64,000 bases of DNA from Fragilaria crotonensis. Its lineage: Eukaryota > Bacillariophyta > Fragilariophyceae > Fragilariales > Fragilariaceae. Below are positions 1 through 64,000 of the stretch, piece after piece. Position 1 is the first letter of the stretch, and the number at the start of each line of letters is the position of its first letter. The position numbers and the translations under genes are program-made. The stretch spans positions 1 to 64,000 of the forward strand of contig JAKSYS010000279.1 in NCBI GenBank assembly GCA_022925895.1. Reading direction: 5' to 3'. Under the pieces are notes generated by a model, which saw nothing but the letters and a program-made list of their open reading frames with translations, was not told the DNA's origin and searched no databases.

Positions 1-2983
1 ATAACCTCGCCAATCATTACATGCACATCTGACACATCTGAAGTGTTCGACACAACAAATCATGAAATTGAGATCCCAAAATCACCTTCCCAGTAAAATT
101 TAAATCAATGCTGTACTACTACTAGGAGTCTTCATTTTCTCCTACGTATCATATCAATGCCTCGTTTAACCTCGCTGTTGTTCTCCTCGGTTTTGGTATT
201 CCAGCCATCATCAAGATCCTAGTATCAGCGGAGCAGATAGTACTTAGGAGCAGATAGTATCTAGGTAGAGCTACCGTCGTGACTCAAGTGTACTGTGCTC
301 TGTGCTGTAGTGTCGATGGAACACACGATTTTCCTTTTAAAAGCAATATCTCTTGAGGGTTGCCCCAAAGTCCAAACGCATGCAGTCAAAGTAGTTTGTG
401 ACCAGGAGTGATGGCATCATTCCTAGGACCGCAAAGGACAATGACTTAAAGATTGTTTCTTAAATTGCCATTCGCCACCGATAACTGAGTTATAGTTCTC
501 TGGGAAAGCAGGAAACCACAGATGCAAATATGTACAAAATAATCACCAGCGAGCGATGACCTATTTGTAAACTCAACGCGAAATATCGGGAGCAGGCCAT
601 GATGACATTGTTCAAAGAATTGTCACGCATGAAAATCAAAAACTTTGTTGCACCTCGATCTCAAAGTTAGCTTTGGAACGATCATGTTCATCACTTCGCA
701 CAACAATATTGCCGCAATTGAAAAACTTTGTTTCTCGAAATTCTCTGATCAGTCGAATCAACTCCTCAACAATGCAAATATTTCAAGCTCCATTCAAAAA
801 CCTTTTAAAGTGCGAAAGACTCGCTGCCAGGGCCAGAACGCCAGGGCCAGAACAGAACAGAAGCCCAAAATAGAAGATGGTGAATCAATTCATCACAATA
901 CTAACACGGATCAAAAAGGCGAGTAGCTTCGTATGAGGGGCATCCGTTCAACAAGATAACACTCTCTTTGCTCTCCTCGTCTACAAAGTACTTTGAAAAA
1001 TATTTTCAATTTTTGGCCTGACGAAGGTCAAAAGTTGCACAACATAAAACGTTCATGAGCTCCCATCCATAAAAATGGGTTCAATATTTCCCTTATGGAT
1101 GATGTCTATAAAAACGCAATTGCATGTCTCATTTCTAAAATTGATTTAACGATATCGCCGAAATCGATTGCTTCTTCCTTCTCATGGGGAAAAAGCAGAA
1201 TGAAATCTGAAAACTAATTGCATTGCTTGCCGTTATAATGGAGCATCTCATGGGATCAAGAAGATTATCTTGACTTCTCAGGAATACAATAAGAATCGAA
1301 TATGATTGTGAGGAGGGTTAAAGCAGAAGAATTTTCCGGCGCACAAATAAAACTGAGCTTATGAAAAAATCTTTTATCAACAGCAATCGTTTCCCGTTAT
1401 CTCAAATCACAATCATTATCACTTCAAAAGAAATAATCGGCTTTATCATTCTCAGTTCTAAAGAGTTATCGAATCCAAAAGTGAAGAGAGTTCCATCTCA
1501 GGGAGTATAGTGGATTGAACACTGTTTAAATAGACTTTATTCGTTAAGAAATTTTGAATTGCATCCCAGGGAAAGGTACGGATGGTGTCATTTTCTCAAA
1601 CAGCTGAAAAGCATTGTGTTGACTTCTCAGATAAAATCTGAATTCCGTCATCATTTTTGATAAATGTGGGTTCAAAGGTCATTGAAATTCTGTTTTACTT
1701 TGGAAAATTTGCTCGGGAAGTGTTGAAAGAAAATTGAGGGAGACGTCAAAAGAATGCACTATTCGATTCCTCATTGACTTGCATTCAGAAGATTTAGTGT
1801 ATTTTAGTCAAGGTCGGCAAATTGTCTTGGGGAATATAATGAAGGTACCGAATTAAAGATGAGTGTCCATTGTTAAATCAATGACTTCTTTTATTTCATT
1901 GAAAAGCAATCGTCCAGAAATATTTTTTTAGTTTTCGAGAATCTGGAGATGTGGCCACTTTAGCTACGTCGGGATTCTGTGCGGTTGATCCGCACTGTGT
2001 AACAAGCGCCGATTGCCACAATGGAGCTCCCTCAACGAATTGACTTGTTAACGATTCCTTTATTTTAGTATGATTTTAAAACTTTGCAATTTCGTTTCAG
2101 TGGGCACTCATTTCCCACCTGCAACATTTGCATGTAATTTGGGTCGATGCTCCTATGTGTACGAAAATGGTTTCAGTCTGTTTCGATTGCTTTGGAGGAT
2201 CTATCATTCCATCAGCGTGACTGGCTCATCAAGAACTGCGTTTGAAGTTTGAATGTAAGTAACAAACCGAAACTGGATACCACGTACCTGTGTAATCATA
2301 CTCGGAGCTAGTTTATCCCATACAACTATCAAACCTCGCGTTACTTCATGATGGCGTTGAGACAATCGCGATACACGCACAAACCTTAATAAGCGAACGA
2401 GTACCTTGTAATTCGAACGAGTTCTGAGCACAATTTTGTTGCCTTCGTGTTGCAATTCTAACCTACGAAATCATGGAATCAACATTTCAGTGTGAAAAAG
2501 CTCAGCATACTGCTAACCCAATCCATTCATTTTTTCTCAATAATGTGATTGAACAAAAGCAATATTGTGTGCGGGGACAATTGTGGAGGTCACAAATGCA
2601 ACACAATCATGTTAATAGCTGCATCAGGCAACAAAACTTGTGGATTCTGCGCCGATCAGATGGGGAAAACAAAAGGAGACATTGAACTGGACAAGATTCA
2701 CTTCTTGTGCAACACAAAATGATAACATTGGGAAGGACGATGAAATGCTTAACCCAGAGTGCAGCATTGATTCAATTTCCTATTGGTGTGAAACCTTACT
2801 GGCACCCTGCACCCTGCACCAGAGGCCATAAATAAGGTCATCAGAATTAATGATGGAACCATTTTGCAAGATGGCAAGTGGTGGCAGTGCTGAAGACCGC
2901 AGGACTGCATGCCTTGAGTTTGACAATAAGGGCATCCATTTGACAAGTAGTATACTGCTTATGCGTGCAGTCCTGGTGTTTTG
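1..2983. other. No recognisable gene
   Basis: Only short ORFs below 100 codons occur here, with no recognisable domain, no consistent codon pattern and no run of splice-joined frames. Much of it is AT-rich. I see no RNA gene. Treated as intergenic or decayed repeat DNA. Confidence 0.5.
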
Positions 2984-3300
2984 CACAAATTTATGGGCTT
3001 TGTTGGGAAGTCTGGTTGGAAAGCACAAGGCACATCAGTGGATCCAGATGTAAAAGTGGTGAAAGTTGTTATTAGCTGAGCAGTCTTATTAGTTTTCTTG
3101 CACAAATTAATGGGCTTAGTAGGAAGTCTGGTTGGAAAGTACAAGGCACATCATGGTGGATCCAGATGTAGAAGTGGTGGAAGTTGTTATTTTTGAGCAG
3201 TCTTATTGTTTTTCACAAGTTAATGGGCTTAGTGGGAAGTCTGGTTGGAAAGGACAATCACATCAGGTGGATCCAGATGTAAAGTGGTGAGAGTTGGTTT
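2984..3300. repeat. Tandem repeat, about 115-bp unit, three copies
   Basis: Three imperfect units begin near 2984, 3101 and 3214. Each starts with a cacaa(a/g)tt-atgggctt block, continues with gggaagtctggttggaaag and ggatccagatgtaaa, and ends in a gttg(tt)-rich segment. Units differ by small indels and substitutions, so the array is not very recent. The short ORFs seen on both strands here are products of the repeat. Confidence 0.8.
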
Positions 3301-4165
3301 TGCTAAGGAGTTTATATAAGAAAAGAGTATACAACAACAACACTGATGTAACTTTCATCCTTTCTCACAAAAATTGAGGCAAATTACTTAACTGAAAGCA
3401 ATTAGAATGCTTGGAAATGATGTCAACATTTTTGTCGCAGAATTTGAGTTTTTGGAATCTTGGTTTTCTCACTTCACCTGCTGGAGCAATTTTTCAAGAA
3501 GCTGGTATTCAAACCTTCATCATAGATAAAGAACATGAAGTTGCCTGGCATTTTTTTGAACAGAAATAAAAATCTTCCTTCATTGTAGATAAAGAACATG
3601 AACCTCTTGAGCATTGATGTGATTATAACATGGAAAACCCCAACTTCTTCCATCCCAAAACACCACAATTTCACCACTTTATGGTCAACGCCATGGTTTG
3701 TTTTGTTTTTGTTGCTTCAGTCCCTGATGATGATTGCTTTGTGCTCCTTTAAATCTGTGATTGCTGAGTCACTCCATCTATTCATTGTTGTCTAGGAGCC
3801 TGAAGCATTGTGCTTTTCAGTAGTTTCTGAGGCAAAGCCTGTGAATGTTTTTAGTGATGCCGTTACAACTTACCCTTTTCTGTCCTTGGACCTCAGCCAG
3901 TGTTTGCCCATCTCTCCTCTACAGCATGAAGCAATGGAACTTGTGTGTTATTCTTGAAATGTGTTAAATTGTTGATTCTTTTTTTGTGTTCTTGATCAGC
4001 ATTTTGCTATAGGGTTACAAGTGGCCTACTTCTACTCAAGAAAAATGACATGCAAAGTGAACACCCTGTTATGAAAAATACCATGAAGCTCTCTATGTTC
4101 TTCTTTCTATTGCATTTCATTGCTTGCTTGCGGTGTTAGTTGTCATTTGTCTGCAATGACAAATT
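3301..4165. other. No recognisable gene
   Basis: Short unrelated ORFs only. Nothing with a recognisable domain or splice pattern. It lies between two tandem arrays. Confidence 0.45.
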
Positions 4166-4440
4166 GGGATGGTGACATTAGTTGTTTAAAGTTGTACCGC
4201 CACAAATGCTGCATTTTGCATTTTTAGGGATGGCATCATTAGTGGTACAAAATAATACCACTAATGCCACTTTTCTATGGGATGGCGGCATTAGTGGTAG
4301 GGAATTGTACCACATATGCTGGTTTTCTAAGGGACAGCGGCATTAGTGGTAGAAAATTGTACCACTTATGAGCTTTTTTTCTAAGTGACAGCAGCATTGG
4401 TGGTAGAAACAAAGTTCTACCTGTAATGCCGCATTTTTGT
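4166..4440. repeat. Imperfect tandem array of about 57-bp self-complementary units
   Basis: About five units carry cattagtggta followed about 10-15 bases later by its complement taccac(t/a)aatgc, then a T-rich spacer (ttttctaaggga or similar). Each unit could therefore fold into a short hairpin. The period is roughly 55-60 bp and the sequence drifts along the array. No ORF of interest overlaps. Confidence 0.7.
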
Positions 4441-7400
4441 GGTATACAGTACAGTATTTTTAGTCCGGAGTAGTACGGACTTCAAAGTATATCCAGTAGC
4501 GGGTAGTAGTACTTGTCCCAGGTATACATACTCCCACACTCCCACAGATTGCAGTATCATACATGTACAAATTGGATGCAAATTGAATTTCAAACATAAA
4601 GCCACCCACATGAACTGTCATAAACAATATCTACTAATAGGAGTGTAGGTCTAAGTATTTGTGTTGCTGCTGGGGCCTGACAACAGGCTGAGCTGGTGTG
4701 ATGGAAAACCCATGAAAGAAATGAGAAACAAAAACTCTGTGCTTGCTTTCTGCTGCAGCCTACAAGTGTCACAGTTGCTCTATATGGTGGTCCCGCACAG
4801 CTTTATTACTGTGACGTAAATGTTGACGCCATTCCCTTGCATTCTAATCTGGTCTGTCTGATTGGAAAGAAAAAGATGTGTTAGGTTGAACCAGATGCAC
4901 AAGTAGTGGAAAGCCATTGTCTCTGTATTATTTTATCAAGAGACATGAAAATGACAAAACTACCAAAAACCTGGGGTTGTTGCCTGTAAGTTCCAGTGGT
5001 GTGGATCATGGCTCTTTGTGCCTGCTGGAATCAGATGATGATGCTGCAGTAAATGTTACAGTAGATGCCCTTCAAAATACCTCAAGTTTAATTTCAAACA
5101 TTAAAAGGACTCTAATGGAAAGCCTGAGCCGGACAAGACATGTGGCTTGTTCGGATTCTGACTCGATTGTGATAGGAAGGCAATAAAAAGGTTATGGCTT
5201 TGAGGATTCTTGAGACATGACAGAAGCAATGCCAACAGAGGCAGATGTTACAACACAAGAAGAATGCCAGGTAAATCAAGGGACATTGCAAGCCTCAGTA
5301 GTCTCAGGTCATGAAACAAATATCTTTATGCATGTAAGTTGCCTAACAGCAGTTAAAATGACAACGGAATTCACGAATTGCATCATGGATGGAATTTTAC
5401 AATAAGATGATGTCGCTGCAACATCACCTAAGCATCATCAATGACATTCATCACAGATTTTGTTCACAATATTGTCTGTGAAGACATTCATCACATTTTT
5501 GTAACCAAGTTACGACGATGACATTGCTTTCAAAGACATTCCATAAGACATTTATCATGAAATTTGTTACCAAGAAATATAGATGACGTCACAATGTCAA
5601 TGCCGACGCGTCTACTGACATTTACCACGGTTATTTATTATCCAGGGATGGCACTGATGTCACAGTGTCATTGACAGGACGTCCTATTTGATGTTCATGT
5701 CATCTTCTTTGTTGTGTTTCTTAGCATATTAAAAGTGTATTGCTTTTGAATACAATGGACACCAACATTGTAGATACTTTGATGTACCTTGCTCATGCTG
5801 ACGACACCATAAAGACTTGCAAAAATGTATCTGGTGTAGTATTGCTTGGGTGGTGCCTGGTTCAAAAGAAAGAAGCTTCAAATATGACAGATATAACACA
5901 TTTCTTGGCATTAGCATCCACCTGATAAGAAGCCCTTTTGTTTTCCATAGGCTACTAGTAGTGTCCCACAGTTTGTCTGCCTTCCACATTCTTTGAAATT
6001 ATAATAAATTTTTCTTGTCCTTTAAGTTCAGATATACTACAAAGTATTAGATTGATACTACATGTGCATACCGCCCTAACCAGGTTTCACGGCATCATAC
6101 AGCTTTGGGAATGTTGGGACTCCTGCCTGATCCCAACATGGGTTGTCTCCACTTTGCTGTGTCATTTATACTTTATACCAGGTCTTTGTTAATATAGATT
6201 GAACCTCGAATTTAAATCACAGCCGAGGATGGCTGGTAGTCCCTGAAGAAATGACCCAAATTGATTCAAACCATTGATGTGAAAACATCTGAAAAAAATA
6301 AATGCAAGGCAGCATGTGCCAAGAATGTGAACAAATGCAATTGACAATGCATTTATTGAAGCATTTGCAAGAGCAGCTGTTTCTTTTGCTGCTGTTTTGC
6401 TGCCTATGGAGGATGGGTTCACAATCCCAAATTTAATATGGCAAGTTCTGCATCTCAAACCATAGCCACTGTTTCTGGGAATAATGTGTCACCAGGGGCA
6501 TCATGTGACAAAATACCAATATCAAATACATGGCAAGAATGTATCACACTTCACATGTGGATGATGGTTGGTTCAGGCCAACACTTTACCACTTTATGTG
6601 TGGAGCACCATTCCAAGCCAAAGTGAGCTTCTCCTATGTATTCAGGGCAGAACAGGAGGACAACATGTTAAGGTGCATACATTGCAGCAATGTACATGAG
6701 TCCTGGCATGAAATGATTTGATGATTCAAGTGGATCATGGTTTGTATGCTAGCCACTACTTTCAGGCCAAATCTTTGCATGTGGAAGCATGCAGAACATT
6801 GGTTGGTGACATCATTAAGGGATTCTTCAAAATAAAGTTTGATGACAAGAAATGTTGTACTGTGTCTCAATGCAACAACCTTGTAACATGTCTGAGGAGT
6901 GTTTAATCAGGCATTTCATGATTTGATGATTCAAATCCTACTTCATCACATTATACTAGTACTTTTTGACAGAATTTAGTTATCGGCAATTTGTACATTT
7001 TTGAATGCTGAAACAGTGGTGTGTTTCAATGCACATAGTCCCAAGGACATGCCCCCTTCCGCTCATGAGTCCAGAGCACCATCTTATTCTGGGTCCCATC
7101 AGGATTGCACCAATAAGCATAAATCCTGGCACACAAATGCTTTTGCCTGTGCCTGGATCTAGGAATTCTAAGAAAGTGATGGACAACATGTCCAATTTTT
7201 CATGTGAAAAGTGCCGTTGTTGGATGTAACTTTGACTGCTGCTATTGCACTGGTTGTGAATGCCAGCATCTTCTTACATCATCAGCACCATTCCCATAAG
7301 TCAATCTCAACTTGCTTATATCAGATCCATCATGTTGTGTGGGGAACTTTCACCTTTCTGCTGCTGCCTTAATTCTCTTCATCACAGGCTCCAGTCAAAT

Positions 7401-8060
7401 CTGGCTACTCTTTGTTTTTGCAATTGTCACTTGTTTTCTCTTGCCTACTACCTTTGCTTAATTTGGCTATTGTCATTTATAACCTCTTGCCTTCTTCTTT
7501 TTGTTTATTTGGCTATCTACCTTGTCTCTGCCATCACATTGTCCTCAGAACCTTGCAGGCTTTTCATACATGCATATTAGACAGCAACCTTTGGTATAAT
7601 ATTGTGACATTTTGAAACACTGGTCTGTAGCAATTTTTTAACGTGGAAATACTTGTACATTTCCACTTATCAGCAATATGCCAGCCATTGCTTCAAATTC
7701 TTGAAACAAGGAACATGTTTAGTCTGGTTAACATTACACCCTTCACATCAGTACCCCAGGATGATGCTCCTGCCTGCACACATTTCACATCAGTGCCCCC
7801 ATGACAATTTTACAATCTCTTACTTGTTACATTTTTATTCCCAGATGCAATTCTGCTGCCTGCATATTTTGTAGATGTTTGTATCCAATTGTTGACATGA
7901 ATGCTATCATGGTACATTGTGATCATTGGATTACCTATTGTGTTTACTCCCATAACCTTTTAATTGTAGCAAAGTGTACTCCACATTGTACAAGCCTACT
8001 CATTGCTTGATTAAGATGCTCCTCAATTTCTTGATTGGCTATCAATTGTTACCGCTGAAT
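4441..8060. other. Degraded non-coding or old mobile DNA
   Basis: ORFs of 60-106 codons in all frames have no recognisable families. The 4917-5405 stretch keeps one frame open with only a few stops and might be a decayed coding region, but I cannot assign it. At 5430-5660 there is a degenerate repetition of gacattcatcaca-type blocks with about 50-bp spacing. No RNA gene seen. Confidence 0.4.
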
Positions 8061-8430
8061 GGAGAGACGTTTCACATCTGATCACCACCTCAAATGGAGT
8101 GTGCCTTCACATCTGATCACCACCTCTAATGGAGAGTGCCTTCACATCTGATCACCACCTCTAATGGAGAGTGCCTTCACATCTGATCACCACCTCTAAT
8201 GGAGAGTGCCTTCACATCTGATCACCACCTGTAATGGAGAGTGCCTTCATGTCCAATCACCACCTCTATTGGAAAGTGGCTTCAGATCCATGATGGAAAG
8301 TTGGTTCACAAGTGATCACCAGCACCTCTAAAAGAGAGTGCTGGCTTGATGTCTGATCACCGCCTATGTGGCCGCTTCACATCTGATCACTACCTCTAAT
8401 GGAGAGTGCTTCATGTCTGATACTAACCTT
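8061..8430. repeat. 35-bp minisatellite
   Basis: The block ttcacatctgatcaccacct recurs exactly every 35 bp at 8071, 8106, 8141, 8176 and 8211, joined by a (c/g)taatggagagtgcc spacer. It then degenerates through further variant copies to about 8430. The repeats are directly adjacent with no unique spacers, so this is a tandem minisatellite and not a CRISPR-like array. Confidence 0.92.
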
Positions 8431-9841
8431 CTTGACAGGCAGTTGTTGATTCCTCTGAATTTAAACCCTGAGACTCATTTCATACTCGTTACTCATTGTA
8501 TGTTCTTCACAGGTGTGAATTAAGGTACAAAAACCCTTGAGGGGCACAACCTTCTTGATCAAGCACATCCAATGGAAGATGAATCAATCATAAAATGGTA
8601 TCAAGAACAAATTAATCCATGCATATCAGTGGGGCTTTAGATATGCTCCACACAATTAGTGACATATAAGAAGGAAGTATATTGTTTATGTATAAATTTC
8701 TATAAGTCTGCTTCTAAGTTCATAATTTTAAGACTGAGTTAGGGAACATATTCCTCCTGAAAATTTGATTCTGTCAACAGGAGGTCTTTTCCCTGTTGGA
8801 TATCATTGAGGAGCATCTACCTGTTGCACATGATACATGATACTTGGGACTTGGTTGAAGCTGGCTGATCATGCTGGCATATATCAGATTCCTGCAGGAC
8901 CAGCAAGTCTCTGAGGAAAAGCTTGTGTCACGCTTCCGAGAGAAGACACTGACAGGTGACCCCAAGTGCAAACCTGAGGTGAGGCGTGCAAAGCAGATCA
9001 ACCTTCACCATTGCAATGACAACCTCGACACCTCCCCCCTGCTCATGAAAATGCTTCCTTTTACAGATACACCAACATGCTGTTGCTGCTGGTGCTTCTC
9101 ATCCTGATGAAGGTAAATGAAAAAAGAACAAGCAAGGGAGCTCTCAACCCACTATCAGCACCAGTCACGGTTCCAGCACTATTATGAGCACTGCCTGCAA
9201 TACCAGCAGTATGTCACCGACTGAATGTTGCCTCAGGTAAGCAACGTCGATGAGATCACCTCAATCTGCCTGCTGGCATGGTCAATGTACGACGTCAATG
9301 ATTGCTGTTCAGGTAATGTACCAACAGTACCTCCTCCGGCAGGGCACACTTCTTTACAGTTCTGCCATCCAGTTTTGACATTGATTGACGGGTTGGTATG
9401 TAATTACAATATCACAGCATGTGGACATTGAGACATTTTTTGGCAATAAACACGACGCGAAGCTTCCTTGCACAACTTGTTTTCTGATTTCAATGCGTTT
9501 CATGTCATTTCAAAAGTAACTTGTCCCCAGAATATGCAGCAATATCATCATAGATGATGAAGAGCAACCAGATGTCAATCCTCTAATGAAAGGTGTGGAA
9601 GATGTTGACAGTGAAATGATTGAGATGATGTTTGATCTGAGTGAAAACAAAGAGGAAGATCATGTCAACATGATGATGACTCTAATGGACTGCCCCCCGT
9701 GTTGGAGGGAGGAACGATGGCAACAATGTCAGTCAGTGCTGGACATATGTCACCGGACCTGATGCACCAGAAGTTTCCATTTCCATAGATGGGGTTGACA
9801 ACTGCATGCTTCTTGATAGGGCTTGACAGGAAGTTCCCGCT
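8431..9841. other. Unassigned stretch upstream of a transposase relic
   Basis: No intact gene. At 9541-9700 an open stretch encodes an acidic, Met-rich peptide (EQPDVNPLMKG, then MIEMMFDLSE) of the kind often found at the N-terminus of piggyBac-like transposases. It may be the decayed front part of the relic that follows. This is inference only. Confidence 0.35.
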
Positions 9842-10811
9842 GTGGTTCTGAAGATGAAGCGGAAAATATGTGGTAAGCGCTACTGTGATATTGGTAGCTT
9901 CTCACCAGGTGACTCCTTAAAAGCCTTGATGGATCCCCACTTTCTGGGATACATGAAGGCATACGTAAATAGTAACATGCAAAGTGATGATCATGCTGTG
10001 TCAAGTTTGGACCTAATTGCCTTCATTCAAATCAAGCTCATGATTTCATATGAAAACTGTAACATGTGGCTACCCCAAAACTTTCCTGACAAGTGTGGAG
10101 CTCCAAATCTGTGGAGATTTTCCTGCTCTTCAGTCCACTGCAACAGAAAATAGTCCGGAATTTGGGGCATTGGTGTGGATGGATCGGGAGCGTCGGTGCT
10201 TTATCTCCACTGCAGGGTCTGCTGGATCTCCGTACCAACGTTGACGATGGAGGCAAGTTGATGCAATCCCGAATGCGCCTCCAGATCAAGTGATGTTTAC
10301 AATTGCACAACCAAAGATTGCAGAAATTCAGAACACTGCCTGCAGGGCAATTGACTAGCACAATAGACTCCGTCAAGATGAACTTCGTATGGAGAAGGAG
10401 ATTGAAACAAAAGACTGGTCAATGTGTGTGAACTTGTCATTTTTTTCGATGATCGTTGTTGATATGTGGTTGGTGTTTTCTGCAATGAGGAACACTCCAA
10501 GTGTCAAACTGAATCAAAAAGAGTTCTATTCCGTACTGCTGGTAGAGGAATTGATTGACAACATGCATGGTAGTAGAGGCCGTCCATCAACTCAACCCCA
10601 ATCCTCACCAAGTTCGATGTCGTTTCAAGATCATGCCTACATCAGGGCACTTGAAAGCGGAGGGCTGCTCGCCGGTGTGCTCACTCGTTTAACTCCTGTG
10701 AAGCGCATTAAGAAAAGAAAAGGTGAGAAAACCACGTTTAGGTATCAAGGGAGGTGCAAGAAGTGTCAGAAGAAGACGACATGGCAGTGCTTGGATCGTG
10801 ATGATAAATGA
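9842..10811 (+). pseudogene. piggyBac-type transposase relic
   Basis: The last 140 codons (10389-10811) look like the C-terminal part of piggyBac-derived transposases. They contain a lysine/glutamate-rich lead-in, the conserved block NLSFFSMIVVDMWLVF, then EFYSVLLVEELIDN, a linker, and RLTPVKRIKKRK followed by the start of the Cys-rich ribbon GRCKKCQKKTTWQC. The ribbon ends early at a stop. The upstream frame 9842-10153 is open but I cannot align it with confidence to the catalytic core. Stops and frame changes between about 10150 and 10390 destroy continuity, and the DDD core is not visible. It is a transposon fossil. The family call is firm for the C-terminal block and weak for the 5' part. 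Confidence 0.65.
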
Positions 10812-11338
10812 AAAATCATCTATCTTTGTGCTACGAAAATGGGCAACGGTGCTTTTGAACCACCTGGCTTGCAACCGTGCACACCTTGATGAGTTCTAAG
10901 CCCAATGTTATTAGTTCTATGTGCTTTTCATTTGAGTCAACATGTTCATATTGTCGGTCATGGTCAACACCATTTTTGAGTCCTGCAAGGCAGTTCCATC
11001 TCTACACAATATCGGAAAATATCGACGGGGTAAATAAAGTCAAGTGACGGGATAAATTAACCCCAAGGTTCCAGGCCTGTAGCTAGACACTAGAAATGTT
11101 ATTGTGGAAGGTTACTTGAAGATAAACAATCCGAACAAAGGTTTGGGCATCATCTACCATGGCACTGTCAACTGCACATCTTTGTACGGTCGTGGCCATG
11201 TCCCGTCAAGAAAGGAGTCCACAATTGATTGTGTAGAAATACTCCTTCTCCCTTGTCTGGAGCTTCATATGAGTCTCAGCTCTCCTGAATCGGACCAAAC
11301 ATTGTTGGAGCAGAGGCTATGGTGGCATTGAGGGTGAA

Positions 11339-12037
11339 GTGAACTCATTTTCCGTTTCGAAGGGTGCAGTGTTGGTCGACACATCTCAACGCATGAAATC
11401 ATTCCCATTGACATTTGACCAACACCCCGGCCCGTCACGTCAGCTCATACAAGAGAAGGGCACCATGGTGGCTGCATATTGGGCTGTCAGAGGCTCAGGA
11501 GAAACAAGCCGTTTGGCTCCTCATTGCAGTGGTTTGGGTTGTGTTGTTCTTATGCATACTACTGATGCATCATTGGGTCCAGGGCACTTCACATTGATCA
11601 CACAACGTCAACAAGAGGCTAACAAGATCCGCTACTTCAGTGATGATGATCCAGTCATGCTTTACGTTCTAACTATGGTTATGCATGTTGACAGAAAGTC
11701 AGAGAACTCCAGAATATTTTTTGCTCCGCAAGTTTCGGATAACAGGAACTGGTGTGTACACTGCTGTCTGGATCTACTCAGTTGCTATCCAGACGTTGAT
11801 CGTGACGAGAACATCAACGCAGTGCTGCGGGTACTTAGCGTGTTGCGAGGGTATCAGGAGCAGGAGGTGGTCGTCAAAGTTGAATACACACATGAACATC
11901 TAAACGAAATGGTTCCGCCTGAACTCCGTGGTGTTATCTGTCCTAACAAGAAGCAAGTTAACTGTTTCAGGAACCAAGAAGGCAATCCCGGCAGCAAGAA
12001 TCATAGCGGCAGGTTCTTAAGCATTCCACAACAATAG
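11339..12037 (+). CDS. Hypothetical protein in a transposon relic region
   Basis: A 232-codon open frame that I do not recognise. It contains no membrane segment. The middle has a hydrophobic stretch (MLYVLTMVMHV) and a His/Cys-containing block (WCVHCCLDLLSCYPD). The end (GVICPNKKQVNCFRN) leads toward the nuclease-like fragment that begins about 50 bp downstream, so it may be the N-terminal part of that TE-encoded protein, separated by a stop. The preceding frame 11104-11331 is also open. The context between a piggyBac-like fragment and a YqaJ-like fragment suggests mobile-element origin. It could also be a chance ORF, so confidence that it is expressed is low. Confidence 0.35.
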   Translation: MNSFSVSKGAVLVDTSQRMKSFPLTFDQHPGPSRQLIQEKGTMVAAYWAVRGSGETSRLAPHCSGLGCVVLMHTTDASLGPGHFTLITQRQQEANKIRYFSDDDPVMLYVLTMVMHVDRKSENSRIFFAPQVSDNRNWCVHCCLDLLSCYPDVDRDENINAVLRVLSVLRGYQEQEVVVKVEYTHEHLNEMVPPELRGVICPNKKQVNCFRNQEGNPGSKNHSGRFLSIPQQ

Positions 12038-12078
12038 CTGACAACAAGAGGCTCCTTCAGCCAGTATTGAGGAGCATA

Positions 12079-12530
12079 CCATGAAGACATGGTTCATGCC
12101 ACCCATCAAATCGAAAGCTTTTAAGAAGGGACACTAATGAACCTTTTATTGTTACAAACTTTGCTACATTTATTTCACAGAAAAGTGTTGCATGTCTCGC
12201 ATCAGCAAATTGCCAGATTAGAATTGAAAGTCTTGATGAATTTGGACTACTGTTTCATCCCAAGGAGGATGTAGCTGCATCTTCACCGGATGCAATAGCA
12301 GGCAATGATGAAGAAACACCGGATGGCAAATCATATTTTGTTGCCTTGGTTGAGATGAAATCCAAGTGTTCCAAGGTGACATTGACTCGGGAGATGGAAC
12401 TTGTTGACGAGTTTGGGGAGTATCAAGAAATCAATATTGAGGAGGATCCTGAAGTGTTCAAGGCAAGCATCCCTGATGTGTCATACCAGTGCCAACTCCT
12501 CCATGGTATGGCTTCGGTTGTTGTTTGAAC
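12079..12530 (+). pseudogene. YqaJ-like PD-(D/E)XK nuclease fragment
   Basis: The segment reads WFMPPIKSKAFKKG, then after a frame change TNEPFIVTNFATFI, then FGLLFHPKEDVAASSPDAIAG, then FVALVEMKSK, and finally VSYQCQLLHGMA. This order fits the YqaJ/lambda-exonuclease type of PD-(D/E)XK nuclease: an NE motif, a catalytic D in SPDAIA, the E-x-K in VEMKSK, and a Q-x-x helix. Such domains are known in viral recombinases and in some eukaryotic transposons. A stop follows at 12526-12528. Similar sequence continues in other frames to about 12700, so the gene is broken. Assignment rests on motif order only. Confidence 0.55.
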
Positions 12531-13173
12531 CACGTATTCTACGTTGCCTCATCGCTACGGAAGATAATCCGTGTGGTTCATGTTTGCGTAGGGTCCTTGA
12601 TACGAGAACAGTACTATGTTGTGGCAATTGCAAATCTGGGTCAACAACATGATTTGCATTGGATTGAGGAGAGGGTTGTGCCAGCAATGGCATTCAAAGC
12701 AGGGTCCCATGCAGTTGACCACCACAGTGCAGTACATTTGCATCTTGGTGGGCGCAATTTGGTTGAGGTTGATCATGACTTGCGTGTACAATGTGTATCA
12801 ATTGTTCAATCTCACTAAACAGAGAAATATCTCATGAGCAAGGAGGCAAGTCCCAAGTCCTTCAATGACTTTCAAAGAGACGTGCTTGACAACTTCCATT
12901 TTGCCAGTTCTGTCAGGCACTTGCAAGTGATCTGACAGTTGAGGTTGTTCCACCATCGGGATACAAACAAAGCAGCAGCAGCAGAGACGACAAGGACATG
13001 ATGACAGATGGTTCTCATGGAGAAGCAAGAAGGCAAGAGACAACAACCAAGGCACCAACAATCCGCTGTTATTTGATGCAATAAACGCGAGGCGTACTTT
13101 TCACACATCTGATCATGCGGAGGATGAATGGAAGGATAGCCCACCTACCTTTGTTGGTACAAAGACAATCCAG

Positions 13174-13330
13174 TTGCATCTGGTGTTGTCGAAGAAACCA
13201 CTCAGATCCTGGACAGAAACATGGATGTGTTCAATATGTGATGTACCACCCTCCTGTAAAGTGCCTACATGCAATGGGCAGAGCTGCTTTCATCTCTTCC
13301 ACCACCAATCAGAGACATTGTTCGACCCTT
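13174..13330 (+). pseudogene. piggyBac-like C-terminal zinc-ribbon fragment
   Basis: This short frame encodes TWMCSICDVPPSCKVP, then NGQSCFHLFHHQ. It resembles the CxxC...C...CFxxFH ribbon that closes many piggyBac-derived transposases. It could be the displaced end of the relic at 10389-10811, which stops in the middle of its own ribbon, or part of a second copy. It runs directly into a tandem duplication at 13313-13382. Confidence 0.4.
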
Positions 13331-13382
13331 GTTGTGTGGAGGCACGAGACATTGTTCGACCCTTGTTGTGTGGAGGCACAAG
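13313..13382. repeat. 35-bp direct duplication
   Basis: The block agacattgttcgacccttgt followed by tgtgtggaggcac occurs twice head to tail, with one base difference near the junction (cgag versus aagg). It changes the local reading frame of the zinc-ribbon relic. Confidence 0.85.
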
Positions 13383-13579
13383 GCATACAAGTGTCAAAGC
13401 GCTACCAGGGAAGCCGTCCTGCCATCCCGTTACGTCCTGTTGCTGGTCGTGGAGATGATGATGACCCCAGCAGTGGTGATGACAATGACGAAAGCAGTCC
13501 CGAGCGCCTTACTATTCATCGAAGAACATGCAGTACCATTACCGTCCCAGTAAGAAGGTCGAGGAGGAGTCGTTTGTAA

Positions 13580-14469
13580 TGAAAACAGTGGTGATGTCGG
13601 TAAAGTCAGAGATAGCGGTGATGATCATGGTGATGATGAGATTTAACACGGGAATTTACTACGTGAAAATCTAGAAATTGATTTTTGTGCGGAGAATTTT
13701 TGCGGATTTCATCGTCTCATTGACAATTTGTTCAGACAAAAAATTCCAAGATACCGAAAAAAGACCTAGCTATCTTTGAATCAACACAACTCCACCAATT
13801 TGAGACAGATCTTCAAAAGTACGACAGATTTAGAAAGCTTATGCGTTCATGAGCAGAATGTACGACTGCGAGTTCTTAGTTAAGTTTGTCCTTCTTTGTC
13901 CAAGTTTTTTTTTCATGTCTGGGGCTAAATACAGCGCTAGAGTGTGGAGTGTGGAGTACTCCAGATCGTCAGTACTCGTACCTAGTACCTAGCACCAAAT
14001 ACTGTGATGCGGTATCCGGTGGTCCTTTTTTCTACATGTGTGTATGTAGTAGACTACTAGCGTAATAGTATGCTACTAGCATGGAGCGATTTTAGTGAAG
14101 ATTTTTCGATTTAGGGCTGGACATGCTCAGAGGAACGTCAAAGAACACAAAAGTGAATTATAATGCTTGCGCATTTTCGACACGACACGCAAAGGAGACG
14201 ACATCTATGTTCCTACTCTCGGATACTTTCTCAAGAATTCTGTGCTAAGTTAAAACGAGCTCCATTACTTAATATGACTACCGGTAGGACACTGTAGGAA
14301 CATTACCTAAACCGGTTTTTCAGGTCGGACAGAAGGATTGAGTGACGGCAGTGACACGCATTTGATCTAAAAGCCAAAAACCTCCAGTATTGAGAAATGA
14401 CGAGACTTTCACATCATAAAACTGCGTCAGTTGTGTTGCTGTGTCGGGTCCATAGACTAACAACATCGT
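13580..14469. other. Intergenic, upstream of ovoA
   Basis: No ORF of note. It contains AGTACTCC/GGAGTACT-like words near 13945-14000 and a ctactagcgta repeat near 14050-14085. The ovoA promoter should lie here, but I see no clear TATA or initiator element that I would defend. Confidence 0.4.
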
Positions 14470-17465
14470 GTGCCTCACACCATCATTCCAAAGAAGTCCG
14501 ACATGATGCTATGCAAGAACAGACTTAACTCCATTATCACACTGGGATCCGCTGGCAGCAGACGAACGTTCGTCGTGAAGGCTCCTTATCGACATACTCC
14601 GATATCGATACGCCGGTCCTTTCGTAAAACACTTCCAAGCTCAATCTCGCTCAGATACAAAAGCACCGTGGCTGTTACCCAGTGCGACTATGATGAGTTT
14701 TCAATGAAGTTCCAAGGTCATGTCGCGTCAGGTGATGCAAGGATCAAGTTTGACACGCCTGTGGATGAAGCATGGAGGATCAACCTCGGCAGAGGAAATG
14801 TCAACAGATGGTTAAGCGGACCTCGTTCTGACGACTGGTTCACGGGAGTGCCTCCATCTCGTTGTCCTGGTGAGTTTTGTTGAAAAGGAGATGCGTCATC
14901 TTGAAAGCCCATCGATTATCCTTCCGCTAACAGTGCCATTCGCGACCAAATAACCTACACATGACGTAACCCCTTTTACTGCTATTCGCGACCAAAAAAA
15001 ATGAAATACAGGGTTAGATAAGGACGGCACAATACGTTCTTTGCCATTCCCGAACTTGAATGCTGTCACTCGCGACTCAGTCAAAGATTATTTCGACAAC
15101 TCATGGACACTTTTCGAAACACTTTTCGCGGGTCTCAATGGCGAAGAATACTTCTACCGCCCACCTGTCCATGGTCTCCGACATCCCCAAATATTTTACT
15201 ATGGGCACTCTCCTTGTTTGTACATTAATAAGCTAAGAGTGGCCGGAGTCCTGAGAAACCGGTTAACCCTTACTGAGAGCATCTTTGAGATTGGGGTGGA
15301 CGAAATGCTTTGGGATGACATGCACAAGAACGACATGATGTGGCCTACTGTTTCGAAGTTCACGAGTATCGCAAGCGGGTATATGAGGTTATTGTCAATA
15401 CAATCATGACGCATCCATCCTGGATGACAGTCACGGTCCTGTGTCGGTCAATAGGAGCATCCGATGTGGGCCTTGTTCATGGTACGTTATCATACGAATG
15501 CGACATGCATTGCGCGTGACGACGCACTCTACGCCTTGGCCACAGGGATTCGAGCATGAGAGAATTCATTTCGAAACTAGCTCAGTTTTGTTCAGGGAGG
15601 CCCCATACCACCTTGTTCAAACCCCAAAGAGCTGGCCGTCGCTTCACCCTTCTGCCGCAAAGGCAACGCCGTCCACAATGCCCATTGAGGGAGTTGATTA
15701 CCCTCGAAACAAAATGATTACTGTTAATGCCGAGAGTGTCGATCTAGGGAAGCCTGCAGATTTTCCTTCCTACGGATGGGATAACGAATACGGTGAACGT
15801 ACAGTTTCGGTCCCACCCTTTCAGGCCTCCGAGTATATGATCACCAATGGAGAATTCTGGCAGTTTGTTGCTGACGGAGGATACAGAGAACAGCAATTTT
15901 GGTGTGACGACGGCTGGGCATGGAGAACCCATCGAAATTTGAAGTGGCCCTTCTTCTGGGAGCCATTGGGACCTGCAGGATCCCATGAGTACTCGTTGAG
16001 AACGATTTTTAAAATCATATCGATGCCATGGGATTGGCCCGTTGACTGCACATTTTACGAAGCTAAAGCTTTCTGCCGCTGGAAGACGTCGAAAGAGGGA
16101 TCGCCTACATCGAGGCCGTATCGTTTGCTGACAGAAGCGGAGCACCACGTTATCCGGAACAAGGAGCATAGTCTGGACGCGGCACGCAAAGATGTGAATG
16201 CAGACCGAGTCTTGGCCGTCGGTGGTGCGTCATTCGCGGAAGGCCCTTCGGGATCCAACATGAACCTAGCTTTTGCCTCCCAGAACCCTGTGGATTACTT
16301 TAGCCCATCACATACTGGACATCGCGATACAACTGGAAATGCTTGGGAATGGACGGAAGATCACTTCAATCCATTGAAAGGTTTTGAAGTTCATCACGTA
16401 TATGACGACTTCTCGTCTCCTTGTTTCGACGGGAAGCATTCCTTGATTGTCGGGGGTTCATTTATCAGTACAGGCGATGAAGCATCCGTCTTCGCCAGAT
16501 TTCATTTTCGCCCTCATTTCTTGCAGCATTCCGGGTTCCGCCTGGTTGCTTCGGACCATGATGCTCCGGCAACCCACTTGTTTGCTGGACGCTTTGGTGG
16601 TCAACTTGCAGCTCGAGAGGCTGCTTTGGTTCAGGATGACGAAGGTGACAAGCAGTCGAACGACAACGTTTACGAAACAGATGAATCTTTGAACATGTAC
16701 CTGAGTTTGCACTATCCATTGTCTGGTGTTCGAGAGGGCGTATCGCCGATCATTAGTCACCAGCATGCACCCACGCATGGGCTTCGCTTCCCACAACGCG
16801 TTGCCGAGTTGTTGGCTCGCTTAGCTCCTGAGAAGATGGAAAGTGCCTTGATGTGGGCTGTGCAGTTGGTGGCGCCTCGTTCGAAATGGCCAAATCTTTG
16901 ACCACGTTGATGCTTTCGACTTCAGCAATAGCTTCGTTGTCGCAGCAATGCGAATGCAAAAGGCTGAGCAAGTGCGTTTCAAGATACCAATCGAGGCCGA
17001 CCTATTTGAGCAGGTTGAAGCTGCTCACGAGCACGATGTTTCGCAAGAAATTCGTAGTAAGGTGAACTTTTTCCAGGGCGACGCTTGCAGAATTGGAGAA
17101 ATGGCCACGGATGGCCACTTGGGAAAGTACGACGGTGTTATCATGTCAAACCTTTGTGTCGACTCCCAGATCCTTTGGGATGTCTCAACGGTTTGCCTCG
17201 TGTGGTCAACAAAGGAGGAGTTGTGGTACTTGTGACGCCGTTCAGTTGGCTAGAGCAGTTCACTCCACGTAGCAAGTGGCTGGGTGGATTCTATGATCCT
17301 GTATCGAAGGACAAGCTCCGCTCTAAGGATGAGCTCCAGCTGATCATGGAGGAACGAGGCTTTGAAAAGATTCACGAAGAAGAGATGCCTTTGGTAATTC
17401 GTGAGCACCAGCGCAAGTACCAATACATTGTGAGCGAAGCGACGGGCTGGCGTAAACTTGAATAA
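14470..17465 (+). CDS. ovoA: OvoA-type 5-histidylcysteine sulfoxide synthase / thiohistidine methyltransferase
   Basis: OvoA makes ovothiol. Its iron-dependent domains couple cysteine to histidine, and its C-terminal SAM domain methylates the resulting thiohistidine. The order here is canonical. A DinB-like domain (about 15041-15600) contains YFDNSWTLFETLFAGL, HGLRHPQIFYYGH and the iron-ligand motif HERIHFE (HX3HXE). An FGE-sulfatase-like domain (about 15700-16560) contains TGNAWEWTEDHF and HSGFRLV. A class I methyltransferase follows, with DVGCAVGGASFEMA and later GGVVVLVTPFSWLEQFTPRS. Two introns are visible: 14870-15011 and 15482-15545. An N-terminal Arg/Ser-rich extension may target an organelle. 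The frame breaks near 15357, 15430-15470, 16850, 16890 and 17153, each apparently by one base. After correction all motifs join, so sequencing error is likelier than loss. The start at 14470 is tentative. Confidence 0.9.
14870..15011 (+). other. ovoA: Intron 1 of ovoA (142 nt)
   Basis: Donor gtgagt at 14870 and acceptor atacag ending at 15011. Joining the exons turns CPG/stop into CPGLDKDGTIRSLPFPNL, which matches the expected OvoA sequence. Confidence 0.85.
15482..15545 (+). other. ovoA: Intron 2 of ovoA (64 nt)
   Basis: Donor gtacgt at 15482 and acceptor ggccacag ending at 15545. Splicing yields HPMWALFMGFEHERIHFE, which restores the iron-binding motif in frame. Confidence 0.88.
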
Positions 17466-17985
17466 GGTGTACGGAGCTCTCGTTAGAATGTTGGGCTATC
17501 CCCCCCGCGTGCTTTCGAACACAGGTGTCTATTCGTTGCTATTGAAGTCACTGGGTAGAGTGAGAATATCCAGACTTATAAGAGAACCACAGTTAAGGAT
17601 TTGTTTTAGGCATAGCGAAACCACGTTTTCACGTGGTAGAAACGATGGAAGGACGACGCGAGAGCCAACATTCGGGAACGGCGATAGGGTCACCAGGGAT
17701 AGCGGATTGCTTTCTGTCGGCGTGAGCGCAACTTCAAGTGGGTAGAAGGAAGTCATTTTGTCTTGCATTTAACTTTGTGTACGCAGTGGTATCGACCGTT
17801 GCGTACGAGATGTTACCAAAACCACTAGAATAACTAACTCTCGAGTGGACCAGGCTCATAAATAAATGAGGAGCTTGCAGTGACCTATTGCTACTGATGC
17901 AATAACTTGCTTGTGAAGGACAAAGATAGTTCATGCAAAGTATTTCTAGCGTTCACGGTAAGAGTCCTCGGCAAATTTCAAAACC
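17466..17985. other. Convergent 3' intergenic region
   Basis: Between the stop of ovoA and the stop of the phosphate carrier gene on the other strand. Open frames at 17458-17745 and on the opposite strand are short and featureless. It probably holds both 3' UTRs. Confidence 0.5.
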
Positions 17986-19095
17986 TCAATGTGATCCAGT
18001 CGCCGGCAGTCCCAATAATTGTTTGACAATATCGTAGACGACCAACTGTGTAGTGATGATCCCCCGACGTGCACAAATCTGGCCTGTATTCCGACAAAGA
18101 ACTCCGGAATTCCACCACGCCCCAGATTGTGTTGACGACCTTACCGAAGGATCCTGAGTTCCACCCTTATATGTCTCGGTAAGGATCTTCGAATTCAAAG
18201 GTGAGTAAAACGGTTGCGACGTCGTACAATCGCTGAGAACGAGGAACTTTCGTTGGTAAACGTACCATATCTCCAGGCTGAGAAAAGGTGCACGCAAGAA
18301 CAGAAGCAGATGCTGCCGCAGCTACCGAAACAACCCACTTCATGTCGATGTCCGTTCCCTTCAAGAGAGTGTAAAGCATGGCTGCGAAGAAATCGAATGA
18401 AACTTGTTTCGCCATCGTATACGGAACCTGGTGAGAGTTGTTGTAAGGTGAGATATCAATGGAAAGGAGGTTGTAAAAGTGAATATGAAGGGATTCAGTT
18501 CATGAGTTTGACGTTTGACGCACCTGTTTAGTAAGCATGGCGGGGAAGCCACCAAACATTTCCAAGAAGCCTTCATCTTTGATCAACTTTGGGAGTCCTG
18601 ATAGTAAGCCTTTGTCGGCGTAGTCCTTGTCTGTGACAATTCTGATTCTAACAGATTCTGCGGGACATAGAATGAGGGCGGCAACAGCGCCGGCGGCTAT
18701 GCTGGCCAGGATGAAGGCTGTCGGTTGATCCTCAATGACCTGACCAAAATAGGCTTGAGTATCTCATAAATTCCGAACTTGGCTGCGCCTTCAATACCGT
18801 AACCCACTACAGTCGGACCGAGACCGCCGAGCAAAACCCTGGGCCGTCTTTCTTGATAATCTTCGCTGCTGCCGACAGCATTCCATCGTTGTACTCAGTC
18901 GGATCTGCCTGCATCTTGGTCTTGATGACATCGATTGGGGTTGTGATCCCATGTGAATACGCAGCGCAAAACCCCGCCGGCAACAAAATAGCGATAGTCA
19001 ACTGCCAGGCATTGAGAAATGGATGCGCTGATAAAAAGCACGAGCAAGTGGAGATGGGCAATACACACAACCCTCATCGTTTCTACAACACACAA
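17986..19095 (-). CDS. Mitochondrial phosphate carrier (SLC25A3/PiC family)
   Basis: Imports inorganic phosphate across the mitochondrial inner membrane for ATP synthesis. Three carrier repeats are seen in order: the first signature TTPIDVIKTKMQ, the second CPAESVRIRIV with LIKDEGFLEMFGGFPAMLTKQVPYTMAKQ, and the third SQPGDMILTETYKGG, ending ITTQLVVYDIVKQLLG. The segment FPAMLTKQVPYTMAKQ and the PGDM third signature mark phosphate carriers. Two introns are visible (18428-18523 and 18187-18265). The 5' end is uncertain: sequence before DYRYFVAGG may contain another intron. Frame breaks occur at short runs (aaaa 18833-18836 and 18746-18749, both one base short) and at two or more places near 18060-18130. 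With those corrected the product has normal family length. It is convergent with ovoA. Confidence 0.85.
18187..18265 (-). other. Intron in phosphate carrier gene (79 nt)
   Basis: On the minus strand the donor gtacgt follows the codon ATG of PGDM, and the acceptor gaattcgaag precedes ATCCTTACC. The join gives PGDMILTETYKGG, as in the family. Confidence 0.8.
18428..18523 (-). other. Intron in phosphate carrier gene (96 nt)
   Basis: On the minus strand the donor gtgcgt follows AAACAG and the acceptor ctcaccag precedes GTTCCGTATACG. Splicing gives LTKQVPYTMAKQ, a conserved phosphate-carrier block. Confidence 0.88.
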
Positions 19096-20973
19096 AGCAC
19101 AAATAAGAGTTGAGAAATAGGCGAATTGGGGGTTGGGTGTAGAGAGAGTAGTGTTGAGTTCAGTAGTTCCAACTTCCAGCGTCCAACTTAAAAGTACACA
19201 ATACAGTGGCGACGAATGAGTTCAGCGCAATACAACAGCAATGATCAACTATACGCACACGGACATGGATACGCACCAGAATTCCACAACAACACAACTC
19301 AGATGCCGACAAGCTGGTTGATTGTTGATTGGCATGTGGCATCGGGACTTCGGGACCAGGCATCACACGTTTCACATGGATGATGGATGAATCTTCTTCA
19401 TGTTTCCGTACTTGTATTTGTGTACAGTACTACCATCTACTATGTATACGTACTACTACTTGTACTCGACCAAACGGATACAGCACAGTAAAAGGTAGAG
19501 AAGTTACGGTATGCTAACCTATAACCTTTACCTGGTACCTGGTACTAGTACCGTTACACACTGAGTATGAATCGGCGACATACGGTTACGTCATGACGAC
19601 GTCATTTGTGACATCATTAATCCGTACGTTAATCCAGACTCCAGACATATGAGCAATTGAAGAACTGTAGGGTTTCGGGATTTGGGACACCGCACTCTGC
19701 ACGCCAGAATTTTGAATTGAAAATTCTGATGTATACGTATGATTCTCATAATTTAAGAGTTGAGCTTCCTTTTACAATGATGGTATGATGATTTTGTTGC
19801 TATCATCTGTTGCAATGCTGGAGTCCTCTCTGCTGCAGGTGGTACTGAGCCTTGCTCCAATTACGATTGTTGCCTGCAATGATGATCATCAATTAATGAT
19901 GTCACCCAAGGAGTTGCAGGTGATGAGATTCCTCGATGTGCAGCTTGGTAGTAGGTTACTAGCGGCCCTACCGTAGCTAAGCAACAAGCAACTGAGTAAC
20001 ATAACTTACACTGATTCTTGCCCATGATGTACCAAACAGGATGCTGAGATGTCACAACTGCAAGATTCACTGCTTGCACAGATTGACAATGAACAAATCA
20101 ATGAGGCCTACCAATGATGCAGACCAGCATCTTGTCCATTTACTGGTTTCCTGCTGCTCCTCACCATTGAATGAATAACTACTACCTGCAGCAGGGCACA
20201 CCTCTTGCCAGGATGAGGTTGATTTGTTTGAGAATGTGAGAAACAAGTTCTTGTTGAAAACCATTACTAAGTTTGATCCTGCTTACTAGGTAGAGTATTC
20301 AGTTGATTACAAAGAAGATGGAATGAAAACAGCAGAGGTCAGAAGCTTATCACCACTGTACTTTGTGCAGCTTCCCAGCAGTTTGGATGTTGCAACCTGA
20401 AATTGCATAAGCTGAAACTACCTGGCAGGCTCGGATGGATAAAGATGTTTTGCCAACACTAAAGGATGTTTGCCAACATTAAAGTCAATACGATCTTAGC
20501 AACCCTTCAACTGATCGTCGATCCCGACATGCATACTGAAGTCGAGCGAATCCGAATCTTCGGAGCCCCCGCCTTGTGCAATGTGTCTGCCAGCGAAGCT
20601 AATCTTCATGCATACCTCAAATATGAGAATCACCAATCTATTATCCAAAATCAGCCAGTATTTGAATAAACCATTGTGAAACAAAGCAAGCGTGGCCTTC
20701 TTACCCTACACGTTGGCGGATCGGCATGATCGGGAGCATGGCGATGTAAATGCCAGCATACTTCGTCGTGGAACATGCGATACTCTTGCCGACGCTACTC
20801 TACGACTTACGACACGTTGCATCATGAGAAAAAGAATGAAAGAGCAAACCATGGGCCGTCGTGTCCCCTGACATTTGCCACACGAGACCCCTATCAGATG
20901 AAGGGAAATTCGGACTCTTATATCCAAACTGGACTGGGCCTCGCACAGTCTAAGACGAGGGTGGGCCAGTCCA
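19096..20973. other. Intergenic, no recognised gene
   Basis: Short ORFs only. GTAC-rich low-complexity DNA spans about 19400-19560, including ggtacctggtactagtaccg. Near 20931-20972, just downstream of the next gene's stop, an imperfect hairpin (tggactgg...ccagtcca) could shape its 3' end. No RNA gene was recognised. Confidence 0.45.
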
Positions 20974-21678
20974 TTATCTTACTTTTTTAGCAAGAACACG
21001 GGTCCAACTCTCCAGGAGAATGTCGATTTCTTCTCTCATGAGTGTTCCGCGTCCACCCCACACCAACCTGTCCGGAATGTCGCTAAAACCATCACCGACA
21101 TACTTGATAATCTTGAATCCCGATCTCTTGTAGTATTGGACTAGTTTTCGATGCTGCTTTGCTTCATCGTCAATTGCTAGAAACTCGCCTGTCTTGCAAC
21201 CATTTTCTTTGCCGTGAAGCAAGCATAGATAGCCAAGCAATTGACCAACGCCCAACAAAGTACCTCCACCACGAAATTCCCCGGGGTTCTCAATACTCGC
21301 TGTTTTGATCATCTTTTTAAATACCTCCATCTTGTCTAGGTGAAGTACACTACCACCAGGTCGGAGAAATCCTTCGCAATATCCCAATATTTGCGTCTCG
21401 TTATGCTTTGCTCTCGCCAGTGCACGATAACCAGGCCCCAACGTCGAAAGCGACAATACAACTCCTTCTTTGGAGGCGTAGTCTACGAGCTGCTCTCTGC
21501 TCCATACGTGACCGTTCGTTGACGTAAATCTCACTGTCGAGAAGGCGGACCTACGAAAACTCAACGTCTGAGCAACGAACGCATTGCCCGGGGTGAGGAA
21601 AGCGAAAAGAATTAACAGGACGGGAGGCACTGATGATTGTATTCTTTTCATTACTTCCTGACTTCTGGTGGAAGGCAC
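20974..21678 (-). CDS. Plastid-targeted GNAT-like acetyltransferase (putative)
   Basis: A 234-codon intact frame. The N-terminus has a hydrophobic core (PPVLLILFAFLTP) followed by GNAFVAQTLSFRRSAF, a classic signal-peptide/ASAFAP-type junction with F at the transit-peptide start, so plastid import is predicted. The initiator may be Met1 or Met10. The C-terminal half (LGVGQLLGYLCLLHGKENGCKTGEFLAIDDEAKQ, then LVQYYKRSGFKIIKYVGD) has the layout of a GNAT fold: a strand ending in residue clusters for acetyl-CoA, then an E-F-L strand and a Y-Y-x-R-x-G-F helix-turn. I do not see a textbook R/Q-x-x-G-x-G/A motif, so the acetyltransferase call is tentative and the substrate unknown. The gene is divergent from the methyltransferase gene 335 bp away. 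Confidence 0.6.
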   Translation of the reverse strand: MPSTRSQEVMKRIQSSVPPVLLILFAFLTPGNAFVAQTLSFRRSAFSTVRFTSTNGHVWSREQLVDYASKEGVVLSLSTLGPGYRALARAKHNETQILGYCEGFLRPGGSVLHLDKMEVFKKMIKTASIENPGEFRGGGTLLGVGQLLGYLCLLHGKENGCKTGEFLAIDDEAKQHRKLVQYYKRSGFKIIKYVGDGFSDIPDRLVWGGRGTLMREEIDILLESWTRVLAKKVR

Positions 21679-22013
21679 ACGGTCAAGAAATCAATGGGAT
21701 CACGCAAGATGAATACTCCGAGTGCGATATCTGAAGTCCGATTCGTTTAACCTTGTGTCGTCGTGTCAAGTCTTTCCAAACAAGCAGACAACTGATTTTT
21801 GCATGTATGCATACTGCATGTACCCATACATGCAGAGTACAAGTACTACTGTACCAGTAGTACGTGGACGGAGAACGTCTGATTTCTATGTATCATACTG
21901 GTACTGTACCAAAAAATCTCTGATCATGCACAGCAACTGCATATCGTCGCTGACGAGAATGAAGCGGAGTGTCAGAGTGTCAGGCATGGTCTTCGGCAGC
22001 GAACACGTTTGCA
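21679..22013. promoter_or_regulatory. Shared divergent intergenic region
   Basis: 335 bp separate the start codons of two divergent plastid-protein genes. It contains GTAC-type palindromic words (cagtagtacgtgg, agtacaagtactactgtacc). The head-to-head arrangement suggests a bidirectional promoter region. No defined motif is claimed. Confidence 0.35.
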
Positions 22014-22871
22014 ATGAAGTTCAGTGTGTCGTTGTTGTTTATCTTCTGCAACCTGACTGCGGAAGCTCTAGCTTTTAACTTTCCTGTGCATGCTTCGCGT
22101 CGCAACGTCGGCCTTCATGCAGCAGTGATATCAGCCTCCGTTCCGACTCGCCTTTCACGAGAAGATGGTCTCAAACTGGTTGACACCTGCTTGCTCCCAT
22201 CGGAAGAATATGGGCAAAGAATCACAGCTGCTAAGGACGCGCAAGGGTTTGACCCTACAAAGCTGATCATTGGAGACGATCCCCGACTTTGTTTCGCATA
22301 CGGAGAATTTCCAACACATTCGACTGATGAACTGGTAGACCTGGCGTTGCGTTACATTCCAGAATTCAATGGCACAGTCGAAATGCTAGATTTGGGATCT
22401 GGATGTGGACGACTTGCTTGCTACCTTGCTCTTACCCGAGGGACCGAAAGAAACCCGTGGTCTGTACATGGCATTGAAATATGCAACGTCTTGACGGATG
22501 TTGCATCCCGGGCTATTGCTGTCGGGGTCAGAAACAAGTTATTTGAGAAGAGGGATGAATCAACTCTTGGGCGAAATACTCTTGCCTTGCATTTGGGTCC
22601 TGCAGAGCAACTCCCCGATGTGATAGCTAGAGCGCATCTGATATTCTCCTACTGCTCTACTTTCAAGACCGACGGTTTTTCGGAAGAACTGGGCGCAATG
22701 ATGCTAGACAAACAGTGGAGTGAATTCTTGTCAAGGTCATGCCGAAATGGCTGTGTAGTTATCACTACAGATAGAGCACTAGACCCACGATACGGATGGA
22801 AAATTCTTGATCAACTTGATGTTGACAACCGAGAAGTGATGGAAGCACCGTACATTCAAGTACTGCGATAG
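22014..22871 (+). CDS. Plastid-targeted class I SAM-dependent methyltransferase (putative)
   Basis: The start at 22014 is preferred over 21969 because it places MKFSVSLLFIFCNLTAEA directly as a signal peptide, followed by LAFNFPVHASRRN, an ASAFAP-like junction with a Ser/Arg-rich transit segment. The catalytic part has motif I VEMLDLGSGCGRLACYLAL, an acidic motif II in VHGIEICN, and a later LIFSYCSTF strand corresponding to motif IV. The layout (an amphipathic lead-in, GxGxGR glycine loop, GIE acceptor) resembles the DOT1-like/ribosomal-type Rossmann methyltransferases. The substrate is not evident. The frame is intact at 285 codons. No neighbours hint at a pathway. Confidence 0.7.
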   Translation: MKFSVSLLFIFCNLTAEALAFNFPVHASRRNVGLHAAVISASVPTRLSREDGLKLVDTCLLPSEEYGQRITAAKDAQGFDPTKLIIGDDPRLCFAYGEFPTHSTDELVDLALRYIPEFNGTVEMLDLGSGCGRLACYLALTRGTERNPWSVHGIEICNVLTDVASRAIAVGVRNKLFEKRDESTLGRNTLALHLGPAEQLPDVIARAHLIFSYCSTFKTDGFSEELGAMMLDKQWSEFLSRSCRNGCVVITTDRALDPRYGWKILDQLDVDNREVMEAPYIQVLR

Positions 22872-24454
22872 TGGACGGATCATTCGTGTCTTGCTCTTAT
22901 GCGTTGAGAAGACATGTCTTGCCCGTGAGGAAGTTGTATTTTGCTGCTTTTGATGATAGCCAATGGCTTAGCAAAGCGGGTCAGCGAATGCACAAGTCGG
23001 TCAGCAGTGACATCGGATATTTACCTAACCCGTGCTCACGCTCAATGTTGATCAAGCCGTGTCTTCCTAGTAGCCAAATTTTCTTTCTCCATCATTGTTT
23101 TGCCTAAACGAACCATGGTTAAAACCTGTCTTCAAAATTCAAAATGGGTCCGGAGTGCCATGTAGAACGACAATAATTGCAATCAACCGCCCCGAAATGC
23201 AGGTGCACGCAGGGCACGGTGAAGTATACTTAAACCATACTACCTAATAGGCCAAAGTTTTAACTTTATACTAGCTACGAGCAGTTAGTTAACTTGCTGC
23301 ACCCTGATTTCGTAGTTAAAGTTAACTGCAGATACTACTAAATCTTCATGTCTAGTTATCAGTATATTTGAATCTGGGTAGTTAGTTGTAGTATATACTA
23401 CAACAGTAACACTAATACAGTAGCACAGATAATGCACCAAAACAGCAGTGGACAGTGGTGGTAGACTGTACGTAGATTCGTTCGATGCCTTCTTTAACGT
23501 TCGATTTCTTCTAGTTGATTTTACCGTTATCGACCGTCTATACTCAATACTGGCTGTGCCAATATATCGCAAGAATCAACGATGAATCACGTAAACTCTA
23601 CGTGTCCAACTCCTTAGTCAGAACACTAATTTCTAGATTCCCGCCCTTGGCAGTTAACTAGTACTACTACTACTACCCCCCAACGGAATAGTTTTGTACC
23701 TCGTCGTAAAGTAGTTAGTTAGTATATACCCAGTGTTGTAGTAGTTAGTTAGTTAAGTGTAGCGTGGAAGTAGTTAGTTAGTTAACTATCCCAAATTTGG
23801 CCTCAGTTAGTTGCTGCAGTTAACTAACTGCAGTATACTATGTAGTAGTAACTTATCACCGTGCCCTGTGCACGGGTGCACTGTACCAAAAAAAAAAAGA
23901 ACCACTGTCGTATGTATGCATACACATGTATGAAAGGGGGGGATGTCCAGAATCATAGGTACATAGTACGGTAGGTAGTAGTATGTTATATTGTTCTATC
24001 GATAGTACCCCGAGTACTGCGAACTGTATCATAGTAGTACAAGAGTAAAGTTGCTGCATCAAGATCTCTTGCATATATCATACTCCCTCATATTGCATAA
24101 ATATTGCATATCCCTCGGAATCGTTGGAATATGTTCTATATGTACGTACATATTGGTACTCGTACATGCGCAGTCTACGACGCTCTATGAGATGTGGCAT
24201 ATGGCATATGTCATATGTGGCATATCGGCATATCGCATTTTGGCGCGGGAAGTCTTGATCCCGCGAAGGACCGAAACACGACACGCGCCATGCGACACCT
24301 CCGCCAATTCGCATTCCAATCCCCCCCTACATACTCCATTTGCATACGGAGTATTAATCTACCAATCATCTTCAACTGAAATCTGACACAAAAACACCAT
24401 CGACTTTGGCTCGTGACAGCTGGCAACTCCGAGCGCTCAACTGTTCCAGGGACT
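22872..24454. other. Intergenic, TAGTTAGT-rich low-complexity DNA
   Basis: Between 23220 and 23860 the sequence is packed with agttagtt/gttaactaac words and the self-complementary form gttagttaac, plus (tac)n near 23660. Around 24190-24245 lies a catatggcatatg-type palindromic cluster. Short ORFs here are not genes. The CHI-like gene's promoter is at the right end. Confidence 0.6.
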
Positions 24455-25098
24455 ATGTGTGTAATGTTTTCTGGCAATAGAGTCATGTTTGGTCTTCTTG
24501 CTCTTATTTTCTGTGCCATGGCGTGTTCCGCTGCTGCTGCTGAAACCGGAATGGAGTACAGATCATCCTTTGTACTCGAAGGAATCCACTTGGAGGAGTT
24601 GAAGGTAGTGAATGGAGTGACATTGGTTCGCAATGGCGAAGGCGTCCGACAGTTCAGTCTTTTTTGGCATGAATCTTAGGATTTACGTTGCTGGTTTCTG
24701 GACGGCATCTCAAATGCAAAGCATCGAAGAAGTGCTAGCGTGCAGGCAGCCAAAGCAAATGGATTTCACCTTCCTTCGATCGGTTGACCAGTCACGGGTG
24801 ACTGGGGCTTGGCAACATCAACTCGAAGAGAGCGTCACATACAAATATGATGGTTACGATGCTGACCGTGATGCTTTCATCAATGCTTTTGGGCCGATCG
24901 AGAATGGAGGGACACAGTCCGTGCTTTTTGCTCGGAAATGAGACGCATGTGATAGACCAAGGGGTATTAAAGATGAAAATTAATGGGGACCAGTTTCAAA
25001 CGGCCTTCCTCAGCATGTGGTTCGGAGAACAGGCAGTAACACCTGAGCTCAAGTCAGGTCTTCTTGGTATGAACCGACTGAAGGCAGTTGTGCTGTAG
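24455..25098 (+). CDS. Chalcone-isomerase-like protein (Chalcone_3 family), secretory signal
   Basis: The protein begins with a signal peptide (MFGLLALIFCAMACSAAAAETG) and then follows the CHI-like fold: VVNGVTLVRNGEGVR, NLRIYVAGFW, MDFTFLRSVDQSRVTGAW, KMKINGDQFQTAFLSMWFGE and LKSGLLGM. The NGxGxR / YVAGxW / FLRxV / WxGxxxxxxxLKxxLLG pattern is that of CHI-like proteins of PF16036 type, which in bacteria and algae do not necessarily make flavonoids and may bind fatty acids. Two one-base insertions break it: the T6 run at 24660-24665 and the T5 run at 24926-24930. Removing one T from each joins all motifs. Upstream start codons at 24413 and 24464 are alternatives. It is convergent with the kinase gene 99 bp away. 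Confidence 0.72.
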
Positions 25099-25196
25099 TC
25101 CATGAAGACAATCAGTAAATTACATAAAGTGTACTGTACACTTGTAACATCACCTTTATATCTCTATACATGTATTTGGTCGCTATAGCGACAAGA

Positions 25197-26075
25197 TTAA
25201 AAATTTGATTTGACAACAAGAGAGGCGCGGTCTTTGGACCGGTTCACTATGTGAGCGTTGACGCGGTCCACCACATCCACTCGAAAGTCTATTTCCTCGG
25301 GAGTGTAGCCCGGAATGACCTTGTTTCGAATCTTCAAGCGCGACATGGCCTTGTCCACATCTGAATCAATAAAGATAGAAAAGTCGAAACACTCATGCAG
25401 ATCCCACTGGTCGTCGTCGTGAAGCAAGTACAGACCCTCACAAATAACCACCGAATGGTGAGATCGAATGAAAATGTGTTGGTCCGGTTCAGGGTCACCC
25501 TTGGCATGATCAAAGCCTGGGAAAGTCATGAGCGGCTCCGAGCCATGTCTTATTCTCGAAAGATCTCGTTTCAGCGAAACCGGGTCAAATGTATCTGGCG
25601 CGCCTCGTCGGTATATGGCATCGTCGGCATTGGGAAGGGTTTTGAGATGGTCAAGAGGGATGTGGTATCCATCGAATGGCATCACCATTGTTGGGAAGCC
25701 AGCCTTTTCAACCAGGTCTGCCACGTTATGGCACGAGGTCGACTTGCCCGATCCCGGAATGCCTACCAAAGCAACCATGAAGGGACGACCTTCGACTTTC
25801 TTGACACCATCCAAAACGTAATCCACCGCGTCAGGCTCCCATGTGAAAGGGACAGGAGCTGGTTTGTGCACGGCATTGTCAGGGGAGGTTTTCACCATAT
25901 TCACCGCCATATGATCATTGATACTGAAGCCGGAAACAATAGGGATCAGAGCACACAATGCGGAACGCTTGTACATTGCGAATGCAATGCAAGGCGCAAG
26001 GATGCAATCTGAGAGAAAGACGACGAGTTTATGAAATACTCGGTGACAGACTACGTTTGGGCAACTTCTTGCCAA
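25197..26075 (-). CDS. P-loop kinase of the uridine kinase/phosphoribulokinase group (YFH7-like)
   Basis: 292 intact codons. Walker A GIPGSGKST lies at residues 105-113. FDGYHIPLDHL with YRRGAPDTFDPVSL (about 134-167) matches the lid and substrate region of the PRK/URK/pantothenate-kinase superfamily. FPGFDHAKGDP (185-195) and VVICEGLYLL (209-218, Walker B-like) follow. The RRGAPxTFD and FDHAxxDP motifs are shared with yeast YFH7-type and bacterial fructulose-like kinases, so the substrate is uncertain. The true start may be Met34, since residues 34-55 look like a short hydrophobic lead. The first 33 residues are plausible but not required. The gene is convergent with the CHI-like gene. Confidence 0.82.
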   Translation of the reverse strand: MARSCPNVVCHRVFHKLVVFLSDCILAPCIAFAMYKRSALCALIPIVSGFSINDHMAVNMVKTSPDNAVHKPAPVPFTWEPDAVDYVLDGVKKVEGRPFMVALVGIPGSGKSTSCHNVADLVEKAGFPTMVMPFDGYHIPLDHLKTLPNADDAIYRRGAPDTFDPVSLKRDLSRIRHGSEPLMTFPGFDHAKGDPEPDQHIFIRSHHSVVICEGLYLLHDDDQWDLHECFDFSIFIDSDVDKAMSRLKIRNKVIPGYTPEEIDFRVDVVDRVNAHIVNRSKDRASLVVKSNF

Positions 26076-26503
26076 CGCGGATGCACGAACCGAAAATACA
26101 CGACACGCAACGGCTTCGTTTCCATGTACATTGTACTGGCATCTGGTGGTAATCTGATTCGTTTTTGTGATGACTCAGTTCTCAGTTGGCATGTCGACTC
26201 TGCAAGTGACCAAAATTTTCGGTGGTACTCCGTACTGTACCTGGTACATGTACGGAGCCTAATTGGAAATCAACGTGCCAAAATCCAAAATGCACCTTGA
26301 AACTTGAAATAGTACTCGTACTGTACATACTTCTACTAGTACTAATCACATTTGGTCGTGTGTGATGTGTGATGTCGCGGATGTGGCGCCGGATTGCTCG
26401 GAATTGCACGATGGGCATTCCGAGAAAGCAGACGTCACAATGAGACAAGTCAGGGGCGGAGTCCGCACGGTACTGTACGAGCACCATACTTGTAATGGTA
26501 CTA
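26076..26503. other. Intergenic upstream of kinase gene and left of the pogo-like element
   Basis: GTAC-rich sequence (ccgtactgtacctggtacatgtacgg and similar near 26230-26250). Short ORFs on both strands lack any recognisable domain. Confidence 0.45.
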
Positions 26504-29500
26504 CAGTACCAGTTTAAACCCAGTACCTGGACGAACTAAATTACGACGAGTACCTGGACTAATTGAGAAACGAGTTAAAACGATCTATTCGTACACGAAG
26601 ATCCATGATATCACCCAGTTGAGAGTTGTACTAAACCCCGAATCATAGGGGGGTACCGTAGGCCGATCTTGCTGAGAAGGTGTACCGAAGACGATGGCGC
26701 GGCCAAAAATTATCTTTTTTGGCGCATGACATTTTACTTCGTAATTTCAATGCTCATTATTACTGGAACATGTCAACGAAAAGAAAGAAAGGTCAGACCG
26801 CTACTGCAGTGGCACAAGTAAATAATGGTTGACCGACAATCCAGTACACTGTCGAAGATGTGGTCAAGTTGGTGCGTTTTTCATTTAGACCGGCTCGACA
26901 AGTTGCCATTGTGAATTGCAAAATGGCTGGGGTGATAATTAAATTCGTCGTACAATTATATTTTGGTCCTACAGCAATTTCATACTAACGAAATAAATCG
27001 CATCTCATTCCGACAACATCACCGCAGGTGGTTGTCAATGGTATCACGGTTGATATGGCACTTCGGGTTGTGGATTGCATGGGAAAGTACCAAACAGTAC
27101 AGTGTACTCGCATCAAGGTAGCAAGGAAGAACGGAATGTACAATAAAGAAATCAGGAGAGAATGAGAGAAGAAAGAGCAGAAACTTGGGTTGATTATAGA
27201 AATTCCAGACAATGGCACTACAACCTCTCGGGACGACATATCACCAGTCACCATCACAACAATCAATTCTTCATTGGCAGAAGGAGGCTCCAACACAACA
27301 ATCACGACGAAGAAATCGCGACAATCTTCAAGACAAGCAAGTATTGCTAGACTTGACGCGAAGAGAGTCAAGCTTGACTATGATGGCAGGTACAAGAAAG
27401 CATTCAAGGATGCAACCAACCTCGTTGTAGCGAATGCTCAAGGTGAACCAGTCAATACCATTTGCAACAGGCTCAATCAAGACTTCAAGCTGGACGGGGC
27501 GAAGCGCTTGGCAAGAAGCACTGTGTACCAAGCGGCAAAGGATGGTCGTGCTGGAATGAGTCCACCGTCAAGGGGTCCCGAACCGAATATCCCAGGCAAG
27601 TTCTTACAGTTGGTGGCAACGCATGCGGAGGTCAGTCAAGTCGGAGATGGCGAGTTAAAGGGAAAAGACTTCAAGCGCTTGATTGAGCCTCAATCCTTGG
27701 TACAGAGCACGAGGCGAGGTACACTGTTGAAGGAGTATGGCGGAAAGTCCGAAAGGTATTCCCAGAATCGCTCCAAGCTGCGACAAAGCTCACGGTTGAG
27801 GATGCGAGAGCACAATGGACGACACATGACAATCTGAACCAGTGGTTTGATGATGCGAAACAGGACTTGATCAACACTGGTTTAGTTATTGATGAGGAAG
27901 TCCTGGATGAGAAAGGAGCAATGGTGTCAGAGGTTTTGTTTCGCAAAGACACTGAACGGCGTATCATAAATATGGACGAAACTCACCACGACCTAAGTAT
28001 CACTGGGGACAGAGGCGGACCGCGTGCAGTGTCTTATCATAACCCTGCATTCCAACGTGGCGCCGCACGAGGCGTGAAGTCAGCAAGGCACGTCACTGGA
28101 GCGTACGCAACCAACGCAGCAGGAGAGGCCCTGCCACCATTCTACATATTCGATTCCAGTGCGAAGTTGTGGGAGAACTTCCGAGTCAAGGTTGAGTGGC
28201 TTGAGGGACTGCCGTTGGTGACTGGGAGATTTGGCTGTCCAACCATCATAGAATCAGGCAGCTTTACGCAGTTCGCCCGAGAGGATCCATGGACGATTCG
28301 TTGCTCAACGATTATATCGAGAAGGTGATAGTGCCGCTGTATCCGAACATGCATAAGACAGCTGTGTTTGATCCGGTAACTGGCAAGCTAAATCAAGGTC
28401 CTGTTATCCTCAAAGTTGATGCTGGGCCTGGAAGAATTGTGTCGTCAGAGGCGATCCTTTTAAAGCGAGAACAGTTCTTTGAACGCGGACTCATCATCTT
28501 GTTGGGCTTACCTAATGCAACGAGTGTACAGCAGGAAATGGACGCTCTGTACGGTCCTTTCAAATCATCAACGTATGCACGTGGCGAGAAGGTGGTTCAA
28601 CAGAAGTTGAGAGCCCGAGGCCTCGCCAGACGGAATGGCAAGGTTCCACCAGCTGTTTTGAACCTTGACTTCAATGACTTGGCAACAGTTGTCAACGGCA
28701 CGCCTGACGACGAACCTCGCAACAAACCATTTGATTCGATCTTCACTGAGGAGAAGATTCTGAGATCGTGGGCGAAGGTGGGCTTCGTGCCATTTACTAG
28801 GAACTGTTTGAAGGACAAGAAAGTGAGGAAGGAGTTGGGACAGCGAAAGGCAGATGAGCAACTCGAGAACTTACAACGAAGGTATGATTTACTTGTTGAC
28901 TCGTTTGAGGGAGACGGATTTAACGCTGGAATTTTTGACTTGGAAATACCGACGGCTGCTCATGTTATCAGAGCAGAAACCGAGGACAAGCAGGCGGAGG
29001 AGTTGGTCGAGAATGGAAAAGCCTTCTCCGTCGCTGGGCAATGGAACCACTGTCAGTCAAGAATCGGCAACGCAGGCGTCACCATTAGAGCTCAGAAGAT
29101 GCAGCTCGAGTTGAATGAGACTGCGAGGACAAAGGTTGCGAACAAGAAAAGTGAGGCTCAACTGAAAGCTCTGGAGAAGGCTCAGATTGCATTGGCAAAG
29201 TTCGAATTCGATAGCCACTCCATGAACGACAAGGATTGGGGTGACGTGATCAGGTGGGTGCTCCCTGAGGCGAAGGTCGAGTTCCTACTGAAGGACTTGA
29301 AAAAGAAGGAAGACATTCTGGCGAAACTGGCAACACTTCCCAACAGTTGGACCACCTACATACCTCGCAGGGAGCACACTCTTCCTGCCGTCCCAACAAC
29401 AACAGTCTAGATTAACAATCAAAAGAGCATTTGAAAGTCAATGGACTGATTTTATGATTGTTGCTTGTGCTCGAATGAAGATTTTGTGCAAACGGGACTT

Positions 29501-29900
29501 TTCCTACGAACGACTGCAAAAATTCTGGCATGAGCATCAACGGGAATTTGAAGTCCTAAACAAAACGATATCTCATTTCTAACACGACAGATACATAGCT
29601 AACACAATGCTTATGAATACATCCATGCATGAGAAGGGGAATGGATCAACGCATTGTGGAAAAGGACTGGATTTGCTTCGCTCATGACTGAACCGTCCAG
29701 GTACTATGCTTAAAAAAATCGACGAAAAAAAATTCGACTCATCATATCTCCATCAATATCTATCCTCACAGCCCCAAACTTCTCTCAAAAGCATTGCCAA
29801 CATGCAGTCTATTGTATCCAGCCTTTAAAAATTAGTATATGAGTGTGACAAGTACGCGAATAGTTTTTCTAGTCCAGGTACTGGGTTTAAACTTGTACCG
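26504..29900 (+). mobile_element. pogo-like (Tc1/mariner superfamily) DNA transposon
   Basis: The ends at 26504-26532 and 29872-29900 are inverted copies that match at 27 of 29 positions; the shared core is AGTTTAAACCCAGTACCTGG. They enclose the transposase frame 26770-29410 in a 3,397-bp element. A second copy of the subterminal word AGTACCTGGAC lies just inside the left end near 26550. The flanking TA duplication expected for this superfamily is not unambiguous (TA precedes the left end; the right junction is tttacc). The strongly conserved ends suggest a relatively young insertion. Confidence 0.8.
26770..29410 (+). CDS. pogo-like DDE transposase
   Basis: The likely start is ATG at 26770 (MSTKRKKGQ), followed by broken N-terminal frames. 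From 27355 the helix-rich DNA-binding part contains ARLDAKRVKLDYDGRYKKAF. The catalytic region contains NMDETHHDLSITGDRGGPRA (first acid), HVTGAYATNAAGEALPPFY, then VILKVDAGPGRI (second acid) and GLPNATSVQQEMDALYGPFKS (third acid), in the order of pogo/jerky-type DDE_1 enzymes. Frame breaks occur near 27686 and at the T3 run near 28262-28264 (one T short); both can be repaired by one base. A C-terminal coiled-coil-like segment follows (about 28990-29210, Lys/Glu/Ala-rich). The 5' part between 26823 and 27190 may contain an intron or more errors. Confidence 0.82.
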
Positions 29901-30406
29901 TTTACCATAGTAAAGTTAAACAGTCATCTCCGCCAACGTCAAATACTATCTCTATGCATACTGTACTCGGTGTATTACAACCGTAGTATGGTACAGTAGT
30001 GAAATACAAGAACTAGGTAGACGTCTACCGTAGTACCGGTACAAGGAGACTACTGTGCTGCTCTGCAGTCTGCAGTATGTACAGTGTACAGTACATGCAA
30101 TACCAGAATCAACTCAACGTTACAGTACCTGGTGAATGTACCGGTAGATGTTCCAGTTGGAGGAATTTCCTCAACTTGAACCAGGACAAGGAGCAAAGCA
30201 ATCATACACGGAGTATACTTTATGTAGTGTTAAACCTTAAACCCCAAACCGCATTCCCAACCCGACGAAGTTATGCAACAAAATCATCGTCCCTGGCACA
30301 CCGACTGACACCTCAGGTTGTCGTTTGAGTTCCTGCCACGCCACTGCGCTCCTAAAGCCTTTCTACCAACGAGCTCGTAATCTACGGACTTGCTTTCCTC
30401 CGCACA
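29901..30406. other. Intergenic upstream of PAM68-like gene
   Basis: GTAC-type palindromic words dominate 29930-30140 (ctgcagtatgtacagtgtacagtac and similar). The promoter for the next gene should be at 30250-30406. No element is called. Confidence 0.45.
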
Positions 30407-31192
30407 ATGACGAAGCTGAGCATTAATTGTCTCTCGCTACTTGCTGTTCCAGTGTTGGTAGCGGTGAACGTGGCTTCGTTCCATCCAACGCCAATGGTGT
30501 GCAGTCTAAGACGATCCAATCACCTCAGTCGCCTTTCCTCATCTCCCTCGGGCAAGGGCTTCGGAACTCCACCTGCATCACCCAAACCACCCAAAAAGAA
30601 CGATGCAGTGGAATCCTCCCCGACTCCCGTCGATAGCGTTGCACCTCCGGCGACTCCCTTGACAGCTGGTCAACAGTCGCTTTCAGACATGAGGCGGCGT
30701 AAAGCAGAAGAACGTGATGAACAGTTACGTAAAGTGAAGGAATTGCTCGAAATGGATAGGTCAGTTGCAGAAGCACCCGCGGCAATTCCAGAAAAGGTGG
30801 CCATGCGCATGGGGCAACGAATGTTGCCCTTCGTTGGACTGCCATTGTTTTTGGGGATGGGCAGCTTTGTGGCGTTCTGGTATTTGGTCACATATAAGAA
30901 CTTGGAATTTGAACCGGTCACTGTGGCAGTGTCGACAATTGGAATTCTTGTGGTGGGCTTGTTCGGAATTACGTACTCGATATTTTCCACCTCTTGGGAT
31001 GAAGATCGAGAAGGCGATATGCTTGGTCTGGAGGAGGCGAAGCGCAATCTTGATAACGTGAGGGACGGGCTTGGGAGAAGCCGCGAGAACGCCATCATCC
31101 GCGAAAACATGTCAGGCCTGAGTGAGGCTGAGATTCAACGCGCCATTGCGGACTTGGACAAGCGCGACGCGAAGAACAAGAGCAGTAGCTAG
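30407..31192 (+). CDS. PAM68-like photosystem assembly protein, plastid-targeted
   Basis: A 261-codon intact frame. Residues 1-28 are a signal peptide ending VASFHPTP, an ASAFAP-like junction, followed by Ser/Arg-rich transit sequence to about residue 55. A Pro-rich linker precedes a charged coiled-coil-like stretch (95-118). Two membrane segments lie at about 139-163 and 171-196, followed by SWDEDREGDMLGLEEAKRN, the signature SxSWDxxREGxxLGxxExxxN of PAM68 (DUF3464). In plants and cyanobacteria PAM68 acts in photosystem II core assembly in the thylakoid membrane. The C-terminal helix (about 213-255) extends past this motif. Similarity is by motif recognition only. Confidence 0.85.
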   Translation: MTKLSINCLSLLAVPVLVAVNVASFHPTPMVCSLRRSNHLSRLSSSPSGKGFGTPPASPKPPKKNDAVESSPTPVDSVAPPATPLTAGQQSLSDMRRRKAEERDEQLRKVKELLEMDRSVAEAPAAIPEKVAMRMGQRMLPFVGLPLFLGMGSFVAFWYLVTYKNLEFEPVTVAVSTIGILVVGLFGITYSIFSTSWDEDREGDMLGLEEAKRNLDNVRDGLGRSRENAIIRENMSGLSEAEIQRAIADLDKRDAKNKSSS

Positions 31193-31743
31193 TGGGCCGG
31201 ATGTACGCACAGGAAGTCGCCTTTATTGTTGGACTCTACTAGAGCTATAGCTATGAGCTATGCACTCCATTTCTTCGTTTCCTATCTTCGTCTGACATCA
31301 ACCCCTTCTCACCGTAGACGACGGTACCAGTACTTGGTGAGTCCTACCGGTAGAGTATGCATTACGAGTACAAGGTAGGCGAGTATGCAGTATGCAGTAT
31401 GCAGTACGCTTGCGCCACACGCCTCCGAAAAAGAGGTTCGCTGTCATAACCCTAATGTAGTTGACGATTGTCATTGGTTTCGGACGGCCGTTTCTGGCTG
31501 TTGGGCGTTTGGATTCGAACGACGACGTGCTCGAGTAGTACATAAACTTGCGTACAGTAGGTTAGAACGTCGGGCCCCGTAGTGACACTGCTGGTTTTCG
31601 ACCGCGTCGGCGTCTGTCGACGGTGACAAAACTCATCATATCGTCATTGGTGCTCGTTGGTGGTCTCAAAGATTTTTTTCATTTCATCTATTCCTATACT
31701 TCCTTTCTCCCTTGACTGCACATCACAACCAAAGTACTAAATC
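31193..31743. other. Intergenic
   Basis: Short gap with a tandem cagtatg repeat near 31385-31403. The 31385-31582 ORF is not recognised. Confidence 0.4.
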
Positions 31744-32679
31744 ATGTCTCTCTTTGATGATGAATATTTTGTAGTAAAGAAGTCTGGACTTTCTCAATTC
31801 CAAGCTATGACAGCATACCTCGGAGGATCTTGCTTCCAGACTGTTATGGACAATCCTATTACTGCTTACCGTCAACTTGTTCAACAGTATGCGAAGGACT
31901 TGAATGGCAACGTCGTCGACCCTAAGGTCGCCCGTGCGGAAGCCCAAGCCATTTTCCGATCCCATCCCATCCAAGCATCGCTTTCTGGCGTTGGTCCCAG
32001 AATTGTCGGTGTCGGTTTCAAGCGTATTCCCAAATTTGGCGTCCTCTTGGGTATTTCCTTTTTCTTGGGCGAAGGCGAGTCTCCCGGTTTCGTGGCCGCG
32101 ACTGGCGCCAGTATTTTGAGCGCACCCTTCATTAATCCAATTCGAATGATTGAAAAACAACAGCGAGCCTTCTTCAAGCAAACAGGACAGACCAAACCGA
32201 TTATGGAAATTCTCCGTGAATCGGCTGCCAAGAATTTTGTGCCACTTTTCAGAGGAACTGTCCCCCTCATGGGACATTCATTCGCGTCCGCTATTTTGGG
32301 ACTAGTGGGACAACCTCGTTTGCAAAAATACATCCAAAAAGAAGTTGGCGAGAGAACGGGCCTCGGACGCAGTGTCACTGGTTTGATTGCCTCCAGTGCC
32401 GTCTCCCCTATCTACGTCCTCGTCACCAATCCTCTCTCTCGTTTGGAAGTCATCATGCAAACGTCTTCGATTCAAGGCAAATCAATTGGCGTGATTGAAG
32501 CCTGCAAGGAAATGATCACAGATTCTGCCAAATTTGGCCTTCGTGGAGTCTTTCGTGGACAGGGCATAGGGATTGCCAAGGCGATTATCTCTTTGACTCT
32601 TTTCCACGAGGGGCGTATGTTCATTCAGGATGGTTTCAAGGCGTACAACATCAAGAGGGGCTACTACACTCCGGAGTAA
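31744..32679 (+). CDS. Mitochondrial-carrier-like membrane protein with degenerate signatures
   Basis: 311 intact codons with no cleavable signal. Three repeated units are visible, each with a Pro-containing element near the end of an odd helix: MDNPITAYRQLV, FINPIRMIEKQQ and VTNPLSRLEVIM. These occupy the places of the PX(D/E)XX(K/R) carrier signatures but lack the usual acidic third residue. Small-residue-rich helices and the motifs PLFRGTVPLMG and LRGVFRGQGIGIA also match the carrier fold. It is therefore an SLC25-like protein of unknown and possibly atypical substrate. Codon use is biased toward TTC/CTC/AAG, suggesting good expression. Location in the mitochondrion or another organelle is inferred. 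Confidence 0.65.
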   Translation: MSLFDDEYFVVKKSGLSQFQAMTAYLGGSCFQTVMDNPITAYRQLVQQYAKDLNGNVVDPKVARAEAQAIFRSHPIQASLSGVGPRIVGVGFKRIPKFGVLLGISFFLGEGESPGFVAATGASILSAPFINPIRMIEKQQRAFFKQTGQTKPIMEILRESAAKNFVPLFRGTVPLMGHSFASAILGLVGQPRLQKYIQKEVGERTGLGRSVTGLIASSAVSPIYVLVTNPLSRLEVIMQTSSIQGKSIGVIEACKEMITDSAKFGLRGVFRGQGIGIAKAIISLTLFHEGRMFIQDGFKAYNIKRGYYTPE

Positions 32680-32877
32680 ATCCCATTCTCGATGGAGGCA
32701 GATGTGCCTAACTCTGCTTCAATTTCCTACATCGCACTGCCGTTCAACTCCGAAACGCACACCCTTCACTCCACTATCAACATGCAGTAGTTGTAGCTAA
32801 TCAACTATCTTAATTATCATGTTGCAATTGGGTGAAAGGAGACATTTTTGTCTGTACGAACACATGGAAAGCGTTCA

Positions 32878-34845
32878 CTAGTTTTTGGTGGGAAGGTGCT
32901 GCTCGGCATTGCAAGTCCATTCCGCCGGCATATCAGAGGACGAAACGGTGCTAGGAGAGAACGTATCCACACTCAATTCCAACAATGCCGCCAATTCTGG
33001 TTTTGAACGACACGCTAACTTCGCCTGCTGCAGTACAACGTCGTTCAACAATCCCAATCGGCAACAATACCGAAAGCACTTTGTAAGCATCTCTAGTTGC
33101 TTCGAAGTGCCGAGGTTACCATGGGGTACATCGTCGACGAGCTTGCGAATGGCTTTCATGAAAAATACGAATGTTATACTGGAAGGCTCGATTTCCTTCG
33201 AAGTGAGGATCGATTGAAAGGCCTTGGTCGCTATCGCAAGTGCAGCCTCCTTCGATGAATGGTTTCCGAACGTATTGGCGCACGCACGGAGAATCGAATT
33301 GTAGGTAATAATATTCGGTTTGGTATTTTTCCGGCCCAATTCCATCATCCTTTGAAACAATCGATCGGCTAGCACGGCCTTATCGCAGCTAGGTGATTTT
33401 GCATACACATCCATGACGACGTTGTAGTGAATCGAGGTAGGTTCCAAAGCATCATTGCCGTTCTGAAAGGCAACTTCCATCTCATTCAGTAACTCTTCTG
33501 CTTTTTGCACAGCGGTTCCCTTTTGACTCCGCGCCAATGCCTTCAAGACTGATGTGTACGTCAATGCATTTGGTTCAATGCCATCCATAGCCTTCATTCG
33601 CTCCAATAATGCCAAAGCCTTTTCATCTGCATTTTCCTCTTCATAACCCCTGGCCCAACAAGAAATAACCGCAGTGAAAGCCACTGTGTCGGGTTTGCAA
33701 TCCTCATTCCCAGCCTGATAGTTCACAATCATGCGATCCAACAATTTTTGCGCTTCATGAGCCGCATTCCGGTAGCCGCAGCGGCTCAAGGTAGTCATGA
33801 CAGTAGTGTAAGTTATGGCGTTGGGCGCAACATGAGTTTCCATGCGCTCCAATAATTTCAAGGCTCGAGAGGCAGCTGTCACACACTTGCTGGTACTCAA
33901 CGCCGCTAGAACTGTGGTGTAAGAATACACGTCTGGCGCAACATTCTCATTTCCAGCCTGCTGCAAGATCTCCATATGATTCAAGAGTTCTTCGGCGCGT
34001 TGGCAAACCTTCTTATGATTCGCGTTCGATTTGGACCATGCAAGCAAGACGGTGTTGAAGGAAATTGTATCTGGCTTGACGACCGACCCACGCATCATTT
34101 CTTTCAACAGTGATTCAGCTTTTTCAGGTTGATTCGCTTGGGCATATGCATATAATAGTGAATTGTACGAGATAATGTCAGGCTGTAATCCATAATCGGA
34201 TTCCATTTTTTTGAGCAGGTCGTGGGCCTCCTCAGCGGCACCACGTTTGGCGAAGGCCAAGATGATGGTGTTAAAGGAAATGACATTTGGTTCAAGTGAT
34301 TCATTGGCGTGAAGTAGTTGTAAAGCCTTTTCAGCAGCGAATTCTTCGGTGGATTGTGCCCATGCGTTGAAAACAGAGTTGAGAGACACGACATCAGGAG
34401 CGACTGCGTAGTAACCTTCTTGATGCAATGCCTCGATACGTTGAAACAGCTCTTGAGCACGAGATGCTGCTCCTGGCTGATTCGATTTTGCAAGCGAATC
34501 CAAATTAATGTTCAGCGATTGAAGAGGGGAATTGATGCTATTGTTAGATGGCCTCCTCCTTGAAGTGGTGTGTGCGCGACTTCGGCGACTGCTATTTGGT
34601 ATTCTGTATGCAGAGGAAGGCCGTGGGGCAACAACGCTGGTGATGGGGTGTTCATCGTCGTCAATGTTCAGTGATGATTGCAAAAGCACTTGCTCGTCAC
34701 GAGAAAGATGCCGCGATAACTGATTTGATGCTGCAAAACCGTCTGCCAATTGAACAAGTTGTGACGAAAGGATAAGCACCAGAAACAGTACAAGATGTAG
34801 CGTCCTTCTCAGCTGTATCCGTCTCTCTCTCGCCTCTTGGATCAT
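32878..34845 (-). CDS. Plastid-targeted pentatricopeptide repeat (PPR) protein
   Basis: 655 intact codons. The N-terminus has a hydrophobic core (LHLVLFLVLILSSQLVQL) ending in ADGFAASNQL, an ASAFAP-like junction for the plastid. From about residue 140 there are about 11 PPR units recognisable by their repeating x-P-(N/D)-x-(I/V)-(S/T)-(F/Y)-(N/T) core: VAPDVVSLNSV, LEPNVISFNTI, LQPDIISYNSL, VKPDTISFNTV, VAPDVYSYTTV, VAPNAITYTTV, CKPDTVAFTAV, IEPNALTYTSV, LEPTSIHYNVV, TKPNIITYNSI and IEPSSITF. Such proteins bind specific RNAs for processing, stability or translation in the organelle. No DYW or SMR tail is seen, so editing or nuclease activity is not predicted. The RNA target cannot be read from here. 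Confidence 0.92.
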   Translation of the reverse strand: MIQEARERRIQLRRTLHLVLFLVLILSSQLVQLADGFAASNQLSRHLSRDEQVLLQSSLNIDDDEHPITSVVAPRPSSAYRIPNSSRRSRAHTTSRRRPSNNSINSPLQSLNINLDSLAKSNQPGAASRAQELFQRIEALHQEGYYAVAPDVVSLNSVFNAWAQSTEEFAAEKALQLLHANESLEPNVISFNTIILAFAKRGAAEEAHDLLKKMESDYGLQPDIISYNSLLYAYAQANQPEKAESLLKEMMRGSVVKPDTISFNTVLLAWSKSNANHKKVCQRAEELLNHMEILQQAGNENVAPDVYSYTTVLAALSTSKCVTAASRALKLLERMETHVAPNAITYTTVMTTLSRCGYRNAAHEAQKLLDRMIVNYQAGNEDCKPDTVAFTAVISCWARGYEEENADEKALALLERMKAMDGIEPNALTYTSVLKALARSQKGTAVQKAEELLNEMEVAFQNGNDALEPTSIHYNVVMDVYAKSPSCDKAVLADRLFQRMMELGRKNTKPNIITYNSILRACANTFGNHSSKEAALAIATKAFQSILTSKEIEPSSITFVFFMKAIRKLVDDVPHGNLGTSKQLEMLTKCFRYCCRLGLLNDVVLQQAKLACRSKPELAALLELSVDTFSPSTVSSSDMPAEWTCNAEQHLPTKN

Positions 34846-35478
34846 CGTTTAACTACTTTATGGCTTTATGGTGTAAGGATGCGATTGCACGTAGAGTAAC
34901 TTAAATGATCGCAATAAGAGTCTTACCAGTTACGAGGTCGTATGTTTACTTGGAGTGGGGTAATATTCTTGAGTTAGAGGCGTTTACGTTGATGATTGTA
35001 CATTGTGAAGTACACAGCCAGTACATGTCTATGGTCTAACGAACGCCGCGAGTACAAGAAGTAGCAAGTCGCAAGTCTCAAGGCCCAGTCGTTCACTGTT
35101 CTGTGGCTATGATGACTACGGGTACTGTATCATATGTGCGCCTCTTGGTCGGAAGGTCCGGTAAATGACGGGTGGCACCTACTATAAAGTGAAAAGTGAA
35201 ATCTGAATGATCTCTCTCTCTAGTTGTCTACTGGAGTACTACATAAATTTAGTATGTAAAGAGATGTAAAATCTGCAGTACGAAATCTTACAGTAGAACA
35301 AGTATGAAGTATGACAGTATGACTTATCCATACACTGTAGAATATGCATACTACTATAGCTACCAGCAGTTCTACTTGCTATACATACTTGTATAACTTA
35401 CATCTTACATACTCATCCCGCCAAATTCAGGATCCGAGATCATATGATAGCGTCACGCCAGCAAAATCATGCTCTTCT
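34846..35478. other. Intergenic upstream of PPR gene
   Basis: GTAC-type palindromic words at 35270-35400. No gene recognised. The promoter of the minus-strand PPR gene lies next to 34846. Confidence 0.45.
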
Positions 35479-36435
35479 GCAAGTTGCGGTCATTCTGTTT
35501 AAACACAAAACTTGTTAACAGATGGAAGCGGCTTCGTCAGAACAACAATTTCTTCTGAAAGGACGATCTGTAGTACATGTGAAACAAAATAGAACCAGTA
35601 GATCTGAAACGTCATAGATACCATACGAGACAAAGGAATAATTTCCTCGTATATAAGAAACAATGAATGATTAACAATGATGTCGAATTTCAGTTTACTT
35701 AACGATACAGCATAAAATCTACATACAAGAAGACTGCAATCCTACGTACGAGAAGTTGGATTCAGAAAAAGGCATGTCTGAATCCGAAGTTGACAAGACG
35801 GAATCTGTCTAAACTCTTAAGTGAAACCTCTAAAGTTTTGTCTAATGTCTAAAGTGTTCCACGGAATCTCTCTAATGTCTAAAGTCTTTAGAGAGAATGA
35901 GACTTTAGACAAAACTTTAGAGGTTTCAAGAAATGTTTAGAGATTCTGCAGATTCCGTCATGACCACGGACGAGATTCCTCGATTCCAACTTAACCAAGT
36001 TTAAGTATAAACTCACAGTCATTTCGCGCTCACTTGGTTAAGTAAAAATCGTGGACACCTGTCCTTGGTCATGACGGAATCTCTCTAAACTCTTAAGTGA
36101 AACCTCTAAAGCTCTGTATAATGTCTAAAGTGTTCCACGGAATCTCACTAATGTCTAAAGTCTTTAGAGAGAATGAGACTTTAGACAAAACTTTAGAGGT
36201 TTCAAGAAATGTTTAGAGATTCCGCAGATTCCGTTATGACCATGGACGAGTTTTCCACAATTTTAATACGACAAATACATGTCGTACTTAGGATTCCTAA
36301 CAGCATCCACATTAGATTTGATTTCGTTTCTCTGATATGACAGATCATCTTTTCAGAACAAATCTCGTTTCCTTTTCCGATGTCGCTTCCACCTGAGAAC
36401 AAGTTTTGTGTTTAGAGAGAATTACCGCAACTTGC
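35479..36435. mobile_element. Foldback element with long imperfect terminal inverted repeats
   Basis: The 38-bp blocks at 35479-35516 and 36398-36435 are inverted copies (shared GCAAGTTGCGG and AAACACAAAACTTGTT). Weaker inverted similarity continues inward for about 110 bp (tggaagcg, ttctgaaa(g/a)ga). Inside are two nearly identical blocks (35797-35959 and 36073-36235), each itself a palindrome: tctaaa...gtctaatgtctaaag opposite ctttagagagaatgagac and ctttagaggtttc. The two blocks are linked by further inverted words (tgaccacgga/tccttggtca and cttaaccaagt/acttggttaag). No coding capacity. Target duplications not identified. Confidence 0.78.
35797..36235. repeat. Two palindromic 163-bp modules inside the foldback element
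   Basis: Modules 35797-35959 and 36073-36235 share more than 90% by eye, including gacggaatct, ctaaactcttaagtgaaacc and ttccacggaatctc. Each module reads the same on both strands around its centre, so single-stranded DNA or RNA would form a long stem. Confidence 0.85.
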
Positions 36436-36695
36436 TGATTCGAGAGTACGATGTACTGGGTACTTGTCGTACTGAGTAGTCTGTAGTATGCCTTCTACAA
36501 GTACCCTACTCGAAGTACAACTGCAAAGGTTCTTCCATCCAGTACATGGTACTAGTAATACATGTACTCGAGTACCCCGAGTACATTGTACGTACTACTC
36601 GAGTGTTGTTAGCGGATGTCGTTGGAGGATAACCTCCAGTCTCCGGTCTCCTGGCCATCACTGTCCTCGCTCTCCTTTCTATCGTCTCTTCTGCC

Positions 36696-39600
36696 ATGGA
36701 GAATGGTGTTGTAACAAATTTATCGGCGGCGAATGAATCTGATGTTTCAGAATCATCGAAACGGGAGTGTGATACCGATTCAGCCGTGGAACAAAACGTT
36801 TCTGTTCCCTTGTCCCTTCCGGCACCATCACAACCTTTCGCCAGTTCAGCGGCTGATGCTTTGCGGACTGAGAGGAATCAAATGATGGCAACAGTTCCCA
36901 ATCAAATTGGTGGAGCCACGAAGATGACACCCATGGGACGGCCACAGTCAGCTCCTTCGAAAACGAGACTGGGAAAAAATCCGTCTGCAAGAGTCGCTGG
37001 CGCCCCAGTCTCGACTCTGATTTCTGCCACCAACGCCACTCACGCCACTCAGCAACAAAAAAGAGTACCACATGTAAGAGGAGGTAAAAAGGGAGGCCGA
37101 CGTCGATTTACTCCGAAACAAAGAGTTGACCAAATGGAGAAGAAGAAGCCTGTTGCATCATTCACTGTAGTTGACAACGAGCCGAATCGTATAGTAAATC
37201 CACTTTGTGATATACCACGAGTGGGTGGGCCGTCGCACCAGCAAGATGCTGCCAGCGTCTGTGAGACGTTTGTTTGGTCGGATTTGATTTTCGGAAAGCC
37301 TGACACGTTCCCTCTGTCATACTACGCTAGGCTACTGGGATTCCAGGTCGATTCGGCTCCAGACGACAATTATGTGGCTCTCGATCCTGCAACGATACCC
37401 CTAGTGCGAGACATTCCCCTCATACCTCCATCCGGGTATCTGCCCCAAATTTGGAGACACGAGACCTTGCTCGGGTATGTGGATCCGGTTTATGAGGCAC
37501 TTTCGGAAGAGACAGGTGCAGTCATTGAATCTCTTAACCAGGCACCTATCAGTAATACAGGGAATCGGTCATTAGCCCGCTCTTGCCTGGACCTGGCTAA
37601 GGACCTCATGGGGGTTGATGCGTCCGCGTTTAGAATCGATGATCGGGGTGGAGAGTTTGGAATCATAAGTGACACCTACTCCATTCGGTATGAATTCATG
37701 TGGTACCAGTTCGGTAAGGGGGAAAATAAGGAAGAAAAAGCCACTCCCAAGGTTGTTGGTCCTTATGGTGTTACTTCACTGGCATCGCGTATCCAGAAAC
37801 CAAAGGTATCTGAATTGACCCTGCACATCAAATCGATCACTGAGGGGCGCGGGCGGACGGCTCCCCCGAGAACGAATGGTGTATTGCCACAGTCACATTC
37901 CGGTGCAAGAGTCGAGGTATCGACGAACCAGCCGCCTGTAAACGATCTTCCAAAATCTGCAGAATCTGGTCGAGATGAAAATAGTCTTGTGACAGACTCA
38001 AAACCGTCAGCATGGCAAGACGGAAAAGGGGAGGTAATGGACGAACCTCCACAGGTGAGGGAAGATGTTACAGTCAAAGAAAACGGTGTGCTCGTCGTCT
38101 TGACAGCCTTGTGCCTCGAACATGCTCGAGCATGTGGTATCTTTTATGGCTTAGCTCATGCTCCGGATCCAGCTGTTGCTACATTACTCTCCACGTACTT
38201 TCGAATGGTTGCCCTCAAGAGCGAGGACACTCGCTCTACTCTTTTGTGCGATTTGAACAAATGCAGTTCCAAGTACGCTTTTTTACTTTACAAGACACCC
38301 CCGCAAGTTCCAGATACTTCTCTTCAGACTCTTCAAGAAGAGAACAACGTTCACCTCCGCATGCTTGTTAGACTTCCACCTGCTGAAAACGTCAAGAGAT
38401 ATATGAATGGCTCGGCGACGAATTCTCAAAAGTCGAGACGGCGTTCATCCACGAGCGCACACAGTGCCGCCGAGACAATTAGATCGCTTGGCTTCGGTTT
38501 ACGCGTCCAAGGTGACAAGATCGAGTCGCTGCCCCACAATGTTACGCCTGCTAACAACGAGGCCGAGCTCAGTGACGCTGTGCAAATACCAAATTGGAGT
38601 GTCCTTCGAATGTTCGATACCCACGAGAACGCGACAGAGGCAGGGGCATGTGGAAATCAGATTCTTGATTTTCTGACCAAAAAACGAGATCAATTGTTGT
38701 CCTTAGAGAGTCAAACGGAGCCCAAGCTTCGATCTCTTCTGGAAGGAATTCTCCACAAGAGATTGCAGTACGAAAATGACGTCTCGCGACGGAAAGAAGA
38801 CGAACAAACGCTTATTGAATATGAAGCGGTCCTGAATCGGCGCAGGGAATTAGATATCGCGTTTCAGAAGCAACGCGATCAAGATATGGATGCGGTTTGT
38901 GAAATTTGTGGCGACGGAGAGGTGACTCCTGACAATCAAATTCTTTTTTTGCGAGGCCTGCAATGTTGCGATCCACCAGTATTGTTATGGAATCGAAAAA
39001 GTGCCGGAGGGCGACTATTACTGCATTGCATGTCGCTACTTTGGACGTGAAGAGGCTGGATTGGCTGTTGCGCGTCAACTTGAAAGAGGCGCCGCGTTGA
39101 AACTGGCCCCATCGCCACTTCCAATCAACTGCGAACTTTGCCCCCGAAAGCAAGGCGCATTTATCAGAACAGACACATCCACCCACGCGGCAAATGCGGA
39201 TGGTATCAAGGTGTCAAAATGGGTTCATGTACTATGTGCGAAGTGGCAAGGTCTGAACTTTATCGACAATGGGAAGAAAGACTGCGTCGAGGATGTTGTT
39301 GATCTGAAGCTCAATTTTCGTATCCATGGCATTACATGCCAGCTGTGTCAAGGTGACAGGGGTTCTTTCAACCAATGCCGATCACCTGGTTGTAAAAAAC
39401 TGGATACACGTCACATGCGCTCGAGCCTTCGGAAGATGCGAAGTTATCCACGGAGAGAATTGTCACGGCGAAGTCCTTCTGAATCCATGGACTCTCTTAT
39501 GTCCAGAGCATTCCGACGTAGTCCCTCCCCCCGACAGTTCCACGCTTGAACAGCTACGCATGTGGGCGAAAGAATTTCCCCCGGAACCTGAAGTCGAGAA

Positions 39601-42135
39601 ACCGAAGCCGAAACCAATACCCAAATCGTTTAGTAAATTGTCAGCACAAGAAAGACGAGAATTTCTCGCCATCCCGGAGAATGAAAAGGCCCTCGTTGAT
39701 GAGCTTTTGAATAGGAAGCTACAGGGGGTTCGATGCGAAGTGTGCCATACAATTGAAGACGAGGGAAAGAATCTAACCAGGTGCGTTTGCTGTGGTATAG
39801 TATTCTGCGACTCTTGCAAACTGCCTTTCGACGACGAAGATATTGAGGCGAAGCAGTTCACATGCCAAGTGTGCAAGTACCTTGAGGAAGCGAAGGCAAC
39901 AGGAACAGACGTAGAAAAGCCGAAGTGCATTCTCTGTTTTCAGCCAGGAGGGTGGTTGCGGATGGCAAGAGGCACCCTATGAGGAAATGGCCTCTAAACC
40001 GGCAGAGAGAGTACGAAAAACCCTCTTTGAGAAAAGATTGTGGGTGCATGCTCTATGTGCAATGTAAGTTCAATTGCGAAGGGGTGGTTCTCTGTGCACA
40101 CTCCCCATCGACTCATCAGTTCTTCAGCTGGCAGCACCCCACACTCGTAACTGACATGGCTCGCAAAGAGGTAAACTTGAGCGATGCAATCATGACTCAC
40201 GGAAAAGGCTTCATTCTCGGCATGAATCGTTGCGAGCTTTGCGGCCAAAAGGACGGCTTAAAGATGAAATGCTCCTACTCAAACTGCAGGCAACGAGGTC
40301 ATAGATCAAAGGCGTCGCATGCCCATGTGACTTGCGCCCGACAGGCAGGATTCGAGGTCGACACTGGCATGTCAGGAGGCGACATAAGTTTTCACATCAA
40401 TTGCTATCGTCATGTGAAGTGCGAATTCGCTTTCAGAGCAAGACTAGAAGATCTAATAGAGTTCGAAAAGCTCAGAGTAGGCAAGAAAATGGACGACACG
40501 AAGAGCATGAGCATTAGTCACGCATCGCGGCTTCTAAACTCGGCGATTGTTGTCATGAACTATCTTGGCTGGGCCTGGCGATGGACTGAGTGGTGGGTCG
40601 AATATGGTTCTAATTGGGAACCGCTAATTGAGCCTGGAGAGGACGAAAAGAAAATGTCGAAGGAACAACTCAAGATTGTAGATTCCACCCCAGAAAGTCG
40701 TTGTGCAGATGCGAGACGTTGCCGGTTGGCCGCTTTCGGCGCTGCTTTGAGAAATCGATCGTACGATGAAGTGGAAAGCGGGCCGACAGTCATTTTGGAA
40801 CGTGCGCTTCGCGCAGTGCTAAACACTCCAAGTTTGGTTGGTCCGTTGACGAATTTGGAGATTGATTTCTTTGTTCAATGGCTAGGTATTGCATACAGGT
40901 CGAAGTCGAGGCTCCTGGGGTTGGGAAGCGAAAAGATTGTTGTGGACGAGACTGCGCCTTCATCTCTTCACGAGGATGACAAATCCCCAAAGTTTGTTCT
41001 TGGCGACCGTCGTTTACCTGGGGAACAAGTTCTTCCGGAGGGAGAGGTGTTCGAAACGGATGTCGCTGAGATTGACGATTTCTTGAAACCCGAGCGCCTC
41101 GAGGATGGAATGCTGTATTCCGAATTTTTGAAAACTAAAAAATGTTGAAACAGAAACCAGCGAAGCAGAAAGCTCCAGTAGAAGCGCATCTGTCGTGAAG
41201 AATGATCCTAACCGTTTAAAAGGAAGCACTCCGATCTTCATGGGTTGGACGACATCTGCGACACAGAGCCGCCGAGAAAAGGGTCGTCCCCGAATGCTGC
41301 TCCATCCGAAGTCGCTGCACCTGTTGTGAATGAATTAGAGGAGGACAATGCATTAAAGGAGCAAGGAATTTCAGCATCTCCGAACGAGCCTCGAAAAGTG
41401 AAGAACGACGATGAGGCACGTGCTGGGGATGCCACAACATGAGTCCCTTCACTCTGTGGAGAGGCGTGCGATTCGGAAGCGCAAGACATTATCGTTTCCT
41501 GACCGTAGGAGCGCACGAACGCTGATCATTCGAGGAAAGAGGCTGACGAATCTAATGCTGTAGGTTCGAAGTTGGATGCGAGTGAATTCCTAGAGTCGAA
41601 TACCTTGAGTGCCGGCCTGGATTCATTCGACGAAGATAGCGCGTACGAAGAGAGTACAAGCCCCAAGAAGTGCCGCCTTAAACAACCTAAGAGGTCAAAA
41701 GTGGAGGTTATGGCGACGGCCATGCAGTCACGGGACAACTCTGTGTCGTCAAGACCTCGACGAAATACTGTAGGTAGGCACAGCAATGAAGATGGCGACC
41801 TCAATAAGGACAAAGAGACCAGAAATATCGAGTCACCTGTCCCTGCGAAGGCGAAGGGCCCCTTACCGAATGCATCCTACGTGATACCTCGAAAGGAGCG
41901 AGCGAAGTCGTCGCTACCTGAGGAAGGAGGCTCGGCGGAGAACGACGCCGACCCTGACGATACTGATCCCCTTTCTTCACTTAGAATTCCACGCAAAAAG
42001 AAGGCTTTTGTGGAGAATGCGAGCGACAAAGATGATTGTCTGGAGCCGGAACTTGGCCGGAGTTCTCCGCAGAAGCGCGGACGATACCGTGGTAAGTTGG
42101 AGGCTGCCAAATTTGTCCTGCAAGGAGTGGAGTAG
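36696..42135 (+). CDS. Large multi-PHD-finger chromatin protein
   Basis: PHD and extended PHD (ePHD) fingers read histone tails and are found in histone-modifying complexes. Here a roughly 730-residue N-terminal part with basic and low-complexity segments is followed by PHD1 (VCEICGDGEVTPDNQ ... CYGIEKVPEGDYYCIACRYF), ePHD1 (CELCPRKQGAF, WVHVLCAKW, CQLCQGDRGSFNQC, WIHVTCARAFGRCEVI), a third finger (CEVCHTIEDEGKNLTRCVCC ... CQVC), ePHD2 (CILCFQPGGWLRMA ... CELCGQKDGLKMKC, HAHVTCARQAGFE) and a charged tail to 42135. The PHD-ePHD pair resembles the BRPF/JADE PZP module; no catalytic domain is seen. One intron (40064-40127) is clear. Single-base breaks lie at T7 38944-38950, A6 39394-39399, near 39975 and 40020, A6 41137-41142 and near 41245 and 41440. 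The start at 36696 is the first good ATG. The 3' end overlaps a minus-strand ORF. Confidence 0.8.
40064..40127 (+). other. Intron in the PHD gene (64 nt)
   Basis: Donor gtaagt at 40064 and acceptor ttcttcag ending at 40127. Joining gives LWVHALCAIWQHPTLVTD, matching the expected ePHD sequence between the histidine and the next conserved region. Confidence 0.82.
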
Positions 42136-43911
42136 ACTCTAGTGTGGTTCTGCATTCCCACAACTTCGTTACCCTGGTGATGAATGACCTAGAGGAACAG
42201 CCGCGTTTGACGATGTCAATAGCTGTTGCAAGTTGACTCCCTCCAGGAAAGAAAGTCAGCCATGCCGATGACAACAACATTCCACAGATCACATAATCCC
42301 GATTAGGTGTTTCAATCTTGATGCCCCTTGTGAAATATATGGCGTGTGGATCGTTACATTTTGAGCTAAGTATCCGGTCTTTCCGGTGGGTCCTGAAAGA
42401 TTCCTGATCTAGCCAAGTGAACTTTGAGTCCGAGTGTGAACAACCTAATATCAAGCAAAGCGTGAATCCGCCACTATGGAGCCTGTAAACGATGACGAAA
42501 GGTTTCGAAAAATGTATACACGAACTATGGTAATGGGAGCGATGGGGAGGGCTCAGTCGCAGATGAGCGTAGTGCTCATCAAAGAGCTCACCGGTTCCGT
42601 CGATAAAATAGTACCGTAAACTACTGTAGGCAGTAGTACTCGCTTGTAAGAAGTGGACGCTGCCCTTGGTGGCTGTACCAAAGTAGTGTATCTCCTTGGG
42701 AAGAGCCAGCAATCGTATGCCTTGATTGAAAAGCGACAGTACTTGCGAAAACGAGCTGCCGGATGCGTACACAATATCAGATTCAACAAATAGGTTGATC
42801 GTCTCAAGAATGTTCGTGCCCGACTTCCATAAGCATTTCACGCTGTCAAACTCCTTACATAGTTCTGTTGCGACTTGGGTAGCATGCGAGGCTCCGAGGG
42901 CCATTCTCCGGCCACATTATGGGACAGACTCTCACGCATCCTGGCGCCTGATGAACCACCAAAGTTGGCCCGAAAATAGACCCAGTAGATGTGAACTGTG
43001 TGACCAGGACCATGTTCAAGTTCCGCGATGTCCCTCGTAGCGGTCAGAACGTTGCGCCAATATGATTCCGACGCCTCGAGAACCAAGTCACCAACTCGAA
43101 GATGAAACGCTGCGCTCAAAACCTTGATTGGACTATCAAAAACATCGTGACCACGATCGCTCTCTGCAGTCAAATTTGTGGCACTAGCCGTCGTCGTGTT
43201 TCCGTCTGTCGAGAAGACGTTTTCGATTTCTTTTTTCTGCTGATACCACGGATATATGACGTCTTCCACCAACCTATTGTCGCGCAGAAAGCTATGGACA
43301 AAAGCAAGTACATCGCCATGTCCCAAAGGCATTTTTTCCTGTTGGATTTTGGGCCAAACCTCTCCCGAGTCAGGATAAATCCATTGGACGACCGTATCGT
43401 TGCCAGCAAGAAGTGTGATGTCTTGTTTTTCCAAGTCTTTGATTGTGGTGTGTTCCAAGGTACGGTTCGGCAACATTGTTCCGCAATCCGGAAAGACTGG
43501 TTCGAGGAGCAGATGATACAGATCCATGTCATTGCCGAAGTGATCAGTGTCGAAGCAAAACAGTACCCTCGTGTCATGGCGTACCAAGACTTCCGTCATT
43601 TTGTGACCCATTCCCAACATGAAATTGACCTTGGGGGCGACTCGTAATCGATATTGAGGACACGAGAAGAGATCGATTCGCGTTGATGCTCTGCTCACTG
43701 AGTGAAACGAGGTTGTCGCCTCTGCCATTGGATCGATTTGATACACGGTTGCTGTTGACTGCGATAAGGAAGTCGGATAAATCTCCTTAATATCAGCATC
43801 AGCGAGCTGAATTTCAGAGAATCGAAAAGAATGGAGGCAACTAACCAAAATGGCCGTTGATATTGCCACAAATGCATGAGAAAGAACCGAGAGTTCGAAG
43901 CCTCGACCCAT
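41981..43911 (-). CDS. Putative type II membrane glycosyltransferase (HxRxGD group)
   Basis: The N-terminus (FELSVLSHAFVAISTAILVSC) is a membrane anchor, as in Golgi type II enzymes. The luminal part contains FHLRVGDLVLEASESYW, a HxRxGD-like motif typical of the fucosyltransferase group (NodZ/FUT8, O-FucT, GT11). Later comes NLFVESDIVYASGSSFSQVLSLF, which matches the D-x-x-x-(G/A)-S-S-F-S motif of the same group, then YFG and RYYFIDGTGELFDEHY. The frame breaks once at about 42905-42925 by one or two bases. The donor sugar is not provable from sequence. The last part of the ORF (42540 to 41981) overlaps the PHD gene's end and lacks family features, so the real stop is probably nearer 42550. 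Four Asn-x-(S/T) sites are visible. Confidence 0.6.
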
Positions 43912-44014
43912 GATGAAGGACCATTACTCTGTAAGTCGATATGGAACGTGGTTGCAAATCAAAACATGAGTTGCTCATCAATTGGCCACAGCTCTGCGAA
44001 ACAACTTATAGCAA

Positions 44015-44460
44015 ACTAGTGGGTACCTCACATTTGATCGGAGTGTCTACTACAGGAAACTGGACGTACAGTACCCCCAACCTGGTCGTACTCCGTACCA
44101 CTACTTTTTTCCCCTACAGTATGCAGTACCATGGTACCAACGTAGGAAACGTCATGAAGTACAGTACCAGGTAGTTATCATGCCCCAGTATTGCAGTTCA
44201 TCGCACGGTATATTTTACAGTAGCATTTGTCAAGCAACCTGTTCACAGCAAATTCAATGAGTATTCCATCCAGTAACTTTGAATTCGTACAGTATTGTAG
44301 TTCAGTAACGTAACACACTGTCGTTTCAACATAAATTACCGTCCGTTTATGTACTGTAGACCTGTAGTACATGTAATCCACGTAACAGTGCAACAGTACC
44401 CCAGAGTGGTCATACTCCGTAACAGACGGACGCACGCACGCACACAATTAATTTATAATA
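44015..44460. repeat. Dispersed 446-bp repeat, copy A
   Basis: This begins actagtgggtacctcacatt and ends with the acgcacgcacgcacacaattaa / tttataata terminus. It is nearly identical to 53872-54316 (copy B), with about six differences by eye, such as cgtcatgaag versus cttcatgaag and tccagtaac versus tctagtaac. The last 22 bp are tandemly duplicated at 44448-44490. It contains no coding capacity beyond spurious ORFs that appear in both copies. Confidence 0.93.
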
Positions 44461-45208
44461 TAGTAGGATTAATTTATAATATAGTAGGATAGGATATGAC
44501 TATCTACATGTATGTACTGTTTGGATGGCATATACTCCGAGTATGTATGACAGTGTATGATATCTACAGGGTACAAGTATAAACATAGTAGTGGGAGCCA
44601 CAAAATCAATCGACACCAAGAAATCACCGTACAGTCATCTAAGGCCGGTGCTTTCAGCCAACAAAATGTCTCGCAAAACAAACCGTAGTAGTCTATTCCA
44701 GGGATTGGAAGTAAATAACCACCGGTACCGGTAACCAAATACCGATGGTATTATACTGTACCACTACTGTGATTTTTAAAATGCCCAATAACTGGTTACC
44801 TGCGAGTGGCAATATACCAACCAGTAACCAAGACCCTTGGTTATTTTCTACTGAGTTTAGTCGGTAGTATTTTGAATTCCGGTGTTCGGGAATACCAGTC
44901 GGAATTTCCATAAATGTTCTGTCCTGCATCAGAGTGTTTACGGTTCATTTCTGTACTGTAGTACTGAAGTTTACTGTTACTGTAGTGTTTTTACTACCAT
45001 TATACCTACCGGACGAAACCAATGGAACCGAGTAAGTACTGCGATTCGAAAAATGAAGAGAAGTTATATTCATACCGGACTGAAGGATTTTTCAATACCA
45101 AAATACCTACCAGTGCAACAGCACAATACCATTCTACCTACTGGAGGACTGTAATACCAGATTCAACGTGGGACAGTATTATTTTTCCAATCCCTGGTCT
45201 ATTCTGTG
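44461..45208. other. Intergenic between repeat A and Harbinger-type element
   Basis: Low-complexity and palindromic words (ccggtaccggtaacc near 44720). The rest is featureless. Short ORFs are not genes. Confidence 0.45.
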
Positions 45209-45468
45209 AAAATATCGTCCTTGCAGCCACAAAAAGTCCTCGCAAACGGGCTTGATCGCTTTGTGCATCCGGGTTTTTAACAAACCGTTTTCGAGCGTTT
45301 GTGAACAGCCGGATTTTTTACAAACCCCATCACTAAAGTATTCCTTAATAGGGTTTTCGAGATGCATCGGATGATGTTTTGTAGAATTGCAACCTTCCAA
45401 TGACAACGGCATTGGCGGCGACTTCATCATATTGCATCTATAAACATAGCATCAACCCACATAGAAGG

Positions 45469-47234
45469 ATGGATACTAATGATGCTCTGAACGCGTTCTA
45501 TGAAGGTTTATTGGATGAAGATGGATATTTGGGCAATGAGGACGATTGTATCGATGATGATGGCGCGGTCGACGACGACAAGCTTGAAGAATACATGGCA
45601 CAGCAGGCGGCAGCAGATGAGAGGAAAAGAAACGTTCTGCTAACGATGATGGGTATGGTTGAGCTTGAGGACGAGGAACAGAAAGAATTTGACGCGATAG
45701 ACCTCAGGCGTCATCGTGAGAGATTTCGCGGTCGCCGGAAAAAAAGACGAAAGATGAAGAGGCAGTGGTATTGCGACCCAACCACTGGAAAAATGAGTAG
45801 AGTGTGCCCCCAAATGAGCAGCTGGTGGATTGACTACGTGGAGAATCCTGAACCGGACTGCCCTTTTTGGAATAAGGTTTTCCGACAGAGGTTCAGGTTG
45901 CCGTATGTGTCATACATACAGGTGTTGGAATGGGTTTGTGGTGACGATTGCGATGGCTTGTTTGACCGATGGCGGACAGAAGCCGATCATGGCTTCACTG
46001 GAAGGCAAAACAACAAGAAAGTTTCGCCCCTTGAACTTCTCCTTTTAGGCTCACTTCGGTACTTGGGCAGGGGGTGGACTTTTGATGACATCGAAGAGGC
46101 CACCAAAGTAAGTCGCGATGTCCATCGCTGTTTTTTTCACGCTTTCACGACGTATGGTGCGAAATTTTTGTACCCTCGCTTCGTGCAAATGCCTCAGAGT
46201 ACGGCCGACTTGCGAAGTTGCGAGTCCGAGTATGCGGTGGCGGGTTTCCTGGATGTATCGGGAGTACCGACGCGACGCACATTCCGTTGGACAAGGTCAC
46301 TGCTGCGTTTCGACAAGCGCACATTGGCTACAAAATGGGGTCAGATGCAACAACAAGGACGTATAATCTGACGGTCAATCATCGCCGTCAGATACTACAT
46401 ACTACCACAGGCCACCCAGGAAGGTGGAACGACAAGGCTCTCATTCGTTTCGATTCGTTCATGTCCGATCTACGTGATGGTGCTTTCGATGAGATGGTTG
46501 ATTTCACGTTGAAAAGGGGAAGAAAGGACGATACTGGTACTGTGACAACTGGCGAGGACGAAGTAGAGGACGTGACGATCAAGGGTGCATACGTCATCGT
46601 CGACAATGGGTACCTCCGATGGCCGACGACGATTCCTCCAATGAAAGACACGTGCAATCGATCGGAGCTACGCTTCTCCCAGTGGCTAGAAGCACTTAGA
46701 AAAGACGTAGAGTGCACGTTTGGCATCCTTAAAGGTCGTTGGAGGATACTAAAGACGGGCATTCGCGTCCACAATACTGAAGCAAGCGACAACATCTGGA
46801 TGACTTGCTGTGCTTTGCACAACCACTTGTTGGATGTCGACGGATTGTCGCACAAATGGGACGATGGTGTCCCATCGAGCTACGAGAACGACGATGGAGA
46901 GTTCCAAGACGAGGATATCCCTGCTGCTATTCGACGTCTTGTAGATCCTATTGGGAATGAAGGTCATAGATTGCGAACGTTCGATAGTTTGCGATTCGGA
47001 TTTCAGGCGAATCACGAGGATGATGCACGTGATTGTGACGACGACGATGACGACGACGACGGCGATAATGATGCTCACTTGATTCGATCGGGAACAAGCG
47101 TGAAGTCGATTGAATTTAATCGATTCAGGGCGATGTTGATTGAGAATTTCAACATCGCCTTTCATGAGGACAAGTTGAAGTGGCCGAAGCGCTTCGCAAA
47201 AAATACGAAGCCAGTTCCTATCCTTCCTGGGTAG
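45469..47234 (+). CDS. PIF/Harbinger-type transposase (DDE_4 family)
   Basis: Start at ATG 45469 (MDTNDALNAFYEG) after a short upstream frame. The N-terminal half carries an acidic region and WWIDYVENPEPDCPFWNKVF, then FTGRQNNKKVSPLELLLLGS. The catalytic centre reads GCIGSTDATHIPLDKV (first D), then GAYVIVDNGYLRWPTTIPPM (second D) and RKDVECTFGILKGRWRILK (E), followed by ALHNHLLD, the full order for Harbinger transposases. One base is missing in the GGG at 46242-46244, splitting the frame in two. A long acidic (DDDDDD) tail closes the protein. Otherwise complete. The enzyme excises and reinserts the element, in this superfamily usually with a DNA-binding partner. Confidence 0.88.
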
Positions 47235-47307
47235 TACATCTAATCAATTACGTAATATATATTTGTTGCTTTACTAATTTCATTGCTATCTAGTAGTAGT
47301 ACTATCG

Positions 47308-49042
47308 TCAGTTGTCCTCCTCGTCAGAATCGTAGTTGCCATCGCGAATCAATTGTTGATTCACAACAGTTTGCGTGCTAAAACACGCGTTGCACCACCA
47401 AACATTTTCGAGCTCTCGCTGACCACAACACAACGAGCAAACACACTTCTTGCACTTGCGGCACGAGTGATTTGATGGTGTATTGCATTCAATACACCAT
47501 CCTTCGTTGACGATCGTATGCATCGCCGCGGCCGCCGCCGGAGTTACATCAACAACGTCATCCTCATCGTCATCGGCCGAATCCGCAGAGGAGGATTGAT
47601 TGTTGTTATCACTTCTAGCAATCGTTGTCGCCGCATCCGATGAAGACGACGTTGCAAGAATCTCCAAGCTTCGTTCCTTGAGCATGTCGCTGTGTCGACG
47701 ACATTCGTCACTTTGCAACCCGTCGAGCTTTTCTTCGAGGGACGCGATTTCTATTTCAAGCGCATCACGTTTGTTGATCAAAGCCTCACCAGGCTTCTTC
47801 TTATGTTTCGCAAATCGATCGAGCTCTCGCAGAATCGAATCCTCGTTCCGACGACGCGCAGTCAACTTGTCACGAACGCTTCTAATCATGTATTGTGCGT
47901 TCTTCTGCCTTTCCTTTTCAAGGAATCGGCGTTCAAATATTGCAACGTCTTGGCAAGAATCAACTTGCTGGACGAATCGACTAACGGTGCAGGCACAGGC
48001 AGCACTTCATCCTCAGTGACGCGACGCTTCCTTCCTCGACGGTTATCGACACTCGCCGCACATTCTGCAATCATCAACTTGCGCATCTGCGCACGAGACG
48101 CTACGTTTCTGCCGACCGACGCATTTTTTTTTGAGGTCGCCGAACGAATCTGATTGCATGCAAGCACTATTGTGGATTGGTATGTGCCCCCATAGGGCCC
48201 ACGCAAGAAAGCCGACACCACACCGAAAGAACGTCTTATCTGGGTACCGGTCCGCCTCGTCTGAATCTTCGCTCGAGTTGGCAAGTATGCTTGGTGTATC
48301 ATTCTGCTCGTTGTCGTCCTCGCCCAAGAATCCAACATCTCCTCCTCGTGCTCGTCCGTTTGCCTTCTCCCCTTTGACGACGTTTCTATTGGTGGCGACG
48401 ACGACAACAGAATCTATCTTCTCCGCTTCCGCACGATCGCATTCCTTGCCCATTTCGATGAGGCACCACAATATATAGTCCTCCCAGTTCGTTCCGGATG
48501 GAAACTTTCCATCTCTATACGGCGAACCTTTTCTCGTTACAATCGCCATCATCTTCTTGCAATTGCACAAGACCGTCTTGGCATTGCGATGAAGCGTGCG
48601 GCCCGAAATCTTCTCTCCAACCGAAAGCAGTGACTTTTGCGACAGTATCGCCTTATCAATCGAACCCTCACCAACGTAGATAAAGAGCTTCTTGTGGCGG
48701 TGTAAAAAAAGCTGGAATCGAAAGAATCACTTCTCCAGTGGATGAAGTTGGCCCTCCTGCGGCCGCATGTACCGACTGCGTGTAGAGCCCCTTGAATTTG
48801 TTCAAGCCGAGCAAAAACTGATCGTCGTACGTGATCAAGTTTGGGTCGGCGCCATTCGTACCTTCTCCATAGAAGATGGAAGTCATCTTGTTTTCGATCG
48901 CGCTCTCCCCCAGAGACCCTCCTCGCCGGATCAGAGAAGGCGAATCATAGCAGGCATACGCAATGAGTGCCTGTATCTCTTTTTGGAGTCCGCCCGATAT
49001 GTTGGTCGACCGTTTCGACCGGTTTTTTGTGGATTTGCTCAT
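47308..49042 (-). CDS. Harbinger-element partner protein with C-terminal Cys-rich finger
   Basis: This convergent gene inside the Harbinger-type element is read in three frames joined by one-base breaks, one of them in the T9 run 48124-48132 (A9 on this strand). In order it has an N-terminal part (LQKEIQALIAYACYDSPSLI ... ILSIPAFF), a middle region with WEDYILWCLIEMGKECDRAEAE and acidic linkers, a basic/coiled-coil region (FERRFLEKERQKNAQYM, SILRELDRFAKHKKK, EIASLEEKLDGLQSDE), and a C-terminal finger: CIECNTPSNHSCRKCKKCVC, then CCGQ...WWCNACF. It is not the classical Myb-like partner, so the role is inferred from position. No other family match recognised. Confidence 0.55.
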
Positions 49043-49270
49043 GGCGGAAATTTTGTTCTTCGACGTATGATACTTGCATGATGTGTCGAAGATTCTGTCA
49101 ATAAAGCTCTACTGAACCACATGATAACTTTAGTATCTTTTGTACTGAAATCGATTCAACGCCAAATTTCTAATACTCTTATACATGCCAATATGTAAAA
49201 CATAAATAGCAGTCCAAGTCGTCTGCTTTGTAATTAATTCTAGGGAGTATGACTGCAAGGACCATTTTTT

Positions 49271-52200
49271 GAGTTTCCGCAAAGACAAAACGTGCATGCT
49301 CGTTTTGGGAAAACGTTTTGGTGGCTGAAAGCTCCGGCCTAAGACATACCAAATGAAAGAGCATTATCCCGTGAACAGATTAAATCAAGAAGATTTGAAG
49401 AAGTACGGTTATTGGTGAAGTTACGTTTAGTCGGCTGCTTTGGAACCCGGATTTAGAGAACATAAAAATGAGACTCCCATACAAATAAGACGAGATGGGA
49501 CTGCAAAAAATTATGCATTAATTCAATTCCGACCATGATGATGCAGAATGAACAGGAAGATGATGAAGGATTTGATTCCAAATGATCTAAATGTGTTAAG
49601 AACTACTGTATTAATAGGACTGAGCCTTTAAACTTCTGTTGGTGCCGGGAAATATGTTGTCCAGTCCCTTTCCATTGCCGCCAATTTTGCAATGATGGCC
49701 TCCTTTTTCTTCAAGTTTTGCATTTGCTCCTTCCACTAGCTGAAGTTATGTTGCTTGATCCTGCTTCTGACAACGTAGAATTTGTCGTTGGCGTGGTGGT
49801 CGATGGCAATACAAGTTTCTCTGTTGCAACTGTCCATCCGTTGCAAGCGTCCACCTCCTCTTCATCGCTCTCTTTCGCAAATCGCAACATACATTGCCAC
49901 TTTTTCATACTCCTCTTGTATCCTCTGTTCCAGTTCCTTCCTCACACGGTACCTAGGAGTTTGTCTGGTAAGGGTGTCAAACAAACGACAAGCCCAGATT
50001 GCTTTCATCATAATGCAGATCTTTGTCGATCACCTGTCAAGGATTTCCCAGTACAAATTGTCAGTAGAATTCTACACAAACTTTGAAATTCAATTCATAT
50101 CGACATCTCCCAAAAAAAGGCATACACTGAGCCCACGTTTCTCAAACAAAGCCCCTTACCATTCGCACTGCATCATCTATGCAATGTTTCTTTGCAGGTC
50201 TTCCTGCTTGCTTCTTCAGTGCAGACTTTCCTGATTGTGTGGTTGCGTTCGCTTCGCGGACATGATGAAGCGTGCACCAATTTATGTAAAATTCCGGTCC
50301 TCGCTGGCGTCTGAATTCACTGCACTTCACTGCACTGTAAGATCTGAGCCACGTCAACTTATCCAATTATACCCACGTCAACCCCCATACCAAATCAAAA
50401 GAGGAATCAGTGCTAACGTGACGAAAATGAAAGTATTAGTGTATGGTTATGCTTTTCCAGGCTCCGGCAGAATTCGTCTCAGTACTGTTTTACTAAACCC
50501 TGTCTCACTACTATGTTTATACTTGTATCGCATATAGAGAAGATCCTTCATTCGTGACTCAACTCTATTTTTAGGTTATTGTGGTACATGCGACATTCGA
50601 CATGCGGACATGCGACATGGCGACATGTGCATGTGGCGTGTGGCGTGTGGCGTGTGGCGTGTGGCATGGGATATGGGATATGTGGGACTCGTCCTTCCTA
50701 CGCTCCACATTATGATTGCCCTCGCTGCTATTTCTACTGCAGCCAGCCAGATCATCTCTACTAGGGGTGAATACGGATGATTCTCGATTTTTACTGGCCT
50801 AGTCAACGAAGGAGCTGACTACTTCAGCCCCCACCTACCTTCCTTTGCCCTCGGATTCCTGATGGGCAGATTGGCTCTTCTGCATGGTGTGAGCCATCAT
50901 CACGTTGTGAGCTGTCAACCTTGTCATCAGCCGTGTGTAGCTCTGGTCGCAGCGTCAAAATTGCAATGTCCTCATTAGTAATCTTGTCCCAGCATCAATG
51001 AGTACAATCATCAAGTTGACGAGCTTTTATTTGCTTTCTCAATTTTTTCTGAATCATTTCCATCATCAACCACAAATGTATATGTAGCATTTTCCACACT
51101 ATTGCAGCGATGCTTCCATATGGAATTCTTCTGCCATTTTTGGTTTTGACACCTCCCAGTTCCCTGACAATACAATTGAGATCGAGGTTCAATATATCCT
51201 TGGAATGCTAACCTAGTGGCTGGCTTTACCCTGTAATTTGGTGATCATGTTCTACTAGTTGTTAGTTGCCGTCATCAAAGCAACCTTAGTTTTAAAAACT
51301 TGTGAGTTGCAATACGGCATACCGGTACCGGCGTAGGGATGATGCTTTCAGGTAAAAATATGTGCTACACATACTGCCAGCCATAAATAACATCATCACG
51401 TAATGCTTATGGCTTGAAGAAAGTAGCAGTTGAACTGTCATAACAATTTCTTGAAATCATTGAAAAGATAAGGTTTCATTTTGCCTAAATAAAATGAGAG
51501 ATCCTGCTCAATAGTGTAAGTTTGGTGACTGCCAAAGCTGCCGAACCTCTGTCTTTTAATGTCATTATCAGCAAACAGGCCTCTCAAGTGATTGTCACTC
51601 CCTGCAAACACCTGGAGCTCCATATGGCAAGGAATGTTTTTCCTGGTGCAATATCTCGATTGGATTTGAATTGAGGTTGTCGTCGGATTCGAAGTGAATC
51701 GTACATCGTGTACCCGAGGGACTCGAATGTTCGTATGTACATACAGACTCCAAGCTCCAAACCATTTATGAGGTACAGTACACAGTAGATATTCCTACGT
51801 GTCATGTAACTGGTAATACGATTCTGGTATTCCGTACTGCAGACACGTAGCGGGATGACGTCAAAGCGATGACGTGCATACCACAGACCACAGACCAAAC
51901 GCCACAGGGTACGAATGTGTGACGCACCTGGTATTGTATAAATAACAAATAGAGAACATATGCATATATGTAGAAGTGTTCGACTGGAGTCCGAGGTCCA
52001 AGCCAACAATTATATCATAGATGACTACCTAGTACGGTAGTACCATTTAGTACCAAGTACAAGTACCAGTACCAGTACAGTAGGCTACTCCAGACTCCGT
52101 AGTACCACAAGCTAACAGGTACGAAGTGTACTCGGAGTACGAGTACAAAGTACTTGAAGTACGAGCGAAAGATGTCATATGAACATGTCATATGTTTGAA

Positions 52201-52921
52201 CACCAAAGCGAGCAATGCGGTATTGGTCCTGATGTGGTCGTGAGTCGTGAACCATGCATTCGAGTGACTGCGCTCTGCACTTTCACCAGGCAGGCATTCT
52301 CAACCTCTGACAAACCTGTTATGCATACGCGAAGAATGAGATCAAGCATCAAACATGAAACTCGCAACGTACAGTACAGGGCACTCTATGGGACCCAAAC
52401 ATGTGAGGATGATGTGGTTTGTGCGTAATGCACTACCAGGTACGCATACCAACCACCTTATGCATCTGGTATCGGACCACCAGAGGACTTAAATTGTGTA
52501 ATTACCATTGGCTTTCGTACAATAAACTCGCCAAGCCTCTGGCGATGCGGAAGTGTTCCTTCCGGCACCCAAGTTCTTGGCACCTCACGGAAACCAGGAG
52601 TCATGGCCAAGTGTTACGTGGAAGATTCAAAGCCTGAATCTTCATTTCCTGGGCGGGATCAGCAGCCATCAATCAGTTGACACAATCTGCGACATGGTAC
52701 AGGTACACTCATCCGCGAATATGCACGTTTCGCTCATACTTTAGTTGTTTCGTCTAAGATAATAATGAAAGCCATTGCTTCAAGCGTTGTATTTCTATTC
52801 TAGGTTAGATAGCAAGTGCGATGCATAGCATTCTTGATGATGACATATTCGAGAAAGGGGAGGGCAATGACAGTCATGCGGATATCTCCCAACTCCAAGA
52901 TTCGTCAACGATTCCCGTTAT
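49271..52921. other. Intergenic / decayed repeat DNA
   Basis: No gene I can defend. ORFs of 60-150 codons lack domains and overlap each other on both strands. The stretch 52010-52160 is dense in GTAC words (agtaccaagtacaagtaccagt...). A heptamer repeat lies at 50635-50670. Confidence 0.4.
50635..50670. repeat. gtgtggc heptamer tandem repeat
   Basis: Four to five head-to-tail copies of gtgtggc, preceded by a cgacatgcg-type cluster from 50588 and followed by gggatatgggatatgtggg. Confidence 0.85.
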
Positions 52922-53387
52922 TCAGGGTGATGTAGTGGAAGTATTCAGAGCCTGAGCAGGAGCGCATCGAGGGAAACGCGGCGCAGGTGGGAGAGGTCGT
53001 CCAATTGGAAGCGCGCGGCAAAACGGCAGATTGAAACTTGATGAAAGCCTTCCCTGTGGTTTCGAATCTGCTCCTTGATTTGGCGGCGGCGCGCGACGGA
53101 AAGGCGTGATTGAAGATGAATCTTCTTCATCATCTGAGATAGGTGTTGAATCATCACACACGACATGAACTGAGCGCTTCCCCTCCAGGAGTACCATAGG
53201 GTAACGATAATGAAGGACGGAAGAGAGGCCCCACGGGAGGAAGTGTACACTTCCTCAGGTCAAGTAGCGCTTCAGCCAAGTCATTCTGTGCGCAAGTCTT
53301 GAGCTTCTTACATGGTGGCTGCTCATTCATGTCAGGTTCGATGAGGACTGCGTTGTGCTTCGTCGTCGTGTTGTCTTGCTGAATCAT
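52922..53387 (-). CDS. Hypothetical short protein, frame-broken
   Basis: The frames join across one break near 53200: MIQQDNTTTKHNAVLIEPDM ... CKKLKTCAQNDLAEALLDL, then IHLQSRLSVARRRQIKEQI and FHQVSICRFAARFQLDDLSH to a stop at 52945. The Arg-rich middle and the acidic/Lys-rich start suggest a small nuclear-type protein or a transposon accessory protein. I do not recognise it, and it may be a chance combination. Confidence 0.3.
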
Positions 53388-53871
53388 CGCGAATTATTCA
53401 ATTTTTATTTGTGATCGGCTTCGTAATGCGAAGTTGAATCAGGCGTAGTGGTCACAAGCTCAGGATTTGCTCAGGTTCGCTGGATTTGTGAGAACCCTCG
53501 AGTCATTGATAGGAATCTACCTGGATCACGGCAAAACAGAAACTGCAATTCTTGGCTCCGGTATGGCCAATCAGTTGGAGTCCGATCGAGACATGATGTC
53601 AACTTCGTTGATAAACTCAGAGGAATTAAAGAATCGAATCCTTTCGCATGAAATTGCAACTGAAAGTTCCCGCTTCGCGAACCCTTTTTTATGAGCAACC
53701 CAGTACTTCTGTACTACTGAGGAAGCGGCAGACGTGCTGAGGAGGACCTCAGACGTCCATCAGTAACTATCATAGTGTTAGTGTGGTAGTTGTACTACGG
53801 GTCTGTTCGTCGTCACGAGAAATTTGGCTCGTATGAGGTCTGTGCGTATTTCGTATATGCATATACATATA

Positions 53872-54316
53872 CTAGTGGGTACCTCACATTTGATCGGAGT
53901 GTCTACTACAGGAAACTGGACGTACAGTACCCCCAACCTGGTCGTACTCCGTACCACTACTTTTTTCCCCTACAGTATGCAGTACCATGGTACCAACGTA
54001 GGAAACTTCATGAAGTACAGTACCAGGTACTCTATCATGCCCCAGTATTGCAGTTCATCGCACGGTATATTTTACAGTAGCATTTGTCAAGCAACCTGTT
54101 CACAGCAAATTCAATGAGTATTCCATCTAGTAACTTTGAATTCGTACAGTATTGTAGTTCAGTAACGTAACACACTGTCGTTTCAACATAAATTACCGTC
54201 CGTTTATGTACTGTAGACCTGTAGTACATGTAATCCACGTAACAGTGCAACAGTACCCCAGAGTGGTCATACTCCGTAACAGACGGACGCACGCACGCAC
54301 ACAATTAATTTATAAT
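53872..54316. repeat. Dispersed repeat, copy B
   Basis: Nearly identical to 44015-44460 over its whole length, including the acgcacgcacgcacacaattaa end. It is followed directly by a tandem second copy of its last 190 bp (54317-54460, continuing at 56324). Copy B and copy A start at the same base (actagtggg), and flanking sequences differ, which fits insertion as a unit. Confidence 0.93.
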
Positions 54317-54460
54317 CTAGTAACTTTGAATTCGTACAGTATTGTAGTTCAGTAACGTAACACACTGTCGTTTCAACATAAATTACCGTCCGTTTATGTA
54401 CTGTAGACCTGTAGTACATGTAATCCACGTAACAGTGCAACAGTACCCCAGAGTGGTCAT
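54317..54460. repeat. Tandem partial copy of the dispersed repeat (left part)
   Basis: Identical by eye to 54127-54270, offset by 190 bp. It is interrupted at gagtggtca by the element 54462-56323 and resumes at 56324-56380, where actccgtaacagacgg follows. Confidence 0.93.
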
Positions 54461-54461
54461 A

Positions 54462-56323
54462 TGGCTGGATGCATATTTTGGGTACACGAGGTAGCTCTAC
54501 GTAGGCCTAGTATTAATTTTTTTATTTCCGACGTCAAAAGTATACCAAGGTTACGGTACAGCTACTGAATTGGTGATTCTAATCGGGTTGTCAGTGCAGC
54601 TTTTGTTCATCTAGCCGAAATAGACCCCAACTGTGGCAATGAAGAAGTAGCTAGTCTAGTCGATGTACAATATAATGTTCGAGAGTTTCAGAACCCGCGA
54701 CGTGAGCGCCAGCGTGACGAGATCTGCACCAACAAAGCAAGGTAATGGCAACAAGATGGTGAGCAGTCATGAGTCATGACCAGGAGGAATGAGCCCACAG
54801 TCGAACACCAAGAAAGGGTATGCTGAAATCAAAGTGATTCCATCTCATCCGCCATGCTCTTGATTGCCCGGCTTGTTGGATAAATATAGTGAGGTCTGCT
54901 TTAAAGAAAGCAGCATTATGATTGTACGCAACATGATTGCAGGCGACCGCACCCAACAAAATACATCCGAGATGTGCCATAGTAGCATATTCGTTCAAAT
55001 TTCTTGGCAGGGTGAGGCAGCCACTCAGAAAGTAGCATTTGATCTTTCAATCAACACCAATCAATTTGAAGTTGTTGACAATTAGGTTTGTATTGGGCAG
55101 CAGGATTGTGTAGTTCATGCCAATCTTGTATGAGATATCTTGGCTGGTCATTGACATATCCTGACAAATCGAATACTGGCCAAGAAGTCCGGTTATTCAA
55201 ATTGATATTGACATATATCAGCCAATTCTGTCTCTCCCGATTCATGAACTTGAATGGGCAGAGAATTGGCAACTTCTGGATAGGTTTTACAGCAAAATCT
55301 CGAAACTTGCGCACCACCGCCGTGTCGGGTGACAAATGCAAGTGAAGGGCTCCCAGCGTCAAGAAGTTCCTCACACGTGCGGTGTCCATGACTCGAGTCC
55401 TGCAGGATGATGATGGGTGATTCCTTATCTCTTAGCAGTGACAACAGATCACGAGATGCCGTGATGCATTGATCCAGCGATGGAACCAGGATTGGGCTCT
55501 AGTAGCCAAAACGTTTGGAGCTGCTTGCTAGCACCATCAAGGAGCACACCAACAACAGAGGCTTCATCGGTGACAGTATCAAATTCATCTTCCCTGTTAG
55601 TCTGCTATGACCTTCATCTGTATCCAGGCAATGCATGCCCAACTCATGGCACTTCACATGTCACGTCGTGAGAGCAAGCCATCGGTCGACACATCGACAG
55701 CCAACAAATTGATCCAACGTCTGGGGAGCAAAAGTTCCGAGGAGTGACATTCTGTGAGCCTCTTCCGTCCTTATTTTGAAAGGAAAAAGTAGGAATGGTG
55801 AAAATGCTTCCAAGAATGTTCCAAACGGAGTTCACCACGTGTTCGCCTCGGGTGGGGATGCTCTAAGGGTTCGAATCTGGATCCATCCCAAGATCCACTG
55901 TCATCGTCATCATGGTTCGTGACATTTGGTATGACTGACACCAACACTCAATTGGGCAACATGCTGGTAACTGTTCTCTTCATCAGACAACGTTTCTGGA
56001 ATCACAAGAGAAGAAGGTGCTCCCCCTTTACTGCCATCTCCTGGCGCGTGATCAGTAGAAATTGGAATGGTCGTGAATTTATCAAAACTGCGTTTTCTGT
56101 GGAGCTTCAATGTGCTTTCACTCATGAAGAGCAAGGAGATGATGTAGCTTCAAGAAGCTCCACGGAATATCAAGAATTGGTTGAGATATTCACTGCCATG
56201 GTCAATGGAATGAAAAGCAAGTGATTTGGCGTGTAAATCAATTTTCAATATGCGAGCGCTAAAAAAATAGTGGTACTAGTACGTAGAGCTCTACCTCGCG
56301 AATCCTCTTCGTGAATCCAGCCA
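54462..56323. mobile_element. TA-flanked DNA element nested in the repeat
   Basis: Ends are TGGCTGGAT at 54462-54470 and the inverted ATCCAGCCA at 56315-56323 (9-bp perfect TIR). TA flanks both sides (54460-54461 and 56324-56325). Removing the element and one TA restores the uninterrupted repeat: gagtggtca + tactccgtaacag, exactly as in copies A and B. The length is 1,862 bp. TA duplication points to the Tc1/mariner superfamily. The internal minus-strand frames keep only fragments of a protein. Confidence 0.9.
55193..55600 (-). pseudogene. Possible transposase remnant in the TA-flanked element
   Basis: The minus-strand frames include DEASVVGVLLDGASKQLQTF, then after a break PIIILQDSSHGHRTCEELLD, GSPSLAFVTRHGGGAQVSRF and CKTYPEVANSLPIQV; a neighbouring frame gives NWLIYVNINLNNRTSWPVFD. 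The spacing of Asp-containing beta-strand-like segments would suit a DDE transposase, but I cannot place the catalytic triad. Treat as an unassigned remnant. Confidence 0.3.
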
Positions 56324-56380
56324 TACTCCGTAACAGACGGACGCACGCACGCACACAATTAATTTATAATATAGTAGGAT
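56324..56380. repeat. Tandem partial copy of the dispersed repeat (right part)
   Basis: Continues the interrupted copy: actccgtaacagacgg, the acgc run, then aattaatttataatatagta ggat, as in copy A (44410-44470). Confidence 0.9.
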
Positions 56381-57393
56381 ATATACACTCGGACGTATAG
56401 GGTGTGATGCAATAAGTACTTGTAGTCCAAGACTGAGTACAAGTACAAGGTACAAGTACAATACCAGACACTTTCACTATGGATAACGCCAACTCCAAAA
56501 GTTTACTACCCGGTACTCGAGTACTCCGAGCTCCGAGTACATACCTGTATAAATATTTCTTGATTGTACGGTACTGTATGCATCATGCAGATACCGTCCA
56601 CTTCAATACGCCAGTAGGAGTGTACGAGTATTGATTTATCCGCCACAGTCTCTAATATGATATATTCATTGGAAACGAACACTTTTTGGACCAACATATT
56701 ACAGCTGCCGGAAGAAGTGTCAAAGTGGCGTCATTTTTGAGGACACAAGTAACAAGAATAGGTTCGCCAATCCAGCTCGATTACAATTTCAGTCATTTGC
56801 CGTTGGTGAAATCCTACAACGTCAGTCTGGTAATGAGTCACGTTGAAGGAACCTTCGGATGTTCCTGATGTCGCTGTGAAGTAGTCTCGACTTCTGAGTC
56901 CGGAGCAGGAGTCTTGAAATTGCATTTTTACTTTTTACGGAGGAAAGGACACTTGTAAGCCAGGTCTAATACCACACGCACCTTGGCTCAGCTTACTCTG
57001 CTGTGAAACCTGAAACCATGTTCACAAGTAACAAGTAATTACCAAAATCCAGAAGATTCACACTTTGACGCCTTCTCATGATCCCGCAGGAAGAGCCACA
57101 CGGTTCGTAACAGTTTCTAATGACGTAGTTACTTATATGGTACGTGGTACTACAGTACTTGTAATCCTAACAACACTGTCGAAGTCAACATTTGTTTACC
57201 GTCATCCGCACGGTAGCGGTGGAACGTGTGCGAGCTCCGTGTCCAACAGTATTGTCGGAGCAAATATTCCATTTCTTTATTGCTTATTCATACTTGGCAA
57301 GGATTAATCTCATTGCCATTGCCTCTAAAGGCTTTGATTTACCCTTCATAATTAGTAAAGAAGATTTGCTTGAATTACTGTTGCTTTCATCTA
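56381..57393. other. No recognised gene
   Basis: Short ORFs without domains. Sequence near 56390-56560 has AGTAC-type words. Nothing further noted. Confidence 0.4.
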
Positions 57394-58085
57394 GTGTCTA
57401 CAGGTCCGGGAACATGGGGTTAATCAACCCCATCATTTTTGTACTGATGCAAGATGCTTTTCTGTACATTTCATATTATGGGCCACTGGAAATAATGCTC
57501 CAGTTGCAGTAATCAATGTGATAAGATAACAACACTTTTCTGCATTCATTTGATCCATTTTCCTTGTTCTTTGTTTCCTGTGGAAGTCAGGATGTGAAAA
57601 ATGCAATACTTCATTTTATCCCCAATCAGTCTCTGACTACAGATAGGCAATCATGCGCAGTGTGTGGTAGATGTTCTACGCAATATCAAAACAGTTTTTC
57701 AAGTCCATTTCATTCACCTGCAATGCCAAATTGAGGCTTTGAGACAAACATGCTGAGTGGCCAACGTTCACTATTTTTTGGAGTATCATTACTGCCACTT
57801 TTGAGCTAAATTGATTTGAACATCGTGAGCTGGGACAATGTGATGTCATGGTCAAAAATGAACAATGAAATACATGCATGTTTTTAGCAATATTGCGTTT
57901 ATTAATTGAATAACAACTAACTCAATTGCCTATTTGGCCAAGCATGTCAGTGTTCCAAGGAGATAGGCCAAGATGAGTCCAAATAGACATAGGACAAGAT
58001 AAGTGGAAGATATCCGAGATTGGCAAATACAGCAGGGTTGATTAACACCAAATGGGGTCAATTAACCCGTCGGACCTGTAGACAC
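57394..58085. mobile_element. 692-bp MITE with TCTA target duplication
   Basis: The 15-bp end GTGTCTACAGGTCCG (57394-57408) is matched by its complement CGGACCTGTAGACAC (58071-58085). TCTA flanks both sides (57390-57393 and 58086-58089). Subterminal GGGGTTAATCAACCCC and GGGGTCAATTAACCC also pair. No coding capacity. The 57192-57512 ORF runs across the left end and is not a gene. Confidence 0.9.
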
Positions 58086-60764
58086 TCTAGTAGGTGTCTT
58101 TATTTGCAAAGAAGACTTGTTTGGCACATGCATTACCGTTGCTTTCTGAAGGCGTTTTTGTTTAGCATTGTTTCAACAAGCTGGCTCCGTGGGGCTTGAC
58201 TCCTGTAGGTCATTCTTCCTATCCCACATCACCATACAATGGCATGTTCTTTCTAACTCACTCTCTCCTCTTTGTTCCCTGTTGAACACTTCTTGGTGGA
58301 CATGAATCTTCTTTCGTTGTTAGTAGCTGCTGCTACTAAGCATAGCAACAAATTTGGCAGAGTACCGGGGTCAGCCTGTGAGTGGGATTCATTGAGTGGT
58401 TGTTACATGAGTGAATGAGTGTAACTAACTGGACCAAGTGTTTGACATGTTGTTATCCAATTGACAACCTGATGTCAAGCGTACTTCACCAAACAGGTGT
58501 ACAAAAACCAATATTCCATTATTGTTTTTCTGTTCTTAACCTGCCTGATGGTTCATCATGTGCAACAGGCCATTGTGATGCTGGAACACTGCAAGGTGCT
58601 GATGTTGATTGCAGCAAAGTCAAAGATTTTTGTCACCTGCAAAAGTGCAGGTTGATTGTACGTAGGTTTGTAGGTCTGTGATTGTGATCAGCAGAACCCC
58701 TTTGTATCAAGACATATCATGTTGCAACGGTGGTCCTTCAATGCAGAGGGACTTGATGAAGGATAGAAAAGAAAGTAGATGCAGTGTTTCAGACAGGGCC
58801 CAATGTTTGTGAGTGAATCATTTTGCATACAACATGACTTGGTACAACCTGAATGGCTAGTACAAGGCTACTTGCATAGTCCTTAGCTACTACGTACTCG
58901 AGTACATGTTTAACCCAGCCACAAGTATCACACATAATCCAAGATAGCATATGACAAAATAGAAGGGTGTGCTTTGAATACAGCACAGAAGGTGGGTGAT
59001 GGATGACTGTCTGAGTAATTGAAGTTTTCATCATGGTGATCACCAGTCACTTTGGGAAACATCTAAGATTAAGGTTACTATGTGCTTGTAAACGTACTCC
59101 CAGTACTACTTTGAAGTTTGAAGGGCATTCTTAACGCGGCAATTTTTGGGTCGGATGGTAGGATGATTTTTCGGTCATATTCGTTGTTGAATGTTATTCG
59201 ACTGTAAAAACTGGAAAAGATGGTAGGTGGCAATTTTGCATCCTATGGTAGGGTGAAACAGGCCTGGAGCCTGAGGCATTTTTATCCTATCACATACAAG
59301 GTGACGTCTTCATATTGCCCTGCATCTTTTTTAAAATATCTGTAGATGTACATTTGGAAGCATCGTATTTGCTTTTTACATAGGGTGCCCATCATAATGA
59401 AACACGAATTCTTCACGCATGATAGACTTTAAACTAGGTAGAAACGAGGTTGTTTTCCTTAGAAAATTAAGTTGGATGAGAGGAGGAAAACTGAGTTGAG
59501 AAGGAGTAGTGGATAAAAATTGAGCAATATATGTGTTGTCAGATGTTGCCTCCCACAATCCTACCAGCATCCTATGGGAATATTGCTGAGTGAAGAACGC
59601 CCTGACAATTGTGATTAAAAAGTGAAAGAAGTGAAGGATGGGATGTAGCAAATGAGAATTTTGTTGCTTGATGGGGTAGTAAATAGATGCAGTTGTTTGA
59701 ATTCAGATGGTGTTATGACTGATGAACTGCTGCTGCTACAGAGATTCAAAACAAAGCTTGCTTTTAATAGGATAGTTGGAATGAGGAGGAAAGGTTTTTC
59801 TCATTTACAGTGAGAAACAAGAGAAATTGTGTTGGTAACAATTGAAGGCGAGGAAAGGGAGACAATTGACTCCCTGTAGGTCAGTTGTTGAATGAATCGT
59901 CATGACATAGTACATGTGTTGCCCGGTTCTGAAGACAGTACTGTACACGCTATACGGTATGACCCGTCAAATGTGCAATAATAGGCTCCCGAACCTTTTC
60001 TTTTGCATTGAAATGTCTTTCCGAGAATGACCGACCGGGATCGATTCAAGAATGCCTCATAGATGCATAGGATTGTAATTGTATTGTTAACTTCTACCCG
60101 TGCAGTACTATAATCTGTTCGGAACCTTTCGCAGCGATCATGCCCCGAAGGGGCAGCATGTTGGTGATATTAGAATAGGATTACAAGAATATAAACGTAT
60201 GATATCGAGCTTCTCTACTGTACACTGCCCGTATGACATGTCCACTACGGTCATGCATATGTGCATAAACAGTAGCCTGAAACACGATAGCACGAGCCAA
60301 ACTTAAGTCCCCACAAATTCATCAGAAGGTGCAATATGGTAACTAAATTTTCACATGTTCAGTGTTACCGGATAATGGTGTCCGTCTTTCCTGTTCTTAC
60401 AATGTACATGGTCGAGTAAACAAATATGTTAGCTCAACAATATATTGTTACTTTTAACCATATCAGCAACATATTGACTTGTTTCATAAACATTTATGTT
60501 AACATATTTTGCTTCTTGTTACTTTCTTATAACGACAATACACCATCTTTGTTAAGTGATTCCGTTGTAAAATGACCATATTTGTTGTCGTTTATGTTGC
60601 TTAGTAGATATATATGCTGTTGACTATGTTTCTTTGTAACTATATATGTTACTCCTAAATTCAATTGTACAAATCACAATTGTTGATTAAATCCACCTAT
60701 ATTGTTTCATTACGAGTTGCTGATGTTGTTGTCACTTCTAACGAGAAGGCACCCGATGCAACGT
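58086..60764. other. No recognised gene
   Basis: ORFs of 68-107 codons have no domains. The stretch 60420-60660 is AT-rich with self-complementary ttatgttaacata and atgttac words and probably belongs to the repeat element that carries the next gene. Confidence 0.4.
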
Positions 60765-62359
60765 CTAGTCATCATCTGAGTCCCAGTCCGCCTCGACAGG
60801 CACCATTGCTTCCGCTCTCTCCAACGTGTTATTGGGCGCTGCACCACCTGCATCTAGCTCGTCATCCTGATTATCACCAGCATTCTTCTTTCCAGCGCTT
60901 GCCCTGCAGAAACGCATCAACTCCTTTTCCATTTGCTCGGCTTCCGGACACGCCCTGTCCTCTTCAACCACCTTGCGCAATGCATTGAACTGGCTAATTC
61001 CGTCGCGACTCCACCCACTGTACTTGCATTGTCCCGCTTTTTTTTTAGTATACTTTCCCGCCATTCTTCTTGCTTTTGTATTCCCTGCCCGCTGCCTGTT
61101 TCTGCTTCTGTTGTTGTGCTGTTGTTTTCCGTTCTTGGTCCAGTGCCTCCTGCCTCCTCCTCCGCTACGACTTTCCACTTCTCAAGTAATTGTCGATTAG
61201 CAACAAACCGAAGGCTTCGTCGCTCACACTCACAATTTTGATCCATTGCTCTCTCGCGCCGCCGAAATGAGCTGTGTTGTTTTTGCATTTCTCAAGACGT
61301 TCGCACCACAAACACATTCCAAGAAGTTGTTGAAGAACCAGAAGAACGCCCTTTTTCCCTTTCTGACGTAGATCTCTGAGCTTGCAGAATTCCTCGAATG
61401 TGAAGAACTCTTCACCGCGCTTTTTGAAGTCTTTGATTGCATCCCTTGCAATTTGGGAGCCGGACTGTTCGCAAGTACTTCGTTTTTGGTTCAACGCCTT
61501 AGTGAAACATTTTTCGTATGTCAATTGAAACACGTACGGATTCTGGGCCTCTCCCTCTCTCACCTTTTGAAAAGCCTTGGTGAATGATGCTTGACTGGTT
61601 ACAAACTTGATCCTACGGAACAAGTTGTTTTTGACAAATATCGTAATCCGCTGTGCCACATTCTTCTCCACTGTCGGAACTTCCAACTCTGCATTAAACT
61701 GCAACTCCCGCGGCCTGTAATCATTTGTTGCCCTGCTTGGGGGCTTTGACGCCTTCGAAGTTCCGTCCTCGTCCTCGCTCGGAGGATCAGCCGCACCTTC
61801 CTGGGCACGGCGGCTCGACTCCTTACGATTCTGTTGCTGACGTTTCAAGGAGTTGCTGCGACGACGAGAATCCTCGTCATCGCCCGATGATTCGTTGTCA
61901 TCTGGTGAGTCATGAATAGCATCGGGGGTTCGAGGAACTTTCTTACCCCCCGCCTCGGTATCATCATCCCTGTCGCCATCAGTAGATTTGTAGGACGAGT
62001 CATCATCCGAGTCCTTTCGTTCAGAACCCGGGTTGTTGCGTGGTGGGGGCGGAGCCCTTTTTGCTTTTGCCCTGTTTGTTTTCTTCCTCTTTGCCTTGCC
62101 GCCCGAACCAACAACACGCTTTTTTTCCCGGTTTCTCCAGCTCAACTGTCTCCACAGGGTCCGTTTGCTGTACTGTCTCCAATAGTTTTGCACGTTTGCC
62201 GCCTTCCTTTTCTCCTCTTTCAGTTTCCTCTTTGTCCGCGCCGTTGGTGTTTCGGGTTCACCGTTCCTGTCTAGACGAACGCGTCCGCCTTGTCCTTGTT
62301 TGCTCCGAGTGCGCGTTTGCTGGTGAGGATTCCAGAATGTTTGTCACCACTGGAGGCAT
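60765..62359 (-). CDS. Repetitive-type hypothetical protein, probable mobile-element origin
   Basis: The candidate start is ATG 62359 (MPPVVTNILESSPANAH), with frames joined across several one-base breaks, then a Lys/Arg/acidic low-complexity part (KRKKTNRAKAKRAPPPP, DSDDDSSY). A structured middle follows (VAQRITIFVKNNLFRRIKFV ... YVFQLTYEKCFTKAL, and FTFEEFCKLRDLRQKGKKGV). The C-terminus has KKAGQCKYSGWSRDGISQFN, an acidic tail and DSDDD at the stop. The KYSGWSxxGIxxFN block recalls repetitive proteins I associate with algal genomes, but I cannot name a family. The long low-complexity N-terminus and AT-rich palindromic flanks suggest a mobile element. Function unknown. Confidence 0.5.
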
Positions 62360-63953
62360 GACGGCTGCAATGGACAAGTACAAAAAGCAAGCAATGGGTT
62401 AGAAACAAGTCTGACTGGTACGTTTCAATTCGCAGCAAGTGTGAGTTCAATAACAAGATTGCAATTTTTAGTCATGTACTCTTTTTTTGAATCAGAGAAC
62501 AGTTTTGGAAGCGTGCACTTGTTGTCCTGTTTGTTCATCATGTAACTGTACATGATTTGAACATAAATTTATTATGTTCAATTTTAACAATAATTTAACA
62601 TGTGCATGTCATTTATGTTGTTTGAATGTACTTGCGTGTTCACTACATAACGTCGTAAATGTACAGTTTCATCTACTTGGATGGATATGTGTAAGGTTTT
62701 GAATATATACGAAATGTGTAGTGCAGTCTTGTTTTTGCATGGGCGGCCTCGCCAATCATGTATCGTCAGTACCGGTAAATGTCGTACGCAGCAGTGGTAC
62801 TATTAGTTCGTGTATATGTTTATTAGTAAGGTGTATACAAATATATTTATTAACATATCTTTGAATATGTGTGTCGCGTTGAATACATAGGTGGATTATG
62901 AATCTTATGACAGTTTGAGACACGAATCATAAAAATTCGACTACTGTCGATACGTATGCTGCAGTACAACGGCCATGTAGCAGTATGCAGTCCAGTCATG
63001 GGAAACTAATAAATCATACATACATGTAAATAAGCATTCTCGACTACTAAACTTGATTAAGTACAACATACTTATGCGATGTATGTCATTTTATTATACA
63101 TATACACGGATACTTAATTAACATTGCTACGAATTAAATCTATGTATTAAAACCATGTATATATGGCTGTACTGTAATTACTTACTCAACTTCATTTAAA
63201 GGTCTTGCGGAGTTCCCATGTGTGTTTTTTTGCATAGCACGCAGTGTATCTTGTTTTGCCTGTTTTCTGCGCGCACTGACACCAAAAATCACAATCTGGT
63301 GTCAGAGTACTTCTATGAAGTACTTCGTTCATTGATTGTGTTTCGCAACATAACGTCGCCGTCGGATCGTTCTCGCTTCCTTTGAGACAATTGACAGTCC
63401 GCGCCAGGAAGCGTTGATTGCTTTGTCAAAAAGGACACGGAACTGGTGTGCGGCTCACTAGCATCTAAGGGCCAAAATCAAATAATGCAGTACTTACGAA
63501 TGCTCAAGTTCGTACAAACTAAAAAGGTAGATATTTAATTTTAGTACATAACCACAATTTTGTTTCCATATTTTTCCACAAGCTCATACATCCGTACTGT
63601 TAATATACGTGTTTGTCTATTTATTCAAATTAGTCGTTCTACGTGTTTCTCAACCTATGTACTAATCAGTACCAAATCACGTCTAAGGATTCGGATTGAC
63701 ATTTGAGTTGGTATTTCTGAAGTCAATACGGATAAATGAGATTTGTGTTTCTTCTTATGTGTGCGCTCAAACACGTCATCCCTGTTTGTCAGTATGCATG
63801 ACCAGTTTTCATTGGTTGTCCATGAATTAATGTTGATATTGTTAGCCAGTGTTGTGAAAGCAGCCGATGACACACCCACTTGCAAACACGCAGTGACGCA
63901 AACACCACGTTTATTATCTCTCACAACATAAACAATTCAATCACTCTCAAAAC
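62360..63953. other. AT-rich intergenic, palindrome-rich
   Basis: Contains catgtacatg and taaatttatta words (62520-62640), a perfect 8-bp hairpin tgacacca...tggtgtca near 63274-63305, and no gene. The ORFs at 63655-63931 lack features. Confidence 0.4.
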
Positions 63954-64000
63954 ATGTCAGGATTTGTATGCTACAACCCGCATTGTATGAGCCGTCACAA
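63954..64000 (+). CDS. Possible gene start truncated by the window edge
   Basis: ATG at 63954 opens MSGFVCYNPHCMSRH up to the edge with no stop. The Cys/His spacing (C-x4-C-x3-H) could begin a zinc finger. Only 15 codons are visible, so this may be chance. Confidence 0.2.
   Translation, partial: MSGFVCYNPHCMSRH

What the first reader, a model, noticed from the sequence alone, without database searches (positions are those of the whole stretch)
14470..49042. Single-base homopolymer breaks across conserved genes suggest assembly error, not gene loss
In OvoA, the phosphate carrier, the CHI-like gene, the PHD gene, the pogo transposase, the Harbinger transposase and its partner, the frame breaks that could be localised mostly sit in a homopolymer (for example T6 24660-24665, T5 24926-24930, T7 38944-38950, A6 39394-39399, A6 41137-41142, T9 48124-48132; also one base missing in GGG 46242-46244). 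Changing the run length by one joins conserved family motifs on both sides each time. Insertions and deletions both occur, in host and transposon genes. Yet about six host frames (GNAT-like, methyltransferase, kinase, PAM68-like, carrier-like, PPR) are intact, so the errors cluster. Real pseudogenes would show mixed stops and missense changes as well.
Basis: partly seen in the sequence, partly recalled or inferred. Interest (0 to 1): 0.75.

Follow-up and report, generated by a model that had tools for sequence, protein, structure and literature searches.

The report
Nanopore assembly errors in diatom haplotigs
The broken genes in this stretch of a diatom genome are most likely sequencing and assembly mistakes, because a second copy of the region in the same assembly has several of them whole while being wrong in other genes, so this draft is unsafe for inferring gene loss.

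Summary
The window is contig C202 of an 881-contig assembly; contig C45 carries the same region. Over 46,841 aligned columns they differ by 39 mismatches but 232 indels, 210 of them of 1-2 bases. Breaks are reciprocal: a carrier, the CHI-like gene, an unknown gene and the main part of OvoA are broken in the window only, while two of the six frames called intact are broken in C45. Small indels are nearly as dense in coding as in non-coding DNA and cluster strongly. The two arms of the plastid inverted repeat show the same spectrum: 23 indels and 1 mismatch in 10 kb. Contig count and length match Fragilaria crotonensis SAG 28.96, a nanopore/Canu assembly polished with Pilon before Redundans. A likely cause is that short reads prefer whichever near-identical copy is already correct; broken genes without a present partner show this is not the whole story. 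A known kind of artefact, useful to know.

The parts
5236..60322 (.). Region also present on contig C45 (reversed), interrupted by insertions
   Evidence: Alignments at about 97-99.8% identity
14461..17462 (+). OvoA gene; main part (from 15005) broken in the window, single frame in C45; one 2-base event in the first exon is charged to C45
   Evidence: FGE-sulfatase and methyltransferase domains, aligned with solved OvoA 8khq, frame test
18503..19080 (-). Mitochondrial carrier gene (part), broken in the window at 3 of 3 polarised sites
   Evidence: Mito_carr in the C45 frame, frame test
20977..21690 (-).
   Evidence: no Pfam match at 0.01
21963..22868 (+).
   Evidence: no Pfam match at 0.01
24358..25095 (+). 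Chalcone-isomerase-like gene, broken in the window including the listed T6 and T5 runs, open in C45
   Evidence: Chalcone_3 in the C45 frame, frame test
25200..26174 (-). Kinase frame (PRK family), no difference between contigs
27447..29407 (+). Unknown frame, 654 aa in C45, broken in the window at 3 of 3 sites
   Evidence: no Pfam match for the part scanned
30356..31189 (+). PAM68-like frame, no difference between contigs
   Evidence: DUF3464
31741..32676 (+). Carrier-like frame, open in the window, broken in C45 (5 sites charged to C45, 5 undecided)
   Evidence: Mito_carr, frame test
32881..34848 (-). PPR frame, no difference between contigs
   Evidence: PPR repeats
36633..42092 (+). PHD-finger gene, broken in both contigs at different places; includes listed T7, A6 and A6 runs
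   Evidence: PHD domains; frames alternate between contigs
41880..43923 (-).
   Evidence: no Pfam match for the C45 frame
46089..47231 (+). Harbinger-type transposase frame; open in the window, apparently through two cancelling differences; broken in C45
   Evidence: DDE_Tnp_4, copies compared, frame test
47311..49108 (-).
   Evidence: no Pfam match for the C45 frame

Best explanation
The frame breaks are consensus errors of a nanopore assembly, not gene loss. Shown: two contigs carry the same region, differ mainly by 1-2 base indels, and keep the reading frame at complementary places; the two plastid repeat arms show the same. Inferred cause: the raw nanopore consensus had indels throughout, and short-read polishing was done while both copies were present, so short reads aligned to whichever copy was already correct at a site and left the wrong copy uncorrected. 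Patches of clustered deletions in each contig probably mark stretches of poor long-read consensus. The confidence given is for error rather than gene loss; I put the polishing-competition cause at about 0.55.
For: 39 mismatches against 232 indels in 46,841 columns. Listed runs differ 6 of 6 and the seventh site in 4 of 4 other copies. Of 74 indels in genes, the window is at fault in 32, C45 in 29, 13 undecided. 3.0 small indels per kb in coding against 3.7 in non-coding DNA; strong clustering. Plastid repeat arms: 23 indels, 1 mismatch, with dnaK and pheT in one frame in one arm and split in the other. Genome of the same contig number and length made with R9.4.1 nanopore reads, Canu, Pilon on Bowtie2 alignments, then Redundans. 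The competition effect is described for repeats in PMC8812927 (passages).
Against: No reads were examined. The duplicate chaperonin pair C257/C485 has 11 mismatches against 6 indels. Broken chaperonins C12 and C862 have no partner in the present assembly, and plastid groEL breaks are partly shared by both arms while unique plastid DNA shows about four apparent breaks in 20 kb; so read competition cannot be the only cause. Frame-test verdicts are not proof: one, at 46241, is contradicted by other copies.
Confidence: 0.95

Rival explanations
1. The contigs are real haplotypes and the indels are real allelic mutations, so each haplotype has lost different genes.
For: The contigs do differ by transposon-like insertions, so they are probably true haplotypes.
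Against: Few substitutions accompany the indels; coding DNA is hardly spared; 3 of 74 events in genes are multiples of three; the same spectrum occurs between plastid repeat arms.
Confidence: 0.03
2. Residual errors come only from poor local long-read consensus or coverage; competition between copies during polishing plays no part.
For: Single-copy chaperonins are broken too; errors lie in patches with one sign; some plastid breaks are shared by both arms.
Against: Plastid repeat arms look worse than unique plastid DNA (partly by eye); 14 of 14 gene intervals have no break shared by both contigs, though these were chosen from open frames and few shared errors would be expected anyway.
Confidence: 0.4
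3. A mutator strain (faulty mismatch repair) accumulates real homopolymer indels.
For: Difference rate rises with run length.
Against: 102 of 168 single-base differences lie in runs of 3 or less; errors are patchy with runs of one sign; the plastid shows the same.
Confidence: 0.01
4. Programmed frameshifting or RNA editing restores the frames.
For: Conserved domains lie on both sides of some breaks.
Against: The other copy of the same gene needs no shift at that place.
Confidence: 0.005

Closest known systems
Residual indels of nanopore assemblies that survive short-read polishing in repeats (PMC8812927; passages seen)
   Same: Homopolymer-rich indels; errors left where one near-identical copy is right and the other wrong
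   Different: Described there for bacterial repeats; here seen between two diatom contigs and between plastid repeat arms
Gene-fragmenting errors in long-read assemblies of small genomes (Kastor, PMC12007338; start of abstract in search listing)
   Same: Conserved genes appear as pseudogenes because of indels
   Different: That method compares with a reference; here the evidence is a second copy inside the same assembly
Haplotype-duplicated contigs left after incomplete purging (mentioned as a cause of duplication in PMC12159174; passage)
   Same: Two contigs for one region in a draft meant to be non-redundant
   Different: Here the pair differs more by indel noise than by true point variants

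Membership tests
Long-read consensus indel artefact | Indels far exceed substitutions between copies of the same locus | tested here: met
   232 against 39; plastid arms 23 against 1; C430/C238 18 and 27 against 1 and 3, but C257/C485 6 against 11
Long-read consensus indel artefact | Enrichment in homopolymers | tested here: met
   66 of 168 single-base differences in runs of 4 or more, which are 546 of 35,142 aligned runs
Long-read consensus indel artefact | Accurate reads show another length | not testable with these tools
   No reads held
Polishing failure between near-identical copies | Errors complementary: one copy right where the other is wrong | tested here: met
   No shared break in 14 of 14 intervals, intervals chosen from open frames; groEL in the plastid is a counter-example
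Polishing failure between near-identical copies | Unique sequence is clean | tested here: inconclusive
   C138 whole and without a partner, but C12 and C862 broken without a present partner; a partner may have been purged after polishing
Real pseudogenes or allelic gene loss | Indels and substitutions both accumulate, and coding DNA of working genes is spared | tested here: not met
   3.0 against 3.7 small indels per kb, no significance test made; 39 mismatches in 46,841 columns

The most novel reading that the evidence does not exclude
With the artefacts set aside, the two haplotypes differ by few point changes (22 isolated mismatches in 46.8 kb) but by five gaps or replacements over 500 bp, three of them with matching inverted ends and short target repeats and lying on either haplotype. 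The strain may be a near-clonal diatom in which transposon insertion outpaces point mutation between homologues. Loss of true variants during consensus making or polishing is not excluded.
Probability: 0.3. Interest if true: 0.45.

Novelty: not a real feature. Interest (0 to 1): 0.25.

Why it matters
[quoted passage not shown] In a sample of chaperone families, 9 of 34 nuclear loci carry a frame break by my count. If most of these are errors, claims of gene loss, gene counts and the reported 81% completeness need care. Comparing duplicate contigs and plastid repeat arms inside one assembly needs no reads and can be tried on other drafts.

Tried and rejected
Real allelic loss, a mutator strain, and frameshifting or editing were weighed and rejected (see rivals). 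Using single-copy against duplicated chaperonins to test read competition did not decide the matter: single-copy genes are broken too, and Redundans ran after polishing, so lack of a partner now does not show there was none then. The window has no Rfam match at gathering threshold and no tRNA by ARAGORN with bacterial settings. A paper search for '881 contigs' with 'diatom' gave nothing. A search for this species with 'frameshift' gave one paper, in which the frameshift passage is about cloning a sequence in a Phaeodactylum study, not this draft (passages). I saw no published note of these errors in those searches or in the passages read; this is not a full literature check.

Left out before counts: alignment pieces under 3,000 bases and window 5,236-9,044 were not in the indel count. 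Events of 3 or more bases (22 of 232) were left out of the clustering and density tests. First exon of OvoA, 45385-46100 and 47311-49108 were left out of the shared-break test. The chaperone tally was made by hand from the tables and omits gaps of more than 30 bases and in-frame stops, such as those in C225 and C108:429437-431131.

Full report
What was claimed.

A second copy exists. The window is bases 1-64000 of contig C202 (73,272 bases) in an assembly of 62,107,879 bases in 881 contigs. Window 5,236-60,322 is present again on contig C45, reversed, with interruptions. Over six long alignment pieces from window 9,045 on there are 46,841 columns with a base in both, 39 mismatches and 232 indel events: 168 of one base, 42 of two, 22 longer. 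Only 22 mismatches lie more than 12 bases from an indel.

The listed sites. All six listed homopolymers differ by one base in C45. Of 155 aligned runs of five or more, 26 differ, so six of six is unlikely by blind choice (P about 1.3e-5). At the seventh site the window lacks one base beside the GGG, as four of four other copies show (on C45, C228, C548 and C42). In the same stretch the T-run is 7 long in the window and 8, 7, 6 and 6 in those copies. Against C548, whose frame is open throughout, the window's two differences cancel, so its frame looks whole while about 35 codons are probably misread (inference).

Both copies are wrong, in different places. Within 16 gene intervals I asked which contig keeps an open frame across each of 74 indels: the window was at fault in 32, C45 in 29, and 13 were undecided. 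Of the six listed runs, five were charged to the window and T9 was undecided. The main part of OvoA, a mitochondrial carrier, the CHI-like gene and an unknown gene are open in C45 and broken in the window; one 2-base event in OvoA's first exon is charged to C45. The methyltransferase-like and carrier-like frames are open in the window and broken in C45. The PHD gene and the pogo-like frame are broken in both at different places. GNAT, kinase, PAM68 and PPR frames show no difference. In 14 of 14 intervals tested no point is broken in both; 12 are spanned by one contig, pogo needs two segments and the 5.4 kb PHD gene four alternating ones. The intervals were chosen from open frames, so this test is partly circular. 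One verdict, at 46241, is contradicted by the other copies. The OvoA frame of C45 aligns in two domains with solved OvoA 8khq; the second domain spans three of the window's break sites.

Error, not decay. In 14,461-49,108 small indels number 71 in 23,406 coding bases (3.0 per kb) and 35 in 9,430 non-coding bases (3.7 per kb); I made no significance test. Three of 74 events in genes are multiples of three. Indels cluster (index 3.3), with tracts of 3.7 and 2.6 kb free of 1-2 base events, and signs run in blocks: 38 runs against 98 expected. Polarised single-base errors are mainly deletions (20 in the window, 19 in C45) with fewer insertions (7 and 4, one of the 4 being the contradicted verdict); the window insertions include the listed T6, T5, T7 and first A6. 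If shared equally, the rate is about 2.2 small errors per kb per copy (my arithmetic).

A control in the plastid. Contig C881 is the plastid: it carries rbcL and sufB, and dnaK, groEL and pheT in the repeat. The two arms of its inverted repeat, compared over 10 kb, differ by 1 mismatch and 23 indels, all in runs of three or more in the longer arm. dnaK and pheT lie in one frame in one arm and are split in the other; groEL is broken in both, partly at the same places. By eye, 20 kb of single-copy plastid DNA shows about four apparent breaks (gene names recalled). The same kind of error thus occurs in nucleus and organelle, and unique plastid DNA is better but not clean.

Genome-wide. In the chaperone searches I counted as a break two matches consecutive in the profile, in different frames, overlapping or at most 30 bases apart. 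This gives 5 of 12 nuclear loci for PF00118, 3 of 17 for PF00012 and 1 of 5 for PF00183: 9 of 34, counted by hand, weak and partial loci included. The duplicate pair C430/C238 shows the indel excess (18 and 27 events against 1 and 3 mismatches in two overlapping stretches); C257/C485 does not (6 against 11).

Which assembly. The Fragilaria crotonensis SAG 28.96 paper (PMC9476933; part 1 of 2 of the text seen, all sections but the end of the references) reports 61.85 Mb of nuclear DNA in 879 contigs. Here C880 (107,979 bases, mitochondrial by an nad1-like frame) and C881 (150,396 bases) leave 61,849,504 bases in 879 contigs. The match is an inference from size and number; no named record was compared. 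The paper used R9.4.1 nanopore reads, Canu, Pilon on Bowtie2 alignments, and then Redundans to remove redundant contigs.

Mechanism. PMC8812927 (passages) states that when one repeat instance has an error and another has not, short reads align to the correct one and leave the error uncovered. That fits complementary errors here, as polishing is listed before removal of redundant contigs. Against it as sole cause: two broken chaperonins, C12 and C862, have no partner now, and some plastid breaks are shared. Uneven long-read consensus must contribute.

Verdict. The breaks are artefacts with high confidence; the polishing cause is somewhat more likely than not and unproved. Interest is modest: the kind of error is known, but the draft is cited as reference-quality (PMC12718438, passage).

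Noticed in passing
window 14165, 19538, 23210-23867, 44043-45196, 53872-56378: Five gaps or replacements over 500 bp separate the contigs. Two insertions in C45 (869 and 943 bp) and one in the window (658 bp) have matching inverted ends and short flanking repeats, as DNA transposons do; the other two were not examined for ends.
   Followed up: partly
window 60322-64000; contig C620: The match to C45 stops at 60,322 in a stretch repeated on several contigs. C620 matches both this stretch (98%) and the C45 flank (99%), so C202 may carry a large insertion here and C620 may continue it.
   Followed up: partly
window 19410, 23927, 24320, 26285: Differences of 7 bases between the contigs that look by eye like tandem duplications; these may be real variants rather than errors.
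   Followed up: no
window 56379-60322: Identity to C45 falls to 97.3% with 98 gap positions in 4,035 columns, worse than elsewhere.
   Followed up: no
genome-wide, from window 46089-47231: 124 matches to the Harbinger-type transposase were listed, several at 90-99% identity: a large and partly young family.
   Followed up: no
window 35794-36440: A short repeat with direct and inverted units that recurs at 85-95% identity on many contigs.
   Followed up: no
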